Below are positions 1-64,000 of a stretch of DNA of 64,000 nt, in pieces. The stretch comes from Diphasiastrum complanatum (Eukaryota > Streptophyta > Lycopodiopsida > Lycopodiales > Lycopodiaceae): contig CM055093.1 in NCBI GenBank assembly GCA_029204225.1, positions 20,973,701 to 21,037,700 on the forward strand. The letters are read 5' to 3'. Below the pieces are notes generated by a model, which saw only the letters and a list, made by a program, of their open reading frames with translations, searched no databases and was not told the origin of the DNA. Position 1 is the stretch's first letter; every line of letters starts with the position of its first letter. The position numbers and the translations under genes were made by a program.

Positions 1-560
1 TGCGTGTGAGGTGGTCGTCGGATGCACGTCGAATCAAATTTTTTTTGAACAAAATTAAAAATTAAATTAAAAAAAACTCGAAAAAATAGGAGACACTAAA
101 AAAAACGTAGAAAACCCGAGAAACTCGAAAAATCGAAAAACTGGAGAAAAACGTCGGATGGAATTTTCTAAGAAAAACTCGTAAATTTCAATGCTTGAAA
201 ATTTGATATAACGGCGGATGCAAATTATTGGCGGATGCACATTTACTGTAGGTCGGCCGATGCAAAATTTATTGTGCAGTTTGGCGGATGCAAATATCGA
301 AATTTTGAAAAACTTGAATTTTGTTTGGCGGTGCAAAACAGCGGTGCAGCGGTGGAAACTCAAAAAAAGTGGAAAAACTCAAAAAATTCGAGTAACTCGA
401 AAAATACGAAAATTCAATTTTCTGACTATCGTTGTCCAAAAACGCAAAAAAGCGGTGCGGCGATGGGTTTCCGGAATATTTTGGGTCAGTTTGCACAGAT
501 CCGAAGGATTAGTAGGGACGTTTTGAAGCAATTAAGATCTGACAAACAAAAAATTTGAAT
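1..560. repeat. AT-rich short-motif repeat at left edge
   Basis: The stretch is built from recurring short motifs: 'ggcggatgcaaa' variants near 15, 212, 230, 257 and 283, and many 'aactcgaaaaa' units. No convincing gene is present; the overlapping ORFs in several frames are by-products of the repeat. The style resembles the arrays inside the LTR-like sequence at the right end, so this may be the U3 part of a related LTR, but that is an inference. Homology to the 36 kb arm starts only after about 650. Confidence 0.5.
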
Positions 561-2781
561 GTGAGCTTGGGGAGACGAAGAATGTAGGGCAGCAAGCAAC
601 ACAAACAAAAACTATGAAGAACTGAAAACGGTTTGGATGTTTGCTTAGATTTGTTCATTTAAACAACATCAGCTAAAAAAGGGCTGAAAACTGTTCCATC
701 TAACAGGAGAACCCAAGCTTCTAGTTCTGGGTTTAGCTGTATATACTCAAGATCATGAAAACAAATGCCTTTAATTTGTACCCAATTAATTTAGAATGGA
801 GTCAATTTGTATTGACATTCATTATGCTAAATAAAAAAACTGGGATCTTCTACTTTGCTTTGAAAGCATGCAAAGTCTACAGGCACCTTCAGACAAGGTC
901 ATAAAACAGTAAAATATTCTAAAGAGGGCTTTTATCATGCATTGAAAAATGTTCCTTACGAGATTGAGCTCAAAAGGAAAGTCCAATTGAGAAAATTGTC
1001 CTGCTCAATCAGTGGTAAATTCTGCTGTAATATGCTGAACACTAGTTCCATGGCCCAGAAGATTTTTTCTAACAGGTGACAAGATTGATGCCTGCATGAT
1101 ATCACCTTAAGGACATCAAGTCTAACACTGTTTTTTAATTATAGGAATTTTCTGTCAACTATTATGTATTGAAATGCACTTTTTTTTATTTTTACACACT
1201 GGTTTAAATGCTAGTTCCAAATAACCCTTATTACCCTTGGGGTAAAAGGTTAGCATGACATCTCAATGTTCATTTTTTGAATTGTGCATGGACTGAAGTT
1301 CCCGAGGAATTTATAGGCTGCAGACATATTTGGTTGACGTTGTGATTCTGTTTTCAAAGGCTTTTAAACATGAGACCACAAAATATTGTAAAGCAGATCA
1401 TGGCTTTTGAATGCTACATGCTGATAAATTATGAGTCCTGAAGGTAAGAAATTGTTTGAAAGCATGTATTGGCCCATAAAAAGTCTAAAGAAGTTGAAGG
1501 TTAATACAGCCTATAAAAAGTTAAAACAATGTGGGCTGTAGAGATATTTTAAACCATGAAGTAGAATCTTGCCAATCTTTCATGTTCGGGATTTCTAGTG
1601 AGTTTTCCACCCGGTAAAACAACTACAAAATCATGTCATTGAAGGATTCTTTAGTGACCTTTCCAAAAGGTAAAATGACTGTAGAATTATGGCCATTATT
1701 TTAATGCGGTTCAACTCGATGGAAAAGTCACTAAAACATCCATTGTCTAATAATTGAAAGGCTAGTTGATTGCCTATTTATTATTCATTTTTGAGGTGAA
1801 TTATGTTCTGCAAAGATTGACATTCCTTTAGAATATACAGGCTGAGACACTTGTGTAGTTAGAATCTGGAAAGTCTATCCTGACATGATTTTATGACCAT
1901 TTCGCTGGATGGAAAAGGCACTAAAAAAATCCATTCCACAATATGTAAAGATGGAGTGCAGCATTCTATTATTCATTCTTGAGGTGCTGTAGATCACTTA
2001 TGCGGGGCTTTATTCCCTGAGACGCTTTACCTCACTCCTCGTGCCCACACCTTTCCCCGTATTGAAAATTTTAATCAAGAGCGAAGTGTTTTTGTTTAAA
2101 TGTCACTTGAAATCAAGGGGAAAATAATATTCATTCAGGAAATGTAAGGAGCTTCATCTTTGTAGAACAATTTCTATCAACAACATATAAGTTTCATCAT
2201 GCTCTGATAGAGTACTTCTAGTAGCTTTAGACAATCCTATGGTGATGCCAGGCTGCCTGCAATTTACAACCACTTCATGGCATCAACACTAATGGAAGCT
2301 TCCTATATATATACTGCAACTGAGAACTCAATGTAATATTTTATCTTGCAATATCTTCCCTGCAAATTCCATGGTGTCTACACAATTATTTAGTATCCTG
2401 TGCAAAGTAAAATCAGAAGAATTTTCCGCCAATTATAGTATGGTTTGCTAGGAGATTGTGATTTCTTCCTTATACAGAAACTACCTGGTATTACCAATTC
2501 AGAACCCTGATGGTTGTAAGCTGTGAGAAAGATAAAGAGGGAGATAATAAAATTGATAGGAAGCCAAATCCTTGACAGCAGTAATCATTTGCAGATACAG
2601 TATTTTGAGGAATTAATGGAAGATCAAAGTTCAGTTTTTGTGGGTGGGTTCTGATATACAGAAGAAGCTGTGGCACTAGGATTGATGATCGATCATATGA
2701 GAGCGTTTATTGCAGCAGTTCATGGTTGCTAGAACTTATATATATCGTGGAGCTATCAACTGTAAGCAAGCGTTTGCTTAC

Positions 2782-3033
2782 CAAGTTCAAGAGAGACGAA
2801 CTTCCCCAGCTGCAGGTGCCATAGTCGCACTTCTCAGGAGGCCACCAGTCCAGCGTTGCGCAGATAAAATTGGGATCCACCTTGGCAATTGTCGTTGATC
2901 CATCTATACTCACCGTGACTGTGGCGGTGCTTTGCGCATTGCATGTGGCAGTAATCAGGCAAATTTCGAAGAGCCAGCGGATCAGAGCAGGCATGAGATA
3001 TTTGGGCTTGCAATAACGGTTTGAAAACGCCAT
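2782..3033 (-). CDS. Exon 1 of a second GH79 heparanase-like gene (partial)
   Basis: This exon encodes 84 residues with a hydrophobic signal peptide followed by the start of the mature GH79 protein, and it ends at a donor reading g|gtaagc identical to that of the copy at 33886. The ATG at 3033 is chosen because it matches the first in-frame ATG of the partner gene. It retains the family motif LDWWPPEKC. Compared with the 33886 copy there are nine substitutions: eight in residues 1-25 and only one (W63 here, L63 there) in the remaining 59. No exon 2 is seen between 2781 and 1, so the rest either lies left of the window or is lost. It could be a live gene running off the window or a 5' fragment. 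Confidence 0.7.
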
Positions 3034-3336
3034 ATTTCTGTAGCTAAAGCCTAAGCTAAGCACTGATGCAGCAAGATCAAGGAAGCCATAGATGTTGCAA
3101 CGTAGAATGAACTATGAAATTTTGATGAAGCGGCTATTATAGCTGATCTCAACGGTGACGCTGCACACGACATAGCTACGATTTCCTTCCTTATCTCGTG
3201 ATCTATAACACTCCGAGCAGTTGAGAGAATATTTTCAACATTCAATGGTTCCCTCCCTGGCTTGCAAGCTCCCTATAGATTGTTAACGTCACTTGCTGGG
3301 CAAGCTGCATCTATTAAGTCAAAGATACACCTACAT

Positions 3337-3458
3337 CTACCAATTCAAAGCGATATAGCTACTTCCAAAGCAAAAGCATAGCTATAGCTAGAGGCAACTA
3401 CCAATTCAAAGCAAAACACAGCTACTTCAAAAGCAGAAGCACAGCTATAGCTGGAGTG
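3337..3458 (-). repeat. 61-bp tandem duplication upstream of the arm-1 exon
   Basis: Two copies of a unit beginning 'ctaccaattcaaagc' and containing 'gctatagct' start at 3337 and 3398, about 300 bp upstream of the arm-1 ATG. Arm 2 has a single copy (near 33530-33595), so this is an arm-1-specific change in the presumed promoter. Confidence 0.7.
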
Positions 3459-3686
3459 AAGGCAAGCTTGCCACTCGATTTGTACCCACATAACAGTACT
3501 GCTCATGCCAAGTTTGCACTACCACATATGATATTGTAGGTTGCTTTGTTTTTTCATTTTTGGCTGATTAGTCTGTTTCATACTAGAATTTTGAATTTAA
3601 TGATGATGTGTTATTGTGGAGCTTAATTACTCATCTTTATTCTGTTTCATTTAAGCTTTTTGTAGGAGAGAGAGAGCTTTTTGTAG

Positions 3687-3688
<2 letters not shown>

Positions 3689-3725
<37 letters not shown>
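3689..3725. repeat. GA microsatellite
   Basis: A run of about 14 GA units is followed by 'gcgagcgagcgagcg', within the block unique to arm 1. Confidence 0.9.
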
Positions 3726-3728
<3 letters not shown>

Positions 3729-4865
3729 GCGCACGAGCCGTTTTCTTAGTGACCTTTGCACTCGATAAAACAATCGTAAAATTATGTATTTTTTGTATGA
3801 GAGAGAGCGTTTTTTTTTTTTATTGACCTTTGCACTCGATAAAACAATCGTAAAATTATGATGAGGTTGTTTTATTTACACTTCTTGTATGGGGAATGGT
3901 CTTTTTTTGGTGACCTTAGCAATTGGTTAAATGGCCATAAAATTATGAGGAGGCCGTTAGGCTAAGCCATAATATTCAAATGGCCATTGAACTCGTTTTG
4001 AATATTTTTTTTTTCTAGTGTTAAGGATGTTGGGTTCTAAATTTTTTGACAATCCTAATGAGTTCCTATAAAAATTTCTTAATGTAGTTAGAATCCTATA
4101 ATGAGTGTCTACTCAAATCTTAGTACATAAACCAATGGTCAGTTGGGGACCACTATTACTGGGGCCTAATACGACCTCACTATAACTTTCTACAAATTTG
4201 ATTGGTTGTAATTTTCAGCCCTCAAAATAAAAAGTTATCATGGATGGAATCTTGAAAATATTTAATCTTCATGGATGAAATTATGAAAATACATAGGCCT
4301 CATAGAATTATGAAATACGTAACCCTTACATATCACCAAATTTTGAAAATAATTTTCTTTTATTTCTTTTAAGATTTTAGTGACACACATTTATGGGTGT
4401 TTGTCTTGCCATGGTAAGATATAATGGATTGTCCTCTCATCTCGCTGCTACCGCGGCGAGACCATAGGACAAGCCATTATATAATCGCCATGGGCCTCCA
4501 AATGTCAAAAACTAGTAATATGCCAAAAAAGTAGGTGAGGCCATTTTCACCATCAATAATATGCCAGCCATAGTTTCATGACCATGTCATGTTCATGCAT
4601 TTTGACGAACATGGATTATAGACAGAATCTTTTGAGAAATCAAGGTCTTTCCATGATTTAATACTCTTCATCAAGAAGAAGTAATCTTTTGAGCAAAACT
4701 TTTAAATTGTTTTTGGGTATTTTTTAACTATCTATAGACGCGTATAGTGCAAAAACGATCCGCTATACCTAAAGATGAGGGAGTTATGGAGTGCACTAAT
4801 TTACCTGGCTCATAATGGACAACGAAGATTATTCTTATCATTATAAATACCTTTGCTTGGTTTTC

Positions 4866-5340
4866 ATGTCGTGAAAAAGTCCCAAGTTAGAGATTTCCAA
4901 GGTTTGACCAAACCAGCCCTAGGGCTACTGCTTGGCCTTGGTGGTTTCTCAAATTGTGGAAAGAACTTGGGACGAGGCTTCTTCTACACTTACATGGCTA
5001 GGCTCTTTCTATTGCATCAATAAATCTCAACGTCAAAGACTTTCTAATTTGGAAAACTATGTTGCGGGGCCATTGCCTTGGCCTTGGTTTCTCAAATCCT
5101 GGAAAGATCTGGGTTTCTCAAATCGTGGAAAGATTTGATGCCAAAGCTTCTCACTACACTCACAAGGCTAGGCTCTTTCTATGCCGTGAAAAAGTCCCAA
5201 CATCACAGACTTTTCCCAGTTTGAAAAACTATGCTAGGGGCCAGTACCTAGGCCTTTGCTTCTCAAATTGTAGAAAGACTTGGGTAACTCAAATTTGGGA
5301 AAGATCTCCTACCAAGCCTTCTCACCCACAATATCGACAA
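4866..5340. repeat. Three-unit tandem repeat, ~150-170 bp period
   Basis: Units share 'gtgaaaaagtccca', 'ggctaggctctttct', 'ttggaaaactatg' and 'tctcaaatygtggaaag' blocks; anchors fall near 4869, 5016 and 5185. The plus-strand ORFs here follow the repeat and are not considered genes. Confidence 0.7.
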
Positions 5341-6345
5341 ACTAGGAAATGCATTTTTTTTTTTTACCTTATCCGACTTGGTTAGTGTATATAAGACCCT
5401 TACCATGTCCCAATCATATACCTTCCAGTATGCAAAGAATTTCTTTGGGTTATTTATGAGGCTAGTTAACAGGTCTTTTTAGGAGTCCTTACTTGGTTAG
5501 GTAGTAAAAGCCCTCATACAAACTATACAACATCCTCTTGTACTTACACAAATACTTACAAGAATACTCATAGGATTGCAAAATATAGAATACTTCGTAT
5601 AGTGCACGGTGATTTGTGAATAACAAGTATTTTGCAGCTAAGGTAGAAAGCAAATAACATGTATTGCAGTTCCAATAATCTACACAATTCTAGTAGAATT
5701 AATGCTTTTTGTAGTAAAACCCATAATGAGAAAATATCAATCCAAGTGGTAATGTACTTACTAATTGACGACCAAGGAAAACTCTGGTTGAATTTGTTTT
5801 TCTTTGTATGTATGCCATCATTTGTTTCCACTTGTTGGGGTCTAAATCCAAGCTTAGCAAAAATCTTGAAAGCCTTCATAAGAGACTAGAATGCCAATAA
5901 TCGGGGGACCACAACTCTAGAATATTCTTCTCTTATTTCGCACTAAATTATTTGCATGATTCTCAGACCTCGATGTAGTTGAATGATTCAAAGTTGACTA
6001 AGCGTTGACAATTCAGGCGCAACCATAAGTTAGGATTGAAGTTTAAACATCTAAATTATTCCTTAGGTTGGAAAGAAGATGGGCATAAGATGGATGGAGC
6101 CCACCTTTAGAAGATTTCTCTCCTTCAACCTACCATCCATGAAAACCTGACCCACCATGGATGGATCAAGTCCAAATTCCAATCATACCTTCAACTTTGT
6201 GGGCATTGGACAACATGGATTTGAGCATACCCACTTAATTTCCAATTGAAGAACTTCTTCTATCTTAAACTTTCATTCACCACCTTCTCAATATGATAGA
6301 TCCCTTTCAAATGAAAGATTTAGCTTTTGGAAAAGTTACAAGCCA

Positions 6346-7987
6346 TATAAAATTTCTAAAATTTCATGGGGTATTTTTCAGGTAGAACTAATGCTTGATC
6401 AATTAAAGACAAAATTAGCAATTACACCACCAAGGGATCAGTTATGTTTGTAGTAATTATGGTGATGAGATATCTACCATTTATTGGAGAATGGCCTCAC
6501 TTGTAAAAAAATTATTATTTCTAACAAGTTTCCTTCACATTAAAATAGAATGATGATTGCTATTTTGTGGAAGGTGAAGCCAAACATAGAGGGATCACAT
6601 TCACACTATAGCCATATATCATATTCAAGTTCTTTTGACGATCCTCTCAAAGATGACCTATCTTTTATAGATGAGTTCTAGCTGAAAATCATTATTTTTA
6701 ATTATATAGTTTCCATATATTTAGACCTTTGTTTTCCCCCCCCCCCCCATATAGTTAGATTATTTATAGCTTGCATGGCAAAGTTGTACACAATCCGTCA
6801 TATCACCTTATATAACCTTGGAAGACACTAATTCATGGAGGATGGATCAGACTAATTCTTTTTTTCAACTCAACTCTCCATGACTCACACCAGTCTATGA
6901 TTAACAATCCTTCTATGGCTCTGCACTCTTCATGACTCTCCATGACGTTCACTAGTCTATGAGTAATGTCTTTCTATTACTTTGCACTCTTCATGAATGA
7001 CTCTCCATGACTCACACTAGTCTATGAGCAACAATCCTTTTGTGGCTCTACACTCTTGGTCCATATTAGGGCTCTAATACTAGATGATAGAATAGATAAA
7101 GGTCCTCTAACAAACAAAGACTCAAAAAGAAAAAGTCGTTCTACTAACTTCAGACTGTGAGTATACACAAAACTCACATTGTGGGCAACTCATGCATGGA
7201 CATGGGTTGTTGTCGTTTGAGACATGTAGCATCTCCAAGGCCCCAGTGAGGCACATACATGACCAAGACTAAAAAGTTGAAAACACATTAGATTGGAATT
7301 TTATATTTTAATAACAATATCATTGGTGAGAGACATTAGTGGCTACGAAGGTGACGGAGACAATTGAATTGCATGACAAAAATTAGAACATGGTTATGGA
7401 AAAAATGGCCTTAATGATTGGTAACCAAGTGGAAGCGTAGCAAAAGCAATGAGCACCCTAGATATAAGAAATACTAGAGCTACGAAAAAAACGTCTTGTC
7501 TTTGAAATTAGCCTTGGATGCACTTTGTTCTTTATGAGCCCTTGAATGGGTGTCACCAAAGATTTTCACAAGGCAAGATGCATCTTAAAGGTCTTGCACC
7601 TAATTGTGACGCATTGTTGGATCTACTCACCTTATCAACCATTGTTGAATTTTCACAAGACAAGATGCGTCTTAAAGGTCTTGCACCTAATGGTTGATAA
7701 GGTTAAGAAAGGTTTTAAACTTAGCTTAAACGGATGGACATGATCTGTTACTTCTACATCAAGGCAAAATATCATTTTCCATGAAACTTCATTGTAAACC
7801 ACTTTATATCACTCAGTTTCGACAGACTTGCTTTCACAACACTTTGTGAAGAGAATTCATTAGCTTTCTTCTATTGAGAGTGCGCCCTACCAAGCTTTCT
7901 TCCATTGGTTTCTACTCTATTGTAAGCGATTCATACCACCTCATGACAAAGCAATCACTTATCTCATTGGTGACTACTTTTTGGTGT
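6346..7987. other. Intergenic, no gene; short tandem repeats
   Basis: No supported coding sequence. It contains a 13-base C run near 6736, a three-copy repeat of about 65-70 bp with 'gactctccatgac' and 'ctagtctatgag' at 6871-7060, and a paired direct/inverted repeat at 7563-7702. Confidence 0.6.
7563..7702. repeat. Direct repeat overlapping a hairpin
   Basis: A ~42-bp unit ending 'aaaggtcttgcacctaat' occurs at 7563 and 7648 with few mismatches. In addition 'ccttatcaaccatt' (7631-7644) is the exact reverse complement of 'aatggttgataagg' (7689-7702), enclosing the second unit. Confidence 0.75.
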
Positions 7988-7992
7988 GTTAT

Positions 7993-8867
7993 CGTCATAA
8001 ATCGGTGGTCGTGAGTGCAGCGGAGGCTCAATGGCTCAGAGCATAGGCTTGTAGGAATGGAAACACAACAATTAGCAGCAGAACTATTCAAGTAGAAGAA
8101 TTTATATAGTTTGCGCAAATGAACGACACAATAGTGAAACAAAAATTGCACTTTGATAAAAATATCAACAGTGAGTACAATGGCTTGAAGTAATAACTTC
8201 AACTTGCTGAGCGTGATAACGCTGGGTACAAATAACTCTGCTTAAAAGAGAATTTTCAAAAATTAACACTTACATGGCGTGTTTCAGCTAATATAGAGAT
8301 TTACAAGAGAGGAAATATCTTACAAGCCTTTAAGGCTATTTATGCCAGTCTTTGCATATGTACAAAAGTTGGTAACCGTCACCCACCTTTGGGATATTTG
8401 TTTGTCCAGCTATTTTAGGGTTACTCATCCACTGGTGAAGTTTGTCAGCAAGAATGAAAAAAAGGCAAAAGTGCCTTAAAATGATTTCTAAGATATTCTG
8501 GCCACTTGCCCAGTGTGTCACATTTTTTGCTAAGGAGCGAAAAAAACGAAGGTGCCTTAAAATGATTTCTAAGGTATTCTAGCCACTTGGCCAGTATGTT
8601 GCATATTTCGCTAAGGAGCAAAAAAGGCACAAAGGCGAAGGTGCCTTAAAAATGATTTCTAAGGTATTCTGGCCACTTGGCCAGTGTATCGCCTTTTTTG
8701 CTAAGGAGCAAAAAAGAGAGACGAAGGTGCCTTAAAATGATTTCTAAGGCATAGAAAATCTCAAAGGGAAAAATGTGAAAGTCTAAAAATATGTTGTCGG
8801 CCTTCGGTTTTTTAGGATGCTCATTACTTGAACGATTTGTTAAAGACTAAGCATAAGAAATCTAACA
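7993..8867 (-). repeat. 3' LTR of copia element E
   Basis: On the minus strand it begins TGTTAGATTTCTTATG just downstream of the polypurine tract. The U3 part (about 8460-8760) is a tandem array of a ~75-bp unit with 'gaaggtgccttaaaatgatt' and 'ctggccacttggccagt'. The terminal CA has mutated (plus-strand end cg). Confidence 0.85.
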
Positions 8868-8880
8868 CTCCCCCTTAATG
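8868..8880 (-). promoter_or_regulatory. Polypurine tract of element E
   Basis: The minus strand reads cattaagggggag directly before the LTR start, the usual primer for plus-strand DNA synthesis in LTR elements. Confidence 0.8.
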
Positions 8881-10992
8881 CGGATCTTGAAAAACTTTGA
8901 TCTTCAGATTTAACATATCGTTAAATCTGAGATGTTGCTCCTTTGATAGAGCCTTTGTGAAGTACTTCCTTACTGTGCACTTTCTCTCTAAGGTAGTAAT
9001 ACTTGATTTTTATATGTTTGCTTCGAAAGTGAAATCTCAGATTGAGAGATAACGCTATTGTGCTTTGATTGTCACAATAGATTGTTGTAGAAAGTGGTTG
9101 TGCAAGATTGAGGTCTGTTGCCTAAGCCAGATCACCTCTTTGGTTGCATTTGTGGCAACTATGTATTTGAAGTAAACATTCGGGTCTACTGAGTTTGGAA
9201 TAAAACCATTCTCTATAAAAAATGCATTGATCTTCTGGAACCAGGCTCTGGGTGACTGTTTCAGCCCATAGAGCACTTTGTGAATTCTGCATACAAGGTG
9301 TTGTTGCTTGCCGTTGAGTTCGTATCCCTTTGGCTATGTCATATAGATTTCCTCTTCAATGGTACCATTGAGGAAAGCGGTATGGACATCCATTTGATGA
9401 ACTTCGAGATTTGCTGCAGCTGCAAAAGAGAGGAGTAGGCGGATCGAAGCATGTTTGATGATTGGGCTGAAGGTTTTTGAATAATCCAGATCTAGAATCT
9501 AGGAAAAGCCTTTGGCATCTAGCTTGGCCTTGTAATGATTTAGCCTTCCTTCAGCATCGTACTTTGCCTTGAATATCCATTTGCATGGAATTGGTTTTCG
9601 ATCCTTTGGCAGCTCAATGAGTGTCCATGTTTGACTCTCCCGGAAGAGATTTTAATTCGTTGTCTATTGTTGCTTTCCATTGGTTAGCATCAGAAGTAGA
9701 CATCACCTCAGAAACTGTGGTCGGTTTCTGCACAAAGTAGCAGGCCGGATCATCCATAAATCTGGATGGAGGCTGTCTGGACCTTTTCGATCTCTAGGTT
9801 TGAACTTTGGTCCTCTGATGTGGGTTGACTCGTTGAGGTTCTGACTCATCTTTTGAGTCATCATCGAGATTCTGCAATTGAATCTCTAGATCATAATTGA
9901 CTGGTTGCTCGATCTGTGATTCAAAATTATCAACAACTTTTTCTTTGTGGTCGAGGAACTCATCAATGACATCTCTACTGGTGAATGCCTTCTCGATATC
10001 CAAATTGTAGAGCTTGTATGCCTTGTGATTTTGGTTATAGTCGATGAAGATCGTTTTCCTGCTCTCGTCATCTAGCTTTCTTCTTAGATCCTTAAGGATC
10101 TGAGCGAAAGCGATGCACCCAAACACTTGAATATGTTTGAGTGATGGTTTTGATCTTGTCCATACCTCATAAGGTGTCTTGCCATTTAGGGCTTTGGTGG
10201 TGGATCGATTCTGTAAGTAGGCAGCTGTAGCAACAGCTTCTCCCCATAATTTCTTTGGAAGAGAGGCATGGGCCATCATGATCTTGGCACTTTCGACGAG
10301 TGTCCGGTTCTTTCGCTCAGCTAAACCATTGGATTGAGGTGAGTAGCTGGTTGTGTATTGTTGAAGTATCCAGCCTTGTAGAACTCCTTGAATTTTGTGA
10401 AGATGTATTCTCCCCCTCCATCTGTGCGTAGAGTCTTGATCTTCCTCTGGGTCTGGTTTTCTGCAGACGCCTTCTTGAAGAACTTGAATGCTTCGGATTT
10501 GTTCTTCATATAGTAGGTTGCAGTCCTTCAAGAGAAGTTGTCAATGAAGGTTAGGAAATAGAGAGCTCCCCTAGGAGAAGCAGTCTGCATCGGGCCACAA
10601 ATGTCGCTGTGTATAAGGTCAAGAAAGCCCTTGGATGTATGAACTGAAGGGACTTCTAACATGCTTGCTGATAATACAGCTTTCACATGGAAAAGTTGGC
10701 TTGCTAACTGAAGGTAGGTCTTGTACTAGATTATGAGCTGACATTTGCTGAATACTGTTGTTATTAAGATGGCCAAGTCTGAAATGCCACAACATATCGG
10801 TTGATTCAGAAGTGGCTGTGTGAAGAGCTTGATTGTTAGAAGAATAACAATGGCTGAGTTTGTAAAGATAGCTTCTTCTTCTTCCATAGGCTAGAACCTT
10901 CTAGGATTTGTCAAGGATTGTGTAGTCTTTTGTATCGAATTCGACCCTCCAACTTGAATGGGTGATTTTGCTAACTAAGAGCAGATTCTTGG
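8881..10992 (-). pseudogene. Broken copia pol (integrase, partial RT, RNase H scrap)
   Basis: Minus-strand fragments in order are: GAG-pre-integrase remnants (about 10550-10990); the integrase core and C-terminal region with the hallmark SPQSNGLAERKNRTLVE and the downstream VFGCIAFAQ region (9794-10531); the RT N-terminal region with frameshifts; and the RT motif LYGLKQSPRAWFQK at 9055-9276. In that last ORF RT sequence ending DPNVYFKY runs straight into the RNase H motif ATNATKEVIWLRQ, so the YVDD catalytic region is deleted. No functional polymerase can be made. Confidence 0.85.
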
Positions 10993-12105
10993 TCAGATTT
11001 GGAACATGGAGAACGTTGGACAACAACTTGACTTCACCCCTTCACCTTCGATTGAATGTGATGAGTTATCTCCAAGTTGCACAACTCGAGAGTGGGTGAA
11101 TGACTTGTAGACGTCTTTGAACCAGTCGAGATGGTGAGTCATGTGTTGAGTTGCTTCGGAGTCTAGATACCAGGAATCGATATCCTGTTGTTCTCCGACT
11201 TTGGTCATGAAAGCTGCTTCATCTTCTTCTTCTTGTTGTTGTTGATTTGAGTGACTGGTTGTAGCACTATGTGCTTGTTGTTGGAACTGCTTCTTCTTTT
11301 CGTTGTTGTACTTAAAAGTTCGGTAGTCCTTGATTTCGTGACTAGTCCTCTTACAGTACCTGCAGAATAGTTTCTGCATAGGTTGGAATGATGAAGAGTT
11401 TGAATTTGATCCTGAACCAAAATTTGGTCTAGACTGCATGTTGCTCTTTTTGTCAGTAGAGCCTGACTTTGTAGATTTCTTGGATCTAAACTTCTGATTT
11501 TTTGAATACAAAGCTTGAGGATCCGATCCTGAGCCTGAGGAGGATGTTGATCTTCTGATCTCTTCTTGTAGGAGCAGTGAGATTACTCTTGATAGAGTGA
11601 GGTGCTCCTGGGTAGATACCCAATTTTTGTAGGCTTCAGGTGGACTCGATAATAGAGTCATGAGTGCATCAGAATCTTCTATGACTGAGCCTGTTACAGT
11701 CATCTGCTCCATGAGATTTTTGAAAGTGCCGAGGTGACTTGAAACACTATCTACTTTAGACATTATGAGGTTGAAGAATTTATTCCTCATATGGAGCTTG
11801 GATGTAATGTCTCTAATGTCATATAGAGTTGCTAGGATGTCCCATGCATCTTTAGTTGTCTGAGCAGCACGTATGTGGCTGATCTGAGTGTCCTTTATGT
11901 TGAGGGTGATCATGGCAAATGCTTTGCCATCTCTCAGTCTCCACTTGGTGATGATGGCTGCATCACCTTCTGGTTTGAGTTCTGTGCCATCAATGATGTC
12001 CCACAGTTCTTTGGCTAGAAGTATAACCTTCATCTTGAATTTCCAGAGATGGTAGTTATCTCCATCGAGTTTGTCAATGAGAGATGAATTAGGTGATGGA
12101 TCCAT
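10993..12105 (-). pseudogene. copia gag / protease start of element E
   Basis: An open frame of 370 codons starts MDPSPNSSLIDKLDGDNYHLW, the typical copia gag start (retrotran_gag, UBN2-like). It has a region rich in Ser, Lys and Asn and a CCHC-like knuckle (CRYCKRTSHEIKDY, with the last Cys replaced), then reaches the protease signature DSEATQHMTHH, where the catalytic DSGA reads DSEA. It ends prematurely after the protease start. The gag frame is the best-preserved part of the element. Confidence 0.85.
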
Positions 12106-12234
12106 TCTGGTTGAACGAGATTGTTGGTAGAAACAACGACTGTCGGAATACTGTTGGCTGCGCGTTTGCTAGAAATGTCTTGATAGAAACAAGACTAATA
12201 ATTCACAGTAAAAATGCAGATTACTGAAATGCCT

Positions 12235-12246
12235 GCTCTGATACCA
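12235..12246 (-). promoter_or_regulatory. Primer-binding site of element E
   Basis: The minus strand reads TGGTATCAGAGC immediately after the LTR, the canonical plant copia PBS complementary to initiator methionine tRNA. Confidence 0.9.
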
Positions 12247-13119
12247 TGTCATAAAACAGTGGTCATGAGCGCAACGAAGGCTCAGTTGCTCAGAGCGTAG
12301 GCTTGTAGGAACGGAAATGCAACAGTTAATAGCAGAAATATTCAATTAGAAGAATTCATATAGTTTGCGCAAATGAACGATGCAGTAGTGAGAAAAAAAT
12401 TGCACTACAATAAAACTATCAACAGTGAGTAAAATGGCTTGAAGTAATAACTTCAGCTTGTTGAGCGTGATAAAGCTGGCCACAGATTACTCTGCTTAAA
12501 AGAGAATTTTCAAAAATTAACACTTACATAGCTTGTTTCAGCTAATATAGAGATTTACAAGAGAGGAAATATCTTACAAGCCTTTAAGGCTATTTATGCA
12601 AGTCTTTGCATATGTACAAAAGTTGGTAACTATCAACCGCCTTTGGGATATTTGTTTGTCCAGCTGTTTTAGGGTTACTCATCCATTGCCGAAGTTGGTC
12701 AGCAAAAATGCAAAAAAGACAAAAGTGTCTTAAAATGATTTCTAAGATATTCTGGCCACTTGGGGCAGTGTGTCGCATTTTTTGCTAAGGAGTGAAAAAG
12801 ACGAAGGTGCATTTTCTAAGTTATTCTGGCCACTTGGCCAGTGTGTCGCATTTTTTGCTAAGGAGTGAAAAAGGCAAAATGATGAAGGTGCCTTAAATAT
12901 GATTTTTAAGGTTTTCTGGCCACTTGGCCAGTGTGTCACATTTTTCGCTAAGGAGTGGAAAAGGTGAAAAAGGTGAAGGTGCCTTAAAATGATTTCTAAG
13001 GCATAGAAAATCTCACAGGGAAAAATGTGAAGGCCTAAAAATATGTTGTCGGCCTTCAATTTTTTCGGATGCTCATTACTTGAACGATTTGTTCAAGACT
13101 CAGCATAAGAAATCTAACA
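12247..13119 (-). repeat. 5' LTR of copia element E
   Basis: 873 bp, minus-strand TGTTAG...TGACA. It contains the same U3 tandem array as the 3' LTR (about 12720-13000). Directly followed on the plus side by gttac, a near match to gttat left of the other LTR. Confidence 0.9.
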
Positions 13120-13124
13120 GTTAC

Positions 13125-15288
13125 AATGTATATGTATGAGGATGGTGTTTACACTTTACAATGTATGTTTATATAGCATCTCTAAGGTATGAAAATGTAT
13201 AAATGATGTCCACTGACTAGTTTACTAGTGAAGGCTGACCACCAACGATGGATCATCCATTGGTTTTTGTTGCTCACAAAGCCCTGAATGAAGGAAATTC
13301 AATGGCTAGTGATTGATCCACCTCCTTCTTCACACATTTCTAAAAATAGGTATTCATACCCTGTAGGCAGAGATGGAGAACAAGATACCTTGTTGGTTTT
13401 GATTCTGATCTACCAACCAGCAATGTACACCACATACTCACCATTTATTGCTCACTTGGGCAACGATTGTGCATAAGCTACTACTTGTTAGCCATTGTCC
13501 CAACAATGGACAACTTGCTCACATTTTTGTCTCTTAATGTATGAGATGCTCTCTTCTTGTCCAACGATGGATTAATGGTTTATTAATTATCAAACTTCCT
13601 TAGTCTTTGATAATGTTGAAATAATGCAATTATGGAATTTACTCACAGTGCTAGTGTTGTGGAATATTTGGAAGAAGAGAAACACAACAAAAAATTTCAA
13701 GAAAGAATCAATGTTAATATCGACTATCCTTTGATAGCTAAGTAGCATAGATTAGTTTCTAGAGCTAGGTCTTATGCTAAAAATATGACTAGATGGAGAT
13801 TTTTATTACTTAAGATCGACGTTTCTCTTTTTTAACAATTGTATATTTGTAAAAGGTTAGTAATTCAAGAAAATTTTGCAAGAAAAAAAGAAGAAGGGCC
13901 TTTTATACTTTGATTTGTGCCCACCTTTCATCTTTTGAAACTTCTCTTAGAAATAGCCACAAGGGATTTTAAGGGGCATGTATAAGGTAGGCATAAGGTA
14001 AGTTACTACTTTAAAGGTAGTGACAAGGGGCTTACCAAGGCTTACGACAAGCCATATGGCATAGCTTACGTGTACATCGATTTCCTTAAGCAAGGAGGCA
14101 TGGGGAAAACCTTACCTCATAGATGCTTTCCTATTGTTGATTGATATGCATAGTTCGTTAGGGGGAGGTAGCGTAATCTTCTTTGGAGATGCATGCATCA
14201 ATTGAGATCTTGCCTGTCAACAATTAATCATGCTTCTCAATATTGAGCTTGGGATAGATGAGAAATTGATGGGGAAGGTATTATTTAAAAGAGTTCACAG
14301 ATGCTTTCCTCTTGTTGGTTGCTCCGCATAATTTGTTATGGGGAGGTAGTATAATCTTCTTTCTTGATGCATGCGTCAATTGTGATCCCTCATTGGAAAT
14401 AATGACTCTTTGGCTTCTCAACAAATATTCATGCTTCCTAGTATTCTGCTTGGGATAAATGAATTTTTTTTTGGAAGGTACTATTTGTTTATTTGCTACG
14501 TATAAGATTTCTATCAAATTTTGTTTTAAGCACACCACACATGGAGGAAATATTACTAACTATGAACTATTCACAACAACCTACAAGTATTTGCATCAAG
14601 GCTAAAGCCAAGCAAACCATGGAGAACTATCTCAAGAGGCTTGACTTTTGAAAGCCTCCAAAAACTTGGGGAGGAGGATGTCAATTGTAGTATATTGGCA
14701 ATGTGCCCATCTACATCAACATTGGGGGCTAGTGAAGGGTCAACCATTCTGGTTGATAAGAGACAAAAGGATGTTGGGGACCTTCTCAAGGGTCAACTAT
14801 TTTTGTTCTCACTCTGTATACCAAATATCAAGTTGTTTAATTTCTAGTCAATAAGCCATGTACAGATGTGATGGCCTAAATTGTACGTTCTCAAGGCTCA
14901 ACAATTTCTATAGATAAGACAAATAGTTGATTTTGCAATGTCAACACCTACAATGGTTGTATGATTTGGAAAATATTCTTCCACACGTGTACAATGCAAG
15001 TCAAAACCATAAAGTGATTTGTGGAATTGACTTTAATAACCAAAAATCATGCTATAGAGTGATGAAAAAAAACATATAATTCCTAGCAAAATTTGAGCAT
15101 AATATTTTTGCTATATGTTTTCTTAAGCGAATGACACACTCATCATGCATGTGTCATAAACTAAACCATGCCTTTGAGGATATCTTCAACTCTTAGATCT
15201 AATTAAAAAATGGTCAAGAATTTGCGTTTAAGTTTTATGAGCACCTCATGATAAGTGCAATGGTAGTTGCACATACCATGCAAACTTA
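13125..15288. other. Intergenic, no gene; one tandem duplication
   Basis: No supported gene. A ~185-bp unit containing 'gatgctttcct', 'ggggaggtag' and 'taatcttctt' is present twice in tandem (about 14113-14285 and 14297-14480). Confidence 0.55.
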
Positions 15289-15651
15289 ATGATGTCAATG
15301 GAGGCTTACAAAAAAAAGCTTGAGTTGTGGCAAAGAGAAATTCAAGCTTTGATTTGTAGGTGTAGCCTCATTTTCAAATTGAAGGCTACGACTATATGTA
15401 GTCTTTTTATTTCTTTCAATGGTAGTTACTTTTTATTATCATGTTTATGCACCAAAGTAAGTTTTGAAAAGGTTCACAAGGCTCCTGCATGGTGCGAAGA
15501 CCTTGGACTTAATGTCCTACCCCATGGTACTATCTTTAGATACCTCGGTTTTCCTTTGGAGCTTCCCTTTCCAAGTGAGGTGTCATTGTGCACTACTAGT
15601 GGTGCATGGGCCTTGGAGGGCATAAGTATACCCATGGGGCTGATGAATTAA
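15289..15651 (+). pseudogene. Possible LINE reverse-transcriptase scrap
   Basis: A 120-codon frame contains APAWCEDLGLNVLPHG followed by IFRYLGFPLELPF. This resembles the short segment ahead of the conserved RYLGxP block of plant L1-type RT proteins, where a Trp/Cys stretch precedes it. No other LINE domain is recognisable nearby. The identification rests on this one motif. Confidence 0.4.
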
Positions 15652-15797
15652 TACTATTCAATGAATGTAATGTAATAATGAGGCCAGTTACCTGAAACGC
15701 TGCCAACCACCATAGTATCATTTTTTGACTGGACACTGAATCTGAAATCTTCTTGGTCCTCTGTTTATGATAGAGCACCATTCATGAGAGTTATTCT

Positions 15798-15883
15798 AAC
15801 CCTCTCCATCTTCTGCCCTTTCACAATATCTGACTCATCTAACCCTCTCCATCTTCTGCCCTTTCACAATTTCTGACTCATCT
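15798..15883. repeat. 43-bp tandem duplication at a reading-frame end
   Basis: Two 43-bp units (15798-15840, 15841-15883) begin 'aaccctctccatcttctgcc' and differ at about one base. The minus-strand ORF beginning at 16260 reads through the second unit and stops in the first; the period is not a multiple of three, so the duplication shifted the frame. Confidence 0.85.
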
Positions 15884-17186
15884 AACTTAAGTACTATGAT
15901 TATTTTGTCATTCACCTTTTCATAGGTTATATCATATCTCAGCAAGTAATTTAGATTAACAAATAAGTTGTTTGATGAATTATAGAATATCGATCTTCCA
16001 TCAGTTTCATACACCTCCTCAATATGAAATGGAGTTCCAGTGATCTTATGCATACCTATGTTTAATGTATCCCTCTCTTTCTTCAAGTGATATGTCCTAG
16101 GGATTGGGACTTTTCTAATTTGAACTTGTTTAGAAGCTTCTCTAATTAGTTTAAATATTGTTGCATATGCTTCCCTGCTAATACCTGCAAAATCACAAGC
16201 ACCCTGAATTATAGTCTTATCTAAAAAAAATTGAATGTCCACCATCAAATACTCTGTCATTTTAATTACACCTTAGATTTGAACTCCTATTGTTCATCAT
16301 GATACGCTCAGTGGATTTGCCTGTCAATATTGTGCCCAATGACATTCCTAGTGAAGCATTGTCTTTAATATTCCGAGGAGCTACTAATGCATATCTGCAA
16401 AAAAAAACAGATAGTTAACAAAATATCACCATAGCTGAAATTAAATCCAAATGTCATTGAAAAACCTACAAAAATCAGAATATGCTTACTTGAATGCATA
16501 GATCCTTCTATTTCAATAACCTCCTTTTGAAAGCGTTTGAATATCCTTGCAACTTTGTCACTTTCGCTTCTTACTTTCAGCCTTCTTCTTTGCCAATTCC
16601 ACATCCTTCAATAATTGTAAGTTTTCAATATGAATAGATTGTAAGATTGACTGCATTTGCTCTAGTTCTGATTTGATATCGATTGTTATCTTCTGTAATG
16701 ATTCATTTTTTTTTTAAGTTGTTCATTTTCTTCTAATATCTTTTGGAGATGACAATTTCTATTCTGAAAATAAGAGGATATCTGAATTAACTCACCTTCT
16801 AAAAAGTGAACTTTATTCATGTAAAGTTGTTTTTCATGGTTCTGCAATCTTTCACAATATCCTAGTAATCCACTATGCCCATTGCATATCCATGTAACTA
16901 AATGAGTTATTGAGGAGAATGTGGGATGTGTCAAAGTGCTTGGATCTTGTGGATATAGTGTTCCATCTATCCACAAATCCAAGTTTTTTTTTCCTTTTGC
17001 CCTGTAATGAGAACGATCCTCAGCAGATATTTGAATTCCTTTGCCTCCTCTTCTCTGCAAAGGTGCCAAATCAATAGAGATATCCACATGTAGATGATAC
17101 AATGTCATCATAAAAAAAAACAATAGAGTAATCAGTTGCATCAAAGTACTATGACCAGATTCTATGAAGCAAAACAAAATACTCAT
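15835..17186 (-). pseudogene. Unidentified coiled-coil protein gene, broken
   Basis: Three minus-strand segments follow each other: 16686-17186 (166 codons, hydrophobic start then a Lys/Glu/Leu-rich coiled coil), about 16480-16690 (coiled coil continuing in other frames), and 15835-16260 (141 codons including GISREAYATIFKLIREA). Between them lies an exon-like tract starting YALVAPRNIKDNASLG after a cag acceptor near 16380. At least two frame changes are needed, one at a run of ten A near 16710. I do not recognise the family. Layout and decay fit a transposon-borne or captured gene, but no terminal repeats were found. Confidence 0.5.
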
Positions 17187-17189
17187 CTT

Positions 17190-18063
17190 TGATTATATTA
17201 TATACTCTGTACGATTAATCCAATCTCCATGCTTGTATGCTTGATTCAACTTTAGAAATGCCGCTCATTTTTTCATTCCAATAGGTAGTTGGCGCTCATA
17301 TTTCCATTCCAATGTGATGATGGCATTCATAAATGGAGATGGCACCCATATTTCCATTCTCATGGAAGGCATGCATATGTAAACATTTTGCTATTTTCCT
17401 GATTCTAATTTAGGGATGGCGGTCATATATTAGATCCAGTGAAAATATTGCCCTTTTCGTAACCAATGGAGGGAATATTTTTTAATTTAGTCGTTATACT
17501 GCGAACTGTTTACAGTTCTTAACTGTGACTATAGACACTGTGGTTAGATCATTGGGAGTTAAGGAGGCCTCGGGAGTGGTGGGGGCAAGCAAATAAACAA
17601 TATTGTTTTTTTTATTTTGATATTTTTCTATGTCCTACATGGAATTTCTTAAAGGGTCTTTTTGATATTGAGAACTCCTCTAATGATTATAGCATGCATA
17701 GTCTTGCCAATGTTGATGAGCCTAATTCTCGAGATCTTGGTAAACATGATGTTGGATCTTTGTGATCCTTATGAGTCAAGAAGGAAATTTATTTTCTCAT
17801 GGAGTTGCAGCTATTTTTAAGGAGGAGGAGCTTTTGGATCAACTATATGTTTCAAGGATGGAACAAATCAACGGAAAAAGTGATCAAGTGGTGCAAAGCT
17901 CTCAAGTTCATCAAAGAAGTCAACATCAAAGAGGCACTATCATGGATATGGTGATTTAGAGATCTTCGTCAAATTTATTGGCTGATCTTCACACCTATGA
18001 AATGATCAGCCTTAAGTGTTGTAAATAGATGTACCATAAATGTATCAAGTTAGTTTTGAGGAG
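17190..18063 (+). other. Probable 3' end of a lost retrotransposon
   Basis: No intact gene. The block 'aaagggtctttttg' with 'gaactcctctaatg' near 17648 recurs at 22175 inside LTR B, and 'agttttgaggag' at the right edge looks like a polypurine tract ahead of LTR A. The 65-codon ORF at 17762-17959 has no recognised domain. Confidence 0.4.
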
Positions 18064-19718
18064 TGTTAAAATTGGCAAAAGCTAACTTGATCAAATCTTG
18101 TAAATACCATAATGACTTGTACCTATCATCAATAGACATGTGTGGAGCCTGTTCCCATGTGTGAAATCTATGCCTAAGTCATTTAGATAAATCATATAGG
18201 TTGTACATATCATTTAATTTGGAAACTAGTGGCTAAATTGGCCAAAAACTAGTTTAGTAGTATTATGCCACTTGGCACCATTCTTGTGGTAGAAAATGCT
18301 ATATCACATGGGTAGGAGTGGTCTCCCACATGTGAGATATCATGTAAAAATTTTAGATGCATTGTATATAGATTTCACACAAGTCAAATGTCAAATCTCC
18401 TAGATTGTAGGACCTACCTTCTAATTTGTAGGAATCTAGAAGGTCAACACTAGCCACCAATGATGATGTGGCAAATTAATGGAATCTTAGCCAAAGTGGG
18501 TATGGATAAGCACTATGACCTATCTCACACGTGCTGGAAGTTGCTTAGAGAGAGAGTATGATGATTTTTGTATTTAATCCATGATGGATCTACTTTGAGA
18601 AATCAATGAAGCAAGATCTTGGTTTTGGAGGCATATCTTGAGTATTCTCATATTTGTGTTGTGATTTTATGGTTCTATTGCTTTCTGAAACTTGTGTACT
18701 TCAATCTCTGCTATAAGTCTGTACAAGTATTGTTCTTCACACATGTGAAGGCAGTAGGTCTCAAGTTTGATCATTTGCTTCTAGTAGAGTGCATTCTTGA
18801 AATATTTAAATGACAATCAAAATATTAATGGTTTTAACGTGTTGTACAAGTACATATAACAAACTCTCAATGAGAAGTACAATAGCTATATGCATTTTAT
18901 GTTCATTTTTTTTATTGTGTGGTTTTTTAAAACTATATCAAATTTGAAATGGACATAATTATATAGGTTTTTACTAATTTATTTTTGAAAACATGGTATG
19001 TGCATTCTCAAGTTTTTTAAAAACAGTAAAAAATTACACCCTCAAAAAAATAATTTTATGCAAAAATGTGCTTTTATTTTTATACGGTAATTTTTGAAAC
19101 TTCTGGAGGGAATCTTCCTAGGAGAAACCTTTTCAATTACCCATTTAAGATTGTGTTTAATTCTCACTGGAGTGAAAGTTTTTGATGTTTGAGAGAGTTT
19201 TTGGTAGCAAAAAATGTTGGAGTTGATTTTTACTCCTACTCATCTGAATTCATCTCTTGAGTACATCTATACTATGTAAATATTCTCTCTCTACAACAGC
19301 ATGTAGCCTTACATAAGTCGAACAATCTACATATACATCGACTTTGAAGTAGAGCAAAATCGACTTCGACTTTTTATGTACCATCAACTCTCCATAGTAA
19401 TGCCTTAGAAAAGTTTTGAGAGCTTATTGACAATCTCGACCTTTTACACTATGTACTTTGTTTTCTTTTGGATTGAAATCTAAGTGTTCCAAACATTATT
19501 TTCTATTTACAGGCCGTACTGAAGATTGTACCATGTGTGGGGGCTGGATATTCACTTTGATTAATGATTTATGATTGCTCTTGCTTGATGTATGTAGAAT
19601 TGTCAATTTAGATCTCAATTTTGGTGTCTAATTTGCATTCAATAGTTAATCAATCAATCAATACCTCTTGTGAGTCATTAATAGGCTCAAGTAATGTCCA
19701 AATTACTATACTTTGACA
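18064..19718 (+). repeat. LTR A
   Basis: Starts TGTTAAAATTGG right after a purine stretch and ends ...CTTTGACA before the PBS. Its first ~550 bp align with LTR B (21481-21850); the remainder matches poorly. Being preceded by a purine tract and followed by a PBS, it could serve as 3' LTR of a lost upstream element and 5' LTR of element A. Confidence 0.55.
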
Positions 19719-19730
19719 TGGTATCAGAGC
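19719..19730 (+). promoter_or_regulatory. Primer-binding site of element A
   Basis: TGGTATCAGAGC, exact copia PBS, directly after the CA end of LTR A. Confidence 0.9.
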
Positions 19731-20352
19731 AAGGTACAAGAGGTAATCATTGATCATTTGTACAATCCAAAATTAGCAAGTTTTTGGTGCAAAAAGCTAG
19801 TATTGGAGGGCCAACTAAAAATCGAGTGTAAGGGTGGAGATTTGTGGATCAAACCTGATCAAGGTTAGTTGAATCCGTACTGTTCACACATGAGGGCTGG
19901 TCTAAACCTCAAAATAATTTCCATTTTTCAGAAGATCCAAAAAATTACAAAGTGTTTGATCTTGATCCATTTTTTGGTGCTAGATCAAGGAAAAGCATCA
20001 ACAATTGTATGCCATTGATTGGATTTGAGTTTGTGTCATTAAATCTAGTTAATTAAGGCTGGGATCAAGCCCTCTAAAAGTGTTTCACATGTTTTGAGAA
20101 ACCATCAAGAGGTAGGAGCAAGTTTTTAGCCATTTCTTGTCAAAAATTGACATGATTTGATTGTTCTTGGATAGAATCTCATCTTATCTTCATTTCATCT
20201 TTGTGAGGGAGTGTTAGAACTGTGGCTAGAAGTCCATTGAGAGGGCTAGAAGCCAAATTTGAGACAATCAAGACAAGAGAGACCTTTGTGAGTTTCTAGG
20301 TTCAAATCAAAGCCAATTTTTTATGTATTTATTTGTAGAATTCATTGGGAAG
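19731..20352 (+). other. Non-coding leader of element A
   Basis: About 620 bp between PBS and the gag ATG, without supported ORFs, as expected of a retrotransposon leader. Confidence 0.6.
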
Positions 20353-21302
20353 ATGGGAAGAATTGGAGCTTTCCTTCTAGAGCCTAGTGAAAGATTGAAC
20401 TCTACAAACTATTCCATATGGAAGGTGAGAATGGAGTCACTAATGGTACTCCAAGATCTCTATGAATTTGTCCTTGAAGAAGAGAATGAACCTCTTGGTG
20501 CTCAAGAATTGATTAGATACAAGAAGAAAGCTAGGCCAACGCTTCATTGCATTAAAATGAATGTTATTGAAGGGAGTATCTTCTTGCACATTGGCCAAAG
20601 AGGCATGGGATTCATTAAAATCCATTTATGAATCCAATAACAATTCAAGAGTACTCATGATTAGGAATCAAATTTTGCAAAGCATGAGGAGAAGTGAGAA
20701 AAATGCACAAGATTATGTGCTTAGAATCAAGTCTCTCAACAATGAGTTAGCCTCTATTGGAGAGAATATTCATGATAATGAGCTTGTCCAAGTGATCCTA
20801 AATGGCCTTGGTGATGAATTCACAAATTTGGTCCAAAGTTTTTCCATCCAAGACACTTTGCCTACAATTGAAAAACTTCATAGTGTACTTGTAGCTGAAG
20901 AGTGTAGGATGCTCCACACAAAGGCTAGGATGAACTCCTTGTCACTGCAAGATGGAGATGAGAAAGCAAATTTCTCATACAAAGGCAAGAAGAAGACCAA
21001 TGGAGCTAAGAAGAATCATCAAAAGGAGACCAAGGAGGAGGATGCACCATCAAGATCAAAGGGCAAAGGGAAGAAAGACAAATCCAAATACAAGTGCTTC
21101 TTTTGTGGAAAGAAGGGGCACTTTGCATCAGAATGCTTCAAAAAGAAGAAGGCACAAGAAGACAAGCAATGCAATATTGCACATCAAGAAGAGGAGGATG
21201 AAGAAAAATCATCTTTAATGGCATCCATCTCAACACCATCATCCAAACCCAACACAAGTGAATCTTGGTGGATTGATAGGGGGCTTACAAGACAAACGCA
21301 AT
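20353..21302 (+). pseudogene. copia gag of element A, one frameshift
   Basis: From the ATG at 20353 (MGRIGAFLLEPSERL, then NYSIWKVRME, the copia gag signature) the frame runs to about 20570 and then continues one frame over to 21302. The second part has the gag core, a Lys-rich linker and the CCHC knuckle CFFCGKKGHFASEC (21100-21141). It ends at WWIDRG, the start of the protease where WWIDSGA is expected, and nothing of protease, integrase or RT follows. Confidence 0.85.
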
Positions 21303-21480
21303 AAAATATTAGAGAAATTCCATACTCCAAAAGAGCCTCTAAGAAATGCCACATGGAAGAGAAAAATTAGTTGTATTTTAAAACTACGATTGAATTTTTG
21401 GTCTTCCCGCATAGCTCCGATGACTTAACCCAACTAGTAATGTGCGTAGTTAATTGAAAGTCGGACAAGCAAAATGCCGG

Positions 21481-22501
21481 TGTTAGATTTGACAATTTTC
21501 ACCTTGTTTAAGTTAATTGTTTGATATCTATGTGGATCCACACGTGTGATGACCTGTCCACACGTGTGAAAATGCATGTGAAAAGTTTAGATCCATTGTA
21601 CATAGCTTCCATATGAGACATATGCAAAATCTCCTATTTTGTAGGATCTATCTCCTAGAATGTAGGAATCTAGAAGGTCAACACTAGCCATCAATGATGA
21701 TGTGGAAAATTAGTGGAATTTAAACTAAATGGATTAGGATAAGCTCAATGAGATGTCTCACATGTGTGGGAAGTGGATTAGAGAGAGAATTCCACTATTG
21801 TGTATTCGATCCATAATGGATCCATTTTGAAGCTAATGATTGTTTTCATTAGAGGAGTTTTGAGCTCCAAAAAGACAAGAATTCGTGCAAGATGTAGTTT
21901 ATATTATTAAAATAGTATAACACTAATACTTTTGACTTGCCATAACTTTTTAATCGTAGGTTAAAAGTATGTGATGTAGCATATCATTGGAAAGCCCTTG
22001 TTGAGCGCCTTTCAATGCACTAAACTTCGTTAGATTCGGACTTACCACTAAAAAGTTATGCCATTTTTAGTGTGAATTCAAAATGTGGATTCAAAAAGTT
22101 ATGTAGATTTCAATTTGAGTGTTTTGATTGGTCATTGTGTAAGAAAAAATTGGGAAAAAATATAAAAAGAATCTTTACAAAGGGTCTTTTTGGGATTTAG
22201 AACTCCTCTAATGGGGAGCCAATCTTGATGTTATCACTCTCTTATGCATGATCTCTTGATATGAATGCTTAGGAACTTGTTAGTAATCAATTTCTCTATT
22301 AGCAAGCCATACACTCACTAATTTTCACACGTCTGAAGCCGTAGGATCTTAATCTTGATTGTTCTTGCTTGGAAGTGTAGTAATTGACAATGAAAGCTAG
22401 TTTTAAGTGCTAGTCTTGATCTAGATCAATTGTCCAAGTTGCCAATCACTCTCATTGATCTAAAATAGATCTAATTAAGATCCATTTTATGAATTTCATC
22501 A
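21481..22501 (+). repeat. LTR B
   Basis: Starts TGTTAGATTTGAC and ends ...TTTCATCA before a PBS. Contains two exact CACACGTGTG palindromes (21539-21548, 21559-21568). It is followed by PBS and a further leader, so it also heads a second, truncated internal region. Confidence 0.65.
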
Positions 22502-22919
22502 TGGTATCAGAGCCAATTCTAAGAGCATAGTTAATGATCTAGATCTCTCGATTTTGTAAAAAGCGTTGGTGCTAAAATAAATTTGAGAGAGGGCAAGCCT
22601 AACCATTGGATTACTTCAAGCTTTGAGATCTATATGTGGATCTGAGGTTCAGGTGTATTTATCACACGTGTGGGAGGCTACCCTACTTGTACTTGCTTCA
22701 TATTAGAAAGATCTTCAAAGCTTTGCATCATACAAGTTTGTGAGAGTGTAATGAGTGATTTGCCTTGTAAAATTCAATTGTTTCATAATAGAGCTGATAA
22801 GAATTGATGATAGATATTTATGACACTACTTAATCATTGAGAGAGAGAGTGAGGAGGCTGATGATTTTTTAGTCCTAGATAGAGACTAAAGTCATTTTGA
22901 TCACCATAGGAAGGCTCGA
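22502..22919 (+). other. PBS and leader following LTR B, cut by LTR C
   Basis: TGGTATCAGAGCC at 22502-22514 is a canonical PBS; the following ~400-bp leader has a third CACACGTGTG (22663-22672). It ends abruptly at LTR C. Confidence 0.6.
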
Positions 22920-23507
22920 TGTTGGAGGGTTTGCGGATCCCGAGGCAACCCTAACCCTAGTTAATAAGTGAAGGATTCGGCACCCTGCATATATAAGTCC
23001 AACCTGATGATCACATAGTTATTTAATTAATTAAAAGCTGAAAAAGAGCTTTAGGCCTTTTTGCGGGACTTTTAATGTCGCAAGGCCTAAATGTCAAGTT
23101 AGTGAATAAAGTTGGGTCTCCCACCAAAATTGGTTCAAATTCAAATTCAAATTGGTTCCCTCCAATTTTGAATGGGTTCCCACTCTTTTTAAGTTTAAAT
23201 AGTTAGGCAGGTAGAAATGGGCCAATAGGATTTTGAGGCGAAGGCCCTCCTCTCCACTATAAATACTCTCTAACTCGAGTAGAGACTTATGCTAATGCAT
23301 TAAATTCTTGTACTTTTTCTCTCTTGTCTTTCAAAGCTATCGTTCTTTGATTCTTAGCATGCTAGATTGTGATTTAGCCATAAAATTATGTACTAGATCT
23401 TGGTATTCAATCTAGAATCAAGTTATGTGCTAAACACAAAGCTTAATAAGATCATTCACACTTGAGGATCATTCCCCACATGTGTGAGCTTGCTGGAAAT
23501 TTTGTCA
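22920..23507 (+). repeat. LTR C
   Basis: TGTTGGAGGG...TTTTGTCA, 588 bp, with a TATA box (ctataaatac near 23258). The last ~240 bp (23269-23507) are nearly identical to the end of LTR D (46988-47226), while the preceding U3 parts are unrelated. Confidence 0.75.
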
Positions 23508-23520
23508 TTGTATCAGAGCC
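23508..23520 (+). promoter_or_regulatory. Primer-binding site of element C
   Basis: ttgtatcagagcc, a one-base variant of the usual TGGTATCAGAGC, directly after the LTR. Confidence 0.75.
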
Positions 23521-24258
23521 ATGCTATTATCTCTGATTGTTCAAGAATTTGTGAGCCCAATTCAAGCAAAAAAATAGTTTATCACTTTTCTTTACCTTTC
23601 TTGAAAAGTGTTTGGATCAAAGAGGACAGAAACTAGATTTTCATATCAGAATTGACATTGTACGGAAATATGAAATTCCGCACGTGTGAAAATCAGAGTT
23701 TTTCAGACCTCTTTAATTCCTTCATATTTGGTCCAAAGATATTGACGTTATAGCTTGATGGAAAGCTTATGATGTGTACTTTCCATTGCAATTGATCCTA
23801 AATCAATCTAATGTGTCTATCAAGAGTTATAAGCTCTTAAAGAGGGTAGGGAGAGGTCCAAAATCCGAGTGACCACTTTTTGATTTGATTCAATCTTGCT
23901 TGATTCATAATCCATTGTTTTGAGTAGTCAACACAATAAACTGAAGATCAAGACAAAGTTTGATGTTATTGAACACTTTTGAGCCTTCTTTGAATCATTA
24001 GTGTTTTTTTTTTAGCCTCTAACACATGCCAAAATTAGAATCCAAACTTGTCTATGTTCCTCAATCCATTTTGAGAGACTGATCTAGATTGTCTTGTTTT
24101 GTGGAATATTTGAGATCTATCTCAAATACAATTGCAAGTTTTTCACATAGGAATGGTAGCACACCCTTGAAAATACCTATAGTGAAAGAGAGTAGCAACA
24201 TCAAGTCTGATTGGAACAAGCTCAAACATATAATTGTCCAATAACAAGAAGTCTTCAC

Positions 24259-26525
24259 AATATGGCACATGTAGGAGGATGTCTCTTAGAACCAAGTAAA
24301 AGACTAAGTACCTCCAATTATTCAATATGGAAGGTTAGGATGAAGTCAGTTCTAATACTCCGGGATGTTATGGACATAGTACTTGGTATTGAGGAGGAGC
24401 TTCAGGCACAACTTGAAATACCAAAGTATAGGAAGAGAGGCTAGAATGGCTCTACACTTCATTAAAATGAATGTCTCTAATGAGATTCTAAGAGAAATAA
24501 AATCTTGCACCACTGCTAAAGAAGCTTGGGATGCACTTAAGTCAATCTATGAAGCTAAGAACACTTCTAAAATACTCATTCTTAGAAATCAAATTTTTCA
24601 AATTTTTCAAAGAAGTGAGGAGAGTGCATCAAATTATGTTCTGAGAGTAAAAGATCTTTATAGGGAGCTTGCTTGTGTTGGTGTCACAATCAATCAAGAT
24701 GAGCTAGTACAAGTCATTCTAAATGGCTTAAAAGAAGACTATGATAATCTTGTTCAATCCTTTGCCATAAAGGAGGAGTTGCCCAATTTGGAAACTCTTC
24801 AAGGAGTTCTCATATCTGAAGAAGCAAGGCAAAGTTACAAACTTTCTAGGATGAACAAACCCGAGCATCTTGGAAGTGACAAAGCTCTCTTTGTCAAGGA
24901 CAAGCATAAAGGGAGAGACAAAGATGGTGAAGAGGATGACTCAACTCATCCTTCTACTTCCAAGGCCAAGAAGAAAAAAGTCAAGTGTTTCTTTTGTGGC
25001 AAGAAGGGGCACTATGCCTCTAATTGCTTCAAAAAGAAAAATCAACTCAAACAAGCAAATCTCTCTTTTATTGCAAGTGATGGAGAAGGATCACTCATGG
25101 TGTCAAGTTTTTCTTCTACTGCAAAATCACATAGAAAGCCATATCAAAAGTCTTTTATTAAGACTTCTCATCCTTTGGATTTAATTCACTCGGATGTTCA
25201 TTTTTCTTCCTCGAAAAGTATTGGTGGTGCAACTTGTTTTGTTACCTTCATTGATGATTTTACAAGATATACTTGGTTGTATCTACTTTCTTCAAAAGCT
25301 ATGGTGTTTGAACACTTCCTAGTCTTCAAAGCTTATGTCAGAGAAACAGTTTTCTTTCAAAGTTAAAGCTTTAAGATGTGATGGAGGAGGTGAATACATC
25401 TCCAGCAAGTTCTATGATTATTGTGAGGTTGAAGGGATTAAGAGAGAGTTTTCTTTTGCTTATTCTCCATCTCAAAGTGGAGTTGCTGAAAGAAAAAATT
25501 GATCTCTATGTGAATGTGCTAAAGCAATTGTTGAAGCTTATTTGCCTATGGAATATTGGGGAGAAGCAATTAATTGTGCAAATTATTTGTGCCATAGACT
25601 ACCTCACAATGCACTTACCCTTGGAAACAAGGAAAAGAGAGGATCCAAATTCAGTCAAAGGGATCATGGTTGGATACTCATCCAACCAGAAGGCTTACAA
25701 AATTTATATTCCTCTACCTCAGTTACAATTAAGAGTAGAGATGTTATTTTCCATGAGAATAAAAAATACATCTTTGATGAGGTCGAGATCAAAGATTCCC
25801 AAAAAGATTCTCCTATCATCACCCTTGAAGATTATCATGGAAAGATGGGGCCGAGAATTGAGGAGGAGTCACCTCGAATTTTTTCACCAAGGAGATCACA
25901 AAGAGAAAGATTCGAGCCTAAGAGGCTTACATATGGAGATAAGCAAGTGGAACTCAACTCGACTAATTATGCTTATTTTGTTTCACATGACGAGCCAAAG
26001 GATGTGTATGATGCACTCAACTCAAAAGAATGGTTTCTATCCATGAAAGAGGAATATGATGCATTGATTGTCAACACGACATGAAAGCTTGTGGATCTTC
26101 CATCCAACAAGCACACCATTGGTTGCAAATGAGTTTTTTGAGTCAAATATTATCAAGATGGCACAATCAACAAGTACAAGACAACACTTTGTGCAAAGGG
26201 TTTTGCTCAAGTTTATGGACTTGACTATGAGGAGACTTTTGCTCCAGTTGCAAAGATGGTATCAATTAGAATCATTATTTCTATTGCTTGTTTTTTCAAA
26301 TGGCAAGTTTTTCAACTAGATGTCTCAAATGCATTTTTAAATGGATATCTAGAAGAAGAAATTTATATGGATCAACCCCTTGGGTTCATCCAAGACAAGA
26401 CCAAAGTTTGCTTGCTCTTCAAAAGTCTCTATGGACTAAAGCAAGCACCAAGATCGTGGTATTCTCGACGTTACACTTTTCTTGACTCACTAGGATACAA
26501 TCTTAGTAACTATGATCCTTCTTAG
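24259..26525 (+). pseudogene. Broken copia gag-integrase-RT of element C
   Basis: Gag starts at 24259 (MAHVGGCLLEPSKRL, NYSIWKVRMK), changes frame near 24400 and carries the CCHC knuckle CFFCGKKGHYASNC (24988-25029). About 40 codons later it runs directly into the integrase segment DLIHSDVHF and FVTFIDDFTRYTWLYLL, so protease and GAG-pre-integrase are missing. Integrase continues with frameshifts and a stop after GVAERKN. RT follows in shifting frames through the motifs QLDVSNAFLNGYLEEEIYM and LYGLKQAPRSWY. It ends at NYDPS, where an LTR-like segment begins. Confidence 0.85.
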
Positions 26526-26526
26526 T

Positions 26527-27080
26527 AGCTTTAGTTTTATGATAGAGATATTGTAAAATTAAAATAATATAAAACTTAGAGATTCAAGTTTTGGGGTTTG
26601 TCCAAACTTGAGGTAGACTAGTCTAGTAACTTTCCAATTAGAGTCGAATTAGTTTTTTGTCTTCATAGTGATGTGCAGGTCTAGAACCTATCAAGAAGCA
26701 TTTGAGGCTACTCTTGTAGGTCAAAGGATTCTCAAAGGAGAGATTCTCAAGTCTTATCCATCTCTCTTTTTTTTCATCTAGTAGAGAGGTAGAGTCAATG
26801 TGGCATCTAGATTGTTCTCTCTCTCTCCACGAGTTCTAGAAGGCCTCTTGTATTATAAATAAGGTGGCTTTGTACCACAAGAATACACTTCTTCAAGTAA
26901 AGCTTCCATTTGATCCATTTGAGGTGTAATGATAGTTAGATTGTGATGAATGCTCTTGCCTTCATGCTAACTAGCTTGCCAATGTTTTCCATCTCATTGT
27001 TTTTGGAATAGAAGCTAGTTTAGTGCGCAATCATTCATTCTCTTGATCCTTTGTTCTTGCAGCTGGTTCACACGTGTGAA
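26527..27080 (+). repeat. LTR-like segment inside the RT of element C
   Basis: RT sequence stops at 26525 and resumes at 27083 with a perfect RT box. The intervening ~550 bp has a TATA-like ttataaata (26857) and ends with CACACGTGTG (27069-27078), as the LTR ends of this family do. Exact termini and target duplication could not be fixed. Confidence 0.45.
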
Positions 27081-27082
27081 AA

Positions 27083-27136
27083 GTTCTCATCATTTATGTT
27101 GATGATATTATCCTGACAGGAAGTTGTATCATTTAG
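27083..27136 (+). pseudogene. RT catalytic-box fragment (YVDD)
   Basis: Translates VLIIYVDDIILTGS then CII and a stop. This is the palm motif of copia reverse transcriptase with the catalytic aspartates. It ends at a breakpoint to non-coding sequence. Confidence 0.85.
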
Positions 27137-28241
27137 TTGAAGAAACCAAAATTGTTTTTGTTTGGATTGAAAGAAATTTATAGAGGTGTGTGAGTCACAT
27201 GTGTAGTGTTTGATCCAAAAATCCTAAGAGTTCCTTCCTTTGTGGAGGGCAAGATCTATGAACTCATTTCTTGACTTTGGTGGAAAAATTGTCTTCTTCA
27301 TTGTGATCAAAACTTGCTAAGTGGCATTAGCTCTTTGTAAGCACATATCTTAGTGAGAGAGAAGTATCACATTTCTGAAAATTTGAATATCATTCCAAAT
27401 CTAAAGAGGTAGAGTCATTGATACTTGGTGGAGTCCAATAGGGGTGAATGAATTCAATTTTTGAGCAAAATTTGACATTGTATGTATGAAACTCAAATAA
27501 GTTCTAATTCAACTTTCTTTGTGAGAGGATGAGGGTCAAGTTGTGATCCCATTGGGAGTCTAGAATAGGGAGGAGCCCATATTTGAGTGTTCATACATGG
27601 TTGGGATCTTTGTGAATCTCTAGATGTCTAATTTTTAAGCTTGGTGAAAACTTATTGACATAGATTGTTATCAAACCATTTCATGTCCATTCCAAATCTC
27701 AATAGTGATATTCTTTGGGTCAAGAGGGATTCCAAAAGGGGTGATTGAATCTGATCTTTGTGTGTCTAAATCAAGTATACATGTCAAGTTTATGTGATCT
27801 AGTGTAGATCCTTTGTTTTGTGAAAATTAGTGGTCTAATTTGTTGTCAAATCAAATCAAATTCTGAGATTATCTGGGTCAAGAGTGATTCCAGAAGAAGT
27901 GATTAAGTTTGATTAAACAAAACCCATTGTTTGAGAATATCAAAAGTTGAGTGAACTAGTCAAGAGAAAAGGAAAATCTAGGTGTCAAATCTTTTCAAAT
28001 CCATTCCAACTCTAAAAAAAAAGAGTCATTGGTGTTTGTTGAGTCCAATAAGGGTGTTTGGATCTGATTTTTGTGATTTGATAGAGTGCTTTTGTCTTAG
28101 TGATCAAATCAAAGCTTAGTTTCCATTTGGTCTAGATCTTGTGTAGATACTTCTAGATTGTTAAATGTGTTCAAATCTAGTTTCTTGAGAGTCACAAATT
28201 ACATTTTGAAAAGTCATATCACAAGATTTTACTTCCTCATC
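27137..28241 (+). other. Non-coding leader-like tract with degenerate repeats
   Basis: Repeated blocks combining 'ttccaaatct', 'gagtccaataggggtg' or 'gattccaaaaggggtg' and 'gaatctgatttttgtg' occur near 27400, 27690, 27855 and 28003. No gene. Its position ahead of a gag-like start suggests a retrotransposon leader. Confidence 0.5.
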
Positions 28242-28496
28242 ATGGCATCAATAGGTGGCAACATATTGGAGGCAAGTACGGATCCTAAATGCAACCTTTG
28301 TGGCAAGAGAGATCATTTTGTGTCAAGATGCTACAAAATGAAGACCAATCCATCCAAGGGCCAAGGTGAAGGATGGAGCTTATTATTTTCAAATTTTTGT
28401 TTTGGAAAACACTTTCTCTCATGTACTACATATCAACCGCAACATCACATAATGGGAAAATTTTTATTCAATTTGGCTAGTTTCAGAAACATTTGA
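28242..28496 (+). pseudogene. Mini-gag fragment: gag start fused to zinc knuckle
   Basis: From the ATG at 28242 the frame reads MASIGGNILEAST, similar to the N-terminus of the neighbouring gags. It goes straight into a CCHC knuckle (CNLCGKRDHFVSRC), skipping the ~200-residue gag core. The remainder has no recognised domain. It is either a deletion derivative or a chance fusion of scraps. Confidence 0.5.
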
Positions 28497-28652
28497 ACTG
28501 ACAATGAACGCCATGAAATATACAAAGGTGGTAATTATTGCAAAGCCTTCCTAGGTGCATTTACAATAATGACAAAAGACTATCACGTGACATGATTTAT
28601 TTTCAAATTTTGACGTTGTTGGTTTTAATCTTGCAGGAATTTTACACTGTTG

Positions 28653-29006
28653 AAGAAACTGTCCTCAGGCCCGACAGTCCTACCAAGCCGATTTACTTAC
28701 CACAAGGCATGGAAAGTGGTGCAAAAGCCCCATTCCAACGGGCTGTATATGAAGGCATTCATTGTTATTTCAAATGTGTCCATGGGCAAGCCCACTTTTT
28801 TCATGGACAATGTCGAAACTTTGGGTGTAATTCGTGGCATTCTTATGCCTGAAGTTATGCTTGTGGAAGATGTTGAGTTCATCACTCATACCGCTCATGG
28901 GATTGAATATCATGCAAAGATAGCACCCATTTCACCCAAGTGCCTGAGATTTATGACTCCAAATGCGACCTCTTCAAATATGAAGGCAATCTTGTCGAAG
29001 GAATGA
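28653..29006 (+). other. Unrecognised open frame
   Basis: An open frame of about 118 codons follows a cag at 28634-28636 that could be a splice acceptor. It has no internal ATG near its start and no family I recognise; a segment around MPEVMLVEDVEFITHTAHGI looks protein-like. The overlapping frame is also open for about 70 codons, which weakens the case. Could be an exon of a captured gene or chance. Confidence 0.25.
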
Positions 29007-29145
29007 TTGCACTCCATAATATGCATGAAATCACGAGGGAGAGAGAAGAAAATGATGAAATAATGTAAGACACAGTACAAATTACAACAACAACAGTCTC
29101 TGAACTTCACGGTCCAACACATGAAATACATGGTGTTTGGGGAGT

Positions 29146-30050
29146 TGTTAGAAATCATCATCTCAATTAGAATCAAGATCGATTCCAAGATAAATGTCTA
29201 GAATAGAAATGTGGATTGAGATACTAGCAGCAGATTTAGAATGACAAGTTATGACTGAGGATCCGTAATGCGTCAATATAGCAGCAAGAATCAAGATGAA
29301 TTTAATTAATAAGCAATGCACAAGAATAAATTAGTGTGTGGATAAAATTTGCACTCTTTGATTAATAAAAAATAGAGTACATGAGCGTGAAGCTGTGCAT
29401 GAGTATGTGAAGCACAAAATAGGAGAGCTTCAGTCGCTAGATCATTGATTAAAATAAATAGACTAATTGCAGACTTTAGACCTACTTGATCGTTTTGATT
29501 GATCTGGTATATACATTGTGTTGATGATTTCAGATTAATTGATTAGTACTTGAAAGTATAAGATTAGATCTACTTAGTTTACTTGTAAGAAATAAATCTA
29601 TGTACATAGTTGACAATCTGTCAACGTCTTCCTTCTAATCATGACGTGGGTCGAAACGAGTGAGAGTGTCAAAATAGCATATGAGTCAATATTGACTCTA
29701 GGTCAGAAACAGTGCTAGGTCGATATCGATTTGCCTCCTGGTCAAAATTGTTGTTGGGGTCAAAATAGTTGTCCAGGTAAAAAAATTTACATGATTGAAC
29801 TCAGTTGAGAGTCAGAATAGATAAGATCTGATTCTATCAAGGGTCGAAATATGTACAGTGATGGTCAGAATAGATTATATCTGATTTGATCCATCAAACT
29901 AGGTCAAAGATCGAAATAGATTTCAATTTCATAATGGATTTCGATCTTCTGAATATAACTTCAATTTTTATGAATTTTTTTGCTAAATATATACAGATTT
30001 CATGATCCTCATTATTGGATGGATTTAGACCTGAGCATTAAAATCCAACT
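29146..30050 (-). repeat. 3' LTR of copia element H
   Basis: Minus strand begins AGTTGGATTTTAATGCTCAG (first TG mutated), next to a polypurine tract (taagggggag). U3 contains a loose array of 'ggtcgaaat' and 'ggtcagaatag' units (29640-29960). The start aligns with the start of the LTR ending at 63576. Confidence 0.65.
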
Positions 30051-30057
30051 CTCCCCC

Positions 30058-31860
30058 TTAATGTGGATCTTGAAAATTTTCAACCTTTAGATATAGAATA
30101 TTGTTAAATTTGATATGATGGTCCTTGGATAGTGCTTTGGTGAAGTAATCTACTATCATAGAATCTGTCCTACAGTAAACCAATGAAACTTCCTTGCTCT
30201 GCACTTTTTCTTTGAGGTAGTGATACTTGATTTCAATATGCTTACTTAGAGAATGAAATCTCGAATTCAGAGATAGTGCAATTGTGCTTTGATTGTCACA
30301 ATATAAGGTTGTTGGCTGTAGTTGAGCAAAGTCGATATCCACTCTTAGATTTTTCAACCAAATCATCTCCTTCGTAGCATTTGTGGTAGCTATATATTTT
30401 GATTCGGTTGATGACAAAGCTATTGAGGTCTATTTTTGGCCGTTCCATGAGATCAGATCTCGATTGAATAAGAATACAAATCCAGAAGTTGACCTTCTGG
30501 TATCGATATCTCCTGTCCAATCTGCATCTGTATAACCTTTAAGAATATTGGCAGATTGGCTGCCTCCATAACAGATGCATAGAAGTTTTGTGGCTTGAAC
30601 ATATTTCATGACTTTCATGAGTGCTTTCTAGTAGGTCAACCTTGGATTGAATAGAAACGACTTAGTGAGATGGCTGAATATGCAAGGTTGGATCAAGATC
30701 ATTGCATACATCAATGAGTCGATAATGGAGTGAAATGGGTACTACTCATTTCCTCCTTCTCTGCCTCAATTTGAGGACATTGTTCCCTTGATAGTTTTAG
30801 ACCTGGGTCTAGTGGAAAGAGACTCGATTTGCAGTCGGTCATTCCATACTTTTCCAACACATTAGCGAGATATCGTTGTTGATTGATGTAGATATGTCTG
30901 TTGGGTCAATTTTTGCGAATCTGAATTTTGAGACAATAATGGGCTGGTCATCTTGTATTCTTGTATTCCTATGTTAGCATGCATTTTACATTCTTCAAAA
31001 AATTCAAATTGTTACTGAACTGTAAAGTATCATCAACATACAAAGTGATGATTATGAAGGAAGTCAAAACGGACTTGTAATAGACATTCAAGTCTACCTG
31101 AGTGAAACCATTCTCGATTAAGAATTTATTCATCTTTTGAAACCAGGTCCTTGGGGACTATTTCAGACCATACAGTACCTTATGAATTTTGCAAACAAGA
31201 TGCTCCTTGCCCTTGAGCACATATCCCTATGGTTGTGTTATGAACATCTCCTCTTCAATGGTCCCATTCAGAAAAGCTATTTGGATGTCCATTTGGTGGA
31301 CTTCAAGGTCGAGTGTAGCTGCATAAGAGAGTAGTAATCGAATTGAAGTATGCTTAACGATTGGGCTGAAAGTTTTAGAATAATCTAGATTTGGAATATG
31401 TGAAAAACCTTTTGCGACCAGCCTAGTTTTGTATCAATTTATCTTTCCTTTAGCATCATACTTCACTTTGAATATCCATTTGCATGGAATCGGATTTTGA
31501 TTCTTAGGCAGCTCCATGATAGTCCATGTCTGATTTTCGATCATGGAATCGAATTCTGTGTCCATGGCGCCTTTCCATTTATCAATATCTTGGGTTGACA
31601 TTGTTCTAATATTAAATAACAGGCTGGATCATCCATAAAATGGGATGGAGGTTGTGTAGGTTGATTCGATCTTTTGGGATGAATTTCAACCCTCTGATGC
31701 GATTTGACCTGTTGAGAATTTGACTCACCGTTTGAGTATGAATCGATTCTTTGGTCCACCACCCTATGGTCGAAATTGATTTCGACCCTAAGATCAAAAT
31801 TTGTTGGAACCTTCCCCTTGTGAGCCAATTTCCCGAGTGAAACCGGCCGCAATCATGAGC
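30058..31860 (-). pseudogene. copia pol 3' end of element H (RT, RNase H)
   Basis: The RNase H part at 30058-30417 has STESKYIATTNATKEMIWL, YCDNQSTIAL and SKHIEIKYHYL, and ends at a natural stop just before the polypurine tract. Upstream segments (30430-30618, 30900-31560) carry RNase H/RT motifs in shifting frames. A linker with QPPSHFMDDPACY (31541-31852) marks the region between integrase and RT. Many frame breaks; non-functional. Confidence 0.8.
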
Positions 31861-31934
31861 TCCCAAGGTAACATTTGGCTCGCCCTATTAGGGTAAGTCG
31901 ATTTGTACATGATTTAGCAAGTGTACTCTGATAC

Positions 31935-32181
31935 GTGGCTCCAACATAAGCATGAAAACGTCCTCAATATACCTAAGGAGCCTTCCTTCGAAGATGGAGG
32001 GGAGCAAGTCATAGAGGACGCGCAGTGGGGCCAGGCTGCAAGAGACCCGTATGCGTGGACGCATCGACGATCGCATCCGGACTTGCAGAGGCGAGAGAGC
32101 TGTCTGGATCCCATGCTGCCACCGCGCAGCTAGGAGCTGTACTAACGACCAGAGAACGATAGATTTCTCGCCCATCTAACA
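31935..32181 (-). repeat. Short GC-richer LTR-like sequence
   Basis: On the minus strand it runs from TGTTAGATGGGCGAG (32181) to about 31935, where 'acgtatcagagtac' resembles a PBS. At ~245 bp it is much shorter and more GC-rich than the other LTRs. It could be an LTR of a small (TRIM-like) or unrelated copia family. A second copy was not found, so the call is tentative. Confidence 0.4.
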
Positions 32182-32569
32182 CCCTACGCCTTTGGGTCTT
32201 CGCCTCAGCTCCTACTATTCCTCTTTTACGCCTTTTTTTTGGGTTGTCCCAGATCCCAAAACATCTCTATGAATACTTTGTATTCGTCCTTGACACTAGT
32301 TGTTGCTTCAACTCTCAAAAGCAGTTATCTTTCTATTACCTGTCTCCATCTTTGCTCTTAAGTCAACACGATATCATACTTGCCTTTGGGCATGCTGTCT
32401 GGAATCGAGGCTTGCTGCATTTGCCGGTTGCAACGCATGTCAATGAAAGGCAAAAGATTCAGAAAAGTGTGAACCGAAACATATATCCTACAGTACGTTG
32501 CGAGAGGTCAATTAATTGAAAGGTGAAATTGCATACGAGGGTAAGAATCGAGAATTTTGCTTGTAAAAT
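32182..32569. other. No recognisable feature
   Basis: Unique AT-rich sequence between an LTR-like end and the inner edge of arm 2; no supported gene or repeat. Confidence 0.5.
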
Positions 32570-35500
32570 ACAATAAATTATTATCTTTCCAAAGGCTAGA
32601 TTTTTCATTTGAAAGTGTAAGGCAGAAGAAGCTCTTCATTTGGAAATTAGGTGGGTATGCTCAAGTCCGTTCTGTCCAGTGCCCACCAAGATGAAGGTAT
32701 GATTAGAATTTGGACTTCGATGATCCGACCCATCCCTGGTGGGTCAGGACTCGCGGATGGTAGCTTCAAGGTGGGCTCCATCCATCTCAATATCATTTCT
32801 CATGTCGCTGTTCTTTCCAGCATAAGGAAGAGTTTATATTCAATCATAACTTATAGCTGGGCCTGACTTACTTGATCGTTCAACAGCACCAAGGTCTGAG
32901 AATCACGCAAATAATTTAGTGTAATACAAGAGAAGAATATTCTAGAGTTGTGTACTCCGATTATTGGCATTCTAATTTCTTAGGAAGACTTTGGAGCTTC
33001 TTGCTAAGTTTAGGATTTAAACTCCAACACTGAGTAGAAACAAATCATGAAGACATTCATACAAGAAAGAAGAACAAATTCAGCTAGAATTCTGGCTTTT
33101 ACAGTCAATTAGTAAGTACGTTAGAATGGATTGATCTATACTCATTCTGGGTTTTACTACAAATAACATTAATACTACTGGAGTTGCCTAGATTATCGCA
33201 ACTTAGTACTACATGCTATTGCTTTCTACCATGGCTGCGAAAGTACCTGTTATTCAAAATCACCGTGTACTGTATGGTCCTATGAGTATTCTGTTTTTTG
33301 CATCCATAAAAGCCGATAAAAGATGAGTAATTGAGCTCACAACAGCACAACGTCATTAAGTTCAAATCTCTAAAATAAAACGGGCTTATGTGCCAAAAAT
33401 AAAAAACAAGCAACCTACAAAAGTACAATATCATATCTTCTGTTTTTGAAAGAACATTATATTATTTGTGGTACAAATTGGCATACTTCAGATACCGCAG
33501 TACTCTTATCTGGGTACAAATCGAGTGGCAACGTTGCCTCCAGCTATAGCTATGCTTTTTCTTTGGTAGTAGCTATATCACTTTGAATTGCTAGATGTAG
33601 ATATATCTTTTTGAATTAGTAGATGCAGCTTGGCCCCCAAGTGGGAGCTTGCAAGCCGGGGAGGGAGCCATTGAATGCTGAAAATATTCTCTCAACTGCT
33701 CTGAGTGTGACCTATCACTAGATAAGGAAGGACATCATATCTACGACGTCTGCAGAGTCACAGTTAAGATCACAACTATAATAGCCGCTTCATCAAACTT
33801 TCATAGTTCATTCTACTGTTGCAACATCCGTGACTTCCTTGATCTTGCTGCATCAGTGCTCACTACTGAGCTTAGCTTCAGAAATATGGCGCTTTCAAAA
33901 TGTTACTGCAAGCCCAACTCTCTCATGCCTGCTCTGATCCACTGGCTCTTCGTAATTCGCCTGATAACTGCCACATGCAATGCGCAAAGCACCGCCACAG
34001 TCACGGTGAGTATCGATGGATCAACAACGATTGCCAAGGTGGATCCCAATTTTATTTGCGCAACGCTGGATTTGTGGCCTCCTGAGAAGTGTGACTATGG
34101 CACTTGCAGCTGGGGAAGTTCGTCTCTCTTGAACTTGGTAAGCAAAAGCTTGCTTAGAGTTGATAGCTCCACGATATATATGTAAGTTCTAGCGACCATA
34201 AACTGCTGCAATAAACTCTTCCATATTATCATCAATGCCAGTGCCCACAGCTTCTTCTCTACATCAGAATCCTACCCACAAAAGCTGGACTTTGATCTTA
34301 AAACCATTAACTCGTCAAATACTGTATCTGCAAATTATTACTGCTGTCAAGGATTTGGCTTCCTTTTTGATTGATTTTATTATCTCCCTCTTTATGTTTC
34401 TCACAGCTTACAACCATCAGGCTTCTCAATTGGTAATGTCAACTAGTTTCTGCATAAGTTTCTAGAACCACATATATATCTCCTAGCAAACCATATTACA
34501 AATGGTGGAAAATTCATCTGATTTTACTTTGCACAGGAGGATACATTGATGCCATGCCATGAAATGGCTGTAAATCGCAGGCAGCCTGGCATCACCATCG
34601 GATCTTCTAAAGCTTCTAGAAGTACTTTATCAGAGCACGATGAATCTCTTATGTTGCTGATAGTAATCGTTCTACAAAGATGAAGCTCCTTAGGTTTCCT
34701 TAATGAATATTATTTTCCCCAATTTGACATTCAAACAAAAAGGCTTCGCTCTAATGAAAAAAATTATTTCAGGGCAACTTGTGGGCATAATGAATGAGGT
34801 AAAGAATTTCAGGGAATAAAGCCCTGGCGTAATGAACTACAGCAAAATTGGACATAAAATCATGTCGAGATAAAATTGGACATAAATCATGCAGATTATA
34901 ACTACAAAAGTGTCTCAGCCTGTATACTCCAAGGACCGTCAACTTTGCATAACATAATTCACCTAAAAAATGAATAGTAAATAGGCAATTGACTGACCTT
35001 TGGATTATTAGACAATGGATGTTTTAGTGACTTTTCCATCAAGTTGAACGGTAGTAGAATTTTGCCGAGGCCATAGTTTTACAGCCATTTTACCTTATGG
35101 AAAAGCTCAAGAATCCTTCAAGGCCATGATTTTATAGTTGTTTTACCAAGCGGAAAGGTCACTAGAAATCCTTCCCAAGCGTGAAAGATTTGCAAGGCAT
35201 TCTACTTCATGGTTGAAAATATCTTTACAGCCCACAATCTTTTGACTTTCCATATGCTATATTATCTTTACAGACTTATTATGGGCCAACATTGCTTTCA
35301 AACATTTCTCTTGACTTCAGGACACATAATTTATGAGCATGTAGCTTTCAAATGTCATAATTACTTCACAATTTTAAGTAGTCTCATGTTTAAAAGTTTT
35401 TAAAAACAGAATTCATAAAATCAACCAAATCTGGTGCAGCCTATAAATTCCTCGGGAATTTCAGTCTTTGCACAATTAAAAAAATGAACATAAAATTGTC

Positions 35501-36455
35501 ATGTTAATCTTTTACCCAGGGGTTGTAAGGGTCATTTGGAACTTGCTGCAGCTTTGAGAACATCCAACCCACTTTGTAAAAGTAAAAAGGAAGTGCATTT
35601 TCCTACATAGTAGTTGAAAGAAAATATTAATTGCTCATAATTGAAAAAGAGTGTTAAATTTAATGTCTTTTAGGTGACATATTTTGCAGTTATCAATTGG
35701 TCATCAACTAGAAAAAGAGCCATAGAATTAGTGCTCAGCATTTTATAGCAGACTTGACCGCATATTGAACAGGGCAATTTTCTCAATTGGACTTTCCCTT
35801 TTAAACTTAAGGAGTTACAATTTTCAATGCATGATAAAGCCCTCTGCAGAATATTTTAGTGTTTTATGACCTTGTCTGAAGGGGCATGTAGACTTAACCC
35901 TTTCAAACCAAAGTAGATGATGCTAATTTTTTGATTTAACAAAATGACTGTTAATACAAATTGACTGCATTCCAAATGAATTGGATACAAATTAGACACA
36001 TTTGTTTTTTTTTTTGTGACTCATCTTCTAAAATGTAATTAAGCTAGAGGAACAGAGATTGATGCAGCCCTTCACTAGTCTGCTGACCTTAAAAGTGATA
36101 ATTGATGCAAACCCTTCTGCTGACCTCCTTACAAGTAGTTGTGTGGGCAATGAATTACCAAATCGGTTCAGGAATCACAAAATAATTGTTGCTGTCAGAT
36201 GGACTTCGTTATTGGCAAATTCTTCCCTCTGGTTGGTAATTTTTGGATGATCAGCTTGTTGGGAGTTTGTTTCTGCTGAGACAATTTGACAGTTCACTTT
36301 CATATTGGAGTGTGCTTTGGTTTCTTGAAGCTTCGGGTAGTTTCGTGATCTCGAGTATAAACAGCCACCTTCTAAACCCAGAACCAGAAGCTTGAGTTCT
36401 GTTAGATGGAACCCTTTTCAGCCATTTTTTTAGCTGGTTCATGTTGTTTAAATGT
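32570..36455 (+). repeat. Inverted duplication, arm 2 (GH79 5' region)
   Basis: Partner of 655-6345. It covers about 1.3 kb of upstream flank, exon 1 and the first 2.3 kb of intron 1 of the complete GH79 gene. Continuous where arm 1 has 1.9 kb of extra sequence. The two copies are head to head, with start codons about 30.9 kb apart. Confidence 0.9.
33886..34137 (+). CDS. GH79 gene exon 1
   Basis: 84 codons: signal peptide (hydrophobic stretch from L13 to C31, probable cleavage near A33) and the mature N-terminus through SSLLNL. The donor is g|gtaagc. The ATG at 33886 is the first in frame; the codons upstream to 33856 begin with GTG and are not taken as coding. Confidence 0.88.
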
Positions 36456-39400
36456 TGAAACGTATAGCTCAAGGTTGAAATGAAATATTGATTGCACTTT
36501 CTGTATTGTACCTTTCAAATCATTCACATTCAGTGAAATTCGCGTGGAAATCCTATACCTTTACTGGGAAAGGCAGCTACCTCGTTCACAGTAAAAAAAA
36601 ATCCACTTTGAGACGATGGCATAGTGCCCTTAGGCTGGGGAACCCGAGGGCTTTCTCATGTAACGGAGAGAAAAGGGATAAACTTGGCATACAGTAAGTG
36701 TCCTCAAAGAATAACTTTAAACTTCTATTACGCGCTATTTAATGGTTTAAAGCTAAGTCCAGTGCTTCCCAATCTGCCACCATGGATCCAACCAACATGG
36801 CTAGCAGGTGAGGAACCAGTGAGAAACTCATCTATAACTCCCTTTATGTACCCCTATCATAAGAAACATTCAGAAAATTGAATTCACACTAGTAAAAACC
36901 TCGATGAAGTCAATTACCCAATCTACAGCTACTGCCAGAGCCCATTCCTTTACACAGGCACTGACCTTGTTTATAAGAAATCAGCTTCTCTATACATACA
37001 TACCCTATGGTGGAGAGCAGATTCTCTATTTTAACTCTAGAATATGAAACTTTTAACTTAGAAGATAGTAAGAGTATCCTTGTATCCTTACCATCTATGC
37101 TGTTTGCTATGGTACACAATAGTTAGTATAAAAGATGTCACTCACTTTCATTTAAGTATGATGAAAGTCTTAGAGCATGCAAGCCTCAATTCTTATACAG
37201 CTATTTCTGTCTTTCGATCTTCAGTTCTTGTGATGGTACCTAAGACCTTGTTAGAAAAAGTCTCAATTCTTAACACAAGTGCATCATCACTGTGGTCAGA
37301 CCTTCAAGTCTTGTGATGGTATCTAATAATATCTAAGAGTTTCCAGTTATTTCAGATGCAGATGCAAGGCAGAAAGAAAGAGATGTCCCCATTTTCCTTG
37401 TTTGACTATAGGTTTCAATTTGGTTCTTATCTGTACCTATGAGAGATTCATTGTGTCACAAAGTGAACAACAGAAATTAAGATTGAAGAACACTTTTTTG
37501 GCCCGTTCAGATTCACTTATGAATCAAAGGAGCTTGTTTTTGAAATTCTAAAAGCATTACCTTCACAAGTAAATGCTTCTGAAAACTTTTGTAATTCTCA
37601 ACAAAGGACTCATATGATCATTAAATTGTAAAAACTTTTTACATCTCTACCTACGGATGATGCATGACTTTGATACAGCTCTCTTGGTATAATTAATGTC
37701 ACATAGGATGTTAATCTTTGAAATTGGTGTTTTTCTCACCAAGGTTGTGTCCATAACTTCTGTATCATGCAGGATCTTACGAATCAACTTTTTCAGAATG
37801 CAGTGAGAGGTATTACAAATTTCTAATTTCTAATTGATCTTGTGAACGGATATCCAGCATCATAAAGTTCTAAGTTTTAAGTATTTCACCAATTGCTGGT
37901 AACAAAACCACCCACTAATCACCATTCCAAAGCATTTAGGCACGTATAGCATGGAAAGCTGAAGTTATTGAAGTATAACACTGCAGCCATTTTGTCAATC
38001 AGATGTTTTGTCAACGATAGAACAAAAGCTTTTGTGCTCTCTAGTTGACAGATGTGGAACATCTGGTAAGTCATGACCAGCACAGGCAACAGGATTCAGA
38101 CTGGAAAGATTGTTGCTTGCTTGGAATATATTTGATTCCTTTTATATTCATTTCATGCTGCATACATCAATGGACTGTTAGTTCTTAAAAAGAAATATAG
38201 AGCGTTTGATGCCCTTGATGACGAATGTGACTTGGCCTACTTTTCTTTCGACTGGAGTACATATTTAACCAAAAAACTGAGCTCACTTCGAGAATATGGA
38301 TGGATAATAGGTCAAATTGATCAAAAGAGTAGCTTCTCTTTTGTAGATTCCAATTTGCTATAAAGAACATTAGCTTTTTTTTTAACGATGTTGCAATGCC
38401 ACCACCAGCTGTTAAGGAGACATCAAACATGCTTTAAAGCATTTGAAAGCTTACTCCTGAGTCCTTACCCAGTTTTTCCTATACTTATGTTAAAAGGCTC
38501 TGCCACATCCCTCACAAAGCATGTCTTCAATGATCATGGCATCTTTTTTACCAGTGGCAATATTTCAGAATGAACTGCTGGACCATGCAAAGGACTTACT
38601 TATTGGATCTGTGACTTGCGCACACTTTGACATTTTAACATGCTCCCTGCAATGCGACCAGCTAAGAGGTCATGAAAGTTGCAATTTCGTGAATAAAAGG
38701 TGCCTAATTTAATGCACAGTATGAAGCAAATGGTTGAGATTAGCAGTAGGCATCAACTAACTCAACCTTTAAAACACATTGTATTAAAAGTTAAAACTTA
38801 CGAAGGACTAAGGCTAAAAATTAGCAATTCCAAATGCTTACCTTTGATTTCTTTATAGAAAGCCCGCACAAAAAATTTGGGGTACAGACTTGTACAAAAC
38901 AATTATTTATCAGTGAGGTTAAAAGTTCAATCAATAGCAAGAATAGGAATAACTATGACCAAAGGACCTCCAACTGTCACAAACTTCAGCAGTTGTCTTC
39001 CAAATGGAGTCCAGAAATTTTCCTTCATCGGTCAGGAATCCTCCAAAAGGTGTCCAAGAACTTTTCTTTATTATGGATGTCTCACAAGTGTCAAAAATGG
39101 AATCACTGTATACACTTGGAAGCATATTAGAGATCCTCAAAAATCATTTAACCACTCCCTTTGGTATGATATCTATGTGTACAACTACCAAATGATAATA
39201 TATGTATCAGTCTTCCCAAGTATATATTTAGACATTGAGCACAGCATGACTAGAAAACTTGACATGGCATTTGCGCGATTCTTGGCACGCATTACATCTA
39301 GTCAAATTCACCTATGATTTAGGTCCTACTAGTCTGTTTACCCTACTCAAAATTCTACATCTGGCTTCACAACACTTAAACAAAATCATTTTTTAGTGCT

Positions 39401-42400
39401 ATGATACTTAAATTCCTTGTCTAAAACTCCAAGTACCTACTATGGCCCATACAGTAGCCACACCTCGAACTATCAGTGAGCAGTCAATCCCAATTCCCTT
39501 CCACCGTTCCAAGTAGTCTGTCTTTCTAACAGCTCAAACCACCCAGATGCCCTACTGTTCCACACATTATGGGGCCCAAAAATAACAAAATGTCTTAAAT
39601 GAATGCCAACTAAAAAATGATGGACCCAAGGCCCAAACTATAGGGTCCACATGATAATTAATTGAAGAACCATGGTATATATAAGCCACCTTGTGCATGA
39701 TACATATTGATGGCTCATGACACTGAGTATGCGATTGTCCTAGAGTCTAGACAAAGAGCCCTTAACTCAACAGCACCCCTGAAAATTGCTGCCCAACAAC
39801 AAGACATGAGAGCTTGATCAATAAGCACATGACTAACTGATCTTGACAAAGTGAATAAAAAAGTGGCACAACTAGTGCTCTTTGAAGCTCCAAAAAGTTA
39901 GCTCAAGTGAGATAGAACAAAATAGTAACAGCTCATAGAAATGACACTTTGTCTGCAAAGTTTGAACTTTCTAGGTGCAAACAGAAATCATTTCTGGACT
40001 ACAGTGGAAGTCTGTGAACATCCTTCAAGCTTTGAAGATTTGAGGGATGCTAAAGCCACACAACAGCAGCACAGGCTGGATGCAATTGTGATGTAGAGGG
40101 TAAATAACTACTTCAATTAGCTACAAACTCTTGCAAAAACATCCGGTTATGGATTCATTCTTCCAAAACGTTATTGGAACTCCTTGTTTAGCTGAGCCCT
40201 TAGGCAAACAAAAATCTTACACTAACTTTCATGCTTGGATGCAGCTTTTGAGCATTATTTTTCATTGTTAACTTTTGTGTCAACTGAAAGCAAATGTCCA
40301 GGTTTGTCTTCACTCTTGAGGCTGGGAGGAACCTTGCAAGACAAACTTTATTATCAAGTTGGCAACAGTCAGAATCCTTGCCTTCCTTTTGTTACACAAT
40401 CGTCACTTTTTGGGTTCTCTGATGGATGCCTCAGCATGTCACGTTGGGATGCTTTGAATAAGTTCTTCCAGTTGACAAGGTAACTTGAGAAAACACACTT
40501 CATAACCCAAAGATTACATTTTGGATTTTATAGCTATAGGTGCAGATGTATAGATCATGTGCCATGTAAGCTCACATAGCATTTGCTTTACATATGCAGA
40601 GCACCAATAACCTTTGGCCTAAATGCCCTATATGGCAGAGAGACAAATAGTGCCCAATCATGGGACTCCAGCAATGCCCGAAACTTTATACAGTATACTG
40701 CTGACAAAGGCTACCAGATTCTAGCATGGGAGCTGGGTGAGTTAGCCTTGAAACAATGCTTATACTTCGTCTACAGTAATCATTACCAGGTATACAAAAC
40801 AGGTGCACAGGATAACTATGATTCAGAACATTGTGGAAAAACTCTCGTATTGACATGTACACCCAAGATAAATTGCTTATGTAGTAACACAAAAGCCAAG
40901 ACTCTAGCTTTTCTTTCCAGTTGCAAGCAGCATATCAGATTAGTCTTCCATAGTTCAATCATTGTTTTATATGTTGCAGGAAATGAGCTTAGCGGCTCAG
41001 GAGTGGGTACAAGTGTACCTGTTTCACAGTATGCAACTGATGTGAAGACACTGCGAGGCATTGTTGATGAAATCTATGCAGGCTGGAACAGCAAACCTCT
41101 AGTGGTGGCACCAGATGGCTTCTTAGATTGGAATTGGTATCAGCAGCTTCTCCAGGGCACAGGACAAAACGTCATTGATGCTATCACTTGTCATATCTAC
41201 GACCTTGGATCAGGTTCTATCCCCTAAAAAATTCACGACACACAAAATAGTTACAATAAATAATAATAAGCATTATTTTTAGTACTCATCATCTGAAGGA
41301 AATGCTCCATTCAATTGTGCCAGCCAACTAAGAGGAACATATGTATAATCAGGTGCAAACACAGACTTGGTCAATGAAATACTCAATCCATCATATCTCA
41401 GCCAAGAGGAATCGTTGTTTCAATCTATAAAACAGCTTCTGCAAACTTCTGGACCATGGGCACAGGGCTGGATTGGTGAAGCTGGAGGAGCTTATAACAG
41501 TGGTCAACACTTGGTCACAGATGCATTTGTCTTTAATTTCTGGTATGAATACTCAACTAAAACAAAGTAAAAATGCCTGCTCAATGCACCAGAACTTGCA
41601 ATATGTTACAATCTCAAGTTCTGCTCTAGTCAAACTAGCAGTTGGCATGATTAGTGATTCAAGTTCTTATGTAAAGAGTGCCCTGGAAATATGAGCCCAC
41701 AAATACAAATAACCCTACTGTGTCTTTTGTAAGATTTGCTAAGTAATACTGAGAATTGTTTTCTTATGCTTGGCAGGTATGTAGATCAGCTAGGTAAGGC
41801 AGCCAAACATGGTATCAAAGTCTATTGCAGACAAAGCCTGATAGGTGGCAACTATGGGCTCCTTGATCTCTCCACTTTTCAACCTAATCCAAACTACTTC
41901 AGGTATCATCTGGCTTTGTACACTTTCAGAGTGAAGATTTTGGTTTGAACTTTGAAATTAGACGGTCTTGAGCAAAAGAAGCTAATATAAACACAACTTA
42001 CTAATTTGCTGGAGTGAAAGCTGAAGAGGTCGGAGTACGGGTAATCTGCTGTTGTGACAGCCTCCCTGTGTGGCTGAATCTGAACAAATCTGCATTTTGA
42101 TTTGATGAGTGCAGCGCACTGTTATGGAAAAAACATATGGGAACAGATGTGCTTTCTGCGACCGTTCAGGGAGCTTCTTATTTACGAGTCTACGCCCATT
42201 GCTCCCAAGGAGATGCGGTATGTATGTCTTACCGCCAAATCCAGATTCCAGACATACCACTAAAGTGCTCTTACTCGTAAAAAGATGGGGAGGTGATGTT
42301 AGTTCATGTCCCCAGTTCTTTACCTGGATGAAAGCGATTCAAGTTCTGAGGTTCTTTTGTATCGGATGTGTTTGTGCAGCAATCAGTCACAGTGGTGCTA

Positions 42401-42796
42401 CTGAATCTCAGCCAAATCACACAATATACAGTAAATCTAATCCTCTCTGACGCCAGTCAAGGACATGTAAACCTAACAGCTTCTCAATCTGATGCAAAAC
42501 CCTCCACCAACGCTCAAGGCGACCATTATCAAGGCAAGATGGATCCAAACATGAAAATTTCTGCCATGACACAAAGGCTAGAATACCATTTGACTGCGCT
42601 TAATGGCGACCTACACAGCCAATCCGTCTTGCTAAACGGAAAATTGTTGCAATTCACGGCTAATAATGACCTACCAGAACTAAGTGCGGTCGCAGCGACT
42701 GCTTCTGACCCGCTAGTGGTAGACCCCATTTCCGTTGTGTTCGTGAAGCTGGTAGGCGTCTCCGCCTCTGCTTGCACTCAGGCAGCAGGCGCTTGA
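33886..42796 (+). CDS. GH79 heparanase-like protein (plant beta-glucuronidase family), nine exons
   Basis: Secreted or endomembrane glycoside hydrolase; plant members release glucuronic acid from arabinogalactan-protein glycans in the wall. Exons by eye: 33886-34137, 37773-37809, 40302-40479, 40600-40736, 40980-41213, 41353-41542, 41777-41902, 42115-42217, 42380-42796. All introns are GT-AG, phases join cleanly, and the total is 557 residues, normal for the family. A signal peptide covers about residues 1-33. The acid/base Glu204 sits in GNELSGSG and the nucleophile Glu322 in WIGEAGGAYNSG. A conserved C-terminal beta-sandwich region follows (LRVYAHCSQGDA, TVVLLNLS). Residue 63 is Leu where arm 1 has the conserved Trp of LDWWP. 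Likely functional, but expression is unknown. Confidence 0.92.
34138..37772 (+). other. GH79 gene intron 1 (3.6 kb)
   Basis: gtaagc...tgcag. Its first ~2.3 kb belong to the inverted duplication; the rest (36456-37772) is unique. No nested gene or transposon ORF was recognised. Confidence 0.8.
37773..37809 (+). CDS. GH79 gene exon 2 (37-bp microexon-like)
   Basis: Encodes DLTNQLFQNAVR plus one base. It fills exactly the family segment between the N-terminal LLNL and the RLGGTLQD block, with tgcag upstream and g|gtatta downstream. Found by matching family spacing; too short for ORF-based detection. Confidence 0.8.
37810..40301 (+). other. GH79 gene intron 2 (2.5 kb)
   Basis: gtatta...tccag. 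AT-rich, with no supported gene; ORFs near 38834-39317 overlap in three frames and show no domain. Confidence 0.75.
40302..40479 (+). CDS. GH79 gene exon 3
   Basis: Encodes GLSSLLRLGGTLQDKLYY and continues through FGFSDGCLSMSRWDALNKFF, the conserved N-terminal barrel region of plant GH79. Donor g|gtaact. Confidence 0.88.
40600..40736 (+). CDS. GH79 gene exon 4
   Basis: Encodes APITFGLNALYGRE through YQILAWELG, ending one base into the Gly codon before the catalytic NEL. Donor g|gtgagt. Confidence 0.9.
40737..40979 (+). other. GH79 gene intron 4: 243 bp, open in frame
   Basis: gtgagt...ttgcag, length divisible by three, with no stop in the coding frame. Retention would insert 81 residues directly before the catalytic NEL motif instead of truncating the protein. 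Confidence 0.75.
40980..41213 (+). CDS. GH79 gene exon 5 (acid/base Glu)
   Basis: Encodes GNELSGSGVGTSVPVSQY, with catalytic Glu204, through PLVVAPDGF and CHIYDLGSG. Donor g|gttcta is weak but fixed by frame and family alignment. Confidence 0.88.
41353..41542 (+). CDS. GH79 gene exon 6 (nucleophile Glu)
   Basis: Encodes ANTDLVNEILNPSYLSQ through GWIGEAGGAYNSG (Glu322) to NFW. Donor g|gtatga. Confidence 0.9.
41777..41902 (+). CDS. GH79 gene exon 7
   Basis: Encodes YVDQLGKAAKHGIKVYCRQS and GGNYGLLD to PNPNYF, the conserved region after the nucleophile. Donor g|gtatca. Confidence 0.9.
42115..42217 (+). CDS. GH79 gene exon 8
   Basis: Encodes SALLWKKHMGTDVLSA through YLRVYAHCSQGDA. Acceptor tgcag, donor g|gtatgt, ending in phase 0. 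Confidence 0.88.
42380..42796 (+). CDS. GH79 gene exon 9 (last)
   Basis: Encodes the C-terminal beta-sandwich: QSVTVVLLNLSQITQYTVNL, EYHLTALNGDLHSQSVLLNG and DPISVVFVKL, ending at TGA 42794-42796. The frame stays open beyond the stop (next entry). Confidence 0.9.
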   Translation, partial: QSVTVVLLNLSQITQYTVNLILSDASQGHVNLTASQSDAKPSTNAQGDHYQGKMDPNMKISAMTQRLEYHLTALNGDLHSQSVLLNGKLLQFTANNDLPELSAVAATASDPLVVDPISVVFVKLVGVSASACTQAAGA

Positions 42797-42871
42797 TCCG
42801 TCCTCGCCATCGCCATCGCCATCGCCATCGCCATCGCCTTCTCCTTTGCAACAAGAAGAAAAAGAAAATAA
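42797..42871 (+). other. In-frame hydrophobic/basic tail after the GH79 stop
   Basis: Directly behind TGA the same frame runs 24 codons: a start of SVL, an alternating Ala-Ile run from (GCCATC)5, FSFAT, then RRKRK and a TAA at 42869-42871. This has the form of a membrane-spanning C-terminus with a basic stop-transfer end. It may be a relic of a longer protein cut by a new stop, a readthrough extension, or a chance product of a hexanucleotide microsatellite. Confidence 0.55.
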
Positions 42872-43399
42872 GGTGATACGTATCACGAGAGGCCTCGCCA
42901 TGTCGTATTGTTGTATTGATCCTATATTGGGGTCAAAAAAATGTATCCAAATCATGTCTCCACCCATTATTATTGCTTTTGTTTGAAAAGTATTTTACGG
43001 CACCGTTGAACATTCCATCATTGTATCTTTCTACCGTTGACGTATTTCTCTTGCATTGCAACGTTAGCAAGCACTTTCAATAATTTGACAAGCTTAGTTT
43101 CTAAGAGCGGCTGCTTCAAAGCTTCTGCACTACCTATTAGTGACACTAGCATTTAGAGATCATCTTTTATTACACATATTTGGGAGTGCTCATCACGGGC
43201 CCAGCCTTCAGCATGAGACGAGTTGCTTAGTTGAATTGCTTTTTGCCATTTGGCATTATCATTCTATGTACTTTCATCTTTATGTACATTGATGGGTTTT
43301 CCCATCCTTAAATAATAAATGTAGGGGTTTCCAAATCCGTCATTGATGTTCAAATTTGAAGCATATAACTTAAATCAACATTTCAATTACTTGTGAGAT
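42872..43399. other. 3' flank of GH79 gene, no other feature
   Basis: AT-rich; possible polyadenylation motif aataaatg near 43315. No gene supported. Confidence 0.45.
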
Positions 43400-44640
43400 G
43401 TATTCCATTTCAATGATTGTTGCAAGGCATCATTGTATTTTGCTTTGTCAAAGTTTGTATAAGATGTGAAAATGTGCAATCGAGTGGAGGTTGGCAATGA
43501 CATAGGTTGTTTAAGTAATCTGTGTCGGAAGTGGTGTCTTGACATTGTCATATTCTATGAAGTATAGAAATAGATTTATGATCTTTTTGTCTCATTGTTT
43601 CAACCAACATGGCATGTTTGTGCAATATGTTGAATAATTATAATGAATTTGTAGTATTTCTAAATACTCATTCATCTAAAACTGGTCTAGATTCATATAA
43701 ATTACCACATGTAATTACATCCAATCCTCCGAATTGTTTAGAAGATATGTGCTTGATTGCCTGTAGTCTTTGATCTACAATTGCAAAATTCTCTTTCCAA
43801 TAAGTGAAATTTCATCAAAAACTACTAGTTGTAATTGGGAATAAAATGCTACTAATTTGTCAAGCTTTTCTGATGGCAGTATTGTTAGTGTTTCGTGTTG
43901 ATTGGGTGGTGTAGTGCATAATGTATTGTTGTTCCTCCCATAGCTATTTTTCATAAGTAATGCTTTTGGCAATGTAAGATCTATTCTATTTGTTTACGAC
44001 AGTGCTTTAGTAAACCTTGTACAAGGTGGGATTTGTTTTACCATAGATTGACTCTCTTCCTATGTATTATGTCATCGTGTTCTTAATTTTGAAAGATAAT
44101 CTTTGGTATTCAATATAGACTGCATGTGAAGTTTTGCTCAATGTTGTTGCTTTTTTTAGTGTGTGATGATGGTTTTTGAAGAAAGTCTAGTTCTAAGTCA
44201 TAATGCTCAACCTCTAAATCTACTGATGATGCAGTTGGCATCATGTTTTGAGTTACATCTTGATGATTTTCAAGATTGTTCCAATTGATGTCAATGTTTT
44301 GCTTCTTCTTTTCTGTAGTCATAGTTGATTTTGTTTTATTGTGTAATATGATTTGTATGCTTTGGTAATAAGTATCGTGCCATGATTGATTGTTCCTCTT
44401 CAAGTTTTGCCTAGATACAACCAATGGCGGATACAAAAGCAAATGTCCTCTACAATAATTTTCCAGGATCTTTGTGGATGTTGTAATTGACAAATCAAAC
44501 TCATTTGAAGAATGGTTCTCTTTTTTACCTGGTTTCCATTGTCAATGTAATGTGCGACATATTTAGCGAGATAAAACTGGTAATAGATGTAGTGATCAAT
44601 CTTCAATTTGCATTTGATGTCGATAGATGATGGGTCCGAA
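43400..44640 (-). pseudogene. PIF1-like helicase remnant (Helitron-type or related)
   Basis: Minus-strand frames contain the Walker B segment LQLVVFDEISLIGKRIL (43775-43972). One frame over comes VDQRLQAIKHISSKQFGGLDV with a GNLYESRPVL segment (GDLxQLPPV in intact enzymes), and further on LVETMRQKDHKSISILHRI. This is the order of motifs in PIF1 helicases such as those at the C-terminus of Helitron Rep/Hel proteins. Upstream (44110-44493, 44400-44606) the RGHLLLYPPL region fits the stretch ahead of the helicase. Several frameshifts; Walker A was not found. No Helitron ends were located. Confidence 0.75.
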
Positions 44641-44799
44641 AATTGAAATTGTTGTTTTTTTCTTTAAACAAATGCTCATTCATTTAAAACAATGTGTCAT
44701 CATTCATTTTAAACAATGTGTCAAACAACTCATAACAATGTCTAGATCTCAAGTTTGGTGATTGGTATGCATAGACATGGGTTTTTGGGTCAAACAAGA

Positions 44800-45475
44800 A
44801 ATTTTTGATCAAATCAAAAAGTGTCCACACAGGTCTAGGTGCCCTACCTACCCTTAATCGAAAGCTTATTACTTTTGATTGGCTTATCACATTGTATTGG
44901 AAACTAGACTTTTCTAGCTTTCCAACAAGCTATCTAGTCACTATCTTTGAATTAAGCATCAAAGAGAACAAGAGGAATGAAGTTGTTGATTTTCACACAT
45001 GTGAAATATCAGAAATCTGTATAGTACTTGTTCAGATCAGAAAACTTCTACTTTGGTCTCTTTGATTCACAAACTTCTCAAGAAATGATAGAAAATTGTG
45101 TAAAACTGCTTTCCAGCTTGAATAGAATTCAAAATTTCTCATACACGGAATGATTATAGCATGGTAAGCTTAGGTTGATACCATGTGAAATTTCCAGAAG
45201 TTCACAGGTGTGGGATGTACTTTCAAAGTGTGAATGACGTTCCTAAGCTTTGTGTTTGCACATCAATCTATTGTAGCTTGAAAAACAAGATCTATCTGAT
45301 TCTATGGCTAAATCACAATCTAACATGCTAACAATCAATAATTGATTACTTTCACACGTGTGGAGAAAGTATAAAGAAAAATAGCCTCCTCGGGTAGAAA
45401 GAGAATGGACAATTTAAGCAAACAAAACAAAAATCCAAAATGACTAGAGAACGGCTTTAACGCTTGATTCATCAA
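44800..45475 (-). mobile_element. Inverted LTR end plus leader, element-C family
   Basis: Read on the minus strand, 45340 down to about 45170 matches the R-U5 part of LTRs C and D (gattgtgatttagccata, aacacaaagctta). It is followed by a degenerate PBS (atggtatcaacc) and a leader resembling 23521-23760. It carries CACACGTGTG at 45353-45362. It directly abuts the plus-strand RT fragment starting at 45481. Confidence 0.65.
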
Positions 45476-45482
45476 CAAAATA

Positions 45483-46412
45483 GTGAGAGGACTCACTTAC
45501 ATATATAGTGAATGGAAAGAAATCAAGATGCAAGATCTTGGAAAAATTCAATACATATTAGGATTAGAGATTGACTTCCATAATGAGAAAGCTTTTGTTT
45601 GTCAATCCAAGTATGCTCTTTCAATGTTAAAAAAGTTCAATATGCTAGATTGTAAGAGTATTGATACTCCTATGGAGCAAATTATAAAAGACCCTAACAA
45701 AGGTGATGAAAGATTCTTTGTGGACATCACTCTTTTTAGGAGTCTTATAGGCTTCTTAAATTGGCTCACTATAACTAGGCCTGATGTAAGTTTTAGTGTT
45801 CATAAGTTGAGCCAAGCTATGCAAAATCCTACTATTCATCATTGGAAAATGGCCAAAAGGGTACTTAGGTACATATCTTCAACCTATGATTATGGTTTGT
45901 TATATAAAAGTGAAGATCGTTCCATAGTTGGCTATTCTGACTTGGATTTTGCCAGTGACAAAGTAGATCGGAAATCTACAAGTGCATATGTCATATATCT
46001 TGGAGGAAATTTGATATCTTGGCTTTCCAAAAAGCAAGATACCATATCAGTCTCATCTTGTGAAGCTGAATATAAGGCACTTACTACTACAACAAAAGAA
46101 GTGCTTTGGATCAAGAGGTTGCTAGTGGAGCTAAAGATAATCAAGGAAGATGATCTACCTTTGATCATGTGTGACAATATTTCAGCACAAGCCCTTGCCA
46201 ACAATCCAATATTTCATGCAAGGAGCAAACACATCGAGGTTGCACATCACTTCGTGAGAGAAAAGCTCATTGGAAGGGAAATCTACTTGGAGCACATCGA
46301 CACATCATCTTGTATTGCAGATTTGCTCACCAAACCTTTGAGCAAAATTTCCTTCATCAAGCATAGAGCCAATCTTGGAGTAATTCCAAGATCCATGTTC
46401 AAGTCAACATAG
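45483..46412 (+). pseudogene. copia RT C-terminus and RNase H (3' half of a pol)
   Basis: A 309-codon uninterrupted frame begins within RT: IKMQDLGKIQYILGLEI, then SLIGFLNWLTITRPDVSF. It continues through RNase H with SDLDFASD, RKSTSAYVIYLGG and SSCEAEYKALTTTTKEVLW. RNase H ends with MCDNISAQALANNP, the dedicated HARSKHIEVAHHFVREK motif and DLLTKPLS, then a natural stop. It lacks the RT N-terminus with YVDD, integrase and gag. It is surprisingly free of stops compared with the other pol remnants. Confidence 0.88.
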
Positions 46413-46421
46413 ATTATTTTT

Positions 46422-46429
46422 AGGAGGAG
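46422..46429 (+). promoter_or_regulatory. Polypurine tract
   Basis: aggaggag immediately before the TG of LTR D. Confidence 0.75.
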
Positions 46430-47226
46430 TGTTGAAAATGAAAAATCATCTATTTTGACTTCAGGCTTGTCACAAAGTTTTTTCTATGTGAGTTTGTTGT
46501 TTCATATTGTAAATGCCAAATTTGGCCTAGAAGAAACTCGAGCTACATGGGTTCTTCAAATCTAGTTGGTAGTATACAACTTCCATATAGAATGTAGACT
46601 TAGAAATGTCAATAATATGCTTGTAGAAACACGTGGCATATCACATGCAATGGTTGTAAGTGATCCATAGTGACATGCAAGGCATGCACAAAGTGAATTA
46701 GACACATGCATGATGTTTTGTACAATTCTAGTTGAAAATATGACACTTGGTAAAAGTAGGTAGAAATGCATGCATGAGAAGTGACAAATGTCACTAATAC
46801 TCTAGTTTTCACTTATAGATGTGGTAGGAAATTAGATTGAGATGGTTCTACCTCAAGCTACTTCAAACTCTATAAATATGTGTAGACATTCTCATATTTT
46901 TTTGATGAAGAACCAAGCTTTGAAGCTATTCCATGTTATTTTGGATCTACACTATCATTTGCTTGAATATTGCTCTCTCTTTTTCTCTCTAACTCAAGTA
47001 GAGGCTTATGCTAATGCATTAAATTCTTGTACTTTTTCTCTCTTGTCTTTCAAAGCTATCAGTCTTTGATTCTTAGCATGCTAGATTGTGACTTAGCCAT
47101 AAAATTCTGTACTAGATCTTGGTATTCAATCTAGAATCAAGTTATGTGCTAAACACAAAGCTTAATAAGATCATTCACACTTGAGGATCATTTCCCACAT
47201 GTGTGAGCTTGCTGGAAATTTTGTCA
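46430..47226 (+). repeat. LTR D (3' LTR after the RNase H frame)
   Basis: TGTTGAAAAT...TTTTGTCA, 797 bp, with a TATA box (ctataaatatg near 46870). The final 240 bp are nearly identical to LTR C. Unusually it is followed by a PBS and leader instead of host sequence. Confidence 0.8.
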
Positions 47227-47278
47227 TTGTATCAGAGCCATGCTATTATCTTTGATTGTTCAAGAATTTGTGAGCCCT
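47227..47278 (+). other. PBS and leader stub behind LTR D
   Basis: ttgtatcagagcc and about 40 bp of leader match 23508-23560 almost exactly, then homology ends at about 47278. A 3' LTR should not be followed by a PBS unless another internal region once followed it. Confidence 0.7.
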
Positions 47279-48403
47279 ACTACCACCCCAAAAATTGGGT
47301 CCAACTTAGCAAAGTTTAATTTATAAAGGACTAACTATATGTTTACCTATGGTTACACATGTCTCGACAAAGTGACCTATGGTTTTCTAAGCAATTCCAT
47401 TTACATTCCAACATCAACGTAGACTAGTTTGGTCTCATAATGACTATGCATGACTGTTGCTCCTCATAATAACTATGTATGAGTGTTGCTCCTCATGATG
47501 ACTATGTATGAGTGTTGTTCCTCTGTTACTACTTAGATTGCAAAATAATATACATATATGGCTCAACACTCTTGCCAACAACATCACATTTGCTCAGAAT
47601 ATAATCGGCCCAAGTATATGATTCAACCACTAAAACATGGCAACAATCCCTCAAAAGAGAAATTCTATTAGCTACAATTTATCCAAAGCTAGGATTCATG
47701 GTATAGGCGCAACAACGGCAGCGGCCATCAAGGCCCGACTCTCCCTCATACCACAACTATTTATTCTTCCTCATACACATGCTATTAGTGTCACGCTCCC
47801 GTTCTCACGGATATTGCTCGAGTTTTGACTACGCACTGATGGCTTTGAGTAACATTCTGGCAGCGGGTTCAACAATCATCTATACGTAGACACATTTCTC
47901 CATAGGCGGGTGGCTACCCACTAGCTGTGTGATAGCTCTCTCTCGGCAACCGTGCACATCTCTCCTACATAACGGGTGCAAGTATCAAACAATGATACGG
48001 TCAGATAGACTATTTACCAGACCTGTATTCCCCACGTATCTGCAAACAGCCATGAAACTCAGTGGGACTACCAGAACATGCAACACACTCCTCTCTCATC
48101 ACGCCCACCAACTTGACTCTCCAACAAACCTCCCTCTTTGTATTGGCTGCCTCTCTCTTTTTCAAAGGGAGTGAAAAGGTGCCCTTCTCTTTGACAATTT
48201 TTCGTTCTTCAATAGTATTCCTTCATCTCATGTACCCTTTTGCCACATGTCCCAAGTGTAGTGGGCCCCCCAGCATTTCTTTCATCATATACCCACTTTT
48301 TATCCTCTAACTTTTTATCATGCACACTTCCACACTTGTGGGGAAGACATCTAAGGCTCAAAACCAATGATTGATCCCAAATATTGAGATCAAAAAACTT
48401 GTG
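47279..48403. other. No gene; 29-bp tandem repeat
   Basis: Three copies of a 29-bp unit with 'actatgtatgagtgttgctc' lie at 47443-47529. Otherwise no supported feature. Confidence 0.5.
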
Positions 48404-48825
48404 GCTCTGATATTTCTCTTTGAAAAACTCTCAAAATAGCTTTGGAAAGCCTCTACTTTCTTGTAGTGGATTCCAGTTCAATTTTATTCTGTAATGATAT
48501 CTTATAAAGAGCTTATCAAGTATTTATGAAAATAAAATAAAAGTCTATTGTTTGTGAAAACTTTTGGTTCAAAATTTTGCATATATTTGTGAGGTATTTC
48601 AATTTTCACCAGTTCACACATTAGCTGTTATTTGTATTAATTTGGATCATGCAAATACATTGAGTCCTTTTGCAACTAGTTACACTCTCCTTGCATTGAG
48701 TTTTGTAGAAATTACACCTGATTCAACATCTCAATATGCATTGCATGAGAGAGCATAACAATTGCACAAGTGTATAAGATCCCTGAAATTTGAAGCAACT
48801 TGCACCCTCATTCTCCCCCTCCAAT
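48404..48825 (-). repeat. LTR K with adjoining PBS-like and polypurine sequences
   Basis: On the minus strand a purine tract (ggagggggagaa, 48811-48822) precedes TGAGGGTGCAAG (48810), and about 400 bp later tatcagagcc (48403-48412) resembles a PBS followed by leader-like sequence. This looks like an LTR with internal sequence on both sides. No pol sequence was found nearby. Confidence 0.45.
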
Positions 48826-50365
48826 TGCAAGCGAATCGGTTGGGGTGAACTTATTATGCCTAAGAACCTGGAAAGCTCTAATATAGGGAAAGTTGGGTTC
48901 CTAGTGTGGAATCAATGAATTGTACTTAGTTAAATACAAGTGCATATGCTTTTGGGAAGGTGATCTCATGATGTAAAATCAATTTTTATATTTTTGTGAA
49001 GAAAAAAGAGGTGCATGTAAAAACAAATATACGACAAAATAAAGGGTTTAAAAAACAAGTTAAAAAAAAAGTAACGTCAAGGAAGGTCCACCCATCGGCC
49101 GTTTTGTCGTGGGGAAAAGCCTTTGGCCGAGTGTTGTAAAGCTACCTTTACAAGCTTTACTTCCGGCGCCATCGGTGCCAACTATGTCCCCGATGCCAGC
49201 AGCGCCCCTGCTGCTCCCGGCGCCAATGGCACCGACGCCGCTCCCGATGCCACTATGACCAGAATCCAGCCAGCGCCAAGTTCCTATGGCTGAAAATCTT
49301 TGATCGGTTCTAGCGGAGTCTAGAGAGCTCAGATCGATGTGCAATCACCTCACACGACCTAGGCATGATTAAAGGAAGCCTGGGGATCAATAAAATCTAG
49401 AGAGAGAAAATGACTTTCTAGAAAGAGAAAATTCTAGAGAGAGAAAAACGTGCTTTACCAGCTTGGGTAGAGTGCTTGGAATGAGGGGGGGTGCCGAATC
49501 ACACCAATACTATAGGGGAGTGCGGGTTGCGACTCAGGGCGAGCTCCAACCAAGTCTCAGCCTCCCCTGCTGGAATGTTGTCATGGCTCTCGCCTTGGCA
49601 TGCTAGTGCCTCGGAGACTAGGGTCGATTACACACTTGAAATGTAACCTTCTCAGATTTATCAATAAAGTGAGATTTTCCTCAAACTGACTCTGATTACC
49701 TTCTGGGTTTCAGTGTTCGGTAAAAGCGCCAGTTGTAAGGCCGCTTCCAAATTTTTTAGTTGGCACATAGCTGAGGGTCGTATTCCGGGACGCCAGCGGT
49801 ATGCCGTCGGGACCATTTGGTCCAGGAACTTGTTGTTTCCATATCTGTCGCGGCTTGTGGTTCTGAGTGTTCCTTGCATGAACGTGAATGGGTTAAGCTC
49901 TTGGGGAACGGGCTCTAACCTGTCGGCTGAGTTGGATGGCTTGCTTGGGTGGAAGTTACCTGTTTATGGCTGCCCAGTCTGGCGTGGTGCCAGGTTGGCT
50001 TCCAGCGCTCGTGACGAAGCTTTCAGTTGGTTAAGTCTGATGTAAGTCAGACCGCTTGCTTGGAATAGATGTTACTCGTTTGTAACGAAGCTTCGAGTTG
50101 GTTAAGTTTGATGTATGTCGGGCGGCTTGCTTGGAGGGAAGTCACCCACATCGGGACCCCCTATCTGGCATGGCGCCAGGTTGGATCTCAATGTTGGTTT
50201 TCGGAACTTCAAGTTGGTTAAGTCTGATCATTGTTGGCGAGTTGGCTGCTTGTATGTCAAGTGGGTTTGGATGGCAAGAGTTGAAGGCTGGGAAGCTAAG
50301 TCGTGGTTCCCGGCTCCCTTTGGGATGCCTGTGCTACACCGAGGGCGGTACCACGTGGCTACCAA
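48826..50365. other. GC-richer tract with repeats, no confident gene
   Basis: 49150-49260 is a run of Gly/Ala-type codons on either strand (repeated 'ggcgcc' and 'gatgcc'). 49930-50280 contains at least three degenerate copies of a ~100-bp unit with 'agttggttaagtctgatgt' and 'gcttgcttgg'. Open frames on the plus strand follow these repeats and show no domain. Base composition differs sharply from the surroundings, suggesting foreign (transposon) origin. Confidence 0.5.
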
Positions 50366-50370
50366 GATGA

Positions 50371-50541
50371 TATTACATTTTTAGAACATATGAACAATTC
50401 ATTGCAACAGAAATGTAGGCATTGACAAAAAGAAAAGAGAGACATTGTGATTGTTGAAGGAGAGGGGATAGTGGTAGGTTGGCATTTTTCGTGACTTAAA
50501 ACTACTTAAGGTGTCCTTAACCAAAACCTATATTCTTAACA
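50371..50541 (-). repeat. 3' LTR of copia element G
   Basis: 171 bp; the minus strand starts TGTTAAGAATATAGG after the purine-rich gatcaggtgggag. Aligns with 57530-57706. Confidence 0.7.
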
Positions 50542-51404
50542 CTCCCACCTGATCAAGAATCTATCACCCAAGATAATTCTTGATCACATTTCACAAATAT
50601 ACATTTAGTTACTAACTTATTGATATCCATGACTGACTGACTCACATTATTGACTAACTTTAACTGATCCTAGTGCCTTAGAACAAATTTTTGTCCTACG
50701 AATAGTCATCATCTTCGTAATCATTATGATTATGAAATGCAAGATGAGTTTCTTGCTTTAGGTTGCCAACTGTAATGTCCAACATTTTTTTCTTGCAATT
50801 TCTTGAAAAATGACCCGATTTCTCATATAGAAACAAGTTCTTTTGCTCATGTCAACAAGTTCATATAGAAACAAGTTCTTTTGCTCATGTCAACAATGTT
50901 TGAACTGCTCCCACGCTTCTTCTTTATTTGGCTTTCTTGTGAATAGAAGAGAATCAACTCCTTGTGTCGAGGTGTACTAAGATTCTGATCTTTTCTTCTA
51001 ATTTCCTCTTGAAGAAGAATACTTATGAGACTATGCATTGACATTTGCTTTGAAATAGCACTCAGCACAGTATTAAAATTCTTATGACACACATTTTCAC
51101 TACTGTTGAACCTATAGCTGCCAACTGATCTACAAAAGTTTTCAGCCTTGAGATATGAGTTGCAATTGAGTCTCCGTCCTCCATCTTGAAGGTAATTAGT
51201 TGCTTTCAAAGATACATTCTGTTAGCAATTGAAGGTGCTTCATAGAGAGCAGCAAGAACCTCCCAAGCTTCCTTTGCATACTTTGCATTTCTAACATCAA
51301 AAAGCTAGAAATCAACAAGATTTCAGTTTTTGCTTTGACATTCTTCTTCTTCCAAGGCTCAATGATGGCAGGATCCCCAAGCTTTATCTCGACTCTTGAT
51401 ACAA
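50542..51404 (-). pseudogene. copia gag remnant of element G
   Basis: The minus-strand frame at 50847-51209 includes ISILLQEEIRRKDQNL, similar to the gag segment SLLLQEEIRRS of element E, and a Lys-rich stretch. The N-terminal part continues toward 51404 with frame changes (GDPAIIEPWKKKN). Truncated at the point where F inserted. Confidence 0.65.
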
Positions 51405-51409
51405 CAAAC

Positions 51410-52413
51410 TGTCGAAAAATCGTGTGTGCGTGAGCGGCAGCGGAAGCTCAAGGATTGAGTGTGGCGTGTAGGAACGAAAACGCAACAGTTAGCAGCAGAA
51501 ATATTCAAGTAGAAGAATTCATACAGATTGCACAAATGAACGACGCAGTAGTGAGACAAAAATTGAACTCTGATTAATATCAACAGTGAGTACAATAGCT
51601 TGAAGTAATAACTTCAACTTGCTGAGCGTGATAACGCTGGTGGCTACAAATAACTCTCATTGAAAGAGAAATTCAATTAACACTTACGTAGCTTGATTCA
51701 ACTAATATATATATATTTACAAGTGTTGAGAGAAAAATATCTCATGTCTTAATTGCCATTTACTCCAGTTTTGCATCTATACAAAAGTTGGTAACCGCCC
51801 TTAGGATATTTGTTTCTCAAGCCTTTTAGGGTTGATGATAAGTTGGCAACGTCGGTCTACCAATGTGTTAAAAACATGAAAAACCCAAAAAACTCAAAAA
51901 ACTCGAAGGTGCCCGTTAGACTGAAGGTATGCAAAACCTGAAGGTGCCCTTAGACTTAAGGTGTGTAAATCCTGAAGGCGTCCTTAGATTTAAGACAGCA
52001 AATAAGCCAAAAAAAGGAGAAAAAGTCAAAAGTGCCTTATACTGAAGGCAACGAAGAAGGCAAATGTGCCTTAGTTTTAAGACAGCGAAGAAGGCGAAGG
52101 TGTCTTAAAATAGTTTTAAGGCATTCTTGGTACTGTGTCGCATTTTCTGCAAAGAGGCAAAAAAGGCGAAAGAGACGAAGGTGGTCCAAAAATGGTTTCT
52201 AAGTCATTCTGGCCAGTGTGTCACATTTTTTGTGAAGGCACGAAAAGGGGGCGAAGAAATTGAAAAGCAAAGGTGCTTTAAATCATTTAGGGCATAAAGG
52301 GAAAAAAAACTTAAAGGGAAAAATGTCAAGGTCCGAAATAATGTTGTCGGCCTTTTGTTTTCAAGATGCTCATTACTTAATGATTTTTAAGACTGAGCAT
52401 AAGAAATCTAACA
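51410..52413 (-). repeat. 3' LTR of copia element F
   Basis: About 1.0 kb; the minus strand begins TGTTAGATTTCTTATGCTCAG next to the purine tract aagggggag. U3 contains arrays of 'gaaggtgcccttagac' and 'gtgtcgcattttt' units (51900-52300). Confidence 0.88.
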
Positions 52414-52569
52414 CTCCCCCTTAATGGAGATCTTGAAAAACTTTGATCTTCAGATTTAACATATCGTTAAATCTGAGATGTTGCTCCTTTGATAGAGCCT
52501 TTGTGAAGTAATCTGCTGCCATGTAGTTTGTTCTGCAGAAAACCAGTTCTACTTGTTATGCACTTTCTC

Positions 52570-54475
52570 TCAGTAATGATACTTTATTTCTATATGTTTG
52601 CTTTGAGAATGAAATCTTGGATTGAAAGATAGCGCTATTGTGCTTTGATTGTCACAATAGATTGTTGTAGGAAGCGTTTGTGCAAGGTTCAGGTCTGCAA
52701 GCAGTTGCCTTAGCCAGATCGCCTCTTTTGTTGCATTGGTGGTAACTATGTATTCGGATTCCGTTGATGATAATGCAACTGAGGTCTGCTTCCGGTTGTT
52801 CAGTGAGATTGGGCCTTGGTTGTATAAAAATACAAATCCAGAAGTTGATTTCTGGTGTCGACATCTCCTGCCCAATCCGCATCTGTGTAGGCTTCGAGGA
52901 TATTGGCAGTGTGGTAGTCTCCGTAGCAGATGTTGAGAGTTTTAGTTGCCTAGATATACTTCATGACCTTTGTTAGCGTCTTCCAATGAGTTAAGCCAGG
53001 ATTTGACAGAAACTGGTTGAGTGTATTGATTGAGTATGCAAGGGCTGGTCGCGTGCAGGATCATTGCGTACATTAGTGAGCCGATGATGCATTGAAATGG
53101 GTAGCACTTTATCTCCTCCTTTTCTGCCTCGGTTTGAGGATACTGTTCCTTTGATAGCTTTAGTCCAGGGTCGAGTGGAAAGTGACTTGGTTTGTAGTTG
53201 GCCATTCCATACTTTTCCAGCACGTTGTTGAGATATTGTTGTTGACTGATAAAGATCAGTCTGCTAGGTCGATCTCATTGAATTTGGATTTTGAGACAAT
53301 AGTGGGTTGGACCCATGTCACTCATCTTGTATTCCTAGGCCAGCATGCATTTTGTATCCTTCATCAGATTCAGATGGCTCGACTTTACTACAGAGTGGCC
53401 TTTATGTCCTGCCGATAGACTGAATAAGAGTGTATCATCTACGTAGAGAGTGATGATGATGAAGTCATCTGATACAGAGTTGCATTTGAGTCTGCCGAGT
53501 TTGAAATGAAACCATTCTCTATCAGAAATGCGTTGATCTTTTGGAACCAGGCTCTGGATGACTGTTTCAGCCCATAGAGCACCTTGTGGATTTTGCATAC
53601 AAGGTGCTGTTGATTTCCATTGAGTTCATATCCCTATGGTTGCGTCATGTAGATCTCCTCTTAGATGGTTTCATTGAGGAAGGCGGTCTAGACATCCATC
53701 TGGTGGACTTTAAGGTCTGTTGTGATTGCAAAGGAGAGGAGTAGGCAGATCAATGCATGTTTGACGATGGGTTGAAGGTTTCTGAATAATCTAGGTCTGG
53801 AATCTGAGAAAAGTCTTTGGCGACTAGCCTGGCCTTGTAATGATTTAGCCTTCCTTCAACGTCATACTTTGCCTTGAATATCCATTTGTATGGAATCGGC
53901 TTTCGATCCTTTGGTAGCTCAGTGAGTGTCCATATTTGATTCTCCATAAGAGAATCAAATTCGGTGTCCATCGCTGCGTTCCACTGGTCAGCATCAAGAG
54001 TAGACATTGCTTCAGAAATGGTGGTTGGTTCCTGCACAAAGTAGCAAGCTAGATCATCCATAAATCTGGATGGAGACTGTTTGGACCTATTCGACCTTCT
54101 GGGTTGAACTTCGGTCCTCTGATGTGGGTTGACTCATTGAGGTTATGACTCGTTGTCAAAGTCATCGTCGCTATTCAGCAGTTGAATCTCTGGATCAGAA
54201 TTGACTGGTTGCTCGATCCGTGGATTTGAATTATCAACAGCTTTTCCTTTGTGGTCAATGAACTGGTCTTCCACGAAAATGACATCTCTACTGGTGAATG
54301 CTTGCTCGGTATCCAAATTGTAGAGCTTGTATGCCTTGTGGTCTGGGGAATAGCCGATGAAAATTGTTTTTCTACTCTTGTCATCTAGCTTTCTTCTTAC
54401 ATCCTCAGGGATCTGAGCGAAAGCGATGCATCCAAACACTTGAATATGTTTGAGTGATGGTTTGTTCATGTCCAT
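52570..54475 (-). pseudogene. copia pol 3' part of element F (RT, RNase H)
   Basis: Minus-strand fragments are: the integrase-RT linker (54143-54475) with the VFGCIAFAQIPEDVRRK region; the RT N-terminus (53750-54061) with DQWNAAMDTEFDSLMENQIW and YKWIFKAKYD; the RT palm with a YVDDTLL box (53335-53598); GSLMYAM (52942-53223); and RNase H (52570-52875) with ALSSTESEYIVTTNATKEAI and CDNQSTIAL. Frameshifts separate them. Confidence 0.85.
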
Positions 54476-54555
54476 ATCTCATAAGGTGTCTTGTCATTTA
54501 GGGCTTTGGTGATGGATCGACTCCACAAGTAGGCACTTGTAGTAACAGCTTTTGC

Positions 54556-55480
54556 CTAGAATCTCTTTGGAAGAGAGGCATGGGCCATCATGGTCTTGGC
54601 AGTTTCGATGAGTGTCCGGTTCTTCCGCTCAACTACACCATTGAACTGAGGTGAGTAGCTGGTTGTGTATTGTTGAAGTATCTCGTTGGCCTTGCAGAAC
54701 TCCTTGAATTCTGTGGAGATGTACTCTCCCCCTCCATCTGTGTGTAGGGCCTTGATCTTCCTCTGGCAGTCCTTCGAGAGAAGTCGTCGATGAAGGTTAG
54801 GAAATAGAGAGCTCCCCATGTAGAAGCAGTCTGCATCGGGCCACAAATGTTGTTGTGTACAAGGTCAAACAAGCCCTTGGATGTATGAACTGAGTCTAAA
54901 CTGAAGGGACATCTAGCATGCTTGCTAATAATACAACTTTCACATGGAGAAGTTGGCTTGCTGACTGACGACAAATCTTGTACTAGACTCTACGCTGACA
55001 TTTGTTGAATACTTTTGTAGTTAAGATGGCCAAGTTTGAAATGCCACAACATATCAGTTGATTCAGAAGTGGCTGTGTAAAGAGCTTGACTATTAGAAGA
55101 ATAGCAATGGCTGAGTTTGTAAAGAGAGCCGCTTCTTCTTTCGTAGGCTAGCACCTTTCGAGATTTGTCAAGAATTGTGCAGCCATGCATTTGAATTCGA
55201 CCCTCTGACCTGAATCGGTGATTCTACTAACTCAGAGTAGATTCTTGGTCAGATTTGGAACGTGGAGAACGTTGGACAGCAACTTGACCTAACCTCTTTT
55301 GATTTCAACTCTAACTGTTCCTTCACCTCCGATTGTATGTGATGAGTTGTCTCCAAGTTGTTCAGCTCAAGAGTGGGTGAATGCCTTATAGTCCTTGAAC
55401 CAGTCGCGATGGTGAGTCATGTGTTGAGTTGCTCCTGAATCTAGGTACCAGAATCGATATCCTGTTGTTCACCTTCTTTG
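54556..55480 (-). pseudogene. copia integrase region of element F
   Basis: GAG-pre-integrase with MLWHFKLGHLNYKSIQQMSA (54990-55190), then CESCIISKHARCPF and FLTFIDDFSRR (54633-54974). The integrase core with QFNGVVERKNRTLIETAK (54556-54846) is in a shifted frame. A deletion inside the core joins DDFSRR to a later segment. Confidence 0.8.
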
Positions 55481-56386
55481 GTCATGAAAGCTGCTTCATT
55501 TTCTTCTTCTTGTTGCTGATTTGAGTGACTGGTCGTAGCACTATGTGCTTGTTGTTGGAACTATTTCTTCTTTTCGTTGTTGTACTTCAAAGTTTGGGAG
55601 TCCTTAATTTCGTGGCCAGTCCTCTTACAATATCTGCAGAAAAGTTTCTACGTTGGCTGGAATGATGAAGAGCTTGAAATCGATCCTAAGTCATTATTTG
55701 GTCGAGACTGCATGTTGCTCTTCTTGTCAGTAGAGCCTGACTTTGTAGATCTCTTAGATCTAAACTTCTGGTTTTTTGAATACAGAACTTGTGGATCCAA
55801 TTCTGAGCCTGAGGAGGATGCTGATCTTCTGATCTCCTCTTGTAGGAGCAGCGAGATTACTCTTGATAGAGTGAGGTGCTTTTGGATAGAAATTTCCATT
55901 ACCCAATTTTCGTAGGCTTCAGGTAGACTCGATAATAGAGTCATGAGTGCATCGGAATCTTCCATGACTAAGCCAGCTGCAGTCATCTGTTCCATAAGAT
56001 TTTGAAGGTGTTGAGGTGGCTCAAAACACTATCTACTTCAGACATTCTGAGGGTGAAGAATTTCTTCTTCAGATGGAGCTTGGATGTAACATCTCTAATG
56101 TCGTAGAGAGTTGCTAGGATGTCCCATGCATCCTTAGCAGTCTGAGCAGCATGTATGTGGCTTATCTAAGTATCCTTGATGTTGAGGGTGATCATGACAA
56201 ATGCTTTGCCATCTCTCAGTCTCCACTTGGTGATGATGGCTGCATCACCTTCTAGTTTGAGCTCTGTGCCATCAAAGATGTTCCATAGTTCTTTGGCTAG
56301 AAGTATAACCTTCATCTTGAATTTCTAGAGATGGTAGTTATCTCCATCGAGTTTGTCAATGAGAGATGAACTGGATGATGGATCCA
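55481..56386 (-). pseudogene. copia gag of element F
   Basis: The start at about 56386 reads MDPSSSSSLIDKLDGDNYH, matching element E, but in-frame stops follow. The frame at 55648-55995 carries SLLLQEEIRRSASSSGS. The zinc-knuckle zone near 55600-55650 is degenerate. Confidence 0.8.
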
Positions 56387-56512
56387 TTCAGGTTGGACTT
56401 GAGTAGAAACAATGATTGTCTGAATACTATTGGCTGCGCGTTTTCTAGAAAGGCGTCTTGATAGAAACAAGATTGATAATTCGCAATAGAAATGCAGATT
56501 ACTGAAATGCTT

Positions 56513-56524
56513 GCTCTGATACCA
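56513..56524 (-). promoter_or_regulatory. Primer-binding site of element F
   Basis: Minus strand TGGTATCAGAGC directly after the 5' LTR. Confidence 0.9.
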
Positions 56525-57474
56525 TGTCGTAAAATTGCGTGTGCGTGAGCGACAACAGAAGTTCGAGGATTGAGCGTGGCATGTAGGAACGGAAACGCAA
56601 CAGTTAGCAGCAGAAATATTCAAGTAGAAGAATTCATACAGATTGCACAAATGAACGACGTAGTAGTGAGACAAAAATTGCACTCTGATTAATATCAACA
56701 GTGAGTACAATAGCTTGAAGTAATAACTTCAACTTGTTGAGCGTGATAACACTGGCTACAGATAACTCTGATTGAGAGAGAAATTCAATGAACACTTACA
56801 TAGCTTGATTCAGCTAGTATATATATTTACAAGTGTTGAGAGAAAAATATCTCATGCCTTAACTGCCATTTACTCCAGTTTTGCATCTATACAAAAGCTG
56901 GTAACCGCCCTTAGGATATTTGTTTCTCAAGTCTTTAAGGGTTGATGATAAGTTGGCGACGTCGGTCTGCCAATGTAGCAAAAATGCGAAAAATACGAAA
57001 AAAACCCGAAGGTGCCCGTTAGACTGAAGGTATGCAAATCTTGAAGGTGCCCTTAGACTTAAGGTGTGTAGATCTTGAAGGTGCCCTTAGATTTAAGACA
57101 GCGAAGAAGCCGAAAAAGGAGAAAAAGCCGAAAGTGCCTTATACTGAAGGCAGCGAAAAAGGCGAAGGTGCCTTAAAATGGTTTTAAGATATTCTTGGTA
57201 CTGTGTCGCATTTTTCGCAAAGAGGTGAAAAAGGCGAAGGTGGTCTAGAAATGGTTTCTAAGTCATTCTGGCCAGTGTGTCGCATTTTTCGTGAAGGCAC
57301 AAAAAAGGGCGAAGAAGGCAAAAAAGCAAAGGTGTCTTAAATCGTTTAAGACATAAAGTTAAAAAAAAAACTTAAAGGGAAAAATGTCAAGGTCCGAAAT
57401 AATGTTGTCAGCCTTCTGTTTTCAAGATGCTCATTACTTAACGATTTTTAAGGCTGAGCATAAGAAATCTAATA
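56525..57474 (-). repeat. 5' LTR of copia element F
   Basis: 950 bp with the same U3 array as the other LTR; first TG mutated to TA at 57474. Flanked by caaac. Confidence 0.88.
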
Positions 57475-57479
57475 CAAAC

Positions 57480-57706
57480 CACAAATCTTTTTGCTCGGCA
57501 GAAATGCATGCATTTACAAAAAGAACTAAAGAACCTCTTTTTTGAATGATGTGAAAAGTGACGCATAGCCTCTGCATTGGTGAGAGACAAAACCTTACAT
57601 GAAACATCGTGATTGTTGAAGGACAGTGGTAGGTTGGCGTTTTTCGTGACCTAAAACTACCTAAGGTGCCCTAAACCTAAACAAACCCAAACCTATATTC
57701 TTAATA
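57480..57706 (-). repeat. 5' LTR fragment of copia element G
   Basis: 227 bp, minus strand starting TATTAAGAATATAGG; aligns with 50371-50541 and is followed by gatga. Its inner end was lost before or when F inserted. Confidence 0.7.
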
Positions 57707-57711
57707 GATGA

Positions 57712-58272
57712 TATATACCAATGTTGGGTGGATATATGGGCTCCCGACTAGTATCAATAATGGTGTCAACATGGTATCATAGAACCTACTTTGTTGATAC
57801 ATGATTTTGTAATATCGGGGTCTAGAACCGGATCCCCAGTATTAACTATCTTAATACTCATGTTAATATTTTTGTTTGGGATTTTGCCATGGTATCATTA
57901 GTAGTATAATTTTAGTATTTTTTTTAAGATATCAAATTACATGTTACCTTTTTTTTTTTAATCTTTAACAATTCTTATTTAGGTATTTAACTCGGGTTGA
58001 TAACTGGCTAGTATCACCCTTGTGATACCAGCCTGATTTATACTAGTCTACAACTCGTATACTTCCTTATATTGATACAAAACTGGTATTAAACTTTTGA
58101 AAAAATTGAAATACGCTGACGAGAAAAAAAAAAAAAAACAACCATCGGACCTGGATGGTATAAAAGAAATTCATACCCGCCCAAGAATGATATATAGCAA
58201 CTTATGCTCATTGCTCACTTGAGATATAAAACATGGAATAATCATCTTTTGAATATTTGTCTCTTAAGAAAT
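57712..58272. other. Intergenic, no gene
   Basis: AT-rich; repeated 'gataccaa'/'tggtatca' words near 57760-58090 and a 15-base A run near 58124. No coding support. Confidence 0.5.
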
Positions 58273-58274
58273 TT

Positions 58275-58309
58275 GTGTGTGTGTGCGTGTGTGTGTGTGT
58301 GTGTGTGTT
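58275..58309. repeat. TG microsatellite
   Basis: About 17 TG units with one CG interruption, upstream of the DUF688 gene. Confidence 0.9.
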
Positions 58310-58631
58310 GATTTTTCAAATATTTGAACGTGTTCTTCTTCTTTCTCTTTCTTCCATTGTTTCTGCTGGCGATGCAGCTTCGACATTGCAAACGATCGAT
58401 CTGTCGCCTTTGATTTCCGTTTCTAATTGCAGCGGAAAGCAGGCAGATCATCAACAAAATATAGCAAAATAGCAGCAGACAAGACATCAATACAAGCACA
58501 CGCAGGCGCTGCTACCCGTTGTGTATTGTATTGCTTGTTATTCTTATCATTATTATGGTTGATCAATTGCTTCATCTTACAAGTTTCGTCAGAATCTGGA
58601 TCTTCCGTAATAGAGGAGTTCCAGATGGTTG

Positions 58632-58801
58632 CTCAGGCAGGAAACGGCAAGATAAGCTTGGCTGCTGAAAAAATAATAGGATTCTACTCAGGCAGAAGAC
58701 GGCAAGATAAATATCGACGTGGCTGCCGAAAAAACACTGTGATTTTACTCAGGCAGAAGACGGCAAGATAAGCGTTGCTGCTGAAAAAATAATATGATTC
58801 T
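58632..58801 (+). repeat. Three-copy ~58-bp repeat ahead of the DUF688 gene
   Basis: Units starting 'ctcaggcag' at 58632, 58687 and 58748 share 'acggcaagataa' and 'ggctgctgaaaaaa'. They lie 160-330 bp upstream of the ATG, in promoter or 5' UTR. The sequence 'caaggtgagt' at 58911 could be a donor of a 5' UTR intron. Confidence 0.75.
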
Positions 58802-58961
58802 ATAGATTTGTTGTCGGTGGTCAAGCTCTTGTGTGCTGTAGTTGTGTGATGATGTGGCTTGAGATTGTCTTTTGAGTGAGGTCTTGTCTGTCTATGTTGT
58901 ATGATCGTTGCAAGGTGAGTACTGCAAATGTGATTTGGTGTTGGTTGTTCTGCTGCTCAAA

Positions 58962-59207
58962 ATGAGGAACGAGAGGGAATCCCTTTCGCAATCAAAAGCT
59001 CATGAGTTATATCGCTTGCGACTCACTCCAGACAGCATTATTCTTGAATGGAGCGCGAATGCTGATTCTAGCCCTGGCCTTTGCTTTTGTGGAGTTCCCG
59101 TCTCGTCTTCTGATTCTTGTGCAGCGGAAAGTTCTTCTGCTGTGCAAATGTCATCCGTACATAGCGGCATGGTCCGAAAAGAAAGCTATCAGTCCCTCGC
59201 ATCACAG
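58962..59207 (+). CDS. DUF688 gene exon 1
   Basis: 82 codons ending SYQSLASQ at cag|gtagga. Contains a short Cys-rich stretch (LCFCGVPVSSSDSC). Confidence 0.78.
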
Positions 59208-60746
59208 GTAGGAATTCCCTCTTTCCAATCCATTTTCCCTTCTGTCAAACGCCGACGACGTTTCCGATCGAAATATGAATTTCTGATGATACTCATTATA
59301 AGATGTTGCAGGGTAAAGCACGAAAAATATCCATGGATGATTTCTTTCTTTCCAGGAACATTTCTTCTTACTACAATGACGTTTGCAACAGTTCAAAGCA
59401 TCTAAACATGCATGATATGAAGATCTATGACAGTAGCCGTCTTCGCCTTCCAGTACTATATTCATCTTCAAATGCATGCAGCGGGCCGATTGTATCTCTT
59501 GCAGAACCGCAACATGGCATGAGAGGAGCGCATACATGGAGTAAGTTTCTGGAAGCTGCCAATGCGGCGGGTAGATTATCTATACAGTTGAGCAATGGCT
59601 GTATGGATCTTGTGGCGGCTTCATCCGAGACAGAAAGCACTGAATTTGCTTTCAAGAGCTTGGCAGCAGTGCCTTTCAAGTGGGAGGAGGCTCCAGGCAA
59701 GCCTAAGTCTTGTTACAATTTAAATATTCAGGCTCACGATTTGTCTTTAAAGCCGCCTCCTCGTTTATTAGCCGCAGAAACCCGCAAGAAATCCTCCAAT
59801 CCTTTGAAGCACAATGGCAGGAGAGGCCTTCTGAATTTTCTAACGGGAAGGCGCTCCCCTAGGCAGGATAGGGAGAAGGTAAGGGATAATCCTCTGTTTC
59901 TTCATCAATTTGCCAATCCGAAGGCAGGGTCCATAGCTAGTTCAATTTCAAGGCCTTCGACCTACTCAGATCGAAATCATACCTTCAATCTTGAAGCCCC
60001 AACCACACAGAGGCAAGGTATATGCTCTGATCAATCACACTCGAATGCGGCAGCAGCTTCGAAAGATCTACCTAGTTTGCAAAAAAACATGTCTGTACGT
60101 GAGGGTGATGGTGCACCAACATCATCCTGTAAAAGCTGGTTGCGAGGTAGACAACATAAAGAGAATAAACCTGTTATTAACAGCACCCCTCAGGGTCTCT
60201 CCTATCATGCTGAGCCATCGGCTCCAACTCTCCTCACTCACGAGCAGTCAAGAATGCATTATGTTCCTGATGTTAGTCCAAAAATGGCAACTGCGAAGGT
60301 GGAACTTGGGAATGATCCCCAGCTGACGGAAAAATTTGTCATGGGTGAAGAAAGTTTCGCTTATCCATTCAGTCGATCTTCCTCGTGTTCTTCGAACTTT
60401 GCCCAGAAAGACGCCGGAATTGCAAACAAACCTATAACGCCACACCACCATCTGCGTTCTACTGTGCATGTAAGTATGAGTGATCACCTTGAAAGCAATA
60501 TTATCACACAGAAATTAACAGCAATTGTCCAGATTGATCGATCAGTTCAAGGTGAGAAATTGGTTTTCTTCTGCATTGTACTTTTGGATTGTTTCTTAAC
60601 TTGCTGACATCTAATTGAAGTTTTCTGGCTGTTTGACACGTCCAACTTTGCTCTCAGCAAGTGATAAAATATTTTACTCTGTCTCTGGGCAAACAAACTT
60701 ACAGAAAGGATCAGCTGCATGGCAAATACTTGTAAAGCTTCTGTAA
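58962..60746 (+). CDS. DUF688-family protein, three exons
   Basis: Exons 58962-59207, 59312-60551 and 60658-60746 join in phase (0, then 1) at GT-AG sites and give 524 residues. The start is the first in-frame ATG (MRNERESLSQSKAHELYRL). The family is recognised by AVPFKWEEAPGKPKSC at about residues 202-216, the (V/I)PFxWExxPGxPK signature of plant DUF688 proteins. The rest is low-complexity, Ser/Arg/Lys-rich and probably disordered, with basic blocks (GRRGLLNFLTGRRSPR). No signal peptide or membrane segment. Molecular function of the family is unknown; nuclear or cytoplasmic location is an inference. Without splicing at 60551 the frame would stop at 60607. Confidence 0.82.
59312..60551 (+). 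CDS. DUF688 gene exon 2
   Basis: Starts GKARKISMDDFFLSRN after ttgcag and carries the PFKWEEAPGKPK signature and the basic, Ser-rich tail. Donor g|gtgaga. Confidence 0.85.
60658..60746 (+). CDS. DUF688 gene exon 3 (last)
   Basis: After ctctcag it encodes ASDKIFYSVSGQTNLQKG, then SAAWQILVKLL and TAA at 60744. Supported by phase and splice consensus only. Confidence 0.6.
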
Positions 60747-61223
60747 CGAGAGAATCGTAATCATTTCCCTCTATGTAATTTTCTCCAGTCCTGGCAGCCA
60801 GTTGTAAATGGGGTTATCAAATTGATTATTGGTGATATTTCTCAAAATGTTGTCTGCTACTAAATCTAAATCCAGCTACCTTTGGTTGTAAGGGAGAACA
60901 AATCAGAACCTACAGAGGAGCATATCTCAAAACCAGGAGACGTCTAAATTCTCTGTGGTTTTAATATGGGAGAACCAATCATCCAGGGCAAAAACATAGC
61001 TTTGACAATTATTCTCTGTAGAGGGCTCCAACTTCTCCAAGCTCTTTGGTCACCTTCTTGTCATTCTACTGTCAAGATTGAAGCAAATATTATGGCTATG
61101 TAATTTTTGGCTTTTGACAAGATTATTTTGACATAAGCTTGTCCTTCTTTTCTCGTCTTCAAGCTGTGTTTATAAGAGTAGTTTAGTTCAAAGAATTGAT
61201 TTTGTATTGACAATAAGCGATGT
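60747..61223. other. 3' flank of DUF688 gene, no feature
   Basis: No supported coding or repeat content. Confidence 0.5.
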
Positions 61224-61655
61224 CTATGAACACGCTATTGTTTCTGAAAATTTGCTAAAAGATGCTCTAGTTTGTAAATCCGTATGCAGTGAAGCAAACA
61301 CTGTATCTTCGTAATCAACCATCTGCTCATGCCACTGTGCACGTTCTAGTTTATGGCAAGTATCACTTGAAGTCATCTTTTTTCCATCAATCCTGAGCCG
61401 AGGATCCATGCTTGAAAGTCTCTGAAATTCAAGCCTCAGTCTGCGTTGATCTAGAAGACAACGCGTGAAGATTTCCAGTGGGAGCCCACTAGTTGCAGTC
61501 ATGTATAAACTGCTGCACTTCGGAAGGAGCAACCTGTTATCAAAGGCCCAGTCTCTGTTACTTGATGAACTCGCAATTCAAACTGAGCAAGATTCTCAAG
61601 AGCTTGTGTCCATTTGTGCTGCATGAATCTCGAAGGCATATAAACGCAAACCATG
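61224..61655 (-). pseudogene. Unrecognised coding remnant in two frames
   Basis: Two adjacent minus-strand frames look coding. The first holds HKWTQALENLAQFELRVHQV and TETGPLITGCSFRSAAVYT and stops near 61500. The second continues TSGLPLEIFTRCLLDQRRLR, SSMDPRLRIDGKK and WHEQMVDYEDTVFASLHTDL to a stop at 61224. Balanced, charged composition suggests a genuine former protein with one frameshift, or an unresolved splice. I do not recognise the family. Confidence 0.4.
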
Positions 61656-62117
61656 GTCGATTGAAGCCCAATCCTGACCAGCGTACAAACTTGAAGTTTA
61701 AATGTTTCTCAGCAATGGCAAGCCTGTACCTGCCAGTACAAGCTGAAGAAACAAGAATCTGCTGGGGAACATGCCAGATGATGCAGATATTGATCTGAAC
61801 ATAAGTTCTTGAAGATGCCACAAAGTATAACAACAGCCATATGTGTTCAAAAATTCAGTCACCAAGGGCATAACTAGATGCATAGAATATAACACATACA
61901 ACACAAACTTCAAGACCTTCCCTAAAATAGAAGCTTGATTCACAGTAGATAACTTGTAGATGCTTGATCATGGTGAGATGTCAACAGTAAAGCAACTTAT
62001 ATATGTAGATTTGATGCTATATGAGACGTCTAGGTAGTTACTCAGAAAAGCACGTCAATACAAATACATCTCATATCTACATTACTGTCTTTTACTATGA
62101 TGCTATATATGTAAAGG
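61656..62117. other. No recognisable feature
   Basis: Overlapping short ORFs on both strands without domains. Confidence 0.45.
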
Positions 62118-62143
62118 CAGTTCTAGTTCTAGTTCTAGTTCTA

Positions 62144-62146
<3 letters not shown>
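62118..62146. repeat. AGTTCT hexanucleotide repeat
   Basis: About five consecutive agttct units leading into the CT run. Confidence 0.85.
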
Positions 62147-62220
<74 letters not shown>

Positions 62221-62245
62221 GAGAGAGAGAGAGAGAGAGAGAGAG
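62147..62245. repeat. (CT)14-(AT)21-(AG)14 palindrome
   Basis: A 28-nt CT run (62147-62174), an AT run to 62216, one extra T, then a 28-nt AG run (62218-62245). The outer arms are exact reverse complements and the centre is self-complementary, so the whole can form a near-perfect 99-nt hairpin or cruciform. Confidence 0.9.
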
Positions 62246-62339
62246 TGCTCGTCGTTGACGTGCAGAGTAGCGATGGTTTAGGGAGGAAAAGCCGATGGTT
62301 GTTGCATTGCAGGGTGGCCGATGTGTGTGTGTGTGTATG

Positions 62340-63576
62340 TACGTACATGGCCGAAGTACGGTGGGTGGACGTCTGATTTTGGGTATCGAAAAAATTTGAT
62401 TTTTTGGGTATCCAAAAATAACAAATTTTCCGAGTGAATCCTATATCGAAAAATTCTGATTTTGGGTTATCCAAAAATTTAGATTTTTCGAGTCGATCCT
62501 GTATCGAAAAATTCTAATTTTGGGTAAAAAATTTCTTGATTTTGGGTATCGAAAAATTCTGATTTTGGGTAATTGAAAAAATCACAAATTTTCCGAGTCG
62601 ATTCCGTATCGAAAATTCTTGATTCTGGGTATCAAAAAATTCTGATTTTGGGCATCGAAAAAACTTGATTTTGGGTATCGAAAAAGTCTGATTGTGGGTA
62701 TTATCAAAAAAGTCTGATTTTGGGTATCGAAATATCACGAATTTTGGGTATTGAAAAATTCTGATTTGGGTATTGAAAATTTATTTTGGGTATCGAAAAT
62801 TTATTTTGGGTATAAAAAATTTACAAATTTTTCGGGTGGATCTCGTATCTTAAATTCTAATTTTGGGTTTCGTTTTACGAATTTTCAATCCCGTATCGAA
62901 AAATTCTGATTTTTAGGTATCAAAAATTTCTGATTTTGGGGTATCGAAAATTTACGAATTTCCCAAGTCAATTCCCGTATCGAAAAATTCTGATTTTGGG
63001 TATCGAAAATTTACGAATTTTCAGGTCAATCCCATATCAAAAAATTTGATTTTCGGTATCGAAAAAATATGAATTTTTCAAGTCGATCTCGTATTGAAAT
63101 TTTTTGAATTTTCCAAGTCGATCCCATATCGAAAAATCCTAATTTTGGGTATCAAAAAATTACGAACTTTTCAAGTCAATTCCATATCAAAAAATTCTGA
63201 TTTTGGGTATCAAAATATTCTAATTTGGGTATCAAAAATTACAAAATTTTTCGAGTCAATCCCATATCAAAAAATTCTAATTTTGGGTATCCAAAAATTC
63301 TGATTTTGGATATTAAAGGATGAAATTTTTTTCGAGTCGATCTCGTATCGAAAATTTCTAATTTTGGGGTATCAAAGAATTATAAATTTTTCGAGTCAAT
63401 CGGTATCGAAAAATTCTGATTCTGGATTTCAATTTTGGGTCGGAAAAATTTGATGATTTTTTTGATCGTTTTGTTAAAAAATTTGAGTTTTCTTTTTCTG
63501 GCTTTTGTATAAGTACATACAGGTTTCAAGATGCTCATTATTGAATGGATTTGAGGCTAAGCATTGAAATCCAACA
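62340..63576 (-). repeat. Probable LTR with 'gggtatcgaaaa' array
   Basis: The minus strand from 63576 starts TGTTGGATTTCAATGCTTAG and continues with AATGAGCATCTTGAAA, matching the LTR starts of elements E, F and H. About 62370-63480 is an array of 'gggtatcgaaaaattctgat' and 'tttcgagtcgatcccgtatc' units, at the place where the other LTRs have their own arrays. No PBS, gag or pol follows to the left, so it is a solo or truncated LTR; the left boundary is uncertain. Confidence 0.6.
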
Positions 63577-63843
63577 GAAACTGCCTAAAATGGGGAGGTA
63601 GTGTCGCATTTTTTGGGGAAGGGGTTGATGGGCAATGGATGACCGACGATCTGCTACATTTATATAAACCACTTTTGAATGTACAAAGTAGGCAGGTTGT
63701 TTACGCGGGTGTCGTGGGTTGGATTTATAAACCGACAGTCTCGAAATTACACTGTATCGAAAATACACAAAGACTCAGAAAATATACACAGACTCGAGAA
63801 ATTATACAATGACTCGAAAAATATAAATATACCGAAGTCTTCG

Positions 63844-63848
<5 letters not shown>
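63577..63848. other. No gene; short 'actcgaaaa' motifs
   Basis: AT-rich; a few 'agactcgaaaa'-type words near 63735-63820 echo those at the left edge of the window. Confidence 0.4.

Positions 63849-63937
<89 letters not shown>
63849..63937. repeat. GA microsatellite, 89 bp
   Basis: Uninterrupted AG run from 63849 to 63937. Confidence 0.95.
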
Positions 63938-63938
<1 letters not shown>

Positions 63939-64000
63939 GTCCCATATATCGTTGATGGGCATTGCCGACGACAATCTAGTGGGTATGCCCCTCATTGACA

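Follow-up and report, generated by a model that had tools for sequence, protein, structure and literature searches.

Head-to-head tandem duplicates are known in plants, and two causes have been proposed for them: intrachromosomal recombination (PMC5322546) and recombination between inverted repeats (PMC12845241). Among described pairs, LecRK-V.7/V.8 are neighbouring, outward-facing paralogues whose arrangement has been attributed to local rearrangement (PMC5322546), and the two copies of a GH79 glucuronidase-like gene analysed here are arranged in the same way. Being neighbouring, divergent paralogues, they fall among head-to-head duplicates. For such pairs a shared intergenic promoter has been raised in the literature, and for the IAN genes intervening inverted repeats as well; the GH79 pair instead has a 26-kb, retrotransposon-rich spacer and a separate promoter region for each copy.

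Other described loci resemble this one in part. The CHS inverted repeats at the soybean I locus are likewise inverted copies of an enzyme gene and of comparable overall scale, 27 kb in that case (PMC6710647). The soybean arms are described as identical over 10.91 kb, with 5.71 kb between them and siRNAs observed (PMC6710647), whereas the GH79 arms, at 83.9% identity, are far from near-identical and are separated by a 26-kb spacer. When MIR163 arose by inverted duplication, promoter sequence was carried along (PMC5388894), and the inverted duplications behind small RNAs in Arabidopsis are reported to comprise an inverted gene copy with its promoter (PMC1820830); the GH79 copy is similar in both respects. 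Unlike these miRNA-birth loci, the GH79 pair would be expected to be transcribed outward, and its copied exon looks protein-coding. Plant GH79 genes have been duplicated repeatedly (PMC10221982), and AtGUS1-3 are also GH79 enzymes from this history (PMC10221982, PMC4052742). Many of the plant GUS duplications have been tied to whole-genome duplication (PMC10221982, PMC4052742), whereas the present pair is local and inverted. We regard it as an ordinary kind of old plant gene duplication, of low surprise.

We compared the window, the whole 64-kb stretch of DNA under analysis, with itself by BLAST, considering only self-matches of at least 100 bp. Five collinear minus-strand blocks with 74-82% identity joined 656-6275 to 32610-36454 (Table 1), and a more sensitive comparison added a small block (6333-6304/32586-32615, 90% identity) that carries the inner edge to 6345/32570. 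The top block scored 1187 bits, compared with 34.6 bits (E 0.30) for the best match to any of 200 dinucleotide shuffles of the right arm. The inverted match is confirmed. With left 3639-5576, right 33303-33318 and right 36009-36340 omitted from the alignment, the arms were 83.9% identical over 3394 aligned columns (K2P 0.183), with 503 gap columns.

The first-pass annotation had described minus-strand 655-6345 as collinear with plus-strand 32570-36455 across upstream flank, exon 1 and most of intron 1, with the arms about 26 kb apart, the start codons facing apart at about 30.9 kb and copia debris in the spacer, and had suggested comparing the window with itself as a check. That comparison recovered the collinear inverted match over the same intervals. 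Of right intron 1 (34138-37772), 64% falls within the arm homology if the 332 bp found only on the right are included, the gap between the arms measures 26.2 kb, and the ATGs at 3033 (-) and 33886 (+) face outward with 30.85 kb between them. Pfam agreed on the copia content of the spacer.

Table 1. Coordinates of the inverted GH79 arms, the genes on them and the spacer between them, as positions in the window.
Feature	Position	Strand or orientation	Remarks
Left arm, with upstream flank, exon 1 and partial intron 1 of the second GH79 copy	655..6345	-
Right arm, with upstream flank, exon 1 and the first 64% of intron 1	32570..36455	+
Arm block	656-760 / 36454-36341	inverted	80.3% identity, self-BLAST
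Arm block	758-1907 / 36008-34840	inverted	78.5% identity, self-BLAST
Arm block	1985-2283 / 34844-34554	inverted	82.1% identity, self-BLAST
Arm block	2396-3638 / 34538-33319	inverted	81.3% identity, self-BLAST
Arm block	5577-6275 / 33302-32610	inverted	74.5% identity, self-BLAST
Left-arm-only stretch, ~1.94 kb	about 3639..5576		near end ~600 bp upstream of left ATG
Right-arm-only stretch, 332 bp	36009..36340
Left exon 1, 84 open codons, GTAAGC donor retained	2782..3033	-	Pfam Glyco_hydro_79n, 74.3 bits
Conserved intron 1 start, 303 bp	34138..34440 and 2781-2487	+ and -	91.4% identity vs 83.2% for intron remainder
Right GH79 gene model, nine exons, 557 aa, eight GT-AG introns	33886..42796	+	predicted from sequence alone
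Right GH79 exons 1-3	33886-34137, 37773-37809, 40302-40479	+
Right GH79 exons 4-6	40600-40736, 40980-41213, 41353-41542	+
Right GH79 exons 7-9	41777-41902, 42115-42217, 42380-42796	+
Spacer, 26.2 kb, copia remnants	6346..32569
Copia element, gag and integrase-region ORFs	7994..13119	-	flanked by direct repeats read as LTRs
Copia gag/pol fragments, apparently two broken elements	20263..26522	+
Degraded retrotransposon fragment	29998..31737	-

The right gene was modelled from its sequence with known GH79 motifs as a guide, and its exon 2 was modelled as a 37-bp microexon (37773-37809). Residues 39-349 of the predicted protein matched PF03662 Glyco_hydro_79n over profile positions 2-318 of 318 (461 bits, E 2.3e-138). 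A search against PDB returned heparanase at 3.7e-40 and hyaluronoglucuronidase at 2e-39; 13 distinct PDB sequences matched at E <=0.001, 12 of them named heparanase and one hyaluronoglucuronidase. The glutamates of WELGNE and WIGE were both present in the right translation and aligned with those of heparanase WELGNE and WLGE; we take the first to be the acid/base and the second the nucleophile. As modelled, the right gene has the N-terminal domain and the two catalytic glutamates of a plant GH79 enzyme. No third GH79 copy was found in the window, the next tblastn match after the gene's own exons and left exon 1 having an E value of 0.75. Knockouts of AtGUS2 had more glucuronic acid in arabinogalactan fractions, while none was detectable in overexpressors (PMC4052742). 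The role that these plants suggest for AtGUS2, trimming of glucuronic acid from arabinogalactan of the cell wall or from other glycans, is probably also that of the enzyme encoded here.

We asked of the left copy whether it behaves like a gene. Exon 1 was 93% identical between the copies, with the same GTAAGC donor in both. Over the whole exon 18 codons differed, nine synonymously and nine nonsynonymously (Ka/Ks 0.27, Fisher p 0.008). In the GH79-domain part, codons 39-84, where codon 39 is the start of the Pfam match, there were seven synonymous changes and one nonsynonymous (Fisher p 1.1e-4). The same counts held for codons 34-84 (Ks 0.24, Ka 0.008), with the split at codon 33/34 picked post hoc from data already seen. 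Codons 1-33, by contrast with the domain part, carried eight nonsynonymous and two synonymous changes, and constraint was not evident there. By eye, the signal-peptide part of exon 1 corresponds to 33886-33984 and to 3033-2935(-). It appears that the targeting region drifted or changed and that the domain part did not.

We also calculated the number of nonsynonymous changes to be expected had one copy been free of constraint, under six assumed rates, the lowest being that of the conserved start of intron 1. For codons 39-84, five of the six rates gave an expectation of 9-13, and the probability of observing 0 or 1 was 4e-5 to 2e-3 at those five rates, rising to 0.04 at the lowest. When all of exon 1 was tested, the corresponding P ranged from 7e-4 to 0.05 at five of the rates and was 0.59 at the sixth and lowest. 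The sole amino-acid change in the domain part, at codon 63, was W (left) versus L (right). With L the Pfam score is 68.6 bits, 5.7 below the 74.3 bits obtained with W, and the change therefore probably arose in the right copy.

Together these data suggest that the left copy probably functioned as a gene over much of the period following the duplication, although few codons were tested and the pattern records the past, such that a recently broken gene would show it too. We favour, with a probability of roughly 80%, an old inverted head-to-head duplication of the GH79 glucuronidase-like gene that produced two divergent paralogues. In this reading the left copy would run on as a GH79 gene past the window edge. 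Of the two options offered by the first-pass annotation, the exon 1 substitutions favour a second gene running off the left edge and disfavour copying of the 5' part only. The conclusion that missing left exons 2-9 mean truncation was considered and rejected: right exon 2 sits about 1.3 kb past the end of the homology, and a collinear left exon 2 would fall outside the window, which makes the absence of this and the following left exons uninformative. Gene conversion was likewise rejected as the source of the 93% identity of exon 1, because Ks (0.24 for codons 34-84) was not below the noncoding divergence, which argues against recent conversion.

The reading that competes best with this one, though we consider it unlikely, is that the left copy is now a fragment, either because the copying took in no more than the promoter, exon 1 and part of intron 1 or because the copy was later severed within intron 1. 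In keeping with this, the homology halts at 655, before the window edge, and the left edge (1..654) had no similarity to right intron 1 past 36455 and matched, in the rest of the window, nothing beyond an internal 40-bp repeat. The stop at 655 could mark either an insertion or the end of the duplication. The case for constraint is also weaker over the whole of exon 1. Against a fragment, left exon 1 is open, its donor is kept, and its domain part has taken on only 0 or 1 amino-acid changes; a copy that was a fragment from the outset would not be expected to keep such an exon. It is possible that the left copy was duplicated whole and severed recently. Elsewhere on the left arm, the stretch private to it (3639-5576) contains a tandem pair with a 171-bp period (4984-5325), and also an imperfect palindrome (74%, 4409-4493) that is a possible small transposon.

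Divergence was uneven along the arms. K2P was 0.199 in the distal flank, 0.351 and then 0.159 in the proximal flank, 0.075 in exon 1, 0.092 in the first 303 bp of intron 1 and 0.191 in the remainder of the intron. The intron start, its limit at 34440 picked after the profile was seen, differed at 25 of 290 sites, compared with 270 of 1611 in the remainder (p 2.8e-4). A hidden coding exon in this segment was rejected, with stops in all three frames of both copies, and the segment may hold regulatory sequence. Upstream of exon 1, the TATA-like CTATAATAG was kept in both copies, at -110 on the right and -109 on the left. Two upstream ATGs, at -140 and -56, occur in the left copy and are absent on the right; of the two, only that at -56 is downstream of the TATA-like box. 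Either ATG, or the 1.94-kb stretch about 600 bp upstream, could weaken the left copy.

Within the spacer, Pfam identified copia-type gag at 10993-12105(-), 20561-21304(+) and 24383-25366(+), and retroviral SH3-like domains at 9794-10531(-) and 25378-26046(+). In the apparently broken elements at 20263..26522 the Pfam assignments are those at 20561-21304, 24383-25366 and 25378-26046, the remaining ORFs having been named by eye. In the degraded fragment, 29998-31726 was 71% identical to 52359-54151, 31075-31737 matched 9167-9858, and the ORF at 30061-30429 was named RNase H-like by eye. Repeats also connect the spacer with the sequence beyond the right arm. A second LTR element lies at 51410-57475, with terminal repeats that are 90.8% identical; its DNA is 84% identical to 9177-12724 of the spacer copia element. 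A direct repeat of 293 bp (23266-23558/46985-47277, 97.3%) was the most alike among the dispersed repeats listed at 100 bp or more, and 23347-23905 matched 45338-44792 in inverted orientation at 69%.

The terminal repeats of the copia element at 7994-13119 (7994-8867 and 12248-13119) were 89.6% identical, with a K2P of 0.113. They differed at 90 of 866 sites, versus 530 of 3142 noncoding sites in the arms (p 1.6e-6). The mutation rate of LTRs is usually no lower than that of gene flanks. If that holds here, the lower divergence of the LTRs means that the copia insertion postdates the duplication. At an assumed rate of 1.3e-8 per site per year, the divergences would correspond to roughly 4 million years for the LTRs and 7-8 million years for the arms.

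We propose that an inverted duplication of the GH79 gene would have made two divergently oriented copies, that the left one would continue as a gene beyond the window edge, that transcription of each would start in a promoter region of its own and run outward, and that retrotransposon insertion after the duplication would have widened the gap between them. The arrangement could equally have come from a tandem duplication and a later inversion. In the stretches next to the arms, we found no inverted repeats of at least 20 nt (seed 10) within either 6200-7993 or 31738-33000. The interval 6200-32700 held 46 inverted pairs, and among the 25 longest, two (I1 and I4) were the arms themselves. On the basis of these intervals we reject the idea that inverted repeats seeded the duplication, though weakly, as later insertions may have erased them.

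The first-pass annotation had further suggested that the arms could yield complementary transcripts and small RNAs, which our results did not support. Judging from gene orientation, the promoters would lie on the inner side of each arm and fire outward, and both transcripts would be gene-sense. Of 5674 left-arm 18-mers, 202 occurred in the right arm in the gene sense, and none was complementary to it. Double-stranded RNA or a hairpin would require antisense transcription, or read-through across the 26 kb of retrotransposon-rich spacer, and a miRNA precursor requires transcription through a close inverted pair. That the inverted arms give complementary transcripts or a hairpin, and through them small RNAs that silence GH79, is very improbable. 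The arms do share 127 of 5671 left-arm 21-mers in the gene sense, such that given antisense RNA some small RNAs could match both copies, and the soybean inverted CHS repeats behave in this manner (PMC6710647), but the outward orientation, the 0 of 5674 complementary 18-mers, and arms that are 84% identical and 26 kb apart, unlike the soybean repeats, all speak against it. We give just as little credence to a combined version, in which inward transcription through the spacer would produce a long hairpin or antisense RNA from the copied promoter and exon 1 arms, small RNAs would tune both copies, and the gene pair would double as an incipient silencing locus.

Least credible of all is an assembly artefact, whether a fold-back chimera or a misplaced haplotype: retrotransposon-rich sequence is prone to mis-assembly, but 16% of the 3394 aligned sites differ, there are 503 gap columns and private stretches on both sides, and a fold-back chimera would be expected to have near-identical arms.

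We also noted several features to the right of the GH79 pair. Downstream of the right gene, 45468-46409 is an open frame of 314 aa that resembles copia-type reverse transcriptase at 28.5 bits, below the Pfam cut-off of 31.6. A 434-aa ORF at 59303-60607 (+) matches DUF688 weakly, at 22.8 bits with a cut-off of 20.3, and is possibly an unrelated neighbouring gene. The microsatellite at 62146-62245, (TC)n(TA)n(AG)n, forms a near-perfect palindrome, with a complex tandem array nearby (~62372-63432). Neither an Rfam scan at gathering scores nor a tRNA scan gave any match in the window.

An old inverted duplication into two divergent paralogues makes the GH79 pair an example with internal relative dating, in which copia would have entered the spacer after the inverted duplication. 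It also illustrates that the pattern of substitutions allows a partial judgement on a gene cut by the window edge. Should both copies be expressed, the divergence of their signal-peptide regions and the conservation at the start of intron 1 would be small leads on how the GH79 role may have been split between them.
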